From Pelagibius litoralis (lineage in GTDB: Bacteria; Pseudomonadota; Alphaproteobacteria; Kiloniellales; Kiloniellaceae): a stretch of 44,372 bases of DNA. Location of the stretch: the NCBI RefSeq assembly GCF_011683915.1, contig NZ_JAAQPH010000032.1:1-44372 (forward strand), read 5' to 3'. Under the pieces are notes generated by a model that worked only from the letters and a program-made list of their open reading frames with translations, was not told the origin of the DNA and ran no database searches. Every line of letters starts with the position of its first letter. Position 1 is the stretch's first letter. The position numbers were made by a program, and so were the translations under genes. Below are positions 1 to 44,372 of the stretch, one piece after another.

Positions 1-430
1 CTGAAGGTGTTGCTCATCAGGTTTCTCAACACTTGGCGAACCCATAGCAGAGGACAGAAGTGTCCAAGGCTTTGAGGTGCGTTCCGTACGCTCTTGGACA
101 CTACGATGGATGCCCGCATTGTGAAAGCTTTGCCGCTGCGCCTGGACCGGGCCGGCCGCATTGGGTTGGGTGTTTTGCTGCGCCTGCATGGCTGTGCCTC
201 TCGCTGCATCCTGTTCGAATGTCGCTGATGGGCGGTGGGCTCAAACCGGCCATTCGCTGCAAACCCGACGAATGACCGGTCCTGGCCGATCCGAGACCCA
301 GAGCCTTAGCCCAAGGCGATCCATTTCGGGTATCTCCCGACTTCGGCTAGGCAGGGCGCAATCTGCTCGACTTGTCCCAAGGAAGACCTCGCCGCGGTCG
401 CCGGGTTGGGCCGTTCCACCATCACCGATT
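1..430. other. No gene recognised; degraded sequence
   Basis: Short open frames occur on both strands, but none has a recognisable domain, a good ribosome binding site or a sensible neighbour. The only structure I can support is the 39-bp dispersed repeat at 251-289. The right edge runs into the hydrophobic leader of the hydrolase pseudogene that follows. Confidence 0.5.
251..289 (+). repeat. Dispersed intergenic repeat, copy 1
   Basis: A 39-base stretch beginning CATTCGCTGCAAACCCGACG is identical to 28741-28779, more than 28 kb away. The 15 bases before it are similar but not identical in the two copies (GGGCTC followed by A/G-rich sequence). A weaker relative of the core CGAATGACCGGTCCTGG occurs at 32589-32606. 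Both main copies lie in gene-free sequence, so this looks like a dispersed non-coding repeat or the end of a small mobile element. Confidence 0.75.
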
Positions 431-912
431 TTGTGTGCGGCCTTTTTCTTCGCTGGTCTTTTTTCGTAGCCTGCCATCGGTCAAGAACGCCTTTTTCTTC
501 AAAGTACTAGTACTGAGCAGGCCCAGGTGGAGTTATTTATCGCCACCCCAAAAGGGGAGGGACCCTGGCCTGCCATCCTGTTCGTCCATGGCCATCAAGT
601 CGGAGGCCGCCCTGGTGCTCGTGTCTTCGTGAAGCTCGAAGATAGGCCTCGGCTTGCAACCACCGATGAGGGACGCCTCGCAGATATGGCCAAGCGTGGC
701 TATGTTGCGGCGGCCGTATCCATGCCGGGCTATGGCGGGTCTTCCGGACTTCCTGATTTTGTCGGGCCGCGAACGCAAGCCGCCGTGGAGAGAGCCATTG
801 CACATCTGTGGGATCTGCCGTCGGTTGATCGCAACCGTATTGCCCTCTATGGGGTCAGCCGTGGCGCGGTCACTTCGGCAATGGTAGCGACACGGGATGC
901 GCGCCTTCTGGC
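431..912 (+). pseudogene. Alpha/beta hydrolase (dienelactone hydrolase-like), broken
   Basis: The frame reads a hydrophobic leader (CAAFFFAGLFS) followed by an in-frame TAG at 467-469. It then continues without a shift into a typical alpha/beta hydrolase N-terminal half: oxyanion-region HGH, a GYGGSSG loop, and the nucleophile elbow GVSRG near codon 110 of the open part (GTG at 527). Homology stops at about 912, where the frame runs directly into an IS3 transposase tail. The catalytic Asp and His that should follow the nucleophile are missing. So the gene has lost its leader to a stop codon and its C-terminal half to an insertion sequence, and a working enzyme is very unlikely. The open reading frame 527-1309 (260 codons) is a chimera of the two pieces. 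Confidence 0.75.
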
Positions 913-1339
913 CCTTCTCTTTGTCCGCCATGGCCCGCCCGATCACATTCGCTCGGACAATGGCTCGGAGTTCACCGCCAAGGCTGTCCGAGACTGGCTC
1001 TCCAGGATCGGCGTGAAGACCCTCTATATCGAGCCAGGGAGCCCCTGGGAGAACGGCTACAACGAGAGCTTCAATGGGAAGCTCCGAGATGAGCTGCTCA
1101 ACGGCGAGATCTTCTACACTATCAAGGAAGCCAAGGTGTTAATCGAACATTGGCGCAAACACTACAACACCGTCAGACCGCATAGTGCCCTCGGCTACAG
1201 GCCACCGGCACCCGATACCATCCGGCAGAATCGCGTCGATCTGGCCTACGCTATCGATGGGCTCCAGCCAGATCGCCGCTTTCACCAAGCGACTAAGAGT
1301 CTAAACTAAGGCGTGGCACCATCCGTGGGGGCGGGTCAT
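913..1339 (+). mobile_element. IS3-family insertion sequence, 3' relic
   Basis: Codons from about 913 to 1309 encode the C-terminal part of an IS3-family OrfB (IS407-like) integrase core. It carries [10 protein letters not shown] (second catalytic Asp), then [17 protein letters not shown] (catalytic Glu), and the tail [16 protein letters not shown]. OrfA and the first catalytic Asp are absent. After the TAA at 1307-1309 the sequence GGCACCATCCGTGGGGGCGGGTCA ends at 1339 in a form expected of an IS407-type right terminal repeat. The element cannot transpose on its own. It is joined in frame to the hydrolase pseudogene upstream. Confidence 0.8.
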
Positions 1340-1660
1340 CGTTCATCTGTAACCCTTCTCAAACCTATTTGAAGGATATCGAAATGTTGGTTTAGCTGAC
1401 TGTCTGAATTGACCATTCATTAGAGCGGTTGATCTTTCTTATGCATGCCTGAGGAAGCCCTGCGGAAGGTGGGTTCGTTCCTTGTGTGCTAAGATCGATA
1501 GAACCATCTAGGCATCAGAAGTTGCTAATACCAAATCAAAGACTTGCTTCGACTGTTAGTCGAACCAGCATGCTAGGTCGAAAACTCAACCGCTCAACTC
1601 TTCAATGCCTTGGCTTTGAGAATACTCATTTGTGGCCAAGCTCATCCGTAAGAGGATTCC
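1340..1660. other. Intergenic, nothing recognised
   Basis: This is the stretch between the IS3 relic and the GNAT gene. I see no domain-bearing frame and no strong palindrome. It should contain the promoter of the GNAT gene, but I cannot fix -35/-10 boxes with confidence. Confidence 0.4.
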
Positions 1661-2158
1661 ATGAGCAAACTTAACTTTGAAATTCGTCCCTTCACGGAAA
1701 CCGATTTGCCAATCTTGCATGAGGTGCGCGAAGCGGCATTTGTGCCCGTGTTTAGATCTTTCCGAGCGATCGTGGGCGAAGACATCGCCCAATTTACGTA
1801 TGCCGAAGCTGAAACTGATCAGGGCGCACACCTTGATGAAATGTGTCAGACAGGATCCCGGCATCACGTTTATATCGCCACAGCTGACAGCCAAGTCATC
1901 GGCTGTTGTGGCTACACAATCGACCCTAAACGCAAAGTTGGGCAAATTGGTCTCAATGCCGTTCATCCAGATTACCAAGGCCGGAACGTCGGAACCGCTT
2001 TGTACGAATACGTACTGGCAAAAATGAAAGAGGAAGGCATGTCGGTTGCGACTGTGGGTACCGGCGGCGATGCGAGCCACAAGCCGGCCCGTCGGGCCTA
2101 TCTAAAGGCAGGTTTTGAGACGAGCATTCCATCTCTCCTACTTTGTAGAATGCTCTGA
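1661..2158 (+). CDS. GNAT family N-acetyltransferase
   Basis: The 165-residue protein is the normal size for a single-domain GNAT enzyme that moves an acetyl group from acetyl-CoA to an amine. Motif A is clear: strand GQIGLNAVHPDYQ followed by the acetyl-CoA pyrophosphate loop QGRNVGTA near residues 105-115, then a helix (LYEYVLAKMKEEG). The later ARRAYLKAGF segment is the usual motif B region. The N-terminal RPFTETDLPILHEVREAAF is also typical. The ATG at 1661 has an AGAGG box about 5 bases upstream. The substrate cannot be predicted. A 26-bp part of this gene recurs inverted downstream at 2345-2370. Confidence 0.88.
   Translation: MSKLNFEIRPFTETDLPILHEVREAAFVPVFRSFRAIVGEDIAQFTYAEAETDQGAHLDEMCQTGSRHHVYIATADSQVIGCCGYTIDPKRKVGQIGLNAVHPDYQGRNVGTALYEYVLAKMKEEGMSVATVGTGGDASHKPARRAYLKAGFETSIPSLLLCRML
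1701..1726 (+). repeat. 26-bp inverted repeat, arm inside the GNAT gene
   Basis: This segment, beginning CCGATTTGCCAATCTTGCAT, encodes the TDLPILHEV stretch of the GNAT enzyme. Its exact reverse complement is found at 2345-2370, 618 bp further on. Flanking bases on both sides do not match. Confidence 0.85.
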
Positions 2159-2714
2159 GGAGGCTTATAGCACCTCTCCGGTGTATCATTCTTGCCTCGA
2201 AGTGGTCAGCAAGAGTGTCCGCTTTGGTGCTCATTAGTTAGTTCGGCTAGGGCTAGCGCTTTGTCTTCTTGTGAAGCGGTATCGCTTTGTAAAGTCTCCT
2301 TGCACGAGGCGAGAGCCGTGACTGCATCCCCCATTCCAGGATGCCACCTCATGCAAGATTGGCAAATCGGATTCGGTGCGGCGCGCGCAGCAAGCTTCCT
2401 GTTCCTAGTGGCATCCGTCTCCACGATCTTGGATTTTGTTGTTTTGGGACATGTATCTGACATTGGGACGCTTGCGGGTGGCGCTATGGCGACAGCAGAT
2501 GTCGCTTCAGAACAGTGGATTTAAGGCTGAGAAAAGCCCAGGTCGCTGCCGATGACCAGATTTTATCAGATATTGGACCTTACTCATGAAAGAGCAGGCA
2601 TGTTACTTCTTCGACGACTGGTGTCTGTGCGAAGCCAAAAAAATTATGTCAGGGTTTGCTACGGCTAGCCATCCGAAACCAACACCAACAACAAGATGAT
2701 TGAGCGAGTGAACT
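2159..2714. other. Intergenic with remnant of a second GNAT gene start
   Basis: No intact gene is seen. On the minus strand around 2330-2395 the reading frame gives ARRTESDLPILHEVAS. This resembles the start of another GNAT acetyltransferase and contains the perfect 26-bp match to the neighbouring GNAT gene, but the frame soon loses any GNAT character. The rest holds only short unsupported frames. Confidence 0.45.
2345..2370 (-). repeat. 26-bp inverted repeat, distal arm
   Basis: This is the exact reverse complement of 1701-1726. Read on the minus strand it codes for SDLPILHEV in a GNAT-like context. It could be a fragment of a paralogous gene or a short inverted duplication. Confidence 0.8.
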
Positions 2715-3120
2715 GTGATGGCGATGCAGCTGTCTCAGAAAGCGACGGAACTCGAAATGCGAGATATCCAGATCATGTTGGGTGTTGCTGAAGCTGGAAG
2801 CTTCCGACGAGCCGCGAAATGCTTGAACATTGGGCAGTCCGCCGTAACACGGCGCATTCAGAAGCTTGAGGAAGCGCTCGGCGTATCATTGTTCGAGCGC
2901 CGAACGACTGGCGCTCGATTGACCTATGCAGGATGGTCCTTCGCGCAGCGAGCTCGATCTTTAGCCATTGATGCGGCACACACTGCTGGTAGGGGCAGAA
3001 ACGGACGATTGAAAATCGGTCTGATCGCTTCGCTTTCTTACGGTGCGTTCCGAGAAGTTCTCTTGGCCTATAAATCCAGCCATCCTCAGGTGGAATTGAC
3101 CTTCAGGGCCGCAGCCGGTT
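2715..3120 (+). pseudogene. LysR-family regulator, truncated after about 135 codons
   Basis: The start is a normal LysR DNA-binding domain: a winged helix-turn-helix with AEAGSFRRAAKCLNIGQSAVTRRIQKLEEALGV and the wing LFERRTTGARLT, followed by the linker helix and the first strand of the effector domain (GRLKIGLIASLSYGAFREVL). Recognisable LysR sequence ends near HPQVELTF (about 3110). The remaining open codons to 3215 run antisense through the 3' end of the cyclase gene and past a run of eight Ts (3119-3126). A full LysR protein has about 300 residues, so the effector-binding domain is almost entirely lost. The break sits exactly at the end of the catabolic operon and is probably a rearrangement junction. 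Confidence 0.85.
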
Positions 3121-3139
3121 TTTTTTCTCTCCACCGCGT

Positions 3140-3808
3140 TCAAGTATCCCAGGCGACGACACGCGCTGGGGCCCCGTCACTGGCGAGCAACTTAAGAGGC
3201 AGAGCAGCGAATTGAACGGTCTTTGCTGTGAGTTGCGATGTGCCAATCAGGTATTCGATCAGCGTGATCCCACCTCGCAGCAAAATATCGTGAGAAACGT
3301 GCTCTTCGATCGGTGGCATCTCACCATCAAGCACCCGGCGGATCGTGTGATCTTGCGGGAAGTCAAAGGCGACAGAGGTTGGTTGTCGGTCCTGCAACCA
3401 CAGGCAAGCTTCGGCGGACAGATACGGCGCGTCACGCCAATATTGCGGCGTGCGCCAATCCTTTTGCGCATCCCAACAGGTGCGAAAAAGCGCGATCTGC
3501 CCGGACGCTAGATGCCCCGCGGTGCGGTCCAGATGACTGGCTGTGATTTCTTCGTTTGGGGCGACATCCGACAGGTCGATCACCGCAGCTTTTCCCATCA
3601 CTCGCGACAGATCCAACGCATCCGTTGTTGGCCCACCCGGGACCATGTGGCATGGCGCATCGAGATGTGTGAAAGCGTGACACGAGATGCCGAAAGAGGT
3701 GACTTCAAAGATATCGCCCGCGGTGAAATCACCTTTCTTGTCTCGCTGAAGCGGCCAACGAAAATGACCGCTCTCCAAAGGCATGGTCAGATCATAGATC
3801 ACGGTCAT
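3140..3808 (-). CDS. Cyclase family protein (kynurenine formamidase-like metal hydrolase)
   Basis: The 222-residue protein has the metal-binding signature of the cyclase/KynB-like superfamily, CHAFTHLDAPCH at residues about 45-56 (HxxTHxDxPxH), and a C-terminal GGITLIEYLIG block usual for the family. Members hydrolyse amides or lactones using divalent metal. It is the last gene of the catabolic operon. Its ATG at 3808 overlaps the dctM stop (ATGA), but GGGAGG lies directly against this ATG. The GTG two codons on (3802) is 6 bases from that box and may be the real start. The substrate is unknown. In this setting ring opening of a lactone or imide, or hydrolysis of an amide related to the imported acid, is the natural guess. 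Kynurenine formamidase activity is unlikely because no other kynurenine gene is present. Confidence 0.82.
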   Translation of the reverse strand: MTVIYDLTMPLESGHFRWPLQRDKKGDFTAGDIFEVTSFGISCHAFTHLDAPCHMVPGGPTTDALDLSRVMGKAAVIDLSDVAPNEEITASHLDRTAGHLASGQIALFRTCWDAQKDWRTPQYWRDAPYLSAEACLWLQDRQPTSVAFDFPQDHTIRRVLDGEMPPIEEHVSHDILLRGGITLIEYLIGTSQLTAKTVQFAALPLKLLASDGAPARVVAWDT

Positions 3809-5091
3809 CCTCCCGAATATAGCTGCGGCAAAGTCAAAACGAGGGCCGGAAAGCAAAGGCACAAGATCAGGGCAGCGAAGAGCGCGGCGAGAAAAGGCAG
3901 GCTTTCCCGGATCACCACCTCTGGGCTTTCCTTCGCAATGTAGGCCGACAGATAGATCAGATAGCCAACAGGCGGCGTGGTCAGCCCGATCATCAAATTC
4001 AGCACGATCAGAACGCCGAAATGGATGGGATCAACGCCAATGTCCTGCATCACTGGCAACAGAACCGGGACAGTCACCACGAGCCCTGCAAGCGGGTCCA
4101 TGAACAGACCAATCAGCAGCACAAAGATCATGGCCATCACAAGTACCCAGAAGGGATCGCGGCTGATCGAAAAGATAAGCTCGGCAGCCGTGGTGGAGAC
4201 TTTCAGGTCAGCCACGATCCACGCAAAGACCGAAGAGGCACCCACGATGACCAAGACGGTTGCGCTGCCTTTGGCGGCAGCAACCAAAGCTTCGCCGCAT
4301 CCGGCCCAAGTGAGTTCGCGAAACCAGAACTTGCCGATCACAAAGGCGTAGGCCACGGCGACTGCGCCCGCCTCGGTTGCGGTCATGACGCCGCCCAAAA
4401 TGCCGCCGACGATGATCACCGGCGTCGCCAGTGCGACCAGCGCCGAAGCACCGGCGCGCAGGATTGCACCGACCCCCTGCCACCGCCCAGCCGGATAGCC
4501 CCGCCTGAGCGCCACGACGTAGACCATGACCATCAGGCAGAGCGCCACCAGCAGCCCCGGAAGAACGCCCGCCAGAAACATTTTCCCGACCGATTGCTGG
4601 GCCAGAACCGCATAGACGATCATCGGGATGGATGGCGGTATGATCGGGCCAATGACGCTAGAGCTCTGCGTCACGGCAGCCGCGAAGCCCCGCGAAAAAC
4701 CGGCCTTTTCCATGGCCGGAACCATCACCGAGCCGATCGCAGCGGTATCGGCGACGGCTGAGCCGGAAATGCCTGAGAAAAACACGGAGGAGGCAACGTT
4801 GACATGGCCAAGCCCGCCTCTGATATGGCCGACACAGGCCTCGGCAAACTCAACGATCCTGCGCGTCACACCACCACGGTTCATCAGTTCTCCGGCCAGA
4901 AAGAAGAAGCCGACCGCCAGAAGCAGGAAATTGTCGATCCCGGACAAAAACAGCTGCGCGATGATTTCGAGCGGGATGTAGTCACGGTAGATGAGAAGAG
5001 CCAGCGTCGACGACAGCAGGATCGCAAAGACCAGATGCACGCCCAGAAGCGACAGCCCGATCATCGTACCAAGCAGAACCAACAGGGTCAT
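3805..5091 (-). CDS. dctM: TRAP transporter large permease (DctM-like)
   Basis: The 428-residue, highly hydrophobic protein has the DctM pattern: many membrane spans, GVHLVFAILLSST near the start, the conserved FFLAGELMNRGGVTRRIVEFAEACVGHIRGGL region, SSVIGPIIPPSIPMIVYAV, and FMDPLAGLVVTVPVLLPV plus GLTTPPVGYLIYL toward the C-terminus. It forms the sodium-coupled channel of a TRAP importer in the inner membrane with DctQ, receiving substrate from DctP. The ATG at 5091 overlaps the dctQ stop by 4 bases (ATGA); longer in-frame extensions upstream lie wholly in dctQ and are rejected. The gene is also coupled by ATGA to the downstream cyclase gene. Confidence 0.95.
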   Translation of the reverse strand: MTLLVLLGTMIGLSLLGVHLVFAILLSSTLALLIYRDYIPLEIIAQLFLSGIDNFLLLAVGFFFLAGELMNRGGVTRRIVEFAEACVGHIRGGLGHVNVASSVFFSGISGSAVADTAAIGSVMVPAMEKAGFSRGFAAAVTQSSSVIGPIIPPSIPMIVYAVLAQQSVGKMFLAGVLPGLLVALCLMVMVYVVALRRGYPAGRWQGVGAILRAGASALVALATPVIIVGGILGGVMTATEAGAVAVAYAFVIGKFWFRELTWAGCGEALVAAAKGSATVLVIVGASSVFAWIVADLKVSTTAAELIFSISRDPFWVLVMAMIFVLLIGLFMDPLAGLVVTVPVLLPVMQDIGVDPIHFGVLIVLNLMIGLTTPPVGYLIYLSAYIAKESPEVVIRESLPFLAALFAALILCLCFPALVLTLPQLYSGG

Positions 5092-5540
5092 GCCTTGGGG
5101 TCCTCCTGAAGGCTGAAGTTGCGCCAGATCAGAACGATCGCCCAGGCGACACCGGCAATGAGCGCGGCAGAGAAATACCATGACTTCGAGAGGCCGAGTG
5201 TAACGTAGCGGTCCGACGAGAAGACCGCATTCAACGTCCAGCCCCCCCACACAACCAGCCCGAGTGCAGCGATTCCGGCGATCACGCCAAACTGCGCCAA
5301 AACCGGGCGCAGGCGGGGTTTGTCCGCGATCAGCCCGATCCGCATATGATCCGCGCCAACAGCAGCCAAAAGGATCACCCAGACATAGAGCAGCCGGTTT
5401 GCCTCTTCTGCCCAGATGATCGAACTGTTCAGGACATAGCGGGCAAAGACTTGGCTAACGGTCAGCACCACGACCGCCAGCATCAGCCCGCCCACGGTGA
5501 TGCGCCACAGGCGCACCACCAAGTTTACAAACCTTGTCAC
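5088..5540 (-). CDS. dctQ: TRAP transporter small permease (DctQ-like)
   Basis: The 150-residue protein has four predicted membrane spans and the DctQ signature VSQVFARYVLNSSIIWAEE followed by LLYVWVILLAAVGADHMRIGL. It associates with DctM to make the TRAP membrane complex. It uses a GTG start (5540) that directly follows the TAA of the dctP gene with no intervening base, and ends in an ATGA overlap with dctM. The order P-Q-M and the spacing are those of a standard TRAP operon. Confidence 0.93.
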   Translation of the reverse strand: MTRFVNLVVRLWRITVGGLMLAVVVLTVSQVFARYVLNSSIIWAEEANRLLYVWVILLAAVGADHMRIGLIADKPRLRPVLAQFGVIAGIAALGLVVWGGWTLNAVFSSDRYVTLGLSKSWYFSAALIAGVAWAIVLIWRNFSLQEDPKA

Positions 5541-6530
5541 TTACTTGGCCAACGCATCGACCTTTTGTAGCAATTCGTTGCCGAATTTCTCGACGTAGGC
5601 CACGCGCGTTTGATTGGCGACCGCGTCGCGGAAAGCCGACACGTCCGGCTCTTTGACGACCTCAACACCGGCGTCGATCATCGCTTGCAGGCTTCCCTCC
5701 TCTTTGGCCGCGTTCAGCGCGCGCTCGTAGGACGCAGATAGTTTGGCCGCGACACGCAGCGCTTGCTGGTACTCGGGCTTGAGCCTCGCGAACCGACCGT
5801 AGTTCGCCACCAGCGGCGCCGCCGTATAGGCATGAGCCGTCAGCGAAAGGTGCTTTTGCACCTCATGCAGTTTGGAGGCGTAGATGTGGTTGACCGGATT
5901 TTCCTGCCCGTCGATCGTGCCGGTCTGCAACGCCGAATAGACTTCGGAGAACGGCATCGGCGCTGGATTGGCACCAAGGATCTGGAACGCCTCCAGGTGA
6001 GCTGGATTGGGCGTTGTACGCAGTTTAAGCCCAGTCAAGTCCGCCGGAGATGAGACCGCGCGGACGTTATTGGTCAGGTTGCGGAAGCCGATCTCCCAAA
6101 ACGCCAGTCCTTGCAGGTTCGACTGGTTGATCGACGTCATCAGCGCATCGCCCACTTCGCCATCCATCACCGCATATGCATGTTCCGCCGACTGGAAGAG
6201 AAACGGCAGATCAAGCAGGTTCACCTGCGGGGCGAAGGCTGTGAAGTAGGGGTTGCCCACCAGCACAAGGTCAATGGAACCCAAACGCGCCCCTTCCAGC
6301 ATGGTTGGGGAGTTGCCGAGCTCGCCTGCGGGGTGCAGCGAAATCTCAACCTCGCCACCCGTCATATTTTCGACGGTAAACTTGAAGTGTTCGGCCGCCA
6401 GATACGCTGTGTCGCCAGGTTTGGCATAGTGACCAAAGCGCAAAGTGGCCTCTTGCGCAAATGCTGTGCCAGCAACGGCCATGCCAGCCAGCGCAAGCCC
6501 CAGGGTTTTCAAAATCGTACGTCGTTTCAT
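5541..6530 (-). CDS. dctP: TRAP transporter periplasmic solute-binding protein (DctP-like)
   Basis: The protein has 329 residues, the usual DctP size. An N-terminal signal peptide (MKRRTILKTLGLALAGMAVAGTAFA) ends at an AFA cleavage site; the RRTILK start resembles a Tat motif, though a Sec route is also possible. The mature part has DctP landmarks: LRFGHYAKPGDTAYLAAEHF, the conserved GLKLRTTPNPAHLEAFQILGANP block containing the carboxylate-binding Arg, and EVYSALQTGTIDGQENP. It should bind an organic or sugar acid in the periplasm. The ATG at 6530 is chosen over one four codons upstream because GGAGGA lies 5 bases before it. It sits 18 bases after the lactonase-like gene in the same operon. 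Confidence 0.94.
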   Translation of the reverse strand: MKRRTILKTLGLALAGMAVAGTAFAQEATLRFGHYAKPGDTAYLAAEHFKFTVENMTGGEVEISLHPAGELGNSPTMLEGARLGSIDLVLVGNPYFTAFAPQVNLLDLPFLFQSAEHAYAVMDGEVGDALMTSINQSNLQGLAFWEIGFRNLTNNVRAVSSPADLTGLKLRTTPNPAHLEAFQILGANPAPMPFSEVYSALQTGTIDGQENPVNHIYASKLHEVQKHLSLTAHAYTAAPLVANYGRFARLKPEYQQALRVAAKLSASYERALNAAKEEGSLQAMIDAGVEVVKEPDVSAFRDAVANQTRVAYVEKFGNELLQKVDALAK

Positions 6531-6548
6531 TTTGTCCTCCACTGATAG

Positions 6549-7442
6549 TTATTTTGGCACCGCTTCGATGCCGTAGATGCGTGCCGCTGTGCCGACAAAC
6601 AGCGCGTCACGCTCGGAATCGCCGTAACTTTGTGTGGCGACATCGAACCCGGAAATGATTGTGTCAAAGGACCCACACAGCCCGTCCACCGGAAAGTTGG
6701 AGGCGAACATGGCGCGGTCGGGTGAAAAAATATCGATTGCCTGGCGAATGATGTCGCGATTGTCCTCGATACTCCATGAGCGGCAAGGCAGGCCAAGACC
6801 CGAGATCTTGACGACGGCCTGGGGCATCCGGGCAAACGCCTCCATCGCCGCGCGCCATCCCGCCAGCCCTTCGGGGGAACGGTCCGATGGCAGGCCGGTG
6901 TGGTTTAGAATGATCGGCACATCCGGGGCCAGTTCGGCCATCGCGGGCACCTCGCTCAGGTGCCACCAAGGCGTCTGCAGATCGAACATCAGCCCCGCCT
7001 CGGCCAGGGCCTTGAAGCCCCGACGATAGGCCGGGTCGCTCATCCCTCCGGGTGCGCCCCCGGGCGCGGCATTGGCGCGGGGTTTGTGGCGGACGGATCT
7101 GACAATGGGAAGCTCCGCAATCACATCGATCACAGCGCTCAGGTCATCGCGGTCCAGCCAGGCTTGGGCCACATGGGCTGCGGGGCGATCGGAAGCGTCC
7201 GCGACACCCTGCATCCAGAGCGCCTCACCGGTTGGATCGGCGGGGTCCCACTCCCCCTCCATTGTAACACTGGCCACGACATCCCAGCCTTGGGACGCTT
7301 GATCGTACTCCTCAGCCATGAAGCGGCTGCGGATGGTCGAATAATCCCCGTAGCGGAAGGGGATCATCGGCTCGTTCCGCAGCCAGGGGTGGTAGTTGCG
7401 GACCGGGTCCCAGAAATGGTGATGAGCGTCGATCAGTTTCAC
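6549..7442 (-). CDS. Amidohydrolase family 2 protein, sugar lactonase-like
   Basis: The 297-residue protein belongs to the amidohydrolase_2 (COG3618-type) TIM-barrel family, which includes L-fucono- and related sugar lactonases. Visible motifs are DAHHHFWDP at residues 5-13 (metal-site histidines), VRSVRHKP, ILNHTG with a further His, and MFASNFPVDG at the C-terminal barrel end containing the acidic catalytic residue. The GTG at 7442 is preferred because it overlaps the tctA stop (GTGA) and puts the DAHHHFWD motif at residue 5, as in relatives. Next to a pentonate-degrading set, the likely job is opening a sugar 1,4- or 1,5-lactone to the free acid. The exact lactone is an inference. Confidence 0.88.
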   Translation of the reverse strand: MKLIDAHHHFWDPVRNYHPWLRNEPMIPFRYGDYSTIRSRFMAEEYDQASQGWDVVASVTMEGEWDPADPTGEALWMQGVADASDRPAAHVAQAWLDRDDLSAVIDVIAELPIVRSVRHKPRANAAPGGAPGGMSDPAYRRGFKALAEAGLMFDLQTPWWHLSEVPAMAELAPDVPIILNHTGLPSDRSPEGLAGWRAAMEAFARMPQAVVKISGLGLPCRSWSIEDNRDIIRQAIDIFSPDRAMFASNFPVDGLCGSFDTIISGFDVATQSYGDSERDALFVGTAARIYGIEAVPK

Positions 7443-8911
7443 ATGCGGCTCCGCGCGTGTTTCACAACTGGCCAGACCCAAACGGCAAGCACCGTCAACG
7501 CCAACGCAGCGGCAATCGGGCGAGAGACAAAGATCAGCAGGTTGCCGTCAGATTTGAGCATTGAGGTGACGAAATTGAACTCAAGCATGCCCCCCAGAAC
7601 GATGCCGAGAATGGCAGGGGCCACCGGGATGCCGTTTTCCTCGAACAGCCACCCGACCAGCCCGAAAACCAGCATCACGACGACACTAAAAGCGGTGTTG
7701 TTGATCGCAAAGCTGCCGACAATGCAGCAGGCAAACACCACGGGCAGGTAGTAGGCAGGCTTGATCGTGAGCAAGTGGCGCGAGATACGGATAATGAGCC
7801 AGCCAAAGGGGATAAGCAGCAGGTTGGCCAGAAAGAACGCGATGAAGATCGCGTATACCAGCTCGGGCGTTTTTGTGAAAATGATCGGGCCAGGCTCAAG
7901 CCCTTTGAGGTAGAGTACACCGATGACAATGGCCGTGATGCTGTCGCCGGGGATGCCAAAGACCAGCGTCGGCACCCAAGCACTGGAAAGCGCGCCATTG
8001 TTGGCGGCGCCCGCCTCGACAATGCCTTCGTCATGGCCCTCGCCGAATTTCTCGGGCGTTTTCGATCTGCGCTTGGCCACCGCATAGGCGACCCATGCGG
8101 CGATATCAGCGCCCGCACCTGGCAGCGCACCGATCATTGAACCCGTGAGGCTGCCTCGCAGCAGGTTGGTTTTGCGTCGCATAAGATTGGCACCGAGGCC
8201 CTGAAAGACCGGACCCATATTGGGCGGTGTGATCTTGGCCTGGGTTTGGGTGATATTGCGCAAGATCTCCGGGATGGCGAACATGCCGATCATTGCCGGG
8301 ATGAAGCTGACACCGCCCATTAGTTCGGTCGAGCCGAAGGTAAATCGGGGTTGGCCCGCAACCTCGTCGATGCCGATAGAGGCCACCCATAGGCCGAATA
8401 GCAGCGAGAGCACGCCCTTCAGCGGTGCTCCGGTCGAGATGACGGCGGCGCAGCTCAGACCAAGAAGGGCCAGCCAGAAATACTCTACGGATGAGAAGTT
8501 GGTCGCAAATTTCGCCAACAGCGGCGCGGCAACCATCAGTAGGATCACCCCAATCACGCCGCCGACACAGGCCGCCGCCATAGACAGCCCAAGAGCGCGC
8601 TCCGGGCGGCCCGCCTTCGCCATGGCATGCGCATCTTGCACATAGGCAGCCGAAGCTGGAGTGCCCGGAATTCGCAACAGGGCACCGGGAATGTCGCCTG
8701 CAAAGATCGCCATGGCCGCGAGCGCGGCGATGGCGGAAATCGCAGGCACCGGGTCCATGAAAAAGGTGATCGGGATCAACAGCGCGACACCCATCACCGC
8801 CGTCAGACCCGGAATAGCGCCGATGGTCAGTCCCAGAAGGCTCGCGACAATCACGGTACCCAGCACATCGGGCTGAAAGACCAGAGCCAGCGCTTCGGCG
8901 AAGACGCTCAT
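7439..8911 (-). CDS. tctA: Tripartite tricarboxylate transporter permease TctA
   Basis: The 490-residue membrane protein matches TctA throughout: GLTIGAIPGLTAVMGVALLIP near the N-terminus, LLRIPGTPASAAYVQDAHAMAKAG, GSLTGSMIGALPGAGADIAAW, and EAGAANNGALSSAWVPTLVFGIPGDSITA. It is the large channel subunit of the TTT importer, working with TctB and the binding protein TctC. The ATG at 8911 is chosen because it overlaps the tctB stop (ATGA) and stands about 10 bases from GGAGG; an ATG three codons upstream touches the same box too closely. A second, decayed copy of a tctA gene is present at 15793-16378 in the same operon. Confidence 0.95.
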   Translation of the reverse strand: MSVFAEALALVFQPDVLGTVIVASLLGLTIGAIPGLTAVMGVALLIPITFFMDPVPAISAIAALAAMAIFAGDIPGALLRIPGTPASAAYVQDAHAMAKAGRPERALGLSMAAACVGGVIGVILLMVAAPLLAKFATNFSSVEYFWLALLGLSCAAVISTGAPLKGVLSLLFGLWVASIGIDEVAGQPRFTFGSTELMGGVSFIPAMIGMFAIPEILRNITQTQAKITPPNMGPVFQGLGANLMRRKTNLLRGSLTGSMIGALPGAGADIAAWVAYAVAKRRSKTPEKFGEGHDEGIVEAGAANNGALSSAWVPTLVFGIPGDSITAIVIGVLYLKGLEPGPIIFTKTPELVYAIFIAFFLANLLLIPFGWLIIRISRHLLTIKPAYYLPVVFACCIVGSFAINNTAFSVVVMLVFGLVGWLFEENGIPVAPAILGIVLGGMLEFNFVTSMLKSDGNLLIFVSRPIAAALALTVLAVWVWPVVKHARSRM

Positions 8912-9366
8912 ATGAGCCATCCCTCCACAACACCAAACGGCAACGGAATGCGAAGCAGCACGCCGAAAATCACGTGCAGAAGAAGGGTCAGCCCGACCGC
9001 CACGCCAAGCCCGATCAATACCCGGCCACCGGCCAAGAGAATCAGTGCGAGAATGAGCAAGAACGTCGTTAGGATAAATCCCAGAGATGGCCCAAGCAGA
9101 ACCCAGGCGATGCCGCCCGCGAGCAGCGCTGCGGCCCTGAGCCCGCGGCGCGAGCGCATCCAGTCTGGCAGGGTGAACCAGGGCCTCGTCGAGGGGCCTA
9201 GGATCATCGCAAGCCCTGTGAGCGCCAGACAAGCCGCCGTGATGTGCGGGAAGAATGCCGAGCCAAATTGTTGGCCGGGCACAGCGCGAAACCCGAAGGT
9301 GCCGTACACGATAGCGACTGCGCCAACTACAGCGACGATGCCGATGAAGCGATTGGAAAACTGCAT
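8908..9366 (-). CDS. tctB: Tripartite tricarboxylate transporter small subunit TctB
   Basis: The 152-residue protein has four hydrophobic segments and the TctB layout: an N-terminal span, the short conserved stretch GQQFGSAFFPHITAACLALTGL, and paired C-terminal spans including GFILTTFLLILALILLAGGR. It is the small membrane subunit of the TTT system. It lies 48 bases after tctC and overlaps tctA by four bases. Confidence 0.92.
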   Translation of the reverse strand: MQFSNRFIGIVAVVGAVAIVYGTFGFRAVPGQQFGSAFFPHITAACLALTGLAMILGPSTRPWFTLPDWMRSRRGLRAAALLAGGIAWVLLGPSLGFILTTFLLILALILLAGGRVLIGLGVAVGLTLLLHVIFGVLLRIPLPFGVVEGWLI

Positions 9367-9414
9367 GGTTTTTTGCGTGCTCGGGCCGACACCAGGCCGA
9401 CCCGAGCGTGCCTG

Positions 9415-10377
9415 TTACTTGGCGATACCAAGATCTGTCAGCAGTTCTTTGGCCGCGCCGGAAAACTCTGCGGCGAAGGCGGAGAACGCCTCGGATCCGT
9501 CGAACAGCGGGGTGATTCCGCGCTGCGCTAAGGCGTCCTGAACTGCAGCCGATCCATGTGCCGCTTCAGCTGCAGTTTCAATCTTGGCCTTGATGTCCTC
9601 TGGAAGCCCCGACGGCGCACAGAGCGAGAACCAGTTCGTCAGCGACCAATCCACGCCGCTTTCCTTCAGCGTCGGCACGTCAGGGAACGCAGGGGAGCGC
9701 TCATCAGCCATGATGCCGAGGATCTTAACTTCTCCAGCATCTGCAAGCGCGCGGGCTTCAATAGGCGATCCAGTGAACATGCTGATACCGCCAGACACCA
9801 AATCCTGTAGCGCCGGGGCGCCGCCCTTTGATGGAATGAACTTGACCGTGTCTGCCGAAGCACCTGCCGTTTTCATCATGCCGGCAACCGCCATGTGCCA
9901 TGGCCCCCCAAGCCCCGAGCCGGACGATGACAACTCACCTGACTTGGCGGCTTCAACCACCTCTTGAATGGACCCATAAGGACTGTCGGCCGCGACCGTC
10001 ACGCCAGCCGGGATCGTTGCAAGTCGTGAGATCAGATCGTAACTGGCTGGATTAATATCTGCCAAACCGACGGTCTCGAAATAGGTGATTTCAGACGTGC
10101 AAGCGCCCAGCGTGTAGCCATCAGCTGTGCTGTTGGCAATGGCCGAATGCCCTACAACGCCGGAGCCGCCGGTGCGGTTGATAACATTGATGGGCTGGCC
10201 CAGCTCTTTTTCGAATCCAACGGCAAATATACGGATGATGGTGTCGGTGCCGCCGCCTGCGCCCCAAGGCACGATGATTGTGACGGGACGCTCGGGGTAT
10301 TCTGCCAGCGCGGGCGCCGCGACAAGGGTTGCAAGTGCCGTCAGTCCGGCGGCAAAAGTGAACTTTAACGATGTCAT
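9415..10377 (-). CDS. tctC: Tripartite tricarboxylate transporter substrate-binding protein TctC
   Basis: The 320-residue periplasmic protein is of the Bug/TctC family. A Sec signal peptide (FTFAAGLTALATLVAAPALA) is followed by EYPERPVTIIVPWGAGGGTDTIIR, the hallmark of the family. The C-terminal half has FIPSKGGAPALQDLVSGGISMF and PSGLPEDIKAKIE. These proteins bind carboxylates with high affinity. The ATG at 10377 has GGAGG about six bases upstream; an in-frame start six codons earlier lacks one. The gene lies 66 bases behind the semialdehyde dehydrogenase gene, so substrate capture and catabolism are co-transcribed. Confidence 0.94.
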   Translation of the reverse strand: MTSLKFTFAAGLTALATLVAAPALAEYPERPVTIIVPWGAGGGTDTIIRIFAVGFEKELGQPINVINRTGGSGVVGHSAIANSTADGYTLGACTSEITYFETVGLADINPASYDLISRLATIPAGVTVAADSPYGSIQEVVEAAKSGELSSSGSGLGGPWHMAVAGMMKTAGASADTVKFIPSKGGAPALQDLVSGGISMFTGSPIEARALADAGEVKILGIMADERSPAFPDVPTLKESGVDWSLTNWFSLCAPSGLPEDIKAKIETAAEAAHGSAAVQDALAQRGITPLFDGSEAFSAFAAEFSGAAKELLTDLGIAK

Positions 10378-10443
10378 TTCATCCTCCCATGCCACTGTTT
10401 GCGTAATAACCGCACTCGGCGTGGCGACCGGGCACGGATTTTC

Positions 10444-11949
10444 TCAGAACGTCTCGGGCAAAAGCGCGTCTGGGACGTTTTGGTAGCAGACAGGGCGCAA
10501 GAAGCGCCGGATGGACAAAGTGCCAACCGAAGTGGCACCAAAATTGGTCGAGGCTGGATAAGGCCCGCCATGGACCATCGTGTCGGAGACCTCGACGCCC
10601 GTTGGAAAACCATTGACCAAGACGCGGCCTGCCTTGCGCTCGATCAGCGGCATCAGGGCTTGGGCCGCGCCCGTGTCGTCCTCATCCATGTGGAGCGTGC
10701 AGGTCAGCTGCCCCTGGATGGCGCGCGCGATGTCGGCCATTTCGTCAAGGTTTTCGGCCACGACGACGATGCCTAAGGGGCCAAACACCTCTTCTTGCAG
10801 GTCGTGATTGGCCAGCCAGTCCGTGGCCGAGATCTGATAGAGGTAGGGCTTGGCCTCGCGACCGTCGCGAGCCGTGCCCAGTAACTCGCTCACGCCCGCG
10901 CCATCTGCCACACGAGCCACACCGCTGCGATAGGCGTCGGCAATGCCGTCGGTCAGCATGGTCTGCGCGCTTGCATCTTTCAAAGCGGATTTGGCTGCGC
11001 TGACAAAACCTTCTGCACCGGGCAGGACCACGGCGATGCCGGGGTTTGTGCAGAACTGCCCCGCGCCCATGGTGAGCGAGCCGGCCCAACCGATGCCAAT
11101 CTCGGCACCACGAGCCTTCGTGGCCGCCGGCAGGAGGAACATCGGGTTGACGGAGCCAAGCTCGCCAAAGAAGGGGATCGGCTCGGGCCGCGCAGCACAG
11201 AGGTCAAACAAGGCGCGCCCGCCAGCGAGTGAGCCTGTAAAGCCCACGGCGCGGATCAGCGGGTGCTGCACCAGTGCGGTGCCCACGTCGCGTTTGCCGC
11301 CTTGGATGAGGCTGAATGTGCCTGCGGGCATGCCGGTTTTCTGGATCGCCGCGTAAATGGCCTCGGCCACGATCTCGCCCGTGCCGGGATGGGCAGAATG
11401 GCCTTTCACCACCACGGGGCAACCTGCGGCCAATGCTGCCGCCGTGTCACCGCCTGCGGTCGAAAAGGCCAGCGGAAAGTTGGAGGCCCCAAAGACCGCA
11501 ACGGGGCCGATGGGCCGCTGGATCATCTTGAGGTCCGGCCGTGGCAGCGGCGCGCGGTCGGGCAAGGGAGCATCATGGCGGCGGTCCAGATAGTCACCCT
11601 TCAGGATATGCTCGGCAAAGAGGCGCAATTGCCCCATTGTCCGCCCGCGTTCGCCCTGAAGCCGCGCCGCGGGCAAACCGGTCTCTTGCGTGCCAATCTC
11701 GGTGATGGCGTCGCCGCGGGCCTCGATCTCATCCGCGATTGCGTTGAGGAAGGCCGCGCGGCTCTCGCGGGTGCCGCAGCCATAGGTCTCGAATGCCACC
11801 TCAGCGGCCTCGCAAGCCCGGCTGACCAGGTCGGTCGTGCCGATGCAAAAGGCGTGGGCGGAACCATGCGCAGGCTCAGAGGTAAAGGTCTGATCAGCCG
11901 CGACCCAATCGCCGGCAACCAGGTGTTTTCCGTGCGGTATAAAGCTCAC
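10444..11949 (-). CDS. Alpha-ketoglutarate semialdehyde dehydrogenase (2,5-dioxovalerate dehydrogenase)
   Basis: The 501-residue aldehyde dehydrogenase carries all catalytic residues: Asn157 (GASNFPLAF), Lys182 (VVVKGHSAHPGTG), Glu263 (FFGELGSVNP) and the nucleophile Cys300 (GAGQFCTNPG). The VVVKGHSAHPGTGE and GELGSVNPMFLLP blocks are typical of the alpha-ketoglutarate semialdehyde dehydrogenase group rather than general ALDHs. It would oxidise 2,5-dioxopentanoate to 2-oxoglutarate with NAD(P)+, the last step of non-phosphorylative pentose-acid and of hydroxyproline degradation. The 2-keto-3-deoxy-L-arabinonate dehydratase in the same operon, and the absence of hydroxyproline enzymes, point to the sugar-acid route. 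Confidence 0.92.
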   Translation of the reverse strand: MSFIPHGKHLVAGDWVAADQTFTSEPAHGSAHAFCIGTTDLVSRACEAAEVAFETYGCGTRESRAAFLNAIADEIEARGDAITEIGTQETGLPAARLQGERGRTMGQLRLFAEHILKGDYLDRRHDAPLPDRAPLPRPDLKMIQRPIGPVAVFGASNFPLAFSTAGGDTAAALAAGCPVVVKGHSAHPGTGEIVAEAIYAAIQKTGMPAGTFSLIQGGKRDVGTALVQHPLIRAVGFTGSLAGGRALFDLCAARPEPIPFFGELGSVNPMFLLPAATKARGAEIGIGWAGSLTMGAGQFCTNPGIAVVLPGAEGFVSAAKSALKDASAQTMLTDGIADAYRSGVARVADGAGVSELLGTARDGREAKPYLYQISATDWLANHDLQEEVFGPLGIVVVAENLDEMADIARAIQGQLTCTLHMDEDDTGAAQALMPLIERKAGRVLVNGFPTGVEVSDTMVHGGPYPASTNFGATSVGTLSIRRFLRPVCYQNVPDALLPETF

Positions 11950-11989
11950 CTTGGGTAATCCCGTTGTCCGATGTCAATCTATGGCGACG

Positions 11990-12991
11990 TCACGCCGCCT
12001 CGTTCTTTGCGTTTTGGGCCATGCGCACCAACAGCTCGAAGGCCTGCCGGGTTGCGCCGACATTGGCGATGCCTTGGCCCGCGATATCAAAAGCCGTTCC
12101 ATGGGCAGGTGTGGCCACAGGGATCGGCAGGCCGCCCACCACCGTCACGCCACGTTCAAAGCCCATCAGTTTGATCGCGATCTGACCCTGGTCATGATAC
12201 ATGGTCACCACGGCGTCGACCTCGCCTCGCATGGCCTTCAGGAACACCGTGTCTGATGGCCAGGGGCCCGTCACATTCATCTGCTTTTTCTGGAAGGCTT
12301 TGACGACGGGTTCGATCACGTCGATTTCCTCGCGTCCGAACTTGCCATTGTCGCCCGCATGGGGGTTCAGGGCTGCGACCGCCACATGGGGCCGCATCTT
12401 GCCGGAGCGTGCCAGTGTGTCATGGGCCAACTCAACGGCGCGCAGGATGCCGGGGCCATCGATGTTGGTGGCCACGTCCTTCAGGCCGATGTGACTTGTG
12501 ACGCGGGTGGTCATGAGGTCATCAAGCACGTTGATTTCCGAATGATAGCCCTCAAAGCCCAAGTAGCGCGCCATATAGCGGTGCTCATCCTCGGCGTTGA
12601 GCCCGGCGGAGGTCATGGCGGCCTTGTTGAAGGGCGCAAACAGCACGCCGTCCACATGGCCCGCTTGTGCGAGATCGAGAGCTTTATCCAGACAGCGCAG
12701 CGACGTGTTGCCACCTGCCATGGTGACCTCCGCGACTTTCACATCACCCGCGTCGATGGTCTGAAGGTCAAGATGCGCCAGACCGTCAAACGCGCCAACG
12801 TCAGCCTCACCGATCGTTTTCAGCTGCACCTCAACCCCGGCCTGCTCAGCGCCGCGCTGCCACAGATGCGCGTCACCCACCAGCAGGATATCGGCGGCCT
12901 CAAGCACACTGTCTTCATTCAAAAGCTTGGCAATCAGTTCTGGCCCGATACCGGAGGGGTCACCGGGGACAATGGCAAGTCTGGGACGCAT
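11990..12991 (-). CDS. PdxA-family dehydrogenase (4-hydroxythreonine-4-phosphate dehydrogenase-like)
   Basis: The 333-residue protein aligns well with PdxA: GDPSGIGPEL at residues 10-19, and the three metal histidines at H167 (SHIGLKD), H211 (NPHAGDNGKFG) and H266 (YHDQGQI), matching the usual positions. PdxA-family enzymes oxidise and decarboxylate 3-hydroxy acids with NAD+. Besides vitamin B6 synthesis, PdxA2 paralogues work on four-carbon acid phosphates (threonate/erythronate) and TphB on a dihydrodiol. PdxA2 normally sits beside a DUF1537 kinase; no such kinase is in this operon. Its start overlaps the GntR stop by one base (TGATG). A catabolic role is likely and a B6 role unlikely, but the substrate is open. 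Confidence 0.88.
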   Translation of the reverse strand: MRPRLAIVPGDPSGIGPELIAKLLNEDSVLEAADILLVGDAHLWQRGAEQAGVEVQLKTIGEADVGAFDGLAHLDLQTIDAGDVKVAEVTMAGGNTSLRCLDKALDLAQAGHVDGVLFAPFNKAAMTSAGLNAEDEHRYMARYLGFEGYHSEINVLDDLMTTRVTSHIGLKDVATNIDGPGILRAVELAHDTLARSGKMRPHVAVAALNPHAGDNGKFGREEIDVIEPVVKAFQKKQMNVTGPWPSDTVFLKAMRGEVDAVVTMYHDQGQIAIKLMGFERGVTVVGGLPIPVATPAHGTAFDIAGQGIANVGATRQAFELLVRMAQNAKNEAA

Positions 12992-13704
12992 CAGTCGGCT
13001 TCCTTGGCGGTTTCAATCTCGGTGATCGCGGCGGCGATATTGGTCTCCGCCGTGCGTAGGTGGCTCTTTAGCGCTTTCCGCGCGGCAGCGGCATCGCGGG
13101 CCTTGAGGGCCTCGACGATGTCCAGGTGTTCGCTCCGGGTGGCATCGCGGCTGGCAATCCGTTGGGATGACAAAAACCGCACCCGCCACAGGCGCGCATT
13201 GTAGGTCGCATGGGTTTCGGCCAAAGCCTCATTCCCGGACGCAGCCACAATGGCCTCGTGGAAACGCATATCCATGCGGAACGCCTCTAGCTGCCCGTCC
13301 GTGTCCCGGGCCTCTTTGATCGATGTATTGATTTCCTCGATCTTGGCCAGCTGCGCGTCGGTAGCCTCTGCGCAGGCCAGTTCGCCCGCCAGAGCCTCCA
13401 ACGCGCCCTGGACCCGCAGCCAATCGTTAATTTCATCCAGCGACGGGTCGGCCACGCGTGGGCGGCGGGTGGGGCCGTAGACGATCAGCCCTTCGGTTTC
13501 GAGGATCCGCAATGCCTCTTTCAGGGGCGTTCGGCTGATGCCAAAGGCCTCGGCCAGATCCCGTTCGCGCACCGACATCCCCGGTGCAAGCCTGCCCAGC
13601 ATGATGAATTCGCGCAGGTTATCCGCCGCCTCCATCGCGAGCGACTGCCGCGGTTTTAGCTCTACAAATTCGCGCAGTTCATTTGTCCAGGCGCTCTCAC
13701 TCAT
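12991..13704 (-). CDS. GntR-family regulator, FadR subfamily (FCD domain)
   Basis: The 237-residue protein has an N-terminal GntR winged helix (NLREFIMLGRLAPGMSVRERDLAEAFGISRTPLKEALRILETEGL, residues about 29-74). A FadR-type FCD effector domain follows, with the metal-binding pattern Asp (FRMDMRFHEAI), His in that helix, and further His in RSEHLDIVEAL and LKSHL. FCD-GntR proteins usually repress a catabolic operon until its acid substrate or an intermediate binds. The gene is embedded within the operon it probably controls, between the deoxyarabinonate dehydratase (1-base gap) and pdxA-like genes. A matching operator-like palindrome is present at the operon promoter (16649-16665). Confidence 0.92.
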   Translation of the reverse strand: MSESAWTNELREFVELKPRQSLAMEAADNLREFIMLGRLAPGMSVRERDLAEAFGISRTPLKEALRILETEGLIVYGPTRRPRVADPSLDEINDWLRVQGALEALAGELACAEATDAQLAKIEEINTSIKEARDTDGQLEAFRMDMRFHEAIVAASGNEALAETHATYNARLWRVRFLSSQRIASRDATRSEHLDIVEALKARDAAAARKALKSHLRTAETNIAAAITEIETAKEAD

Positions 13705-13705
13705 C

Positions 13706-14617
13706 TTATGTCCCCCAACGCAGTACCAGTGGATCCAGAGACCGCAGAAGGTCGATCAACCGAGAGCGGATCGCCGGGTGAAGGGGTGGGATAGGGTGGC
13801 GGCAGAACTCGGATTTGATCACGCCGCCTTCCACCATTGCAGCCTTGCAAGATTGCCAGCCACATTGCCGGTTTTCATGGTTGACGGCCATTGCCACTCG
13901 GCCGTAGGCCTCCGTGGCGCCCGAGACATCACCCGCGCGATACTTCGTAATAACCGGCTTGATCTGATCGACTATCATGCCGCTGGTCATCGAGCCCGTG
14001 GCACCCGCGTCGAGATCGGCAAGCAACGTGATCGCCTCCTCACCGTCGAAAGGTGCTTCAATTGCGTCCTCGCCCTGCTCGATCAACGCACGGATTTTGT
14101 TAGCCGCGCGGGGGCACTCGATCTTAAAGAGCTTCACCGCCTCGATCTCCTTGGCCATCCGCACCAACAGCGGCACAGGCAGCTCAACGCCTGATAGCGG
14201 CGCGTCCTGCACCATGATCGGGATACCCACCTTTCCCACGGCGGCAAATTGTTCGAAGCTCTGCTCGGGCGTGCCTTTGAGCAGCGCACCGTGATAGGGA
14301 GGCATCATCATCACGATATCTGCACCAAGATCCTTGGCAAAACGCGCCCGTTCCACCGCGATCTGGGTCGCGTAGTGGCTGATCGTGACGATCACGGGCA
14401 CACGGCCTGCAATATGTTCCACGCTCAGCTGCGCCAGCACTTCGCGTTCGGCATCCGATATCAGGAACTGTTCCGAAAAATTGGCAAGCACGCAGATGCC
14501 ATCGGCACCTTGATCAATCAGGCAATCGAGCACCCGTTTCATACCCTCAAGGTCAAGCGTGCCGTCGTCGTTAAAGGGCGTGGGGGCGACGGGCCATATG
14601 CCGGAATACGTACTCAT
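13706..14617 (-). CDS. 2-keto-3-deoxy-L-arabinonate dehydratase (DHDPS/NAL superfamily)
   Basis: The 303-residue protein is of the dihydrodipicolinate synthase/N-acetylneuraminate lyase superfamily but carries signatures of the deoxyarabinonate dehydratase branch: ANFSEQF in place of the usual [17 protein letters not shown] in place of the YNVP region, Schiff-base Lys165 in [23 protein letters not shown], and the C-terminal LDPLVLRWG. These match my memory of the characterised Azospirillum enzyme along most of the length. It dehydrates 2-keto-3-deoxy-L-arabinonate (an L-pentonate-derived ketodeoxy acid) to alpha-ketoglutarate semialdehyde. Its start overlaps the stop of the enolase-family gene by four bases (ATGA), linking successive pathway steps. 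This is the strongest functional anchor of the operon. Confidence 0.9.
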
Positions 14618-15789
14618 TCGGTGATCTCGAAATGCTGGAGGTGCTTGTCGGTGATAGAGATGCCCAGACCCGGCGTGTTGTCATCCAGTTGCAGATATCC
14701 GTCCACCGCCTCGGCGTCGCCCTCGAAGATATAGTAGAACAGCTCATTGCCGACCTCGACGTCGAAGACGGGGAAGTATTCGCTGATCGGGCAGTTCGTA
14801 TTGGCCATGGTGAGGTGGTAATTATGCATCTGGCCTGCATGGGGGATCACAGGGATCTGCGCGGCCTCGGCAATGGCGTTGATCTTTTGTGCCGCTGTGA
14901 TCCCGCCCACGCGGTTGGTATCGTATTGCAGGATGCTGACGGCCTTTTTCTGGATGAGTTCATTGCAGCCCATGACGCTGAACTCATGCTCGCCGCCAGA
15001 GATCGGCACGATGCCCATCGCATTCAGCTCTGCATAACCCGCCACATCATCGGCAATCACCGGCTCCTCAAGCCAGCGGGGTTCGAACTTCATCAGTTTC
15101 GGCAGCATCCGCTTGGTATAATCCAGGGTCCAGCCCATGTAACATTCGAGCATGAGGTCCACGTCGTAGCCCAACACCTCGCGCAGGGCTTCAACCCGCT
15201 TGAGGTTCTCGCGCATGCCCGACATGCCATCTTTGGGGCCAAAGCCGAACCGGGACTTATAGGCCTGATAGCCGTTCTTCTGTGCATCTTCGGCCTCGCG
15301 CTGCATCGCCTCGATGCTGTCGGCATAAAGCTTGGAGTAATAGACCGGGATCTTCTCTTTCGTGCGTCCGCCCAAAAGCTTGAAGACTGGTTTGTTCACC
15401 AGCTTGCCCATCAGGTCCCAGATGGCGATGTCGATAGCCGAGATAGCCGTCATGCCGATGCCCTTGCGGCCCCAGGCATGGGTCCGGCGATACATCTTTT
15501 CCCAGATATAGGCGTAGTCGAACGGATCTTCGCCGATCACCAAGGGCGCGTACCAGTCATCAATCGCCTGCTTGACCACCGTGGGCGCCAGGGCCGCGTT
15601 GCCGATGCCGATGGTGCCGTCTTCTGCCTCTACCTCGCAAGTCAGCCATTGGTGAAACCGGAAAGAAGCCATGGCGTCGCCCTTGATCCACAACGCATCC
15701 GAGGCATTGGTGCAGAAATTGCCCTGAGGAGGAACAGTCGGGCCGGTCCAGTTCCAAACGCGGGTGCGGATAGATTTGATCTTGGTCAT
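14614..15789 (-). CDS. Enolase-superfamily sugar-acid dehydratase (rhamnonate/lyxonate dehydratase-like)
   Basis: The 391-residue protein is a mandelate racemase-subgroup member of the enolase superfamily. Residues seen: a Lys-x-Arg motif (K178, [12 protein letters not shown]), metal ligands E215 (LMLECYMGW), E241 (WLEEPV) and E267 (SGGEHEF), and the Asp-His dyad D290 ([10 protein letters not shown]) and H317 ([11 protein letters not shown]). It most resembles acid-sugar dehydratases around L-rhamnonate and L-lyxonate dehydratase, which remove water from C2-C3 to give a 2-keto-3-deoxy acid. Because the next gene encodes a 2-keto-3-deoxy-L-arabinonate dehydratase, an L-pentonate (for example L-lyxonate or L-arabinonate) fits better than the six-carbon rhamnonate. 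It is the first intact gene of the operon. Confidence 0.87.
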
Positions 15790-15792
15790 TAA

Positions 15793-16378
15793 TTACTCTC
15801 GAGTGGAAACCATGGGGTCTCGTTGTTTGAACAGACGGCGCCAGAACAACGGCCCGAACAGCGCAAGAATGGTGAGCACAAGGAACAGAAGTGTCAGTGG
15901 GCGGGCAAACATCAACCACCGTTGATCGTCGAGCATGATCAAAGACTGACCGAGGCGCTTTTCGAGCATTCCGCCGAGGATCAGCCCAATAGCCAGCGGT
16001 ACAACCGAATAGCCAGAGCTGCGCAGAATGGTCTTCCACACGCGGCCATACTCCTCGCGCGTGGGCAGCTTAATGGCTTTCATAGAGACCTGACGCCGCT
16101 CGACGCTGAGCCGTTCCGCCTGCACCAAAAGCTCGGATATGCCGAAAATCCCAATCATCACTGGTAGGAAGCCGATGCCCTCGGACAACTCGTTAAAGCC
16201 GAAGGTAAAGCGCTCGACCGTGGTCAGCAGGTCCTTACCAACGGTCGCCAACAGGACACCGAAGGCCCCCGCGATGATGTTCTTCAAAGGCGTGCCATCG
16301 CCAATGGTGGCCAGCATCGAAATGCCAAAGACAGTCAGCGCGAAGTATTCGGGTGGCGCGAAGTTATACTCCATGCGT
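15793..16378 (-). pseudogene. tctA relic: N-terminus lost, middle deleted
   Basis: The open frame (196 codons to 16383) is two pieces of a TctA permease joined together. The first is the central region (PPEYFALTVFGISMLATIGDGTPLKNIIAGAFGVLLATVGKD, then GIGFLPVMIGIFGISELL). The second is the C-terminal tail (LAIGLILGGMLEKRLGQSLIM, FARPLTLLFLVLTILALF). The join is around RVWKTILRSSGYSV. Missing are the first roughly 110 residues and a block of roughly 200 or more residues that includes the GALPGAGADI and AANNG motifs. It cannot form a transporter. It lies at the front of the operon, only 3 bases from the enolase-family gene, so it is presumably transcribed. Confidence 0.85.
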
Positions 16379-16389
16379 GCCATGAGGGG

Positions 16390-16584
16390 CGCGTTTGTTA
16401 ACGACGACCATATCGGTACCCAGTTCTCGACGCGCGCGGATCATCATCATCCGCGTCGTTACATCCGTGCCGCCGCCATTACCGGCGTGCGCAATCACTT
16501 CGATGGTTTTGGATGGATATTCCTCAGCGGCAGGATCACCGCTTACAACTGCTGCAGCTGCCGCGATGGCAAACAGTTTTTCAT
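16390..16584 (-). pseudogene. tctC relic: N-terminal fragment with frameshift
   Basis: On the minus strand an ATG at 16584, with GGGAGG about 7 bases upstream, begins a TctC-type leader. One base is missing in the A-run after the first codons, so the literal frame stops at once. After correcting the shift it reads LFAIAAAAAVVSGDPAAEEYPSK, then TIEVIAHAGNGGGTDVTTR, the family hallmark seen also in the intact TctC (VTIIVPWGAGGGTDT), and ends near MVVVNKRA. It then meets the tctA relic, with tctB absent. Together these are the remains of a first TTT transporter operon. Confidence 0.8.
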
Positions 16585-16648
16585 TGATTTTCCTCCCTTG
16601 GATAATGCGCGCATTCAGCGCCTGTCACCATCATAAACAATATTCTGT

Positions 16649-16671
16649 ATTTTGGAATACCAAATATTATA
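16649..16671 (-). promoter_or_regulatory. Promoter -10 box and GntR-type operator of the catabolic operon
   Basis: On the minus strand a perfect TATAAT is read at 16671-16666. Directly downstream, at 16649-16665, lies ATTTTGGAATACCAAAT. Its core TTGGAATACCAA (16652-16663) differs by one base from TTGGTATACCAA, the known type of site for FCD-GntR proteins such as LldR and UxuR/ExuR. A nested palindrome GTATT-N4-AATAC overlaps it. The position, about 65 bases before the first coding remnant, suits repression by occlusion of transcription start. I do not see a good -35 box. Confidence 0.65.
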
Positions 16672-16771
16672 ATTTGACCTCCATAATTGATTTTCCTATT
16701 GATATTACAATTGGAAGCTGCGTCACAGGAACGAGCTGGCCGGATCGATGACAGCCCGTTAGCGTTGTCTC

Positions 16772-17198
16772 ATGTCTAAGGTTTCATATGCCCGTCATCA
16801 TTTTCCACCGAGTGTCATCCGCTATGCCGTCTGGTTATATCTGCGGTTCAACTTGAGTCTCAGGGACGTCGAAGACTTGCTGGCTGAGCGTGGCTTGGAC
16901 ATCTGCTGCGAGACCGTCCGCCGTTGGGTCGTGAAACTCGGAACGCCCTACACCAGGAATTTGCGCCGGCGCCGGCCAACTGAACAATCGTGCTGAGAAT
17001 TCCCATCAGCCGGTGCGGCGGCGAGAGCGGTCGTGGATCGGCTTTAAGCGGCCAGGATCAACGCAACGATTTCTCTCTACCCACGCCGTCGTCTACAACT
17101 GCTTCAACCTCCAACGCCACCTCATCTCCAGACGCACACTCAAAACCTTCCGAGATGTGGCATTCACCGAATGGCGGATCGCTACCCAGACTGCGTGA
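16772..17198 (+). mobile_element. IS6-family transposase relic, catalytic core deleted
   Basis: Codons from 16772 give the N-terminal helix-turn-helix of an IS6-family transposase (FPPSVIRYAVWLYLRFNLSLRDVEDLLAERG, CCETVRRWV), up to NLRRRRPTE at about 16983. After a deletion and frame change, the C-terminal part follows: LNNRAENSHQPVRRRER, GSTQRFLSTHAVVYNCFNLQRHL. The catalytic Glu is kept, but both catalytic Asp residues and about 100 residues between are gone. It marks the border between the catabolic operon and the next block. A complete relative lies at 40798-41604, with clearly different sequence. Confidence 0.85.
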
Positions 17199-17297
17199 CA
17201 CAGACCTACTCTCCCGAACCCCTATATTCACTTCGGGAAGATGTGACAGTGCCCCGCCATGCGCCTTTCCATCTCGGCTGGCGTTTGGCGATGGCGA

Positions 17298-18083
17298 TCA
17301 GCCCGAACTCGGTCTGGTGCGCGGTGTCCAGTCATCGGTGACGCCATAGACATCACCTGAATTCGTATGCTCCGGGAGAGCGGTGAGGAATGAGCGCATG
17401 GCCGCACCGTCGATCCAATTCGGCTGAAGGAAGCGATGAGACTCGCCAAGCGAAAACTTGAAGCGATTGCATCCGAGCGCAAGGGTACGATCGAGCGCGG
17501 CAAGACCGGCCGCGCGCGCCATCGTGGTGATCTCAAACGACACAGCGGGAGGCAGCCGCGACAGCCCCGTTAAGATATCCGGCTCAACGCCCTCTGCGTC
17601 GATTTTGATGAATGCGGGTGGCCCATGGCGTGCAATGACATCATCAAGGGTCAAAACCGATACGGCCACAGGCTCGTTCCAGACTTGACTGCGCCAACCC
17701 GCCGTAGCCCGTGCCGCCTCGACGAATGAATCCGACATGGTGGAGACTGTCGGATTGGCGCGGTTGAGATGCAGTACGCCTGGACCGGATCGGGCGCCGG
17801 CGGCGTCAGGTAAGAGCGTCACGCCGCTGTCCCGGCCGTGCAACCACGCGAGAACACGAAACAACGTGGCGTTTGGCTCCATCGCGATGACCCGGGCGCC
17901 GAGTCGGCGAAAGGCCGCCAGCCGGTCACCGACATGCGCGCCGACGTCGATCGCAAGGTCGCCGGGACCGACGAAGGCCTGGTAAATCCGGTCAAGGCCC
18001 CGGCCGTGTAGCGGGCGCATCCGGTATGTTATGAGAGAACGGGCGACGCCTTTCAGATCTCTCAGCCCAACTCGATTGTTCAC
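17298..18083 (-). CDS. FkbM family methyltransferase
   Basis: The 261-residue protein has an AdoMet-binding Rossmann start (LAIDVGAHVGDRLAAFRRLGARVIAMEPN, residues about 43-71), the FkbM-typical FIKIDAEGVEPDILTGL block near residue 160, and FEITT. FkbM enzymes O-methylate sugars or polyketides, often in surface polysaccharide loci. The start is a GTG at 18083 with GAGG seven bases upstream. It has no close co-directional partner: the IS6 relic follows it and a 176-bp gap separates it from the cytochrome gene. The substrate is unknown. Confidence 0.86.
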   Translation of the reverse strand: MNNRVGLRDLKGVARSLITYRMRPLHGRGLDRIYQAFVGPGDLAIDVGAHVGDRLAAFRRLGARVIAMEPNATLFRVLAWLHGRDSGVTLLPDAAGARSGPGVLHLNRANPTVSTMSDSFVEAARATAGWRSQVWNEPVAVSVLTLDDVIARHGPPAFIKIDAEGVEPDILTGLSRLPPAVSFEITTMARAAGLAALDRTLALGCNRFKFSLGESHRFLQPNWIDGAAMRSFLTALPEHTNSGDVYGVTDDWTPRTRPSSG

Positions 18084-18259
18084 CCCGGGTCCTCGCGTAT
18101 CTGACCGTTCCGTACTGGCCTCAGAATCGGGTCAAAAGGCCTCTCCGTGGCAGAAGAGCACATAATCGCGCTGGCGCAGAGCCGCGCACCATCCCCCCTT
18201 TCGCCGACAGAGCCAATTCCCCGCCTCATGGCACTTTCGCTATGGGCTGCAACGCCCTT

Positions 18260-18796
18260 TCAGCGCCCGCGCAGGGGCCACATTCGGGAAAAGACCCCGT
18301 CTTTCAGCCAGACCGCATGATAAAGCGCGGCTGCGATGTGCAGAACGATGAAGGCGACCAAGACTAGGCGCGCGTAGCTGTGAACGGCCTTCGCCGTTCC
18401 GGCAAGCGAGTCGGAACGGGGAACGAGGGACGGGACCTGCAGAGCGTCCAGCATCTCTATCGGGAAGCCCCCGGCCTTGACCCGGATGTAGCCGGAGACA
18501 CCCATCACGATCAGCAGCGCATAAAGTGTCAGATGGGAGACCGCCGAAGCGCGCCTTTGCCAATCCGGTACAGTCGCGGGCAGAGGTGGTGGCGGATAGA
18601 CAGCCCGATAGACCAGCCGAAGGACGACAGCCAGCAGGATCAGGACGCCCGCGTTCTTGTGGAAGATATAGAGGCTGTCCTGAAGGCTCCGCTCCAGGCC
18701 TTCGGTCGTCATCCATTGACCCACCGGTATCGTGGCCAGTACAGCCAGCGCGACGATCCAGTGAAGACTTCGGGCGGTTGTACGGTATCCCTGCAT
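18260..18796 (-). CDS. Cytochrome b561 family protein
   Basis: The protein has about 178 residues with four membrane spans, and its histidines are placed for two b hemes: LHWIVALAVL in span 1, LYIFHKNAGVLILLAVVLRLVYR in span 2, SHLTLYALLIVMGVSGY in span 3, and LHIAAALYH in span 4. This matches bacterial cytochrome b561 (YodB/CybB type), an inner-membrane electron carrier between quinol and an acceptor such as superoxide. The ATG at 18796 (MQGYRTTARSLHW) is preferred to an upstream start that would add 16 hydrophilic residues. It is divergent from the phosphatidyltransferase operon. Confidence 0.9.
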   Translation of the reverse strand: MQGYRTTARSLHWIVALAVLATIPVGQWMTTEGLERSLQDSLYIFHKNAGVLILLAVVLRLVYRAVYPPPPLPATVPDWQRRASAVSHLTLYALLIVMGVSGYIRVKAGGFPIEMLDALQVPSLVPRSDSLAGTAKAVHSYARLVLVAFIVLHIAAALYHAVWLKDGVFSRMWPLRGR

Positions 18797-18905
18797 AGCC
18801 CTTCTTTTGTCACAGCGGTGGCCGGTACCGGAGTTTTGGACCACGATCCCGCGTTCCAGGCAACCTGGACTTGACCGGCGCGAAGCGGCGCTAGTTTATG
18901 AGGGG

Positions 18906-19688
18906 ATGAATCAAACAGTTTTCAACAGTCTTGCGACTCCGCAGCCGTCGGCCCCGCGCCGCAACCGGCGCAGTGCCAAGCCGCTTTTGCAGTTTGCGCT
19001 GGTGGCTGCCGGGCATCTGGGTTTCCTGCTGGCGGTGGTGATGTGGATTCTGCCAGAGATCCTGGGCCTTGCCCGCTTTGCGCCGATCGGGGTGTTTCTT
19101 GCCGTTACATCCGTCACCGGGCTTGCGCTCCACCGTCATTACCCGCATGTCGCGCTCGGACTGTGCAATACGGTCACGTATTTTCGCGCGACCCTGGTCT
19201 GTCTGTTGGCGGCTCCGCTGTTTACCCCTGCCGCGCTGGCCGATCCGGCCCTTGCCTGGGCAACACTTGTTCTCGCAGCCTTTGCGCTGGCGCTTGACGG
19301 GATAGACGGCTGGCTGGCGCGGCGGAGCGGGCTGGTATCGGCTTTTGGCGCGCGCTTCGATGTCGAGACCGATGCGCTGCTGGCCCTTATTCTAGCGCTT
19401 CTGGCGTGGCAGACGGGCAAGTTGGGGGCGTGGGTTCTGGTGCTGGGGGTGCTACGGTATGGCTTTGTCGGATTGGGGCTCTTTCTACCCTTCCTTCGCG
19501 CGCCGCTGCCCGAACGGTTTCGCCGCAAGGCCGTCTGTGTGGTCCAGTTGACCGTGCTGATCGTTTTGCTGGCGCCGCCACTCACGGCTTCGCTGTCGCA
19601 GGGCCTGGCGGCGGTGGCCGTGGCCCTGTTGTTGTGGTCTTTTGCAGCCGATGGGGTTTGGCTGTGGCGCAGGCGCGGGCCGGCTTGA
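18906..19688 (+). CDS. CDP-alcohol phosphatidyltransferase family protein
   Basis: The 260-residue membrane protein contains the complete family signature DG(x)2AR(x)8G(x)3D(x)3D: DGIDGWLARRSG, then FGARFDVETD, at residues about 126-147. Four or more hydrophobic spans surround it. Such enzymes transfer a phosphatidyl or related group from a CDP-alcohol to a second alcohol in the inner membrane during phospholipid or polyol-phosphate synthesis. The ATG at 18906 is preferred because earlier in-frame starts run into the divergent cytochrome promoter. Its TGA overlaps the ATG of the sulfatase-fold gene (TGATG). The lipid made cannot be stated; the long N-terminal extension before the motif is not that of standard PgsA or PssA. 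Confidence 0.88.
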   Translation: MNQTVFNSLATPQPSAPRRNRRSAKPLLQFALVAAGHLGFLLAVVMWILPEILGLARFAPIGVFLAVTSVTGLALHRHYPHVALGLCNTVTYFRATLVCLLAAPLFTPAALADPALAWATLVLAAFALALDGIDGWLARRSGLVSAFGARFDVETDALLALILALLAWQTGKLGAWVLVLGVLRYGFVGLGLFLPFLRAPLPERFRRKAVCVVQLTVLIVLLAPPLTASLSQGLAAVAVALLLWSFAADGVWLWRRRGPA

Positions 19689-21316
19689 TGCGCCGGGCAT
19701 GGCCGGTGGCCTCCCTCGCGCTGGCGGCGCTGGTCTTGTATCTTCTGTTGGTTCTGCCCAATCATCCTGATGCGGTGACGTCCGGCGCCATACTGTTCTT
19801 TCCCCTCGAACTGCCGCTTATTCTGGCCCTCCTGATCGTCCTTCGGCAGCAGGCGCCCTCGACGCAGATCGTTCGGATTGCTTTGGTGGCGATACTCGGC
19901 GCCATCGGGCTGCTGAAGATGGCTGACTACGCGATGTTCGTTTCGTTCGGCCGTGGGTTCAATCCGCTGCTCGATCTTCATTTGATCGAGGCGGGATGGC
20001 GCTTGTTGTCCGACGCCGTGGGCGCTTTCTCGGCGGCCCTCTGCATCCTGGGTGGCCTGCTGGCCATCGGCACGACCGTGGCGGCGACATGGTGGGCAAC
20101 CGGGCACTGGGCGCGCATCGAAAGCCGGGGAAGGTGGCGGGCAGGCGGAATCGCGGCTACGCTGGGCGCAGCGGTTTTGTTGGTTGGTGACGTCGGCCAT
20201 GCGATGCAGCAATGGCGCTTGCCGATCTCTCCCCCCGGCGAGGCCTTTACGGCGCGGCTGGGGGTGGAGCGCGCGATCTCGTACCAAGAGGCATTCCAGG
20301 ATCTGCGCAGTTTCGACCTTGCCTCTGTGGGCGATCCGTTCCGCGAGACTGCGCCCCTGCTCGATCACATCGACGAGCGCGATGTCCTCTTTATCTTTGT
20401 TGAGAGCTATGGCCGCGCGAGTTTCGATACCCCGCTTTATGCGCCGACCCACAGGGAGACGCTCCGCACCTTAGAGGCGCGTTTGGCAGAGTCCGGGGTG
20501 GCGATGCGCTCCGCCTGGCTCAGGGCGCCGATGATCGGCGGGCAAAGCTGGTTGTCTCATGCGACCCTGGCTAATGGCGTCTGGATCACCAACCAGTGGC
20601 GATACGCTGAGTTGCTTGCAAGTGACCGGTGGTCGCTCTTTCATTTTGCGGCGGATGCCGGGTTTCGTACGGCAGCGGTGATGCCGGCGATCACGCTTGA
20701 TTGGCCCGAGGCAGATCGCATGGGTTTCGAGACCGTGCTTGCCGCCGACGATCTGGGGTATCGAGGCCAACCCTTCAACTGGGTCACGATGCCCGATCAA
20801 TACACGCTTGTTGCGCTCGATCGTCTACTTTTGAAGACGCCGGATCCGCGACCGCTTTTTGCGCAGGTCGCGCTGATTTCTTCCCATGCGCCCTGGGTGC
20901 CCATCCCGCCGCTCCTGGGATGGGACGAACTGGGAGACGGGACGATCTTTGACACATGGGCGCAGTCAGGAGATCCGCCCGACATCGTGTGGCGCGACCG
21001 GGACCGCGTGCGCGAGCAATACCGCAAGGCGGTGGATTACAGCTTAAAGGTGGTGGGTGGCTATGCACTGCGCCAATTCGATCGGATACCCCTCATGGTG
21101 GTTCTCGGTGATCATCAGACGGCGCGTTTCGTCTCACAAAGCGACAGCTTCGATGTGCCGATCCACATCATCGGCCCGCCAAAGCTGATTGAGCGGACCG
21201 ACGCCTGGGGATGGCAGCAGGGGCTCATACCGGCGGAGGAGTCACCGGTCTGGCGGATGGATAGCTTCCGCGACCGCTTCCTCTCGGCCTTCAGCAGCGC
21301 CGAGCCGGTTCTTTGA
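19688..21316 (+). CDS. Membrane-anchored sulfatase/phosphoethanolamine transferase-fold protein
   Basis: The 542-residue protein has about four membrane spans in the first 170 residues and an alkaline-phosphatase-superfamily catalytic domain beyond. Landmarks are FIFVESYGRASFD with metal ligand Glu239, a nucleophile-type GGQSWLSHATLANG (Ser287 likely), SSHAPW (His400) and VVLGDHQ (Asp475, His476). This layout is that of LtaS/EptA-like enzymes, which move phospho-alcohol groups onto envelope lipids or glycans. The ATG at 19688 shares a base with the upstream stop, so the two genes are translationally coupled and may work on the same lipid. A long in-frame upstream extension lies inside the previous gene and is rejected. 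Confidence 0.84.
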   Translation: MRRAWPVASLALAALVLYLLLVLPNHPDAVTSGAILFFPLELPLILALLIVLRQQAPSTQIVRIALVAILGAIGLLKMADYAMFVSFGRGFNPLLDLHLIEAGWRLLSDAVGAFSAALCILGGLLAIGTTVAATWWATGHWARIESRGRWRAGGIAATLGAAVLLVGDVGHAMQQWRLPISPPGEAFTARLGVERAISYQEAFQDLRSFDLASVGDPFRETAPLLDHIDERDVLFIFVESYGRASFDTPLYAPTHRETLRTLEARLAESGVAMRSAWLRAPMIGGQSWLSHATLANGVWITNQWRYAELLASDRWSLFHFAADAGFRTAAVMPAITLDWPEADRMGFETVLAADDLGYRGQPFNWVTMPDQYTLVALDRLLLKTPDPRPLFAQVALISSHAPWVPIPPLLGWDELGDGTIFDTWAQSGDPPDIVWRDRDRVREQYRKAVDYSLKVVGGYALRQFDRIPLMVVLGDHQTARFVSQSDSFDVPIHIIGPPKLIERTDAWGWQQGLIPAEESPVWRMDSFRDRFLSAFSSAEPVL

Positions 21317-21411
21317 CGCCGGCTCCGTCCGCGGATCCTTTCTGGTGCGCTCTGCCCCTTGTCGCCCGATAGCCGTCAAACTAGCATCAAGGTCAGTCAC
21401 GGAGACGAAAA

Positions 21412-22407
21412 ATGAATCGGATACATCTGTCGCGCAGACAACTGTTGGCAACGGGCGTTGTCGGTGTTGCAGCGGCTCTCGGCCTCACGTCGCGCCGGGC
21501 CAATGCACTGACCGCGGCCAGGATGCAGCTGTCCTGGCTGCATTCGGTGCAGTTTGGGGGGAGCTATATCGCACAGGACCGGGGTTACTGGACCGATCTG
21601 GGGTTGGATGTCGCATTGACGCCTGGGGGGCCGAACGCGCCGGTAGAACCGCCGGTCATTTCGAATCAAGCTTTGGTTGGTATTTCGGCCGCTGATTATA
21701 CCGCCGCCGCGATTTCACAAGGGGCACCATTCAGGATTATCGGCGTGGCGATGCAACGGAATCCCTTTGCCATAGCATCCTTGCCGGAAAATCCGGTGAA
21801 TGCCCCTGTCGACCTGGTAGGAAAACGGATCGGCATGGCTATTGCCAACACCCCTGTATTGCAGGCGCTTTGCACCTTGAACGACGTCGATATCGGCGAG
21901 ATCGAGATTGTGCCCACACAGTATTCCGCCGCCCCGCTGCTTGCCGGGCAGGTCGACTGTCTGCTCAGCTGGGCGACCGATCTGCCGGTGGCAATGGAGA
22001 TCCAGGGCGTTCGGAGCGTGACGATGCTGATGGCCGATCACGGCTATGCGCTGCATTCACAGACCTACATTGCGACCGAGGATAGCCTGACAAACCGGCG
22101 TGCCGAGCTTGTGGCCCTGATGGCCGGTGAGGTCCGCGGCTGGCAAGATTATCGGGCCGACACCGATGCGGCCGCTGCCCTTACGGTCGAGCGGTTTCCG
22201 GATGCGGGTCTGGACTTTGAGACACAGAAACTCCAGGCAAGAAAACAGCTGCCGCTCATGTTCTCGGACCTGACCGAGCAGCACGGCTTTGCCTGGTTCA
22301 CCGACGATGCGGTCGCCGCGAATGTCCAGATGCTGGCGCTGTTGGGGCAAACTGTCACGCCGGATCTTTGGGACAGGTCGATCCTTGAAGCGGTCTATGA
22401 CAGCTGA
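21412..22407 (+). CDS. ABC transporter substrate-binding protein, NMT1/THI5-like
   Basis: The 331-residue exported protein has a clear Tat signal (SRRQLLATGVVGVAAALGL, residues 7-25). The mature part is of the NMT1/THI5-like family: LSWLHSVQFGGSYIAQDRGYWTDLGLDV, then the ligand loop GGPNAPVEPPVISNQALVGISAADY, then DLVGKRIGMAIANTPVLQAL. The family binds pyrimidines (HMP precursors), riboflavin precursors, taurine/sulfonates or related small molecules. No thiamine or riboflavin riboswitch or gene is visible nearby, so the ligand is open. It lies 95 bases after the sulfatase-fold gene and overlaps the ATPase gene by 11 bases. Confidence 0.9.
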   Translation: MNRIHLSRRQLLATGVVGVAAALGLTSRRANALTAARMQLSWLHSVQFGGSYIAQDRGYWTDLGLDVALTPGGPNAPVEPPVISNQALVGISAADYTAAAISQGAPFRIIGVAMQRNPFAIASLPENPVNAPVDLVGKRIGMAIANTPVLQALCTLNDVDIGEIEIVPTQYSAAPLLAGQVDCLLSWATDLPVAMEIQGVRSVTMLMADHGYALHSQTYIATEDSLTNRRAELVALMAGEVRGWQDYRADTDAAAALTVERFPDAGLDFETQKLQARKQLPLMFSDLTEQHGFAWFTDDAVAANVQMLALLGQTVTPDLWDRSILEAVYDS

Positions 22408-23212
22408 TCGTGCACACCTTGCCCCACCCGAGGTGGCCTGCCGGTCGGTTGCGAAGACGTTTTTCGGCGCAGGGGGCCCGATTGAAGCGGTCGATCCAAC
22501 CTCCCTGACCTTTCGTGCCGGAGAAACGACAGCCCTGGTTGGCCCTTCGGGCTGCGGGAAGTCCACACTTCTGCGTTTGATCGCCGGGCTAGAGGTGCCA
22601 ACGTCCGGAGAAGTTTTGGCAGATGGCCTGCCGTCCAAGGAGATACGCCGCCGCGCGGGTCTTGCAATAGGATTTCAGGATTCGTCGCTTTTGCCCTGGC
22701 GCACGGTGCGGGGCAACATCGCCCTGGCGCTGAAACTCGCAAGGATGCCCGAGGATCCGCCGGCGGTGGACCGGCTGATCGCGCTGGTTGGCTTGTCGGG
22801 TTTTGAGGACCGGCGTCCGGCGGAGCTGTCGGGCGGCATGCGCCAGCGGGCGGCGATTGCGCGCTGCCTTGTCACACGCCCGGGTCTTCTGCTGCTCGAT
22901 GAACCCTTCGGGGCGGTGGACGAGTTGACCCGCCGCCGTCTCGCCGAGGACCTTCCCAGGCTGTGGGAAGCGAACGGTACGACAACGATTTTCGTGACCC
23001 ACTCGGTGACGGAAGCAATTCTGATCGCCGATCGTGTCATTGTTCTCTCGCCGCGTCCCGCCAAGGTTCTGGCGGAGATCGATGTAACGCTCGACCGGCC
23101 CCGTTCAGGGAAAATGACGGGAACCGAGCCGTTTAGAGACCTGATCGTTGAAGTATCGGCGGCGCTGGTCGACGGAGAGGCGCAAGGCGGCGTCCCGATT
23201 GCCGCCCAATGA
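22397..23212 (+). CDS. ABC transporter ATP-binding protein (SsuB/TauB/ThiZ-like)
   Basis: The 271-residue nucleotide-binding subunit is complete: Walker A GPSGCGKST, Q-loop GFQDSSLLPW, signature LSGGMRQRAAIARC, Walker B GLLLLDEPFGAVDE and H-loop FVTHSV. The SLLPW after the Q-loop is characteristic of the nitrate/sulfonate/pyrimidine importer group. The ATG at 22397 overlaps the end of the binding-protein gene; the 36-codon in-frame extension upstream is antagonised by that gene and rejected. Its stop overlaps the permease start (ATGA). Confidence 0.93.
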   Translation: MTADRAHLAPPEVACRSVAKTFFGAGGPIEAVDPTSLTFRAGETTALVGPSGCGKSTLLRLIAGLEVPTSGEVLADGLPSKEIRRRAGLAIGFQDSSLLPWRTVRGNIALALKLARMPEDPPAVDRLIALVGLSGFEDRRPAELSGGMRQRAAIARCLVTRPGLLLLDEPFGAVDELTRRRLAEDLPRLWEANGTTTIFVTHSVTEAILIADRVIVLSPRPAKVLAEIDVTLDRPRSGKMTGTEPFRDLIVEVSAALVDGEAQGGVPIAAQ

Positions 23213-24810
23213 ACGCTGCGGTCTCGCGAAGCGACAGGCCTGTGTTTCCCGGCGCTGAGTGGTGGAAGGCTGCGGTCGGGGTCGTCGTCGCATTGACCCT
23301 TTGGGAACTCACGGCGCGCGCGTTCACGGGGTCCTACCTGCTGGCAGGTCCGTCCGAGGTGATCGGCTACCTGGCGGCAAATGGCGCGCTGATGGCGCGA
23401 GCGCTTGGTGTTACGCTGGCGGAGGCCGCTCTCGGGTTCGTCTACGGTAACCTCGCGGCCATAGGCCTTGCGCTGCTGGCCTTCGCGGTACCACGGATTG
23501 AGCGGGGGATTGCCGCGCTGGCGCTTCTGGTCTTTTGTCTGCCACTTGTTGCCACCGGGCCAATTCTGCGGGTCCTCTACGGTCCCGGCTCCGGGCCGCA
23601 GATCACACTGGCCGCGTTCGCGGTCTACTACACCACACTCGTTCCGCTGCTGGTTGGGTTGCGCGCCGCGCCGGCGACCTGGCTCGACATGGTGCGCAGC
23701 TATGGCAGGGGGCGGGTGACAGCGCTTTTCCGCATCCGGGTGTTTGCCGCGCTGCCCTATCTCGTTGCCGGGCTTCAGATTGCCGCCCCGGCGGCTTTCC
23801 TGGGCGCGATGGTCGGCGAGTTCACCGGTGCCGAGCGGGGCATGGGGGTGCTGGCCATCCACGCAATGCGGAGCCTCGACGTGCCGGCGACATGGGCTTT
23901 GGCAACAGTTGCAGCCGCGGTGTCAATGTTCGTCTACTGGGTTATCGGCTGGCTGGGGCGGCGATTGATAACCGGTCCACCGCCCGTCATCCTGGCACCA
24001 CCCGTGCCGCGTCGCTCCGCCGATGGGCCGCGCCGGCTGGCTCAAACTCTGGGATATCTTGCGGTTCTCACAGTTCTCGTCTTGTTGGCCTGGGCGGGAT
24101 TGATGGAGCTTTTCGGGCTGGATAGGTTCTTCGCCAAACGACCGGACGACATCTGGGCCTATCTGGTGGGCGGTGACGGCGCCGCAGAACACCGTGAGAC
24201 CCTGTTCGCTGCCTTGGGGCAGACGCTGGTCTTTACCGTTCCAGGATACTTCGCAGGGCTTGTGCTGGGTGTTGTTGCGGCAGCCGGTATTGTCCTGTTC
24301 CCGGGCACCGCTGCGGTTGCCCTGCCCATCGCAATTGCCCTGCGGGCGGTGCCCATCGTGACCACCGCACCGCTGGTCATTCTGCTGCTGGGGCGCGGCG
24401 CCCTCGGCATGGTCGCACTCATCGCCATCATGATCTTTTTCCCGGTTTTGGTCGCCTGCCTGCAGGGCCTTCGCCAGGTGCCAGGACACGTCAACGACGT
24501 CTTCGACAGCTATGCGGCAAGCCCCCGGCAGCGACTTGTTTTCGCTCAGTTCCCGGCGATGCTGCCTGCCTTCTTCGCCGCTGCGCGCATGTCCGTGCCC
24601 GCGGCCTTGCTGGCGGCGACGGTGGTGGAGTGGCTTGCGACGGGGACAGGCATCGGCAGCCTGATGGCACTAACCGCCTCGACCTCGGACTACAATATGC
24701 TGTGGAGCGCGACCTTTCTCGTCTCTCTGACCGCCTGTTTCGCCTATGCCGGCGTCAGCTGGGTCGAGCGCCGCTTCCTCGATGTCTATGCCAGCGAGCA
24801 GCTCGCATGA
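23209..24810 (+). CDS. ABC transporter permease, two fused permease domains
   Basis: At 533 residues this is twice the size of an ordinary SsuC/TauC/ThiX permease (about 260). Two complete BPD_transp_1 units are visible. The first has its EAA loop at YGRGRVTALFRIRVFAALPYLVAG (residues about 165-190), followed by MVGEFTGAERGMGVLAI. The second has YAASPRQRLVFAQFPAMLPAFFAA (about 435-460), followed by VVEWLATGTGIGSLM. The units are only distantly alike, so they can work as a built-in heterodimer with a pair of ATPase subunits. The ATG at 23209 overlaps the ATPase gene by four bases. With the preceding two genes it makes a complete importer. Confidence 0.92.
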   Translation: MNAAVSRSDRPVFPGAEWWKAAVGVVVALTLWELTARAFTGSYLLAGPSEVIGYLAANGALMARALGVTLAEAALGFVYGNLAAIGLALLAFAVPRIERGIAALALLVFCLPLVATGPILRVLYGPGSGPQITLAAFAVYYTTLVPLLVGLRAAPATWLDMVRSYGRGRVTALFRIRVFAALPYLVAGLQIAAPAAFLGAMVGEFTGAERGMGVLAIHAMRSLDVPATWALATVAAAVSMFVYWVIGWLGRRLITGPPPVILAPPVPRRSADGPRRLAQTLGYLAVLTVLVLLAWAGLMELFGLDRFFAKRPDDIWAYLVGGDGAAEHRETLFAALGQTLVFTVPGYFAGLVLGVVAAAGIVLFPGTAAVALPIAIALRAVPIVTTAPLVILLLGRGALGMVALIAIMIFFPVLVACLQGLRQVPGHVNDVFDSYAASPRQRLVFAQFPAMLPAFFAAARMSVPAALLAATVVEWLATGTGIGSLMALTASTSDYNMLWSATFLVSLTACFAYAGVSWVERRFLDVYASEQLA

Positions 24811-24849
24811 CACGCGCAACACCCAACCCGCCGCGCTAGGGCCCGCCCG

Positions 24850-25911
24850 ATGACCAAAACGCCTGCGGTTTTCGCCATTCCCGGGGATATCACAACCAAA
24901 ACCGGTGGCTACATCTATGAAAACCGCCTCTTGCACGGGCTTCGCGATGCGGGGCGCCCAGTGCGGCACCTGGAACTTCCGGCAAGCTTTCCCGATCCCG
25001 ATGCGCAGGACATGGCGGCCGCGATCGCAGCCTTGGTCGCTGTGCCCGCCAACATGCCACTGATCATCGATGGGCTGGCCTTTGGTGCTGTCGAGACCCG
25101 GGGGCTCGATGCCGTGAAGGCCCCGATCTGCGCGATGATCCACCATCCCCTGGCGCTTGAGGCCGGATTGTCGGCTGAGCGGTCCGCCCTGCTGTCACGG
25201 CGCGAGGCGGATAACCTTGCGCGTGCGGCCCATGTGGTCGTGCCGAGCCCGCATACCGCCTCTGTCTTACAGACAGACTATGGCGTGGCAGCCGACAGGA
25301 TCAGCATCGCTGCACCGGGGTTTCCGCCCGCCGACCCTGTCCGGCAGGAGGAATGCCCGCCCATGATCCTGTCGGTCGGAATCCTGCATCCCCGCAAGGG
25401 CCATGACATCTTGCTCAGAGCGTTGGCGCGGATCGTCGATCTCGACTGGCGTGCCAAGATCGTAGGTGCCCGCTATGACCACGCCTACGCCGACGGCCTT
25501 GACCGACTGAACGCCTCGCTTGGCCTTACCGGACGGGTCACAGTGACCGGGATGGTCGATGACAAGGCCCTGCGGGAGCGCTATCGCGCCGCGAGCCTCT
25601 TTGCGCTCGCAACGCGCTATGAAGGTTACGGCATAGTCTTGGGTGAGGCGCTCTGTCATGGGCTGCCGATCGTCACCTGCGGCACGGGGGCCGTGCCCGA
25701 TACGGTCCCCAGGGGCGCCGGCCTGCTGGTCTCCGCCAACGAGCCCGGCGCTTTTGCCGATGCGCTGCGCCGGATGCTGTCGGACAGTGTTCTTCGTCGG
25801 CGCTCGGCCCTGGTTTCAGCCAAGGCAGGGCGGGTGCTGCCGAGCTGGGCGGATACAGCCGCGGTAATGGACCAGGTGCTTGACAGCCTGGCCGTGCAGC
25901 CCATCCCTTGA
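24850..25911 (+). CDS. Glycosyltransferase family 4 protein
   Basis: The 353-residue protein has a GT-B fold of the GT4 type. The N-terminal domain begins with TKTGGYIYENRLLHGLRDAG (Gly-rich acceptor loop). The C-terminal nucleotide-sugar domain has ILSVGILHPRKGHDILLRAL (donor Lys region near 180) and EGYGIVLGEALCHGLPIV, the EX7E motif near residues 258-275. It should transfer a sugar from an NDP-sugar with retention of configuration. It is 39 bases after the permease gene and ends the operon. The company of a CDP-alcohol transferase and a sulfatase-fold enzyme suggests a glycolipid or glycosylated envelope component. Confidence 0.9.
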   Translation: MTKTPAVFAIPGDITTKTGGYIYENRLLHGLRDAGRPVRHLELPASFPDPDAQDMAAAIAALVAVPANMPLIIDGLAFGAVETRGLDAVKAPICAMIHHPLALEAGLSAERSALLSRREADNLARAAHVVVPSPHTASVLQTDYGVAADRISIAAPGFPPADPVRQEECPPMILSVGILHPRKGHDILLRALARIVDLDWRAKIVGARYDHAYADGLDRLNASLGLTGRVTVTGMVDDKALRERYRAASLFALATRYEGYGIVLGEALCHGLPIVTCGTGAVPDTVPRGAGLLVSANEPGAFADALRRMLSDSVLRRRSALVSAKAGRVLPSWADTAAVMDQVLDSLAVQPIP

Positions 25912-26293
25912 TAGCTGCGCCGTATCTTCAAGAGGTTTTAGGCCGAGACGTTTGCTGCAAGACGGTAGGGGTTGCCCCGCAGTCTGATCTAACACCAGCT
26001 GTCTGGACAACCCCGCATTGCCGATACTTGGCCGGACCGCCAAGCGGATGTTGATATCTGAAGGCTTTCGTCGATGCCGACGGCCCAACGAAGGCTTCCA
26101 CGCCAGAACCGATGACTGGTATCGACCCAATGCGGTCTTTCAGCCTGGACCAGGCAAACGACGCCTATGCGGACTAAGCTGCCGTTCACATCCTCAAGTC
26201 GAATGGCCGCATTCTGCCCGGCACGAAGACAATACAAGTTGTAAACTATGAACTATGAGGTAACTGGCATCGCTCCTTAGAGAAGTTCGGACT
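25912..26293. other. Intergenic, possible degenerate coding remnant
   Basis: No intact gene. Around 26115-26245 on the plus strand, short blocks separated by stops (MRSFSLDQANDAYAD; VHILKSNGRILPGTK) look like decayed protein coding sequence, the first reminiscent of the C-terminus of a zinc-type alcohol dehydrogenase. This is too little for a firm call. The stretch separates the glycolipid-type operon from the convergent LysR gene. Confidence 0.35.
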
Positions 26294-27154
26294 TCATATC
26301 AGTTGTGCGACTTCGGCCCCTAGCCAATTTCGGAAAGCCACCGCAATTGAGTCCCCCTGCATGTCTGGATGCTGGGACAGCCAATAGTCGTCGCGTCCGG
26401 AAAAGGTCACCTTTCCGACCCTCACCAGATCACCACTTTTCAAAGCATCCGCGCACAGCACATTGTCACCAATGGCAATGCCATGTCCGGCTATCGCCGC
26501 GCGGATCGCAAGCGCGCCGTTTCCCAGAACAATGCCCTGGTCGAAGCGTGTGACACTCTCTGCGCGCAAAAATGCATCCCACCAATAGCTGTCCAGATCG
26601 TGGAGAAGCGGCAACGTCTTGAAGGGGTCGTTCGTGGTTTCAAGGAGCGATGGGCTGATCACGGGAAAGACCGTGAAACCGCAAAGGCGTTCGGCTAATG
26701 CCGCACCTGGACGTGGATGACCGTAGGTGATCGCCAGATCACTTTGTCGCACTTGCCGACCCGGAACGGTGGGAACGAATGTGATGTCGGTGCCGGGCAT
26801 TTCCGCACGCAGCTGATCAAGTCTTGGCGCAACCACCAAATCAAGAAATTCGTAGTCCACTTCGACCTTGATCGCACGACGCGATGACAGCGCAGTTGCT
26901 TCATCAAGACCCGCTTCGAGCAGCGCCAACACGCGCTTGGCGATTGGCAGATAGGCCCGTCCGGCGGCAGTTACCGCGACAGAACGATGCTCGCGCACAA
27001 AAAGGGCTGTGTCCAGCCTGTCCTCGAGAGTGGCCATCTGCTTGCTGACAGCGGCCTGTGTGACATTCAGAGTATCAGCGGCCCCGGCAAAGCTCGTCCG
27101 TTCGGCGGCTTCCACGAACATTCTAAGCGCGGTCGGAGTCGGAAGGTGTCGCAT
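26294..27154 (-). CDS. LysR-family transcriptional regulator (GcvA-like)
   Basis: The 286-residue protein has a standard N-terminal winged helix-turn-helix (PTPTALRMFVEAAERTSFAGAADTLNVTQAAVSKQMATLEDRL, residues 5-47; wing LFVREHRSVAVTAAG) and a LysR substrate domain with the two-lobed pattern, including VVAPRLDQLRAEMPGTDITFVP and GIAIGDNVLCADALKSGDLV. The PTPTALRMFVEAA start is typical of the GcvA/AmpR branch. It is divergent from an MFS gene, with 82 bases between start codons and a palindrome in the gap, so it most likely controls that exporter and itself. Confidence 0.92.
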   Translation of the reverse strand: MRHLPTPTALRMFVEAAERTSFAGAADTLNVTQAAVSKQMATLEDRLDTALFVREHRSVAVTAAGRAYLPIAKRVLALLEAGLDEATALSSRRAIKVEVDYEFLDLVVAPRLDQLRAEMPGTDITFVPTVPGRQVRQSDLAITYGHPRPGAALAERLCGFTVFPVISPSLLETTNDPFKTLPLLHDLDSYWWDAFLRAESVTRFDQGIVLGNGALAIRAAIAGHGIAIGDNVLCADALKSGDLVRVGKVTFSGRDDYWLSQHPDMQGDSIAVAFRNWLGAEVAQLI

Positions 27155-27179
27155 ATCTTCACTTAACCAAATGGAAGCC

Positions 27180-27191
27180 TATTGGCCAATA
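27180..27191. promoter_or_regulatory. Palindrome between LysR and MFS genes
   Basis: TATTGGCCAATA is a perfect 12-bp palindrome in the 82-bp divergent intergenic region. It is of the A/T-ended dyad type that LysR proteins recognise. It lies 26 bases from the LysR start and 46 from the MFS start, suitable for control of both. Confidence 0.55.
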
Positions 27192-27236
27192 TGTTTTCGT
27201 TGGACCGAAATTCTGTTGTCTTTATTTAATCATGAA

Positions 27237-28661
27237 ATGAATGATCAAACGACTCACATCAACGCCACGCAAAGTGGTACTTCGGACCATGCACCTGATT
27301 GGCGCGCGCTTCTGGCTAACGGACGAGGGTTCCGCATCGCGGGGGTGCTTGCAGTCATTATATTGCACGCTGGCGGGAACTACGCTGCCGTTACCCTCGC
27401 GCCGGCGATTGTTGCAGAGGTTGGTGGCGGTGAACTCATCGCTGCCCTGACCGCGCTCTTCAACATCAGTACGGTTCTGGCGGCAGCGGCCACTGGCCCG
27501 TTGGCCGCCAGATACGGCATGAAGTGGCTTTGGTGGATCATGACAGCGTTGGCGATTTCCGGAGCGATGCTTTCATCTGTGGCAGGAACGATGCCCTGGA
27601 TCGCCACGGGACGTGCCATCGCGGGTTTCGGCGGCGGTGGTTTGCTCGCTCTTGGATTTGTTGCCCTGCGCTCAGAGATAACTGCGGCGGCTTACCCCAA
27701 GATTTCTGCCATCTCGGGTGCATTCTGGATCGGAGCGGCCTTCGCCGGTCCGCTGATCGGCGGCCTCTTCGCTGATTTTGTCGGGTGGCGCCCCGCCTTC
27801 GCATTACTTGGAGCCGGAATGTTGATCTATGGGATCGGCAACGCGCGAACAGTCACGAAAGTCGAAACGGAACGTGACATGGAGGCATTTCCAATCCTGT
27901 CCTTCGCGGCTTTTGGCCTTGGTGTTGGTTTGATCAGCTTTGCTCCTCATTTTGACCGAAGCGTTGTTGCCGTCCTTACAATTGCCGGGTTTGTTGCCTT
28001 GACGACAGCTATAATGCGCGAAAGATCGTATGCGCCCCGCATGTTCCCAAGGCGGGCTTTCCGTTTCCGGACCATGCAGGGGAGCGCGATAGCTGCGAAA
28101 ACAGCCCTGGGTGCGAGCGCGATGAGCATTCTTGTATTTGGCCCGTTGGTGCTCACTCAGGTTCATGGACATAGTGCCACATTTGCTGGAGCGTTCGTAC
28201 TAATCGAGACCATTGCCTGGTCCATGGCGTCATTTGCCGTGGTCAGCATTCCTTGGGGGCGGCGTGTTTCCATCGTCGGCCCATTTGTAACGCTTGCCGG
28301 TCTGGTGGGCTGCTATCTCTTCCTTCTCGATGGCCACCTTGTTGGTGCAGCCTTGTCCATCGCCGCCAGCGGCTTCGGTCTGGGAATGATCTGGCCCTAC
28401 TTGGGCGAACAAATGGTCGCTGGTGATATGGACGGGGAACAGACCAAAACGATGGCCATGGTTTCCAGCGTTGAAACTCTCGGTTTTGCTATTGGCGGTG
28501 CTCTGGTTGGCCTCGTAGGTGCTTTTGTTGCGGGCGGCACCATCCATGATAGCGAGACCATTCTCGCTGCTGCGAGCGCTGCAATCGTGTTCTCGATACC
28601 GTTCACATTGATAGGATGCATCGCGGCGATCCAAGCTTTACGCAGGACGCCGCAGTACTAG
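27237..28661 (+). CDS. MFS transporter
   Basis: The 474-residue integral membrane protein has repeated hydrophobic spans of the major facilitator superfamily. After a hydrophilic N-terminus of about 30 residues come VLAVIILHAGGNYAAVTLAPAI, the cytoplasmic loop 2-3 (GPLAARYGMKWLWWIMT, a degenerate motif A) and IATGRAIAGFGGGGLLALGFVALR. The gene probably encodes a small-molecule exporter controlled by the divergent LysR. ATG 27237 is used; in-frame codons further upstream overlap the LysR gene. The ribosome binding site is weak, so the exact start is less certain than the gene. Confidence 0.86.
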   Translation: MNDQTTHINATQSGTSDHAPDWRALLANGRGFRIAGVLAVIILHAGGNYAAVTLAPAIVAEVGGGELIAALTALFNISTVLAAAATGPLAARYGMKWLWWIMTALAISGAMLSSVAGTMPWIATGRAIAGFGGGGLLALGFVALRSEITAAAYPKISAISGAFWIGAAFAGPLIGGLFADFVGWRPAFALLGAGMLIYGIGNARTVTKVETERDMEAFPILSFAAFGLGVGLISFAPHFDRSVVAVLTIAGFVALTTAIMRERSYAPRMFPRRAFRFRTMQGSAIAAKTALGASAMSILVFGPLVLTQVHGHSATFAGAFVLIETIAWSMASFAVVSIPWGRRVSIVGPFVTLAGLVGCYLFLLDGHLVGAALSIAASGFGLGMIWPYLGEQMVAGDMDGEQTKTMAMVSSVETLGFAIGGALVGLVGAFVAGGTIHDSETILAAASAAIVFSIPFTLIGCIAAIQALRRTPQY

Positions 28662-28740
28662 CATTTGAAAATGCCAATCTACTCCTAGAAGCTGCCGTTC
28701 GTTCATCGCGCAGCATTCGTTGCTATGGGCTCGAAGCCGT

Positions 28741-28779
28741 CATTCGCTGCAAACCCGACGAATGACCGGTCCTGGCCGA
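28741..28779 (+). repeat. Dispersed intergenic repeat, copy 2
   Basis: This is an identical 39-base copy of 251-289, in the gene-free 28662-28898 interval between the MFS gene and the DMT gene. Nothing else is recognisable in that 237-base interval. Confidence 0.75.
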
Positions 28780-28898
28780 ATTCGGCCAACTGCAGACATA
28801 GACCTTTGACCTAGTCGGGCCAACGATTGCTGGATGCCCAGGAGCGATCCAATGTCCCTTATAGTCTCAGTTACGGACCGCCATTGTTTGGAATGCAT

Positions 28899-29348
28899 TC
28901 AGTGAGTGCGGATTACGACGACGCCGGCGACGACAAGAACCGCGCCTGACACGCGCCAGAGGGTCAGGCTGTGCTGCGGACTTCCGAACGCGCCGAGGTG
29001 ATCGAGAACGAGGGCCACGAGGATTTGACCGGCGAGGATCAGGATCGTCGTCGAGCCAACGCCGAGTTTTGGCGTGATGATGACGATAGCGAGGATGTAA
29101 CCGGTGGTGATGAGCCCCCCGAGCCAGACCGTGGGCGGCGCCGAGGCCAGGGACGACAGGCTGGGGAGCGGCGGTCTCATTGCGGCGACGGTCGCGGAAA
29201 GCGCGATCGCCCCTATCACGAAGACGATCAGGCCCGCCGTGTAGGGACTTTTGGTGACAGCGCCCAGTTGCGCGTTGAACGCCAGTTGCAGCGGGACCAG
29301 GGAGCCCGTTACAAGCGCGGCAGCGACAAAGAAGCTGGAAGCGTTCAT
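28899..29348 (-). CDS. DMT-superfamily small exporter (DUF606/YdcZ-like)
   Basis: The 149-residue protein has five hydrophobic spans and the DUF606 opening MNASSFFVAAALVTGSLVPLQLAFNAQLG, with the N-A-Q-L-G motif after span 1, and a late GQILVALVLDHLGAFG. These are drug/metabolite-type carriers with no assigned substrate. The ATG at 29348 matches family N-termini. A GTG at 29366 that overlaps the SDR stop (GTGA) would add six residues and is also possible. It ends an operon of NTF2-like, SDR and SDR genes. Confidence 0.86.
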   Translation of the reverse strand: MNASSFFVAAALVTGSLVPLQLAFNAQLGAVTKSPYTAGLIVFVIGAIALSATVAAMRPPLPSLSSLASAPPTVWLGGLITTGYILAIVIITPKLGVGSTTILILAGQILVALVLDHLGAFGSPQHSLTLWRVSGAVLVVAGVVVIRTH

Positions 29349-29362
29349 GGCGATCGTTCCGA

Positions 29363-30157
29363 TCACGGTATGGCGCGGACGATTCCGCCGTCGACGCGCA
29401 GCGCCGCGCCCGTTGTGGCCGAGGCCTGAGGCGAGACGAGATAGACGATCATGTTGGCGACCTCTTCCACATCCGCCAGGCGTCCGATAAGCGACGTCGG
29501 CCGATGGTTCTCTATGAGTGCTTGCTCAAGCTTTGTGGGATCCTCGTTTGCGGCTGTGGCCATGGACTCAATGAACCCGAGGAGACCCTCGGAACGGGTC
29601 GGGCCAGGCAGAACCGCATTTACCGTGACGCCCGAACCGGCAGCGACCTCCGCAAGCCCACGGCTGATCGCAAGCTGCGCCGTCTTGGTCATGCCGTAGT
29701 GGATCATCTCTGTCGGAATGTGCAGGGCCGACTCGCTGGAGACGAAGATGATCCGTCCCCAGCCCCGGCGCATCATCCCAGGGAGTAGGGCTCGGAACAG
29801 CCGCATGCCGCTCATAACGTTGACAGCGAAGTGCTTTTCCCAGTCTGTATCTGAGGTTTCGAAGAAGGGTTTCGGCTCGGCGATCCCAACATTGTTGACG
29901 AGAATTTCCAACTCACCGACTTCGTCAGCCAGCTTCGCCGCTCCGTCGGCTGTGCCGAGATCGGCGGCGACGCCCGCGATCTCGGCATCTGGAATCGCGG
30001 CCGCAAGCCGTTTCGCTGCGGCGTCCACTGCCGCCATTGAGCGGCCATTGAGCACCACATTCGCACCCGCCTGGGCGAGCGCGGTTGCAGTTGCAAAGCC
30101 AATCCCTGCGGTCGAACCGGTTACAAGGGCGCGGCGACCTTTTAACGAAATGATCAT
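29363..30157 (-). CDS. Short-chain dehydrogenase/reductase (SDR)
   Basis: The 264-residue classical SDR has the NAD(P) loop TGSTAGIG (residues 14-21), NNVG near 87, catalytic Ser in FVSSESA and YGMTK with Tyr and Lys near residues 155-159, and a PGPTRSEG segment after it. It catalyses NAD(P)H-dependent oxidation or reduction of an alcohol/carbonyl; the substrate is unknown. It is the third gene of a four-gene leftward operon divergent from a LysR gene. An unspaced stop/start relation with the exporter gene suggests co-translation. Confidence 0.92.
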   Translation of the reverse strand: MIISLKGRRALVTGSTAGIGFATATALAQAGANVVLNGRSMAAVDAAAKRLAAAIPDAEIAGVAADLGTADGAAKLADEVGELEILVNNVGIAEPKPFFETSDTDWEKHFAVNVMSGMRLFRALLPGMMRRGWGRIIFVSSESALHIPTEMIHYGMTKTAQLAISRGLAEVAAGSGVTVNAVLPGPTRSEGLLGFIESMATAANEDPTKLEQALIENHRPTSLIGRLADVEEVANMIVYLVSPQASATTGAALRVDGGIVRAIP

Positions 30158-30256
30158 GTCGGGCCTCCTCTAGATTTTTTCGTTACTCAGAAAGCCGTTA
30201 ACCGCTGAATTGAAATCGCGCGGAACACTTCCCAGTTGACCCGGGGTGGCGGGGGG

Positions 30257-31000
30257 CTAAAGCCCGCCGTCCGCGCTGATGTGCTGACCCGTGACCCAGC
30301 GCCCCATATCGGAGGCGAGGAACAGAACCACGCGGGAGACGTCTTCGGCCGAGCCCAGCCGCTTGAAGTCCGCCTGCTCGGCCATCCAGCGTTTCTGGTC
30401 GCTCGGCAGGTCCGCCATCCAATCGGTCTCCGTATAGCCGGGCAGAACGCTGTTCACCGTGAATTGACGTTCCGCCAGTTCCTTCGCCCAGAGACGCGTA
30501 AATTGTTCGACGGCGCCCTTCGAGGCGGCGTAGAGGCTGGTGAACGGAACGTGGACTTTCGTTGCGCCCGACGAGAGATTAATCACCCGCGCGCCCTCGG
30601 ACATCAGCGCCGCCAGATGCTGGACGAGGAAGTATGGACCTTTGACATTCGTGCCGAAGACCTGGTCGAACTCGTCTTCCGAGACGTCGGCGAACGGCTT
30701 GGCGACGAAGGCCGCGGCGTTGTTCACGAGGATGTCGATGCGGCCCAGATCGGTTTGGATCTCCGCCTTCAGGCGCTCGATCGCCGTCAAGTCGGAAACG
30801 TCGGAGCGATAGGCTTTGACACGCCCGTTCGCCGAAAGTTCCGCTTCGAGACTTTTGGTGGCTTCTTCGCTGCTTACATAGGTGAACGCAACGTTCACGC
30901 CTTGCGCGACAAGGTCACGGACGATGGTTTGGCCGATGCCGCGCGATCCGCCGGTCACGAGGGCGATTTTGCCGTCGAGTCTTAGAATGTCGGTCGTCAT
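30257..31000 (-). CDS. Short-chain dehydrogenase/reductase (SDR), 3-oxoacyl-ACP reductase-like
   Basis: The 247-residue classical SDR contains TGGSRGIG (residues 16-23), NNAA near 92, INLSSGA with catalytic Ser, and YAASKGA with Tyr and Lys near 158-162. SVLPGYTETDW and ISADGGL close the fold in FabG-like form. The ATG at 31000 is preferred to a long in-frame extension that crosses the upstream gene. It is 37 bases after the NTF2-like gene and 99 bases before the second SDR gene. Confidence 0.92.
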   Translation of the reverse strand: MTTDILRLDGKIALVTGGSRGIGQTIVRDLVAQGVNVAFTYVSSEEATKSLEAELSANGRVKAYRSDVSDLTAIERLKAEIQTDLGRIDILVNNAAAFVAKPFADVSEDEFDQVFGTNVKGPYFLVQHLAALMSEGARVINLSSGATKVHVPFTSLYAASKGAVEQFTRLWAKELAERQFTVNSVLPGYTETDWMADLPSDQKRWMAEQADFKRLGSAEDVSRVVLFLASDMGRWVTGQHISADGGL

Positions 31001-31037
31001 TGCGCGTATCCTTTCGGGTTTGCTGATGGGTTTTGCG

Positions 31038-31466
31038 TCAAGTGGCCTTGCGCGCGTCGGCGACGCCGGCGGTGTTTTCGTAGAACTGACCGCCGGTGAT
31101 GCGGCCGTCGCACATGTCGAAGCGCGCGAGAAAGTCGCTGACCGCGATTTTCGCGGTCTCGCGATGGCGAAAGACGAAACGGCCTTCGACAAAAACCCGG
31201 TCGGCGGCGTCGGTGAAGCGCGCAGAGTTGAACTCGAGCGCCTCGAACTCCGAGAAGAGCAAGCTTGTGAGGCGGACATAACCTTCCTTGCCTTTGTGAA
31301 CGTAACCCGCCCACGGGATTGACCCGCGCAGGTCCTCGTTCTCGCCCGTGGAGACAATCCACTGGAAATCCGGCTGGGCGAACTCGGCGAAGGCTTTGTC
31401 GAAGTCGCCGGCGTATTGCGCCTCCAGAAAGCCCTTCACGGCGTGAATGTTTGGTGTGTCAGTCAC
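31038..31466 (-). CDS. NTF2-like (SnoaL-type) small protein
   Basis: The 142-residue protein has the cone-shaped NTF2-like pattern: N-terminal helices (IHAVKGFLEAQYAGDFDKAFAEFAQPDFQWIVS), an IPWAGYVHKGKEG loop, then strands with RVFVEGRFVFRHRETAKIAV and FLARFDMCDGRITGGQFYENT. This fold is used by small isomerases, dehydratases and ketosteroid isomerase-like enzymes. The GTG at 31466 has GGGAG nine bases upstream; a 35-codon extension would cross the divergent LysR promoter and is rejected. It opens the four-gene operon. Confidence 0.85.
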   Translation of the reverse strand: MTDTPNIHAVKGFLEAQYAGDFDKAFAEFAQPDFQWIVSTGENEDLRGSIPWAGYVHKGKEGYVRLTSLLFSEFEALEFNSARFTDAADRVFVEGRFVFRHRETAKIAVSDFLARFDMCDGRITGGQFYENTAGVADARKAT

Positions 31467-31550
31467 TGGGTGTTCTCCCGTCCGGTCACGTCGATAGACA
31501 GAAGATGGTGGCTGATCGACTGTTGAAAAATCAGCCCTAACAAGACAATC

Positions 31551-31570
31551 TGTTGTATATGGATACAACA
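31551..31570. promoter_or_regulatory. Inverted repeat over the LysR start codon
   Basis: TGTTGTAT-ATGG-ATACAACA is a perfect 8-bp-arm inverted repeat, and its 4-base centre contains the ATG of the LysR gene (31559). The start of the divergent NTF2-like gene is 85 bases away. This is a likely operator for the LysR protein, placed for autorepression. Confidence 0.6.
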
Positions 31571-32455
31571 ATCGAGATCATGGAACTGGCCGCCTTCGTG
31601 GCCGTCGTGCAGCGTGGAACCTTCACTGCGGCGGCTGATGCCATGGATACGGACAAGGCGCATGTCAGCCGCATCATCAGCCGCCTTGAGAACAAGCTTG
31701 GCGCGCAGCTCTTGCAGCGCTCGACACGTCGCCTCAGCGTTACCGAGACCGGGCGAGACTTTTATGAACGCGCCGCAGGCATCCTGACGGCGCTGGAAGA
31801 ATCGGAAGCTTCGGTCGCCCGTACGCAACGCGAGCCGACCGGGTCGCTTCGCCTGTCCGCCGGCGCAGAGTTCGGCGTGCTGCGGGTTAATCGCTGGATC
31901 GCGACCTATCTGAAGACGTACCCGGACGTGCGCGTGGACGCGGAGTTCACCAACCGCGTGACGGATGTCATCCATGAAGGGATTGATATCGCGATCCGCA
32001 TAGGCGCCTTGCCGGATGCGGAACTCTCTGTGCGCAAGCTCGGCGATATCCACTACGCCTTCTATGCGAGCCCATCTTATCTCAAAGGACGTAAACAGCC
32101 GAAAGCGCCCGCCGATCTCAAGTCCCACGATCTCGTCATGTTCGCGCCGCGAGGACGGCCCTCATGGAAAGTTGTGAAGGGACGTCAAACGGAGCTGATC
32201 GAGACGGAGCCGAGATACACCGTCAACAACAGTCTGGCGGCGCACGATATGGCAATTGCCGGAATGGGCGTGACCCTTCTGCCGACATTCATGACAGCGG
32301 ACGCACTTGCAGGCGGGAAACTAAAATTGCTCCTGCCGGGCTGGGAGCGGATCCCCGTGCCGGTCCACGCCGTCTTCACCTCAAGCCGCTATATGGCACC
32401 AAAGCTGCGGGCCTTCATTGACCTCGCGATCCGGGAGTTCAAAGCCGAAAGTTGA
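31559..32455 (+). CDS. LysR-family transcriptional regulator
   Basis: The 298-residue LysR protein has the helix-turn-helix FVAVVQRGTFTAAADAMDTDKAHVSRIISRLENKLG with wing LLQRSTRRLSVTETG, and a substrate domain of the common CrgA/DmlR type (GSLRLSAGAEFGVLRVNRWIATYLKTYPDVRV, EGIDIAIRIGALPDAELSVRKLG). MAIAGMGVTLLPTFM is the usual late motif. The ATG at 31559 lies inside a perfect inverted repeat; a TTG two codons upstream is less likely. It is divergent from the NTF2-like/SDR/SDR/DMT operon and presumably regulates it. Confidence 0.92.
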   Translation: MDTTIEIMELAAFVAVVQRGTFTAAADAMDTDKAHVSRIISRLENKLGAQLLQRSTRRLSVTETGRDFYERAAGILTALEESEASVARTQREPTGSLRLSAGAEFGVLRVNRWIATYLKTYPDVRVDAEFTNRVTDVIHEGIDIAIRIGALPDAELSVRKLGDIHYAFYASPSYLKGRKQPKAPADLKSHDLVMFAPRGRPSWKVVKGRQTELIETEPRYTVNNSLAAHDMAIAGMGVTLLPTFMTADALAGGKLKLLLPGWERIPVPVHAVFTSSRYMAPKLRAFIDLAIREFKAES

Positions 32456-33018
32456 ATGACCGAGATGAGCCCGAACCATTGCCTCCGCGGTCAATACAGC
32501 AATTGTCCTTCCTTCACGAGAAATGAGTACTTGTTTCGTCCGCTTCGGGTCGAACCCGGCCGCCGAGAGGCCATAAACTCCCGTTCCCCGAATGACCGCT
32601 CCTGGCACGCAGGTGAAGTTCTGGGCAACCTGAACCTCTTCCGCTCTCTCCCAACAAGCGACATTCAACTGGTGATGTCAGCTTTCCACCGGCTTACGTC
32701 CGCTGCGTCCACGGCTTCGGGCGTGCCGGCTGGGTCGCGGTATAGGCAGTTCGAGGCACTATCCGGCCCAAAGGATGATTGGTTTTGGCAACCGGAATTG
32801 CCTCGAAAGCCGAAGAAGCCGCTCCCCGTACTGACACTGAAACTGGCCTTCCAAAAAGGTGGCGAGAGAAAGCACGGCTGAAATTCCCTGGTCGCCAGAG
32901 CAGAGCAGTTCTCTCAGTCCGGTTTGAGAAGGGGCCGACCGCAAAGGGCCGCGGAATGCGGCCCTTTCGGCCTCCGAGTGTCGAGCCGCCCAGAGAGACG
33001 GCGAACGCGTAGACTTGG
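32456..33018. other. Gene-free stretch before the tRNA fragments
   Basis: No coding region can be supported. It holds a third, weaker copy of the dispersed repeat core at 32589-32606 (CGAATGACCGCTCCTGGC, one base different from copies 1 and 2) and a strong hairpin at 32943-32967. Confidence 0.45.
32943..32967. terminator. Perfect 10-bp hairpin, possible bidirectional terminator
   Basis: AAAGGGCCGC-GGAAT-GCGGCCCTTT is a perfect 10-bp stem with a 5-base loop. The A/T ends give a short U-tract on either strand, so it may stop transcription in both directions. It stands between the LysR gene and the tRNA fragments. Confidence 0.55.
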
Positions 33019-33046
33019 TGGCGGATGGGGTGGGATTCGAACCCAA
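33019..33046 (-). pseudogene. 3' end fragment of a tRNA (tRNA-Ser-like)
   Basis: On the minus strand the sequence reads GGGTTCGAATCCCACC followed by CCATCCGCCA: a T-arm with the invariant TTCGAAT loop, an acceptor 3' strand CCCATCC, discriminator G and encoded CCA. G at the discriminator position and this T-arm are typical of tRNA-Ser in alphaproteobacteria. The matching 5' acceptor strand (GGATGGG), D-arm and anticodon arm are not found in the following 100 bases, so only the last 28 bases of a tRNA are present. Such 3' fragments are left where an element has integrated into a tRNA gene. Confidence 0.72.
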
Positions 33047-33254
33047 GGGCCGGTTTGATTTCTACCCCCGGAAACCCGCCAGCTGTTTCGGTCCAGTCTG
33101 ATCGGTGTCATCGCCGTCCCAATTGTCCCGTTCGTGCGGGAACGAGCTCCGAACCCTGATCGGCCTGAAGCGGATCCGGCGCGCCGCCGAGATCGAACCT
33201 AATGACAGCACAGGACTGCACCGCCGGCGCAGGGAGATAGAACGAATCGGGAAA

Positions 33255-33506
33255 AGTGGAAACCGCTGTCGAAAAAAATGGAAGCCGAAAACTTTCCTAT
33301 CCCGTTTTCTTTTTGTTTTTCAGCGGGATATGGTGCGCCCGGGAAGATTCGAACTCCCAACCTCCTGATCCGTAGTCAGAGGCAGGAGGGCCCGGAATCG
33401 ATGATTTGTCGTTTTACCTCAACGCATTAGGAATAAGTGGTTTCCACTCTCCATCTCTCAATCCGTCTCAATCATTCCAATAGCTTATCAGCAGGAGTGG
33501 AAACCG
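33255..33506. repeat. Repeated AGTGGAAACC motif around the tRNA-Arg fragment
   Basis: AGTGGAAACCG occurs at 33255-33265 and 33496-33506 as a direct repeat. The inverted form GGTTTCCACTC is at 33439-33449 and pairs with GAGTGGAAACC at 33495-33505 (11-bp inverted repeat). All three lie within about 250 bp around the tRNA-Arg fragment. Their spacing and orientation are like arm sites for a tyrosine integrase, but no integrase gene is visible. Confidence 0.5.
33331..33380 (-). pseudogene. 3' half of a tRNA-Arg (ACG)
   Basis: Read on the minus strand there is an anticodon arm with stem TCTGA/TCAGG and loop CTACGGA (anticodon ACG, Arg). A T-arm GGGAG-TTCGAAT-CTTCC follows, then acceptor strand CGGGCGC, discriminator A and encoded CCA. 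The 5' acceptor strand GCGCCCG and the D-arm are absent; upstream sequence is unrelated. This is the 3' half of a tRNA-Arg, the part commonly duplicated by integrative elements as an attachment site, and not a working tRNA. Confidence 0.8.
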
Positions 33507-33709
33507 GTTGAAGGCCTCTGCCTAGTCTTGCCATAAGGGATATGCACGACCGTCAGGTTACGTAATATCTTGTATGAGAGCCGGAAGCGGTATCCACCTA
33601 TCTGGTCCCAATAGCTAATCGCGGTCGATTGGTGGTCTTGCTTGTCGAATTCGCTGGCGTTGAAGGACCTCAGACCTGAGCTTTTCGAAGAGGTCATGCG
33701 GCAGCAAAC

Positions 33710-34048
33710 CTATTCGGTCTGATTGCGCCCTGGGATAGCTCGAAGGTCGTAACCCGGCCAGGTGAAGCGATTCAATTCGTCAAAGCGTAGCCATTGTCGC
33801 GCAGATTTGAGGCCGAGTTTCTGACGGACTGCTGTCGGGATCTCAATGGATGCAGAGAGATCAGTAGGTTGTTCGCGGGTGATCGGCGCGACGACCACTC
33901 TCACTTCGTCGTTCGGCTGCCGGCGCGTTGCAACCACAATCGCACGGGGGCGATCTTTGACAGATTCATCGACCCCGTCATCAGACTCGTGGCTCCAGAG
34001 AAAGCCGTATCTGATGACGAGACCCAGCCTTGGGTCTGGAATGTTCAA
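33710..34048 (-). CDS. PemK/MazF-like toxin, frameshifted near the 3' end
   Basis: The 112-residue product resembles a plasmid-maintenance (PemK-like) toxin group: GLVIRYGFLWSHE, KDRPRAIVVATRR, VVVAPITREQPTD, EIPTAVRQKLGL, then FDELNRFTWPGYDLRAIPG. Such toxins are usually mRNA endonucleases. The frame stops at 33712-33710. In another frame, immediately after the stop, the sequence continues IGLLPHDLFEKLRSEVLQRQ and on to RPPIDRD, ending at 33615, which looks like the missing C-terminal tail. So a single-base frameshift appears to cut off about 31 residues, and the toxin may be inactive. Its ATG overlaps the antitoxin stop (ATGA). Confidence 0.75.
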   Translation of the reverse strand: MNIPDPRLGLVIRYGFLWSHESDDGVDESVKDRPRAIVVATRRQPNDEVRVVVAPITREQPTDLSASIEIPTAVRQKLGLKSARQWLRFDELNRFTWPGYDLRAIPGRNQTE

Positions 34049-34296
34049 GGAGCTTTATCGTACTCGGCATCCTTGATGTCCGCGATGACATCGTCAGGGA
34101 GTTCGCCAACGATAAGGACCTCGCGCTCGCGACGCTTGAGCCGTCGATATTCTTCGAGTTGCCGAGCAGATAGGAAGCCGCCGATGACACGCCCGCGATT
34201 CGTGACGTTCACGATTTCGCCCGTCGCCGCTTCGTCCCGATAGCGCCCGAAATTGCGCTGAAATTCGCTCGCAGTTACCGTCTTTTCAGTCAGCAT
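34045..34296 (-). CDS. Phd/YefM-type antitoxin
   Basis: The 83-residue protein has the N-terminal Phd/YefM DNA-binding fold: VTASEFQRNFGRYRDEAATGEIVNVTNRGRVIGGFLSARQLEEYRRL. A charged C-terminal tail (REREVLIVGELPDDVIADIKDAEYDKAP) should wrap and neutralise the toxin. The ATG at 34296 has AGAGGA about five bases upstream; a 21-codon upstream extension would run through the operator palindrome and is rejected. It precedes and overlaps the toxin gene. Two strong palindromes upstream are its likely operators. Confidence 0.88.
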   Translation of the reverse strand: MLTEKTVTASEFQRNFGRYRDEAATGEIVNVTNRGRVIGGFLSARQLEEYRRLKRREREVLIVGELPDDVIADIKDAEYDKAP

Positions 34297-34313
34297 GGGA
34301 TCCTCTCTTGTCT

Positions 34314-34341
34314 CTTGCGCAAAATACGCATTTTGCGCAAG
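34314..34341. promoter_or_regulatory. Operator palindrome 1 of the toxin-antitoxin operon
   Basis: CTTGCGCAAAAT-ACGC-ATTTTGCGCAAG is a perfect inverted repeat with 12-bp arms, 18 bases upstream of the antitoxin start. Phd-type antitoxins bind such palindromes to repress their own operon. Confidence 0.75.
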
Positions 34342-34373
34342 AATGTCAAGCGACGACATTGTCAGCCGTTGAG

Positions 34374-34399
34374 ATGCGTAAATTATGCATTTTACGCAT
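34374..34399. promoter_or_regulatory. Operator palindrome 2 of the toxin-antitoxin operon
   Basis: ATGCGTAAA-N8-TTTACGCAT is a second perfect inverted repeat (9-bp arms, spacer TTATGCAT), 33 bases beyond the first. It shares the GCATTTT-x-CGCA pattern with palindrome 1, as expected for two sites of one antitoxin. Confidence 0.65.
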
Positions 34400-34430
34400 G
34401 AGAATCAAGGGACAGCGGCGAGGAGCCGCC

Positions 34431-34778
34431 TCATGCAAACGCTCCACCAAGGCTCAGCTTCCTTGGGGAAGGCGGTGACGGAGGCAGCCTGGGGATGGCG
34501 TCGGACCCGCTGCCGACAATCCCGCGGTACGTGATCGGCGGGGTTCGGCCGGCGATGCCGAGCAGCAGGTGGAAGGTCGCGGGCCTCGAGCGACGGCGGT
34601 TGAAGCGGAAAGTGAACTCCTCCAGGTAGCGTTGGATGTGGCGCCGGCGCAGGCCATGGTGGACGCCGAGGGCCCATCGCTTCAGAAGCGCGAAGACCCG
34701 GTGCACCCACTCGAGGTTCACGTGGGCGGCCATGACGCCGACCACGGTCGGCTTGTGGTCGAAGCCCCAGAGGGGCAC
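34431..34778 (-). mobile_element. IS1595-family (ISXO2-like) transposase, C-terminal relic
   Basis: About 115 codons encode the end of an ISXO2-type DDE transposase: HKPTVVGVMAAHVNLEWVHRVFALLKRWALGVHHGLRRRH, then YLEEFTFRFNRRRSRPATFHLLLGIAG. The N-terminal zinc-binding region and the first catalytic residues are missing. The family normally has about 300 residues. No terminal repeat could be assigned. The relic lies directly upstream of the toxin-antitoxin promoter. Confidence 0.82.
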
Positions 34779-35009
34779 TGTCAGACAAACCTGATTCGGC
34801 CAGTGAGCGGCGCCGATCCGAGGCGTTCAGGCCGCCAACTGGCGCCACTCCGCCAAGGCATCAGACCGGTTCTTTTTGAAGATGTCGCGGCGATTGAGAT
34901 GGCGGTCGCGAGGCCATGGGCGGTCCTTCGACGTGCCTGTCGCGAGCGCTTCTTCTGTTGTTTTTTTGCATCAACGCGGTCGCGGGCCTGACCATTTTCT
35001 CCAGCTTGG
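34779..35009. other. Intergenic, nothing recognised
   Basis: This is the space between the IS1595 relic and the end of the glutaredoxin gene. Open frames here have no recognisable domains. Confidence 0.4.
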
Positions 35010-35336
35010 TCACAACAGGCCTTTGTCCCTTAGCAGTTGCGCCAGTTCTCCGCTCTGATGCATTTCGTGAACGATGTCGCAGCCGCCGACAAACTCGCCT
35101 TGGACATAGAGTTGCGGGATGGTGGGCCAACTCGAGTAGTCCTTTATGCCCTGGCGCACTGCATGGTCATCAAGCACGTTCACTGGGGTAAACGGCACGC
35201 CAAGTTGGGACAACGTTTTTGCAATCGCCGCCGAGAACCCGCATTGGGGAAACTGAGGCGTCCCTTTCATAAAGAGGACCACGTCGTTCTCGGACACCAC
35301 CGCGCTGATGCGCCCCAAAGCCTGACTATCATTCAT
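35010..35336 (-). CDS. Monothiol glutaredoxin, CGFS type (Grx4/GrxD-like)
   Basis: The 108-residue protein is a CGFS monothiol glutaredoxin: [22 protein letters not shown] with Cys32, then [29 protein letters not shown] with the cis-Pro and GG-CD motif that bind glutathione. These proteins carry a [2Fe-2S] cluster with glutathione and hand it to target proteins. The ATG at 35336 stands nine bases from GGGAG; an ATG three codons earlier abuts the same box and is less likely. It follows the Rrf2 gene by 27 bases, so the pair is probably one operon concerned with Fe-S or redox state. Confidence 0.93.
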
Positions 35337-35363
35337 TTCTGTCATCTCCCGCCACCATCCCGA

Positions 35364-35855
35364 CTAGCGTTTGACCGACGAACAGTGCCGCGCCGTCGAT
35401 CGCATATCTGCACGATCGTTGCCGCCAACGCTGATCAACTCGGGCGACTCCGGCGTGAGATCGGCGAGCGAGACGTCGTTCAGGAACGACAGGACGGCGC
35501 TCTTGAGCGCCTCCCAGAGGAGATCGGTGCCATGAAGGTCATGTATGTCGGCGGCTTCGAGCGTGTCGGCATTCAGTGGACGGCTCGCAAAGTTCGACGG
35601 CGCATCGACGGCCTGAAAGACCTCCGCGACGGTGATCCGCTGGGCGGGCTTGGCCAGCATATAGCCGCCGCCCGGTCCATGTCGTGAAACAACGAGCCCA
35701 GCGCTGCGTAGCTGCGCCATAAGGGCTTCCGTGTAGGACACCGAGCGATTGATCCATTCTGCAAGGCCCTTTGTCGAGCACGGCTTGTCCGCGTTCTGCA
35801 CCGCCAGGCGCACTAGGGTCTCGACGCCCATATAAGCGCTGCTGCTGATCTGCAT
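35364..35855 (-). CDS. Rrf2-family transcriptional regulator lacking the Fe-S cysteines
   Basis: The 163-residue protein has the Rrf2 winged helix: QISSSAYMGVETLVRLAVQ, STKGLAEWINRSVSYTEALMAQLRSAGLVVSRHGPGGGYMLAKP and ITVAEVFQAVDAP, residues 1-85. In IscR and NsrR three cysteines follow at about 90-105. Here that stretch (SNFASRPLNADTLEAADIHDLHGTDLLWEAL) has none, but keeps the His before LLW. The only Cys residues are Cys26 and one near the C-terminus. It may therefore sense by another route. ATG 35855 has a CGGAGA box. It is divergent from the MarR gene. Confidence 0.9.
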   Translation of the reverse strand: MQISSSAYMGVETLVRLAVQNADKPCSTKGLAEWINRSVSYTEALMAQLRSAGLVVSRHGPGGGYMLAKPAQRITVAEVFQAVDAPSNFASRPLNADTLEAADIHDLHGTDLLWEALKSAVLSFLNDVSLADLTPESPELISVGGNDRADMRSTARHCSSVKR

Positions 35856-35874
35856 CTTGGTGTGTCTCCGCCGA

Positions 35875-35953
35875 ACACGGGCAAAATGATTTTGAAACCG
35901 AACTATTTTAGTATGAGATCGAAATCATATTCTTGTCAATATAGTTTCGAAAC
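35875..35953. promoter_or_regulatory. Divergent A/T-rich promoter region with GTTTCGAAAC palindrome
   Basis: The 142-bp gap between the Rrf2 and MarR genes is unusually A/T rich here. It contains the perfect 10-bp palindrome GTTTCGAAAC at 35944-35953, and a related sequence, TTTGAAACCGAACTAT, near 35893-35908 in inverted sense. Either regulator could bind. The exact promoters are not assigned. Confidence 0.45.
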
Positions 35954-35997
35954 GCTACTATCAAACCAGCCTAGCGAAGAGAGAAAAGGAGTTCGAA

Positions 35998-36600
35998 TTG
36001 GACAGCCGCGTTATCGCCGAACTGATCCTGCATCTCGGGCGCATTGCATCAGGCGACGGCCTCGTTGCAGGGCTTACGCCGGGCCAGTGGGCCATTTTGA
36101 GATATTTCACGCGTGCCAATCGCTTTTCGCGCACGCCGTCGGCGTTCGCGGCCTTTCATGGCACGACACGCGGTACGGCCTCCCAGGCGATCAAGAGCCT
36201 GGTCGCCCAGGGATTCCTGATGCAAACCCAGTCCGAAACCGATGGCCGCAGCGTGCGACTGGACCTGACGGATAAGGCCAGGGCCATAATCGCTAACGAT
36301 CCAATCGAAGCCCTGGTCCGCGCCACGGACGCTCTACCCCCGGGCGTTCGTGGCGCGTTTTCCCATACGCTTCAGCGCGTGCTGGGCCAGGTCGTCTTGG
36401 AGACGGGAAAGCCTCTTTTTGGGACTTGCGAAAACTGCGCGCATTTCGAAGACGACGGCTGCTGCAAGGACGGGCTGGCGGCCTATGGGTGCGGGTTCCT
36501 GAATGAACCGCTTATGGACGAGGAACTGGACCAGCTCTGTGTGAACTTCGCATCCGACAGGTCTGGGCCGCCGCGAACACCCGGCGTTGGCGTCACATAG
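35998..36600 (+). CDS. MarR-family regulator with a C-terminal six-cysteine tail
   Basis: The 200-residue protein begins with a MarR winged helix (LTPGQWAILRYFTRANRFSRTPSAFAAFHGTTRGTASQAIKSLVAQGFL, residues 26-74, wing with DGRSVRLDLTDKAR). An extension beyond residue 140 has six cysteines, C144, C147, C155, C156, C165 and C181, in FGTCENCAHF, GCCKDG, AYGCGF and QLCVNF. This looks like a zinc or iron-sulfur site and could make DNA binding redox-responsive; that is inference. The start is TTG at 35998 with AAGGAG seven bases upstream; no ATG is suitable. It is followed after 2 bases by the DUF6522-like gene. Confidence 0.88.
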   Translation: MDSRVIAELILHLGRIASGDGLVAGLTPGQWAILRYFTRANRFSRTPSAFAAFHGTTRGTASQAIKSLVAQGFLMQTQSETDGRSVRLDLTDKARAIIANDPIEALVRATDALPPGVRGAFSHTLQRVLGQVVLETGKPLFGTCENCAHFEDDGCCKDGLAAYGCGFLNEPLMDEELDQLCVNFASDRSGPPRTPGVGVT

Positions 36601-36602
36601 CG

Positions 36603-36920
36603 GTGACTCGGCTTCCTGCGACAAGCGTCATTATCGTCAAAGGTCAAATCACGATCGAGGCTGACCTGCTGGCGCCCAAACTCGGTCTCTCCGTCGACGG
36701 GCTCAAGGACAATATGGTGAACGGCCTTGTCACCAGTATTGCCGAAACGGGCGTTGGCGAGGACGCGGGACGCACCCGCCTTACCTTTCGCTACCGCGCG
36801 CGGACTTGGCGTGTCGTGGTGGACATCGACGGGACGCTCAAGGAAGACCCCGTATCGCCCCCCGAACCGCGAGCCGCAAAAGACCGCTCAAGTCTGCTCG
36901 ATCTGATGGCGGATCCGTGA
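36603..36920 (+). CDS. DUF6522-like small protein
   Basis: The 105-residue protein, GTG start, resembles the uncharacterised DUF6522 family: ITIEADLLAPKLGLSVDGLKDNMVNGLVTSIAETGVGEDAGRTRLTFRYRARTWRVVVDIDGTLKED. The GEDAGR-RLTFRYR and WR-VVD-DG blocks are the recognisable part. No signal peptide or membrane span. It is in the same operon as the Cys-rich MarR gene (2-base gap) and overlaps the next gene by one base (TGATG). No function is known. Confidence 0.75.
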   Translation: MTRLPATSVIIVKGQITIEADLLAPKLGLSVDGLKDNMVNGLVTSIAETGVGEDAGRTRLTFRYRARTWRVVVDIDGTLKEDPVSPPEPRAAKDRSSLLDLMADP

Positions 36921-37231
36921 TGATGGTCGTGCCCCTGTGCGGTTCCGCGATCACATCGCACACGCCGGTCCAACCTGTCCGAGTGCATTTTCATCGGGTT
37001 GCGGCACAGGGGGAAGCGATCGCCGACAAGCCGTGTGCCGGACTCCTGGGGTTCGCCCCGCGGAACACGATTGATCGGGTCACAGAAGCGCTTGAGCACG
37101 TAATGGGCGACGACGCAGGGAACGATCCCCATTCATTTCTGTACTTGGTGTCAGCGCCCACGCTCAAAGCACATCTCGAAAACCTGCCGCGCCACCACCT
37201 CCCGGAAGTGGTCGAAGTGCGGCCGGTATGA
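36920..37231 (+). CDS. Small protein of unknown function
   Basis: I do not recognise this 103-residue protein. It starts MMVVPLCGSAITSH and contains GFAPRNTIDRVTEALEHVMGDDAGNDPHSFLYLVSAP, which looks like a compact alpha/beta domain. The start is supported by its one-base overlap with the previous stop, and its own end overlaps the next start by four bases (ATGA). The tight coupling on both sides is the main evidence that it is a real gene. Confidence 0.65.
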   Translation: MMVVPLCGSAITSHTPVQPVRVHFHRVAAQGEAIADKPCAGLLGFAPRNTIDRVTEALEHVMGDDAGNDPHSFLYLVSAPTLKAHLENLPRHHLPEVVEVRPV

Positions 37232-37440
37232 CCCAGAGGCCGTCCTCGAACCGAAGGGTTGCCCCACCGACAAACGAGCCGAATGCATGGGCCAAATTCA
37301 CGACAGTCGAACTCTCAACAAAGCTCAGAGAACTCCAAGAGCTGATCGACAACGGCATTCTGACGGAGCGTTCGGCGGAGTATCAACTTACGGAGATCGC
37401 GATCATCGAGAACGAGTTGGCGAGACGCCATGACGGCTGA
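37228..37440 (+). CDS. Small protein of unknown function
   Basis: The 70-residue protein is unrecognised. After a disordered, Pro/Asn-rich N-terminus, residues 20-68 form a likely helical hairpin (TKLRELQELIDNGILTERSAEYQLTEIAIIENELARR), suggestive of coiled-coil interaction. ATGA overlap with the previous gene and an 11-base overlap with the next one support translation. Confidence 0.6.
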   Translation: MTQRPSSNRRVAPPTNEPNAWAKFTTVELSTKLRELQELIDNGILTERSAEYQLTEIAIIENELARRHDG

Positions 37441-37666
37441 CGACTATGCCAAATTCAAGAACGATCGCGGCGTTCCTGAAATCCGCATCGGAGTCAAAGA
37501 GTTCAAGTGCGCCGGCGCGTCGGCGCCCCAGGACCACCCGCATATCTATCTCGAGATGGGCGCGGCAGACACCATTCTCTGCACCTACTGCGCGACCTTG
37601 TTCCGCTACGATCCGCGGCTTGGCCCGCAAGAGGCGGATCCGCCGGACAGCGTGTTTTTGGACTGA
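37430..37666 (+). CDS. CHCC zinc-finger protein (NDUFS6-like)
   Basis: The 78-residue protein has the zf-CHCC pattern: C27 (KEFKCAGA), His at 36/38 (PQDHPHIYLEMG), and C51/C54 (ILCTYCATLFRYDP). In mitochondria the domain is part of complex I subunit NDUFS6, and in alphaproteobacteria it occurs in small stand-alone proteins. It binds one zinc ion. Here it ends the MarR/DUF6522 operon, adding another cysteine-rich protein to the group. Confidence 0.88.
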   Translation: MTADDYAKFKNDRGVPEIRIGVKEFKCAGASAPQDHPHIYLEMGAADTILCTYCATLFRYDPRLGPQEADPPDSVFLD

Positions 37667-37669
37667 ATT

Positions 37670-37903
37670 GCTGATAAGCGCTAGAGTCGAGGGTATCAAC
37701 GTTGCTCCGGCCACACCGAGCGCGGTCCTGGCTGCGATCAGCATAAGGGTACTAGCCGAAAAGGCCGCGATCACCGAAGCTACTGCGAACGCGGCAGCGC
37801 CAGACCAAGCCATTCACGCATGCCAGCCTTAGCTGGCAATGGCGCTTTGGTTTGGACTGTTGTTCCTGGATGCGAAGCCTCTGTGTCGCACTGAACCGTC
37901 ATA
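37670..37903 (-). pseudogene. Relic of an MFS exporter (paralogue of the intact neighbour)
   Basis: From an ATG at 37903 the minus strand reads MTVQCDTEAS, then TKAPLPAKAGMREWLGLAL, close to the start of the intact exporter at 39690 (MTFHCDTDATTVQAKGPLSAKAGVCEWLGLAL). After a deletion and frame change it gives AAFAVASVIAAFSASTLMLIAARTALGVAGATLIPSTLALISN, matching residues about 95-140 of that exporter. Everything beyond is missing. It is a heavily deleted copy. Confidence 0.85.
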
Positions 37904-37988
37904 TCGCCTCCTTGTCGGAGGCGTACAATCGAAGCGGATCATTCCTGTTGTAATTCAGCAAACTATCTTACTACCAGGAGCGATAGTT

Positions 37989-38117
37989 TTGGTTTGCCGA
38001 AGCCTCGCGGGGCATAAAAGGATCTCTCAAAGTTGGTTGCGAGCACAGGAAAAACCACACCATCGATGCCGGCATCAGAACTCCGCCGGTTATGGCACGC
38101 CGCGCCTTAGCCGCGAG
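37989..38117 (+). pseudogene. Relic of an MmyB-type XRE regulator (paralogue of the intact neighbour)
   Basis: Downstream of an AGGAG box, a TTG-started frame reads VCRSLAGHKRISQSW, then GYGTPRLSREKV. This corresponds to the first 47 residues of the intact regulator at 39777 (SGRSLARKRSDLSDF, GRRTPGLRREEV). The match then ends at the 3' end of the intact exporter gene. With the exporter relic it reproduces the divergent promoter region, including the conserved CATATCGCCTCCTTGT stretch. Confidence 0.8.
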
Positions 38118-38121
38118 AAGG

Positions 38122-39690
38122 TCATAATGGTTCATGTGACTGTCCGAGCGTTCTGACATGCCGCAGCGCCACCGCCGCGAGGATGGCGAGCAGCGTGACG
38201 CCGGCTGCGCTAAAAATGGCCGCACCGTTGAAGCCTGCTATGAACGCAGCCCGCGCTTCTCCGATCAGCCCCGCATGCAATTCTGGCGCTATAGCTGATG
38301 CCGCCCAGAGGCTGTCACCCAGCGCTTCGCGAGTTTCCTCGGAGAGATTTTCGGGCATCCGGTCAAGCATTGTGCGTCGATAGATGGCCGTGGCGAGGCT
38401 GCCGAGAACGGCGATGCCGAGCGAGACACCCCAATCCTGAACGGTCTCGGACATGGCCGAGGCCGATCCCGCCTTCTCGGGCGGCGCTGACCCGATGACG
38501 AGATCCGTCCCGAGCGCGGCAATGGCCCCGTTGCCGAGATAGGCCAGCGCCAAACCGGCGACGACCATCGCAACGCCGACGGCCCCAGCGCCAACCTCGG
38601 TGAGCATCAGATATCCCACGGCCGACAGAACGAGCGATCCGGCGACGACGAAGCCGGGACGGACACGCCTTGCAGCAAGCGGTGCGCCCACGCCGCCGGC
38701 GATCATGCCAAGCGCAGCGACGCCCATCCATAGGCCAGCAGTGAAAGCGGAATGTCCGGCCACCAGTTGCAGGTATTGGGCAACAAGCAACATGGTCCCG
38801 CCAACAGCCACCAATCCGACCAGCAGCACGATCAGGGCAACCGAAAAGGCTCTGTTGCCAAACAAGCTCATGTCGATGAGCGGATCGGAAAGCTGCCTTT
38901 GCCGACGTAGAAACAGCACGGCAAAAACGGAGCCCGCCGCGATAGCAGCGATAGCGCCGAGAGCAAGGCCGTATTTGGCGATCTGCTTGATGCCGTAGAT
39001 CACCGGCAGCATAGCGGTGAGCGAGAGCACCACGCTGAAAAGATCAAACCGCCCGCTGTTCGGTGCGCGATACTCGGGAAGCAATACGGGGGCGAGCAGA
39101 AGCAACAGAACGACGATGGGCGCGGCGACGAGGAAGGCAGCGCCCCACCAGTATTCCTCCAATAGATAGCCTCCGACGACGGGTCCGAGCGCATAGCCGA
39201 CCCCGAAGATCGTCGCCCATATGCCGAAGGCAAGCGCGCGCTGGCGCGGGTCGGCGAACAGGTTGCTGATGAGCGCCAGGGTCGAAGGCATTAGCGTTGC
39301 GGCGGCCAAGCCTAGCGCTGCGCGCGCCGCGATCAGAATCGTTACACTGGTGGAGAAGGCCACGATTACCGAAGCGGTAGCAAAGGCGGCCGAACCGATC
39401 ATCAAAAGCCTGCGCCGCCCAATCCGGTCTCCGAGCGTGCCCATTGTGATGAGAAAGCCACCAAGCATGAAGCCCGAGGCGTCCATGATCCAGAGCGCCT
39501 GTGTGCTGGTCGGACCCATATCAATCGCCAGCGCAGGCAAAGTGAGAGGCAAGAATGTGAGATCGAGCCCGAGCAGCACGGTCGGCAACGCCAGCAGCGC
39601 CAGTCCTAACCATTCGCACACGCCAGCCTTTGCGGATAATGGTCCCTTGGCTTGGACCGTCGTAGCGTCTGTATCGCAATGAAATGTCAT
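38122..39690 (-). CDS. MFS multidrug exporter, DHA2 family (14 spans)
   Basis: The 522-residue protein has about 14 membrane spans. Motif A is GTLGDRIGRRRLLMIG (residues about 83-98), followed by AARAALGLAAATLMPSTLALISN (antiporter motif C region nearby: GPVVGGYLLEEYWWGAAFLV). The opening VLLGLDLTFLPLTLPALAIDMG is typical of the EmrB/QacA/SmvA group of drug:proton antiporters. It is transcribed away from the XRE regulator gene, with 86 bases between the starts. A degenerate duplicate of its 5' end lies at 37670-37903. Confidence 0.93.
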   Translation of the reverse strand: MTFHCDTDATTVQAKGPLSAKAGVCEWLGLALLALPTVLLGLDLTFLPLTLPALAIDMGPTSTQALWIMDASGFMLGGFLITMGTLGDRIGRRRLLMIGSAAFATASVIVAFSTSVTILIAARAALGLAAATLMPSTLALISNLFADPRQRALAFGIWATIFGVGYALGPVVGGYLLEEYWWGAAFLVAAPIVVLLLLLAPVLLPEYRAPNSGRFDLFSVVLSLTAMLPVIYGIKQIAKYGLALGAIAAIAAGSVFAVLFLRRQRQLSDPLIDMSLFGNRAFSVALIVLLVGLVAVGGTMLLVAQYLQLVAGHSAFTAGLWMGVAALGMIAGGVGAPLAARRVRPGFVVAGSLVLSAVGYLMLTEVGAGAVGVAMVVAGLALAYLGNGAIAALGTDLVIGSAPPEKAGSASAMSETVQDWGVSLGIAVLGSLATAIYRRTMLDRMPENLSEETREALGDSLWAASAIAPELHAGLIGEARAAFIAGFNGAAIFSAAGVTLLAILAAVALRHVRTLGQSHEPL

Positions 39691-39753
39691 ATCGCCTCCT
39701 TGTGTGAGGCGAACAATCCAGGCAGAGTATTCCTGTTACTATATGGGAAATTA

Positions 39754-39767
39754 TCCTATTATTAGGA
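39754..39767. promoter_or_regulatory. Inverted repeat in the MFS/XRE promoter
   Basis: TCCTA-TTAT-TAGGA, an inverted repeat with 5-bp arms, overlaps the ribosome binding site of the XRE gene (AGGAG) in the 86-bp divergent region. It is a candidate operator. The decayed copy near 37966-37980 (ATCTTACTACCAGGAG) has lost the symmetry. Confidence 0.5.
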
Positions 39768-39776
39768 GCGATAGGA

Positions 39777-40568
39777 TTGTCTGGCCGAAGCCTCGCGCGC
39801 AAACGAAGCGATCTTTCCGACTTTGTCACGCGCAATAGAAAGAAACTCACCCCCGCCGATGTCGGGCTGCCGACCACCGGCGGCCGACGCACGCCTGGGC
39901 TCAGGCGCGAAGAGGTCGCCGCGCTCGCGGGCGTCGGGCTCACCTGGTACACATGGTTCGAGCAGGGTCGCGACATCCAAGTCTCGGAGAGCTTCCTCCT
40001 GAATGTCGCCAAAGCCCTGAAACTCGACGACGCCGAGTGCAACCATCTCTTCCTGCTGGCCCATCGGCGTCCGCCGCCTCCAGAAGCGCGCCAATGGCCG
40101 TCGGTCGACCCGCTGATCCAGCAATTGCTGGACGATCTGACGGCGCGGCCGGCTTATGTCTCAAATCTTCGTTGGGATGTCATCGCCTGGAATACGGCGG
40201 CCGATCGCCTGTTCGACTTCTCCGGTCGGGCCCGACGGGACCGCAACATCATCCGCATGGTCTTTGCCGATCCGGACTTCCGGCGACGGCTGCCGGCGTG
40301 GCGGGACGATGCACCCCGACTATTGGCGCAGTTCCGCTACGATCTGGCGACTGCACCGGACGATCCGGCCATGCTTTGGTTGGTCAAAGAGCTGAAGAAA
40401 GTGTCGCCTGATTTTCGGCGCTGGATGGAACAGCCCAGCATGGAAAGCTGTGGCAGGGGAGTCGACGACGTGCTCGCCGGCGACAGCACGCGCCTCAGCT
40501 TCGCTCACGAGATACTGACGGTGGACGAGCACCGCCATCTCAAGATGATCGTCTATTTCCAGAACTGA
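39777..40568 (+). CDS. XRE-family regulator with MmyB-like ligand domain
   Basis: The 263-residue protein has an N-terminal XRE helix-turn-helix (TPGLRREEVAALAGVGLTWYTWFEQGRDIQVSESFLLNVAKALKLDDAE, residues 39-87) followed by the MmyB-like domain (LTARPAYVSNLRWDVIAWNTAADRLF, NIIRMVFADPDFRR, SCGRGVDDVLAGDSTRLSFAHEILTVDE). This domain is thought to bind fatty acid-like ligands. Proteins of this type usually repress a neighbouring dehydrogenase or exporter gene. The start is TTG at 39777, eight bases from AGGAG. It is divergent from the DHA2 exporter. Confidence 0.92.
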   Translation: MSGRSLARKRSDLSDFVTRNRKKLTPADVGLPTTGGRRTPGLRREEVAALAGVGLTWYTWFEQGRDIQVSESFLLNVAKALKLDDAECNHLFLLAHRRPPPPEARQWPSVDPLIQQLLDDLTARPAYVSNLRWDVIAWNTAADRLFDFSGRARRDRNIIRMVFADPDFRRRLPAWRDDAPRLLAQFRYDLATAPDDPAMLWLVKELKKVSPDFRRWMEQPSMESCGRGVDDVLAGDSTRLSFAHEILTVDEHRHLKMIVYFQN

Positions 40569-40695
40569 AAGCTGGCTGCCATATCGTCGGATCGGAGACA
40601 GAGCGGCAAAGGGAGCGCGTCATGGGCCAAGAGCGGCAATTCGCAGGATTTGGCATGTCGACAAGCAAACTACTGTAGCCACCTGCACTCAGCTA

Positions 40696-40709
40696 CTACG
40701 ACGTCGTAG
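40696..40709. repeat. 14-bp perfect palindrome
   Basis: CTACGACGTCGTAG lies in the 229-base gene-free interval between the XRE gene and the IS6 element. It may be an operator or a short hairpin. Nothing else is recognised in the interval. Confidence 0.5.
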
Positions 40710-40797
40710 CTTTGCGCTCTATAGCGAATGAAAAGGCGCTTTATCGAATTCTGACGCGTCGCTAGCGTAGGGCTATAGAGAAGGAATAGTTCGCATT

Positions 40798-41604
40798 GGC
40801 GTTGTCACAAAGTCAGATGTGCCAATTGACCGGCTTCAGCTAGGCTTTCGGGATGGATGCGATCAGCTATCGAAATCATCACTATCCAGCCTCAATCGTC
40901 CAGCGCTCGGTCTGGCTTTATGCTCGGTTCAACCTGAGCCTTCGTGACGTCGAGGAGCTCATGGCCGAACGGGGTATGGTCGTCTCTTACGAAACGGTCC
41001 GCCGATGGGTGGCGCGCTTTGGGCCGCAGATCGCCAAACGCTTACGAGGAACACGGCCACGAGTTCACCCGCAATGGCATCTCGACGAGGTGTATGTTTC
41101 GATTGGCGGTCGTTGGGTGTATCTATGGCGTGCAATCGATCACGAAGGCGAGGTCCTCGACGTCCTGGTTCAATCCAAGCGAGACAAGAAGACGGCGCTG
41201 AAGCTGATGCGCAAGCTCTTGAAGAAGACAGGACTGATGCCGAAGACGATCGTTACGGACAAATGGAGGGCCTACGCCGCGGCGTTTCGCGATCTTGGCC
41301 TGACTGCTTGGCATCATCAGGCGAAGTGGAAGAACAACCGCATCGAAGGATCGCATGTCCGGATCCGACGACGAGAACGATCGATGCAGAGATTTCGGTC
41401 GCCTGGATCAGCTCAACGCTTCCTTTCCACCCATGCCGCCGTCTACAACACCTTCGCTGCTCGCCGACATCTCGTCTCCGCCGCCGAACATCGATATCGC
41501 TGGGATCAAGCTTTCACCGCTTGGCGCCTCGCTGCCGGCCCAACAACCTGAAAACAAGCTCCTCGCGGAAGAATCCGTGGCTAGATCGAGTTTGTGACAA
41601 GGCC
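40798..41604 (+). mobile_element. IS6-family insertion sequence, complete
   Basis: The 807-bp element is bounded by GGCGTTGTCACAAA (40798-40811) and TTTGTGACAAGGCC (41591-41604), inverted repeats matching at 13 of 14 positions. It contains one transposase gene, and the size is right for IS6. The eight bases outside each end do not match (TTCGCATT and GTTTGCTC), so there is no target duplication, which suggests a deletion or cointegrate event after insertion. Its right end cuts a maleylacetoacetate isomerase-like gene. Confidence 0.9.
40853..41551 (+). CDS. IS6-family transposase
   Basis: The 232-residue protein is a full-length IS6-type DDE transposase. The N-terminal helix-turn-helix is YPASIVQRSVWLYARFNLSLRDVEELMAERG. 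The catalytic residues are the Asp in WHLDEVYVSIGG, the Asp in IVTDKWRAY, and the Glu in KNNRIEGSHVRIRRRER. The tail GSAQRFLSTHAAVYNTFAARRHL is also typical. It uses replicative transposition forming cointegrates. It appears intact. Confidence 0.95.
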   Translation: MDAISYRNHHYPASIVQRSVWLYARFNLSLRDVEELMAERGMVVSYETVRRWVARFGPQIAKRLRGTRPRVHPQWHLDEVYVSIGGRWVYLWRAIDHEGEVLDVLVQSKRDKKTALKLMRKLLKKTGLMPKTIVTDKWRAYAAAFRDLGLTAWHHQAKWKNNRIEGSHVRIRRRERSMQRFRSPGSAQRFLSTHAAVYNTFAARRHLVSAAEHRYRWDQAFTAWRLAAGPTT

Positions 41605-41690
41605 GTTTGCTCGTGCGCAAGCCCCTTTAGTGCCAGGGCGATGCGCACGCGATAGGCGGCAGAGGAACGAAAATAGGTGTAGATCCGCAT
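41605..41690 (-). pseudogene. 5' fragment of a maleylacetoacetate isomerase-like GST gene
   Basis: From an ATG at 41690 the minus strand encodes MRIYTYFRSSAAYRVRIALA, then LKGLAHEQ. This is the thioredoxin-fold start of zeta-class glutathione transferases/maleylacetoacetate isomerases, including the SSAAYRVR active-site loop. The frame is cut exactly at the right end of the IS6 element after 28 codons; the remaining 180 or so codons are not in the window. Its upstream side abuts an IS3 relic. Confidence 0.8.
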
Positions 41691-41744
41691 CCAACGCTCG
41701 TTTGCCACAGCAAAGAGTCGAGATTTCCCGGCAAGGCTCTCGAA

Positions 41745-41900
41745 CTGGTCGAGACGAGGCGCGTGCCGATCTGTTCGAGTACATCGAGGTGTTCTACAAT
41801 CGAAAGCGACGCCATGGTTGTCTTGGCAATGTGAGCCCGGCAGACTTCGAAGAGCAGTCAGCCGGATCTTTTGGAACCGTCCACTGAAACGGGGCAAGAC
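41745..41900 (+). mobile_element. IS3-family transposase, C-terminal relic
   Basis: The frame reads GRDEARADLFEYIEVFYNRKRRHGCLGNVSPADFEEQ, the very end of an IS3-group OrfB, then a stop at 41885-41887. CCGTCCACTGAAACGGGGCAAG follows, similar to the right terminal repeat of IS3-group elements. Only about 45 codons remain. It belongs to a different IS3 subgroup from the relic at 913-1339. Confidence 0.78.
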
Positions 41901-41907
41901 GACAGAG

Positions 41908-42429
41908 TTACCCATCTAGGGTGACTGTTTCTAATGATCTAAGTTTGCCGGATCGGACAGCTACGACGTCAATTTTCTCGATCGTGCCAGCTATAGGCAA
42001 CTCTCCAAGTGAAGAGAGTTTTGTCGCCTTCAAAGCTGACTGATCTTTATTGGTAGCGACGGTCATGTGCGGTTGGTAAGGGATACCTAATTTCAGCTGA
42101 GACCTGTACTTTGCTTGATAAAGCGCCTCGTGCAACGCAATGACCTGTTCTCGACCTTTACCGCAAAGCAGATAAATTTTATGAGTTTTTTCAATGGAGT
42201 CATAGTCCATTTCGAAGCGGTCTAGCGTTACTTGGAACTGAGGCATTGCCTCAACGACATCGCGGCAAAGGGTAACGATTTCTTGCGGTTCTACACCCTT
42301 CACACCAAACATCAGAGTTAAGTGGGGTGCCACCAGCTTAGCACGTTCAGGCTCATTTTGCGCACGGAACTGGTCGAGTACTTGTGTGGTGTGAATCTCA
42401 AATTTTGGATAGGTCAACACATAGATCAT
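41908..42429 (-). CDS. 2H phosphoesterase (2'-5' RNA ligase family)
   Basis: The 173-residue protein has the two H-x-T motifs that define the 2H superfamily: PHLTLMFG (H36, T38) and YQPHMTVATN (H121, T123). These form a symmetric active site acting on 2'-5' or cyclic phosphodiester bonds in RNA or nucleotides. The ATG at 42429 (MIYVLTYPKFE) is preferred over a GTG nine codons upstream; neither has a strong ribosome binding site. Base composition is visibly lower in GC than most of the window, so recent acquisition is possible. It has no operon partner. Confidence 0.85.
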   Translation of the reverse strand: MIYVLTYPKFEIHTTQVLDQFRAQNEPERAKLVAPHLTLMFGVKGVEPQEIVTLCRDVVEAMPQFQVTLDRFEMDYDSIEKTHKIYLLCGKGREQVIALHEALYQAKYRSQLKLGIPYQPHMTVATNKDQSALKATKLSSLGELPIAGTIEKIDVVAVRSGKLRSLETVTLDG

Positions 42430-42494
42430 CAGTAAATGATGCCATAGGGTTAACACTTTTTGAAGGTACGGCTAAAGTCTGCTTTGTCCCGCAT

Positions 42495-42530
42495 AGCGGC
42501 CGTTCGCGTCGTTTCAACCGAACGGCCGCT
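42495..42530. repeat. Inverted repeat with 12-bp arms
   Basis: AGCGGCCGTTCG-N12-CGAACGGCCGCT is a perfect inverted repeat in gene-free sequence. It resembles short intergenic repeats common in Rhodobacteraceae and shares the GAACGGCC core with the palindrome at 43113-43128. Confidence 0.65.
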
Positions 42531-42626
42531 CAGGGTCGACTTGAGCCGCTTGTGGTGGCCTTGGCTGGGTCCCGCTCGGACCGCTGTCATCAGCGACAAG
42601 ATTTAGCCAGAAGTGATCATCATGGT

Positions 42627-42671
42627 CCCTGAAGGCGTCGGCTTGTGAGCAAAAGGCGGCGGCCTTCAGGG
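42627..42671. terminator. Inverted repeat followed by T-run
   Basis: CCCTGAAGGC (42627-42636) and GCCTTCAGGG (42662-42671) are perfect 10-bp arms, separated by 25 bases. CTCGCCTCTTTTT follows, ending at about 42684. The long loop is unusual for a simple terminator. It could be a terminator or attenuator-type structure before the NTF2-like gene. Confidence 0.45.
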
Positions 42672-42733
42672 CTCGCCTCTTTTTGGGATTGCAGGCGGCT
42701 TATCGCGAGATTGATCTGTGCTACACTCGTAGA

Positions 42734-43093
42734 ATGAATGCAGAAACGGAAATCGCCGAAGTGCTGTACACTTTGGAAGCTCGCTTAATGGACCCTCTAG
42801 TGCGATGCTCGCCGAGCGTGGTCGATGGCCTTTTGTCCGACGACTTCGTTGAATTCGGGAGCTCCGGTCGCGTTTACGACAAGGCGATCATGATAGAGGC
42901 TTTGCGCCAAGATCCGGGATTTGACGGCCCCCGTACGATCATCAACTTCAAGGCCCTCGAGCTTTCATCTTTGGTCGTGCTTGTCACCTACCGGATTCGC
43001 GAGACAGGTACCATTCGAAGTTCGATTTGGCGGTCCAATGGGGAGTATTGGGAGATGGTATTTCATCAAGGGACCCGTTCTGCGTCCGGGTAA
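42734..43093 (+). CDS. NTF2-like protein (DUF4440-type)
   Basis: The 119-residue protein has the short NTF2-like layout: an N-terminal helix (EIAEVLYTLEARLMDPLVRCSP), SVVDGLLSDDFVEFGSSGRVYDKAIMIEAL, which is the DUF4440 hallmark of a folded sheet with the FxEFGSSG turn, then strands VVLVTYRI and SSIWRSNGEYWEMVFHQGT. Its function is unknown; such proteins may bind small ligands or act on them. The ATG at 42734 is the first that fits the family. It is single and not clearly in an operon. Confidence 0.85.
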   Translation: MNAETEIAEVLYTLEARLMDPLVRCSPSVVDGLLSDDFVEFGSSGRVYDKAIMIEALRQDPGFDGPRTIINFKALELSSLVVLVTYRIRETGTIRSSIWRSNGEYWEMVFHQGTRSASG

Positions 43094-43112
43094 GTGGTGA
43101 CGCCTTTCGGCC

Positions 43113-43128
43113 AGGAACGGCCGTTCCT
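43113..43128. repeat. 16-bp perfect palindrome
   Basis: AGGAACGGCCGTTCCT is a perfect palindrome 19 bases after the NTF2-like gene and 72 before the crotonase gene. It may act as terminator stem or operator. It shares its core with the inverted repeat at 42495-42530. Confidence 0.5.
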
Positions 43129-43200
43129 TGGCGCAATTCCCAAGTTCCGCTCTAAGATCAGTAAGCGGCCTCCCATAACTCCACAAAGAAGGACGGGCAT

Positions 43201-44046
43201 ATGTCTTATGACGGGTACGAGACTTTCAAGGTGGAAACCAAGAATGCAGTGGCCTGGGTCACTTTTGACTATCCCCCGGTGAACATCCAGGGGATCCCAA
43301 TGCTGGATGATCTCAATCGTCTGGCTGAGACGCTGGAACAGGACCGGGATGTGAAGGTGGTCGTGTTCCAGTCCGCCCATCCCGAGATCTTTGTGGCGCA
43401 TGCCGACACGAATTTCTTGAAGGATATGCCGACGCAGGCGGTTGCGAGAGACAGTGTCAAACTGCTCTACCTACAGGAAGTCTTAGAGCGCATCAGCAAG
43501 CTGCCTCAGGCAACCATCGCCAAGGTCGAGGGCTTCGCCCGGGGCGGCGGCCACGAGTTCATGCTGGCCTGCGACATGCGCTTTGCCGCCCGCGGCAAGG
43601 CCAAGTTCATGCAAATGGAAGTGGGAATGGGCATCTTGCCCTGCGGCGGCGGCGCGTCGCGTATGGCGCGCCAAGTGGGCCTCGGCCGGGCCCTGGAAAT
43701 CATCCTGGGCGCCCATGACTTCGACGCTGATCGGGCACAAGACTACGGGACGATCAACCTTGCCCTCGATCCGGAAGAAATCGGACCTTACGTCGAGGAG
43801 CTGGCCGATCGCATTGCCAAGTTTCCAGCCGAGTCCATTGAGGCTTGCAAGCGCGCCGTCTATGCCTCGATCGACCTGCCGATTGGAGAAGCGCTGAAAG
43901 AAGAGGCTTACTGGCTCTACCAGTCGATGAGCAAGACTCCTGCTCAAAAGCGCTTCCAGTACGCCGATGACAATGGCGCGCAGTTCGATATGAGCAATCA
44001 ACGAAGCTGGGATCAGCTCGTTATCGCAATTCAGGACGTAAAATAG
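43201..44046 (+). CDS. Enoyl-CoA hydratase/isomerase (crotonase) family protein
   Basis: The 281-residue crotonase-fold protein has the first oxyanion-hole stretch around VVVFQSAHPEIFVAHADTNFL and the second at VEGFARGGGHEFMLACDMRFAA (residues about 110-131). FMQMEVGMGILPCGGGASRMARQVG follows, whose Glu (in MEVGM) is in the position of a catalytic acid. The usual A-G-A-D-I loop is replaced by VAHADTN, so hydratase activity is not certain. The ATG at 43201 has an AAGAAGGA box. It is a single gene. The substrate is unknown. Confidence 0.88.
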   Translation: MSYDGYETFKVETKNAVAWVTFDYPPVNIQGIPMLDDLNRLAETLEQDRDVKVVVFQSAHPEIFVAHADTNFLKDMPTQAVARDSVKLLYLQEVLERISKLPQATIAKVEGFARGGGHEFMLACDMRFAARGKAKFMQMEVGMGILPCGGGASRMARQVGLGRALEIILGAHDFDADRAQDYGTINLALDPEEIGPYVEELADRIAKFPAESIEACKRAVYASIDLPIGEALKEEAYWLYQSMSKTPAQKRFQYADDNGAQFDMSNQRSWDQLVIAIQDVK

Positions 44047-44202
44047 CTCTGATGGCGCGACTTTAGGACTCCAAGAGTGCGAAGTGTCACCTCTCGGCTT
44101 TCGATAGCGCCTTCTGGCATCCTGCCGCTATCGCGTCGTTCAATGTTTCAACGTCCGGTCAGAAATGGCCCTTGGTTTCCAATACCGGCCCCGGGGCCAA
44201 TT

Positions 44203-44372
44203 TTATTGAGACGGGGGCGTTTTATTACCCCTGCCTTGGCCCTGTCCGCCGCCTGTGGCATCCAACGCCGCTTTGCAAGCTGCCGAGACCTTGTCCTTGT
44301 TGGCCTCCAAGCAGGCACGGGCCTCACCGCTGCCATGGGTCTGGCCGGCGCAGTACGTTTCAAGGTCAGCCG
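44203..44372 (-). CDS. Cysteine-rich repeat protein, C-terminal part (runs off the window)
   Basis: The last 55 codons of a leftward gene end at TAA 44205-44203 and continue past the right edge of the window. The sequence ADLETYCAG, QTHGSGEARACLEANKDKVSAACKAAL has the spaced cysteines of the cysteine-rich (FGFR/GLG1-like) repeat found in small bacterial periplasmic proteins. A Gly/Gln-rich tail (DATGGGQGQGRGNKTPPSQ) follows. The N-terminus, and whether it has a signal peptide, cannot be seen. Confidence 0.7.
   Translation of the reverse strand, partial: ADLETYCAGQTHGSGEARACLEANKDKVSAACKAALDATGGGQGQGRGNKTPPSQ

Follow-up and report, generated by a model that had tools for sequence, protein, structure and literature searches.

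A lyxD-pdxA operon of Pelagibius litoralis with a probable role in the degradation of vitamin C decay products

Gene content and borders of the operon

Thirteen genes, all intact and all on the minus strand, lie between positions 3140 and 15789 of the window, by which we mean the whole stretch of 44,372 nucleotides analysed, as judged from open reading frame calls and Pfam matches (Table 1). Their order on that strand is lyxD, kdlD, gntR, pdxA, the semialdehyde dehydrogenase gene, tctC, tctB, tctA, the amidohydrolase gene, dctP, dctQ, dctM and the cyclase gene. Half of the 12 junctions are overlaps (4 nt in five cases, 1 nt in one), and the remaining six have gaps of 0, 1, 18, 40, 48 and 66 nt. 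A sequence-only reading of this DNA had described thirteen single-strand genes with many overlaps of 1-4 bases and two unrelated importers; we recovered all 13 in the order it gave, and both TctCBA and DctPQM were found by Pfam. The span it assigned to them, 3140-16671, agrees almost exactly with the block of DNA homology to Roseobacter insulae (window positions 3148-16675, 79-84% identity), in which gene order is identical (loci L015 and L125). Among ten operon proteins scored against NCBIfam, only DctP exceeded the cut-offs, for two models.

Table 1. Features of the operon and its borders in the window.
Feature	Position	Strand	Basis
Truncated LysR gene	2715..3140	+	LysR HTH; runs into operon end; left edge of block, R. 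insulae homology stops at 3148
Cyclase family (PF04199) metal hydrolase	3140..3808	-	Pfam Cyclase; weakly similar to kynurenine formamidase and isatin hydrolase
dctM	3805..5091	-	Pfam DctM
dctQ	5088..5540	-	Pfam DctQ
dctP, TRAP solute receptor	5541..6530	-	Pfam DctP; best solved relatives 4p47, 4nq8, 4xeq, 4pdd, 4p9k, 4pdh
Amidohydrolase-2 family, putative lactonase for 2-carboxy-L-lyxonolactone or a similar compound	6549..7442	-	Pfam Amidohydro_2
tctA	7439..8911	-	Pfam TctA
tctB	8908..9366	-	Pfam TctB
tctC, solute receptor of second-type TTT importer	9415..10377	-	Pfam TctC
alpha-ketoglutarate semialdehyde dehydrogenase	10444..11949	-	Pfam Aldedh; 786.5 bits to 3v4c (NADP+ aldehyde dehydrogenase)
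PdxA-like, proposed 2-carboxy-L-lyxonate decarboxylase	11990..12991	-	Pfam PdxA
FCD-type GntR regulator	12991..13704	-	Pfam GntR and FCD
kdlD, L-2-keto-3-deoxypentonate dehydratase, DapA superfamily	13706..14617	-	351 bits to 3fkk, 350.8 to 7c0c
lyxD, L-lyxonate dehydratase, enolase superfamily	14614..15789	-	850 bits to 3sqs, 829.6 to 3stp
Decayed first TctCBA	15793..16675	-	tctC start, broken frame, beside tctA remnant (ORF 15793-16383, Pfam TctA)
Palindromic operator TTTGGTATTCCAAA (TTTGGTATNCCAAA), proposed FCD-GntR site	16651..16664	-	sole exact TTTGGNATNCCAAA match in window

The block has the look of a horizontal acquisition, with Roseobacter-like genes that lie in a host of the Denitrobaculum family and begin at a truncated LysR gene; its donor was probably of marine Roseobacter type. 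A search for rRNA in the P. litoralis genome gave no match, and the family of the host was assigned from a genome of that family in which the lyxD of Denitrobaculum tricleocarpae is matched at 100% DNA identity. Scans of the window with Rfam at gathering thresholds and for tRNAs gave no match. A promoter scan of 16500-16800 returned one promoter-like site and a terminator scan two terminator-like sites, one in 16500-16800 and one at 3105-3122; all are on the plus strand and hence not the operon's.

Core enzymes and the PdxA-like protein

LyxD is identical at 347 of 391 positions to a Roseibium aggregatum protein (L025), which is the gene product of strain IAM 12614 whose structure is 3stp (identity over 389 residues). 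It keeps the KxR motif (K178-S-R180) and the catalytic histidine H317, and the corresponding R179 and H316 in R. aggregatum agree with residues reportedly named in the 2014 abstract on L-lyxonate. By kinship, the enolase-family enzyme is identified as an L-lyxonate dehydratase. The closest solved relatives of KdlD (3fkk, 7c0c) are L-2-keto-3-deoxyarabonate dehydratase and not KdgD, and the semialdehyde dehydrogenase is 76% identical to the product of a Marinovum gene annotated as ketoglutarate semialdehyde dehydrogenase. Pfam found no IlvD/EDD dehydratase, the mark of the L-arabinonate pathway, among the 13 operon genes. Judged from their relatives, LyxD, the AraD-type dehydratase and the dehydrogenase make up the known route from L-lyxonate to alpha-ketoglutarate. 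The L-lyxonate degradation pathway of Pseudomonas aeruginosa, reportedly described by Ghasempur et al. in Biochemistry in 2014, shares with it an enolase-superfamily LyxD, a DapA-family second dehydratase and a semialdehyde dehydrogenase, whereas the regulator, importers, amidohydrolase, cyclase and operator found here set the operon apart. Enzyme kinship supports the earlier proposal of a route from 2-keto-3-deoxy-L-pentonate to alpha-ketoglutarate with an enolase-type first dehydratase, but it does not support the view that an IlvD/EDD enzyme is replaced here in an unusual way: the route is an established one (PMC6336799 and PMC10444878, both of which cite Ghasempur 2014), and structures have been solved for very close relatives of the enolase-type enzyme of the window.

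The PdxA-like enzyme, to which the sequence-only reading gave no role, is the main clue. Residues H136, T137, N283 and R292 of Escherichia coli PdxA, which we take to be its substrate residues in that numbering, are replaced by E, H, T and V in the window protein, while the metal histidines are retained, and its score against TIGR00557 (259.8 bits) lies below the cut-off of 290.35. It appears to lack the marks of PdxA proper, 4-hydroxythreonine-4-phosphate dehydrogenase. N283 and R292 are absent from all 87 locus-derived PdxA rows, the window's included, and are retained in the D-threonate 4-phosphate dehydrogenases of the PDB, in an alignment judged by eye. A phylogeny obtained by a quick method, with rows that leave out the characterised Ralstonia eutropha enzyme, places the window protein in a 35-row clade (SH-aLRT 100) together with PdxAs from Ruegeria-type propeller/SMP-30 clusters; PdxAs of the Paraburkholderia, Sphingomonas and Variovorax plasmid clusters described below form a separate clade. 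Its place in the tree and the lack of the phosphate-binding residues agree with a role as the 2-carboxy-L-lyxonate decarboxylase known from the ascorbate pathway, and it would act by decarboxylation. A point against this assignment is that loss of these residues is non-specific, since it is also seen in a Pasteurella PdxA whose gene neighbours encode DhaKL rather than LyxD. Together with the amidohydrolase, the PdxA-like enzyme indicates that the operon may be directed at 2-carboxy-L-lyxonate, an ascorbate breakdown product.

Relation to ascorbate clusters, importers and operator

In the L-ascorbate catabolic pathway of R. eutropha H16, reportedly described by Stack et al. in JACS in 2020, the rearrangement enzyme making 2-carboxy-L-lyxonolactone is presumably a YncE-like beta-propeller. 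The operon resembles this pathway in having a PdxA-family enzyme, LyxD, the second dehydratase and the dehydrogenase, and its amidohydrolase belongs to the same Pfam family. It differs in that it has TctCBA, that its genome has no propeller match and the window no match to an ascorbate-type b561 or SMP-30, and that 2-carboxy-L-lyxonate or its lactone would be the point of entry (for the R. eutropha pathway see PMC11066805 and PMC10444878, where it is cited). The propeller query had no match in the P. litoralis assembly at E values up to 0.001. In 49 related genomes it recovered a full-length ortholog in 7, weak matches of at most 58.6 bits in 18 and none in 24; the ortholog is absent from 42 of the 49, a count to be read with the proviso that draft genomes may miss genes. 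The Ruegeria propeller itself scores below every Pfam cut-off. Queries with the P. graminis b561 and SMP-30 proteins gave no match in the window at E 1e-8. As one SMP-30 homologue (60%) is encoded elsewhere in the P. litoralis genome, part of the ascorbate route could be present and rely on a rearrangement enzyme unrelated to the propeller. A b561-like gene at 18260-18844 was considered as an ascorbate oxidase and dropped, as it has no match to the P. graminis b561, is assigned by Pfam to Ni_hydr_CYTB and scores under the NCBIfam cut-off.

Complete-looking clusters with b561, SMP-30, the YncE propeller, PdxA and LyxD are found on Paraburkholderia, Sphingomonas and Variovorax plasmids. Ruegeria and Phaeobacter have propeller-pdxA-lyxD-kdlD-kgsadh-SMP30 clusters (L011, L013) with pdxA 77-78%, lyxD 85% and kdlD 83-85% identical to the genes studied here; these differ in the presence of the propeller and SMP-30 and, within the stretch examined, have no TctCBA, no GntR of the same type (at least 45%) and no operator match.

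The decayed first TctCBA is colinear with the intact tctC1-tctB1-tctA1 of R. insulae (L015) and of L018, except that it has lost about 1.66 kb at one place and about 0.5 kb at another. This remnant and the operator had been overlooked in the first reading. We propose that 2-carboxy-L-pentonates arise spontaneously from oxidised ascorbate and are then taken up directly by TctCBA. Among 59 long loci, those with at least 5 kb on both sides of lyxD, a first-type TctCBA lies beside lyxD in 36 of the 52 without a propeller and in none of the 7 with one, an association that is only indicative given that the loci are related to one another. The presence limit for the propeller was 150 bits, which excludes a weak match in L065; with L065 counted, the numbers for both, TctCBA only, propeller only and neither become 1, 35, 7 and 16. 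The 16 loci with neither propeller nor first-type tctA count against the proposal. According to a passage in PMC5812351, the TTT substrates characterised so far carry either two carboxylic groups or others such as sulfate or amide, with nicotinic acid as the exception.

Several close relatives of the amidohydrolase are encoded near PdxA or LyxD, although two others examined are not, and three Burkholderia records have enzymes 39-40% identical to it, encoded in the vicinity of lyxD and a propeller gene. A very long branch separates the amidohydrolase of the complete-type cluster of P. graminis (Paraburkholderia) from that of the window, a point against the ascorbate-decay reading of the operon. 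Since no amidohydrolase relative was seen nearby in 54 of the 59 loci, lactone opening is no general need. TctCBA, the amidohydrolase, DctPQM and the cyclase form a putative second module. A Ponticoccus pdxA-TRAP-cyclase-TctCBA-amidohydrolase set (L097) has the whole of it (tctC 71, tctA 77, amidohydrolase 65, dctP 58 and cyclase 51% identical); its PdxA is divergent, and the cluster has no lyxD. The cyclase is probably coupled to the TRAP genes, which it adjoins in 7 of 9 other loci inspected. The best solved match of DctP is 4P47.

Of 40 relatives, 30 have the motif TTGGN4CCAA in the 300 bases preceding tctC1, compared with 0.14 of 40 in shuffled sequences. Across 80 loci, TTGGNATNCCAA lies ahead of tctC1 or lyxD in 39 of the 51 that have the GntR gene and in 1 of the 29 that do not. 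The operator is associated with the GntR gene, and the regulator would bind it and control its own operon.

Proposed route and alternative explanations

Passages in PMC11066805 report that 2,3-diketogulonate gives 2-carboxy-L-pentonate and its lactones non-oxidatively, with slow loss of CO2 to L-lyxonate and L-xylonate, and PMC6225978 lists 2-carboxy-L-pentonate and lactones among the products formed from it with H2O2 too. We consider that the operon degrades 2-carboxy-L-lyxonate and L-lyxonate from dehydroascorbate decay to alpha-ketoglutarate, leaving the propeller step to spontaneous chemistry, with a probability of about two in three; that the sugar acids used come from natural decay of vitamin C is very likely. 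Following rearrangement outside the cell, the branched dicarboxylate, its lactone or both would enter through TctCBA. The amidohydrolase would open the lactone, and the PdxA-like enzyme would decarboxylate 2-carboxy-L-lyxonate to L-lyxonate. LyxD would dehydrate this to 2-keto-3-deoxy-L-lyxonate, KdlD would dehydrate that to alpha-ketoglutarate semialdehyde, and the dehydrogenase would yield alpha-ketoglutarate. DctPQM and the cyclase would let in some other compound, an acid, a lactone or an ester, by a side route.

The operon could instead serve plain L-lyxonate (or L-lyxonolactone), with importers that bring in L-lyxonate and a PdxA that has some unrelated or minor function, as the three core enzymes suffice for this and P. 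aeruginosa PAO1 grows on L-lyxonate (PMC6336799). This is unlikely, given that 55 of the 59 long loci have a PdxA relative (at least 40%) no farther than about 10 kb from lyxD and that lyxD-linked PdxAs of several sub-clades are without the phosphate-binding residues. A hexonate or hexarate pathway (rhamnonate, galactarate, glucarate), named earlier as the result that would speak against a pentonate route, has in its favour the label L-rhamnonate dehydratase that public records give to the enolase, but it is hardly credible with scores of 199.7 bits for the RhmD model (cut-off 393), 177.1 for galactarate dehydratase (cut-off 500) and 51.6 for KdlD against KdgD (cut-off 373.95), all far below their cut-offs.

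The TRAP importer and the cyclase allow two further readings. In one of them the ascorbate pathway is complete: dehydroascorbate or 2,3-diketogulonate enters through the TRAP importer, and the part of the propeller is played by the cyclase or the amidohydrolase. This would agree with dctM relatives in 21 of 59 lyxD loci and with a cyclase family that includes isatin hydrolase, an opener of a cyclic amide, to which the matches are weak. We know of no precedent for this rearrangement by a cyclase-fold hydrolase, the cyclase occurs in only 5 of the 49 related genomes although 42 are without a propeller ortholog, and the Paracoccus and Pasteurella TRAP/cyclase pair sits with other sugar genes, all of which makes this reading very improbable. 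A second vitamin C branch, in which TRAP and cyclase import and open a derivative of a four-carbon acid, such as the ascorbate decay products threonate lactone and oxalyl-threonate, is compatible with the decay route preferred here and a little less doubtful, though still on the unlikely side. TRAP-cyclase genes precede otnK-otnC in Paracoccus versutus and lie with PdxA, DhaKL, rpiB and pentose-phosphate genes in Pasteurella, the P. litoralis genome has a 3-oxo-tetronate kinase, 4P47 was grouped with receptors mostly holding pantoate or erythronate (PMC11668362), and the oxidation of dehydroascorbate yields oxalyl-threonate and its cyclic form (PMC6225978). However, the 13-gene operon has no four-carbon pathway gene, and its DctP is only 46-47% identical to the DctPs of P. 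versutus and Pasteurella. The earlier suggestion of a second related substrate or conjugate is reasonable for the TRAP/cyclase part.

Most of the chemistry of the decay route is already known, and the mode of import looks like an undescribed variant, of which no description appeared among the matches listed from open-licence PMC literature (titles and abstract openings). The operator that tracks GntR, the decayed first TctCBA upstream and the putative second module appear to be new details. More tentatively, and with the odds somewhat against it, many marine alphaproteobacteria may use vitamin C only after its decay: the lyxD-adjacent TctCBA would be a dedicated importer of 2-carboxy-L-threo-pentonate, the FCD-GntR would act as a switch through TTTGGTATNCCAAA, TRAP and cyclase would take a second decay product, and spontaneous rearrangement of 2,3-diketogulonate would replace the missing enzyme. 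The public labels L-rhamnonate dehydratase and 4-hydroxythreonine-4-phosphate dehydrogenase may hide a common route of vitamin C decay, and the operator offers a simple search tool for further clusters of this kind. If the importer assignment is true, it would add a new kind of ligand for TTT transporters, explain the frequent PdxA-like gene in lyxD clusters and imply a flow of carbon from algal and plant ascorbate without any ascorbate-specific enzyme.

The operon and its core enzymes

The operon (gene order lyxD, kdlD, FCD-type gntR, pdxA, semialdehyde dehydrogenase, tctCBA, amidohydrolase, dctPQM, cyclase) is real and coherent, and it is mostly accounted for by two known pathways. Gaps at its junctions are -4, 1, -1, 40, 66, 48, -4, -4, 18, 0, -4 and -4 nt, and the gene families claimed in the sequence-only reading were recovered with Pfam in the thirteen genes.

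The top solved relatives of the enolase-superfamily protein, LyxD, are 3sqs, 3stp and 3ssz (850, 829.6 and 811 bits), and the next, a rhamnonate dehydratase, scores only 183.8 bits. Entry 3stp is the protein encoded by lyxD of Roseibium aggregatum IAM 12614 (identical over 389 residues), formerly named Labrenzia aggregata, from which the LyxD structure of Ghasempur et al. 2014 reportedly came. Arg179 and His316, which we take to be the LyxD residues of that study, correspond in the R. aggregatum protein to the KxR motif and the catalytic histidine, and both are conserved here. This kinship and the retained motif residues point to L-lyxonate dehydration as the very probable first step; P. aeruginosa PAO1 is described as able to grow on L-lyxonate in PMC6336799, which cites the 2014 study. 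KdlD scores 351 bits to L-2-keto-3-deoxyarabonate dehydratase (3fkk, 7c0c) and was not matched as KdgD in the model comparison. The semialdehyde dehydrogenase is kin of 3v4c and 1eyy, and shares 76% identity with a Marinovum protein whose annotation reads ketoglutarate semialdehyde dehydrogenase.

In the 2020 ascorbate pathway, 2-carboxy-L-lyxonate is said to be decarboxylated by a PdxA-family protein. Genes whose record annotations read b561, SMP-30, YncE-type propeller, PdxA and LyxD occur together on plasmids from Paraburkholderia graminis, Sphingomonas parapaucimobilis and a Variovorax, and these clusters look like that pathway. We take positions 136, 137, 283 and 292 of E. coli PdxA to be substrate residues, and 166, 211 and 266 to be metal histidines. 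Among 87 PdxA rows from the loci (including the window PdxA and two identical rows), N283 and R292 are absent throughout, position 136 is E in 86 and Y in one, and the metal histidines are retained; the four substrate positions of the window protein read E, H, T and V. A Pasteurella PdxA beside DhaKL shows the identical loss, which is thus not specific to lyxD clusters, while the D-threonate 4-phosphate dehydrogenases 6e85 and 2hi1 retain the E. coli residues (by eye). In a tree built by a quick method, with long-branch warnings, the window PdxA and those of Ruegeria-type propeller clusters form one 35-row clade (SH-aLRT 100), and the PdxAs of the three plasmids form a separate clade.

Origin and edges of the block

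Homology to Roseobacter insulae starts at 3148 and ends at 16675, and the R. insulae genome holds all thirteen genes, including the cyclase, plus an intact first-type TctCBA, the importer encoded upstream of lyxD. In the window this importer is decayed: relative to the R. insulae locus L015, segments 7224-8884 and 9266-9767 are missing, and the frame of the ruined tctC is broken shortly after its start (by eye).

Features of the window
Feature	Position	Strand	Location	Observation
Operon	3140-15789	-		thirteen genes, all intact
LysR gene, truncated	2715-3215	+	junction with operon (left edge)	cut where R. insulae homology starts
Remnant of another TctCBA	15793-16675		upstream of operon	colinear with R. 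insulae L015
TTTGGTATTCCAAA, putative operator	16651-16664		ahead of ruined tctC	only exact pattern match in window
Transposase-like broken frame, IS6-like	16772-17220		beyond right edge of block	by eye
Single open frame	527-1309	+		start matches peptidase S15 / alpha-beta hydrolase, end matches an integrase core

The window lyxD shares 95% identity with Roseobacter proteins. Its set of nine rows (98/95) otherwise comprises five Roseobacteraceae, one Paracoccaceae and two MAGs whose labels read Ectothiorhodospiraceae and Flavobacteriaceae. The second, resident lyxD of this genome (G000:C55, locus L113) is 71% identical and distant in the tree. With the own genome excluded, the top lyxD of the host's family reaches 84% identity; that family includes Denitrobaculum, as one of its member genomes, G053, contains a 100% DNA match to the D. 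tricleocarpae lyxD. Third-codon-position GC is 0.61-0.77 in eleven operon genes versus 0.85-0.90 in a small sample of four resident-locus genes. Horizontal acquisition is the best reading of the operon block.

The first 74 residues of the transposase-like frame (16772-16993) gave no Pfam match, and the frame at the start of the window represents a gene continuing into an insertion element. The resident cluster (L113:6135-14888) encodes GntR, TRAP genes, PdxA (47%) and LyxD (71%), with an AraD1/GguC-family protein where KdlD would stand and a further large gene resembling trimethylamine methyltransferase (by eye). Elsewhere, a conjugative Paraburkholderia plasmid (L102) bears an ascorbate-type cluster and a mobilizable Qingshengfaniella plasmid (L012) bears a TctCBA-lyxD-kdlD-gntR-pdxA set, so lyxonate/ascorbate-type pathways can travel. 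A LyxD cluster in a Bacteroidota MAG (L033; LyxD 88% identical) reflects transfer or a binning error.

Gene content of lyxD loci and the second importer set

We compared the best 80 of 589 confirmed lyxD loci, 59 of which are long, with at least 5 kb on both flanks. Among these 59, relatives were found of kdlD in 56, PdxA (40% or more) in 55, the window GntR in 44, first-type tctA in 36, the dehydrogenase (50% or more) in 33, dctM in 21, second-type tctA (55% or more) in 6, the amidohydrolase in 5 and the cyclase in 2; loci stop about 10 kb from lyxD and miss more distant genes, such as the L015 and L018 cyclases just outside. One locus, L034, has two gntR-pdxA pairs, one with a semialdehyde dehydrogenase and the other after lyxD-kdlD, their PdxAs from different sub-clades.

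Second-type TctCBA, amidohydrolase, DctPQM and cyclase (module B) come after the core as a single block in L015, L018, L030 and L042 (the L018 cyclase placed by coordinates). In L042 and L030 the PdxA ahead of the module is from another sub-clade, and no semialdehyde dehydrogenase lies between core and module. Ponticoccus has module B with a PdxA but without lyxD, and in Chelatococcus its parts are divided between two facing sets. Of the amidohydrolase's close plasmid relatives, several have PdxA or LyxD nearby and two examined do not; with these mixed neighborhoods and the long branch of the P. graminis protein in the tree, the amidohydrolase is only a plausible lactonase.

A search of 49 related genomes (E up to 1e-35) recovered the cyclase in 5. 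In seven loci (L030, L042, L097, L098, L099, L100, L125) it adjoins TRAP genes, and no query-panel gene was found near it in L116, a short contig, or L124. The alternative that we take most seriously is that the TRAP/cyclase substrate is a four-carbon ascorbate decay product. In Paracoccus versutus, otnK and otnC come after the TRAP/cyclase set, which in Pasteurella lies amid PdxA, DhaKL, rpiB and pentose-phosphate genes. A 3-oxo-tetronate kinase above the NCBIfam cut-off is encoded in the own genome (G000:C22:48073-48750; L118:8068-9333), so four-carbon sugar acids may be among the host's substrates.

Proposed control and entry of the substrate

The pattern TTGGN4CCAA lies within 300 bases upstream of tctC1, the first-type tctC, in 30 of 40 relatives, compared with 0.14 of 40 in shuffles. 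In the best 80 of 589 loci, TTGGNATNCCAA located no more than 420 bases before tctC1 or lyxD (median distance 99 bases) tracks the GntR gene (45% or more): both occur in 39 loci, GntR only in 12, the site only in one and neither in 28, an association inflated by relatedness. The site was not found in the resident cluster L113.

The YncE-like propeller of these clusters is presumably the 'WD40-like' rearrangement enzyme of the 2020 ascorbate pathway, although all propeller matches of the Ruegeria protein (L011) in Pfam are sub-threshold. It had no match in the own genome. Among 49 related genomes, drawn from 50 of the best 80 of 589 loci, some match (E up to 0.001) was obtained in 25 and none in 24; full-length orthologs occur in seven, at 78-85% identity, and the remaining 18 matches score 58.6 bits or less. 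These seven are the genomes with a propeller in the lyxD locus. No match was found in 23 genomes of the host's family at E up to 1e-40, a set without an internal positive control. Across the 59 long loci, propeller and first-type tctA never co-occur (propeller only 7, tctA only 36, neither 16; Fisher p = 0.0007, the loci not being independent).

Dehydroascorbate, as PMC11066805 describes, is hydrolysed to 2,3-diketogulonate, which by non-oxidative isomerisation yields 2-carboxy-L-pentonate and its lactones; these slowly give off CO2 to form L-lyxonate and L-xylonate. The branched acid and its lactones are also listed among the products of 2,3-diketogulonate with H2O2 (PMC6225978). The characterised TTT substrates covered in PMC5812351 carry two carboxylic groups, or sulfate/amide-type groups, with nicotinic acid as the exception. 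The bacterium would take up the finished branched dicarboxylate via TctCBA, and a TctCBA next to lyxD and pdxA in a locus that lacks the propeller would be expected for such uptake. The novelty of the operon would lie in its proposed mode of entry and in its control, and this variant carries a testable ecological reading.
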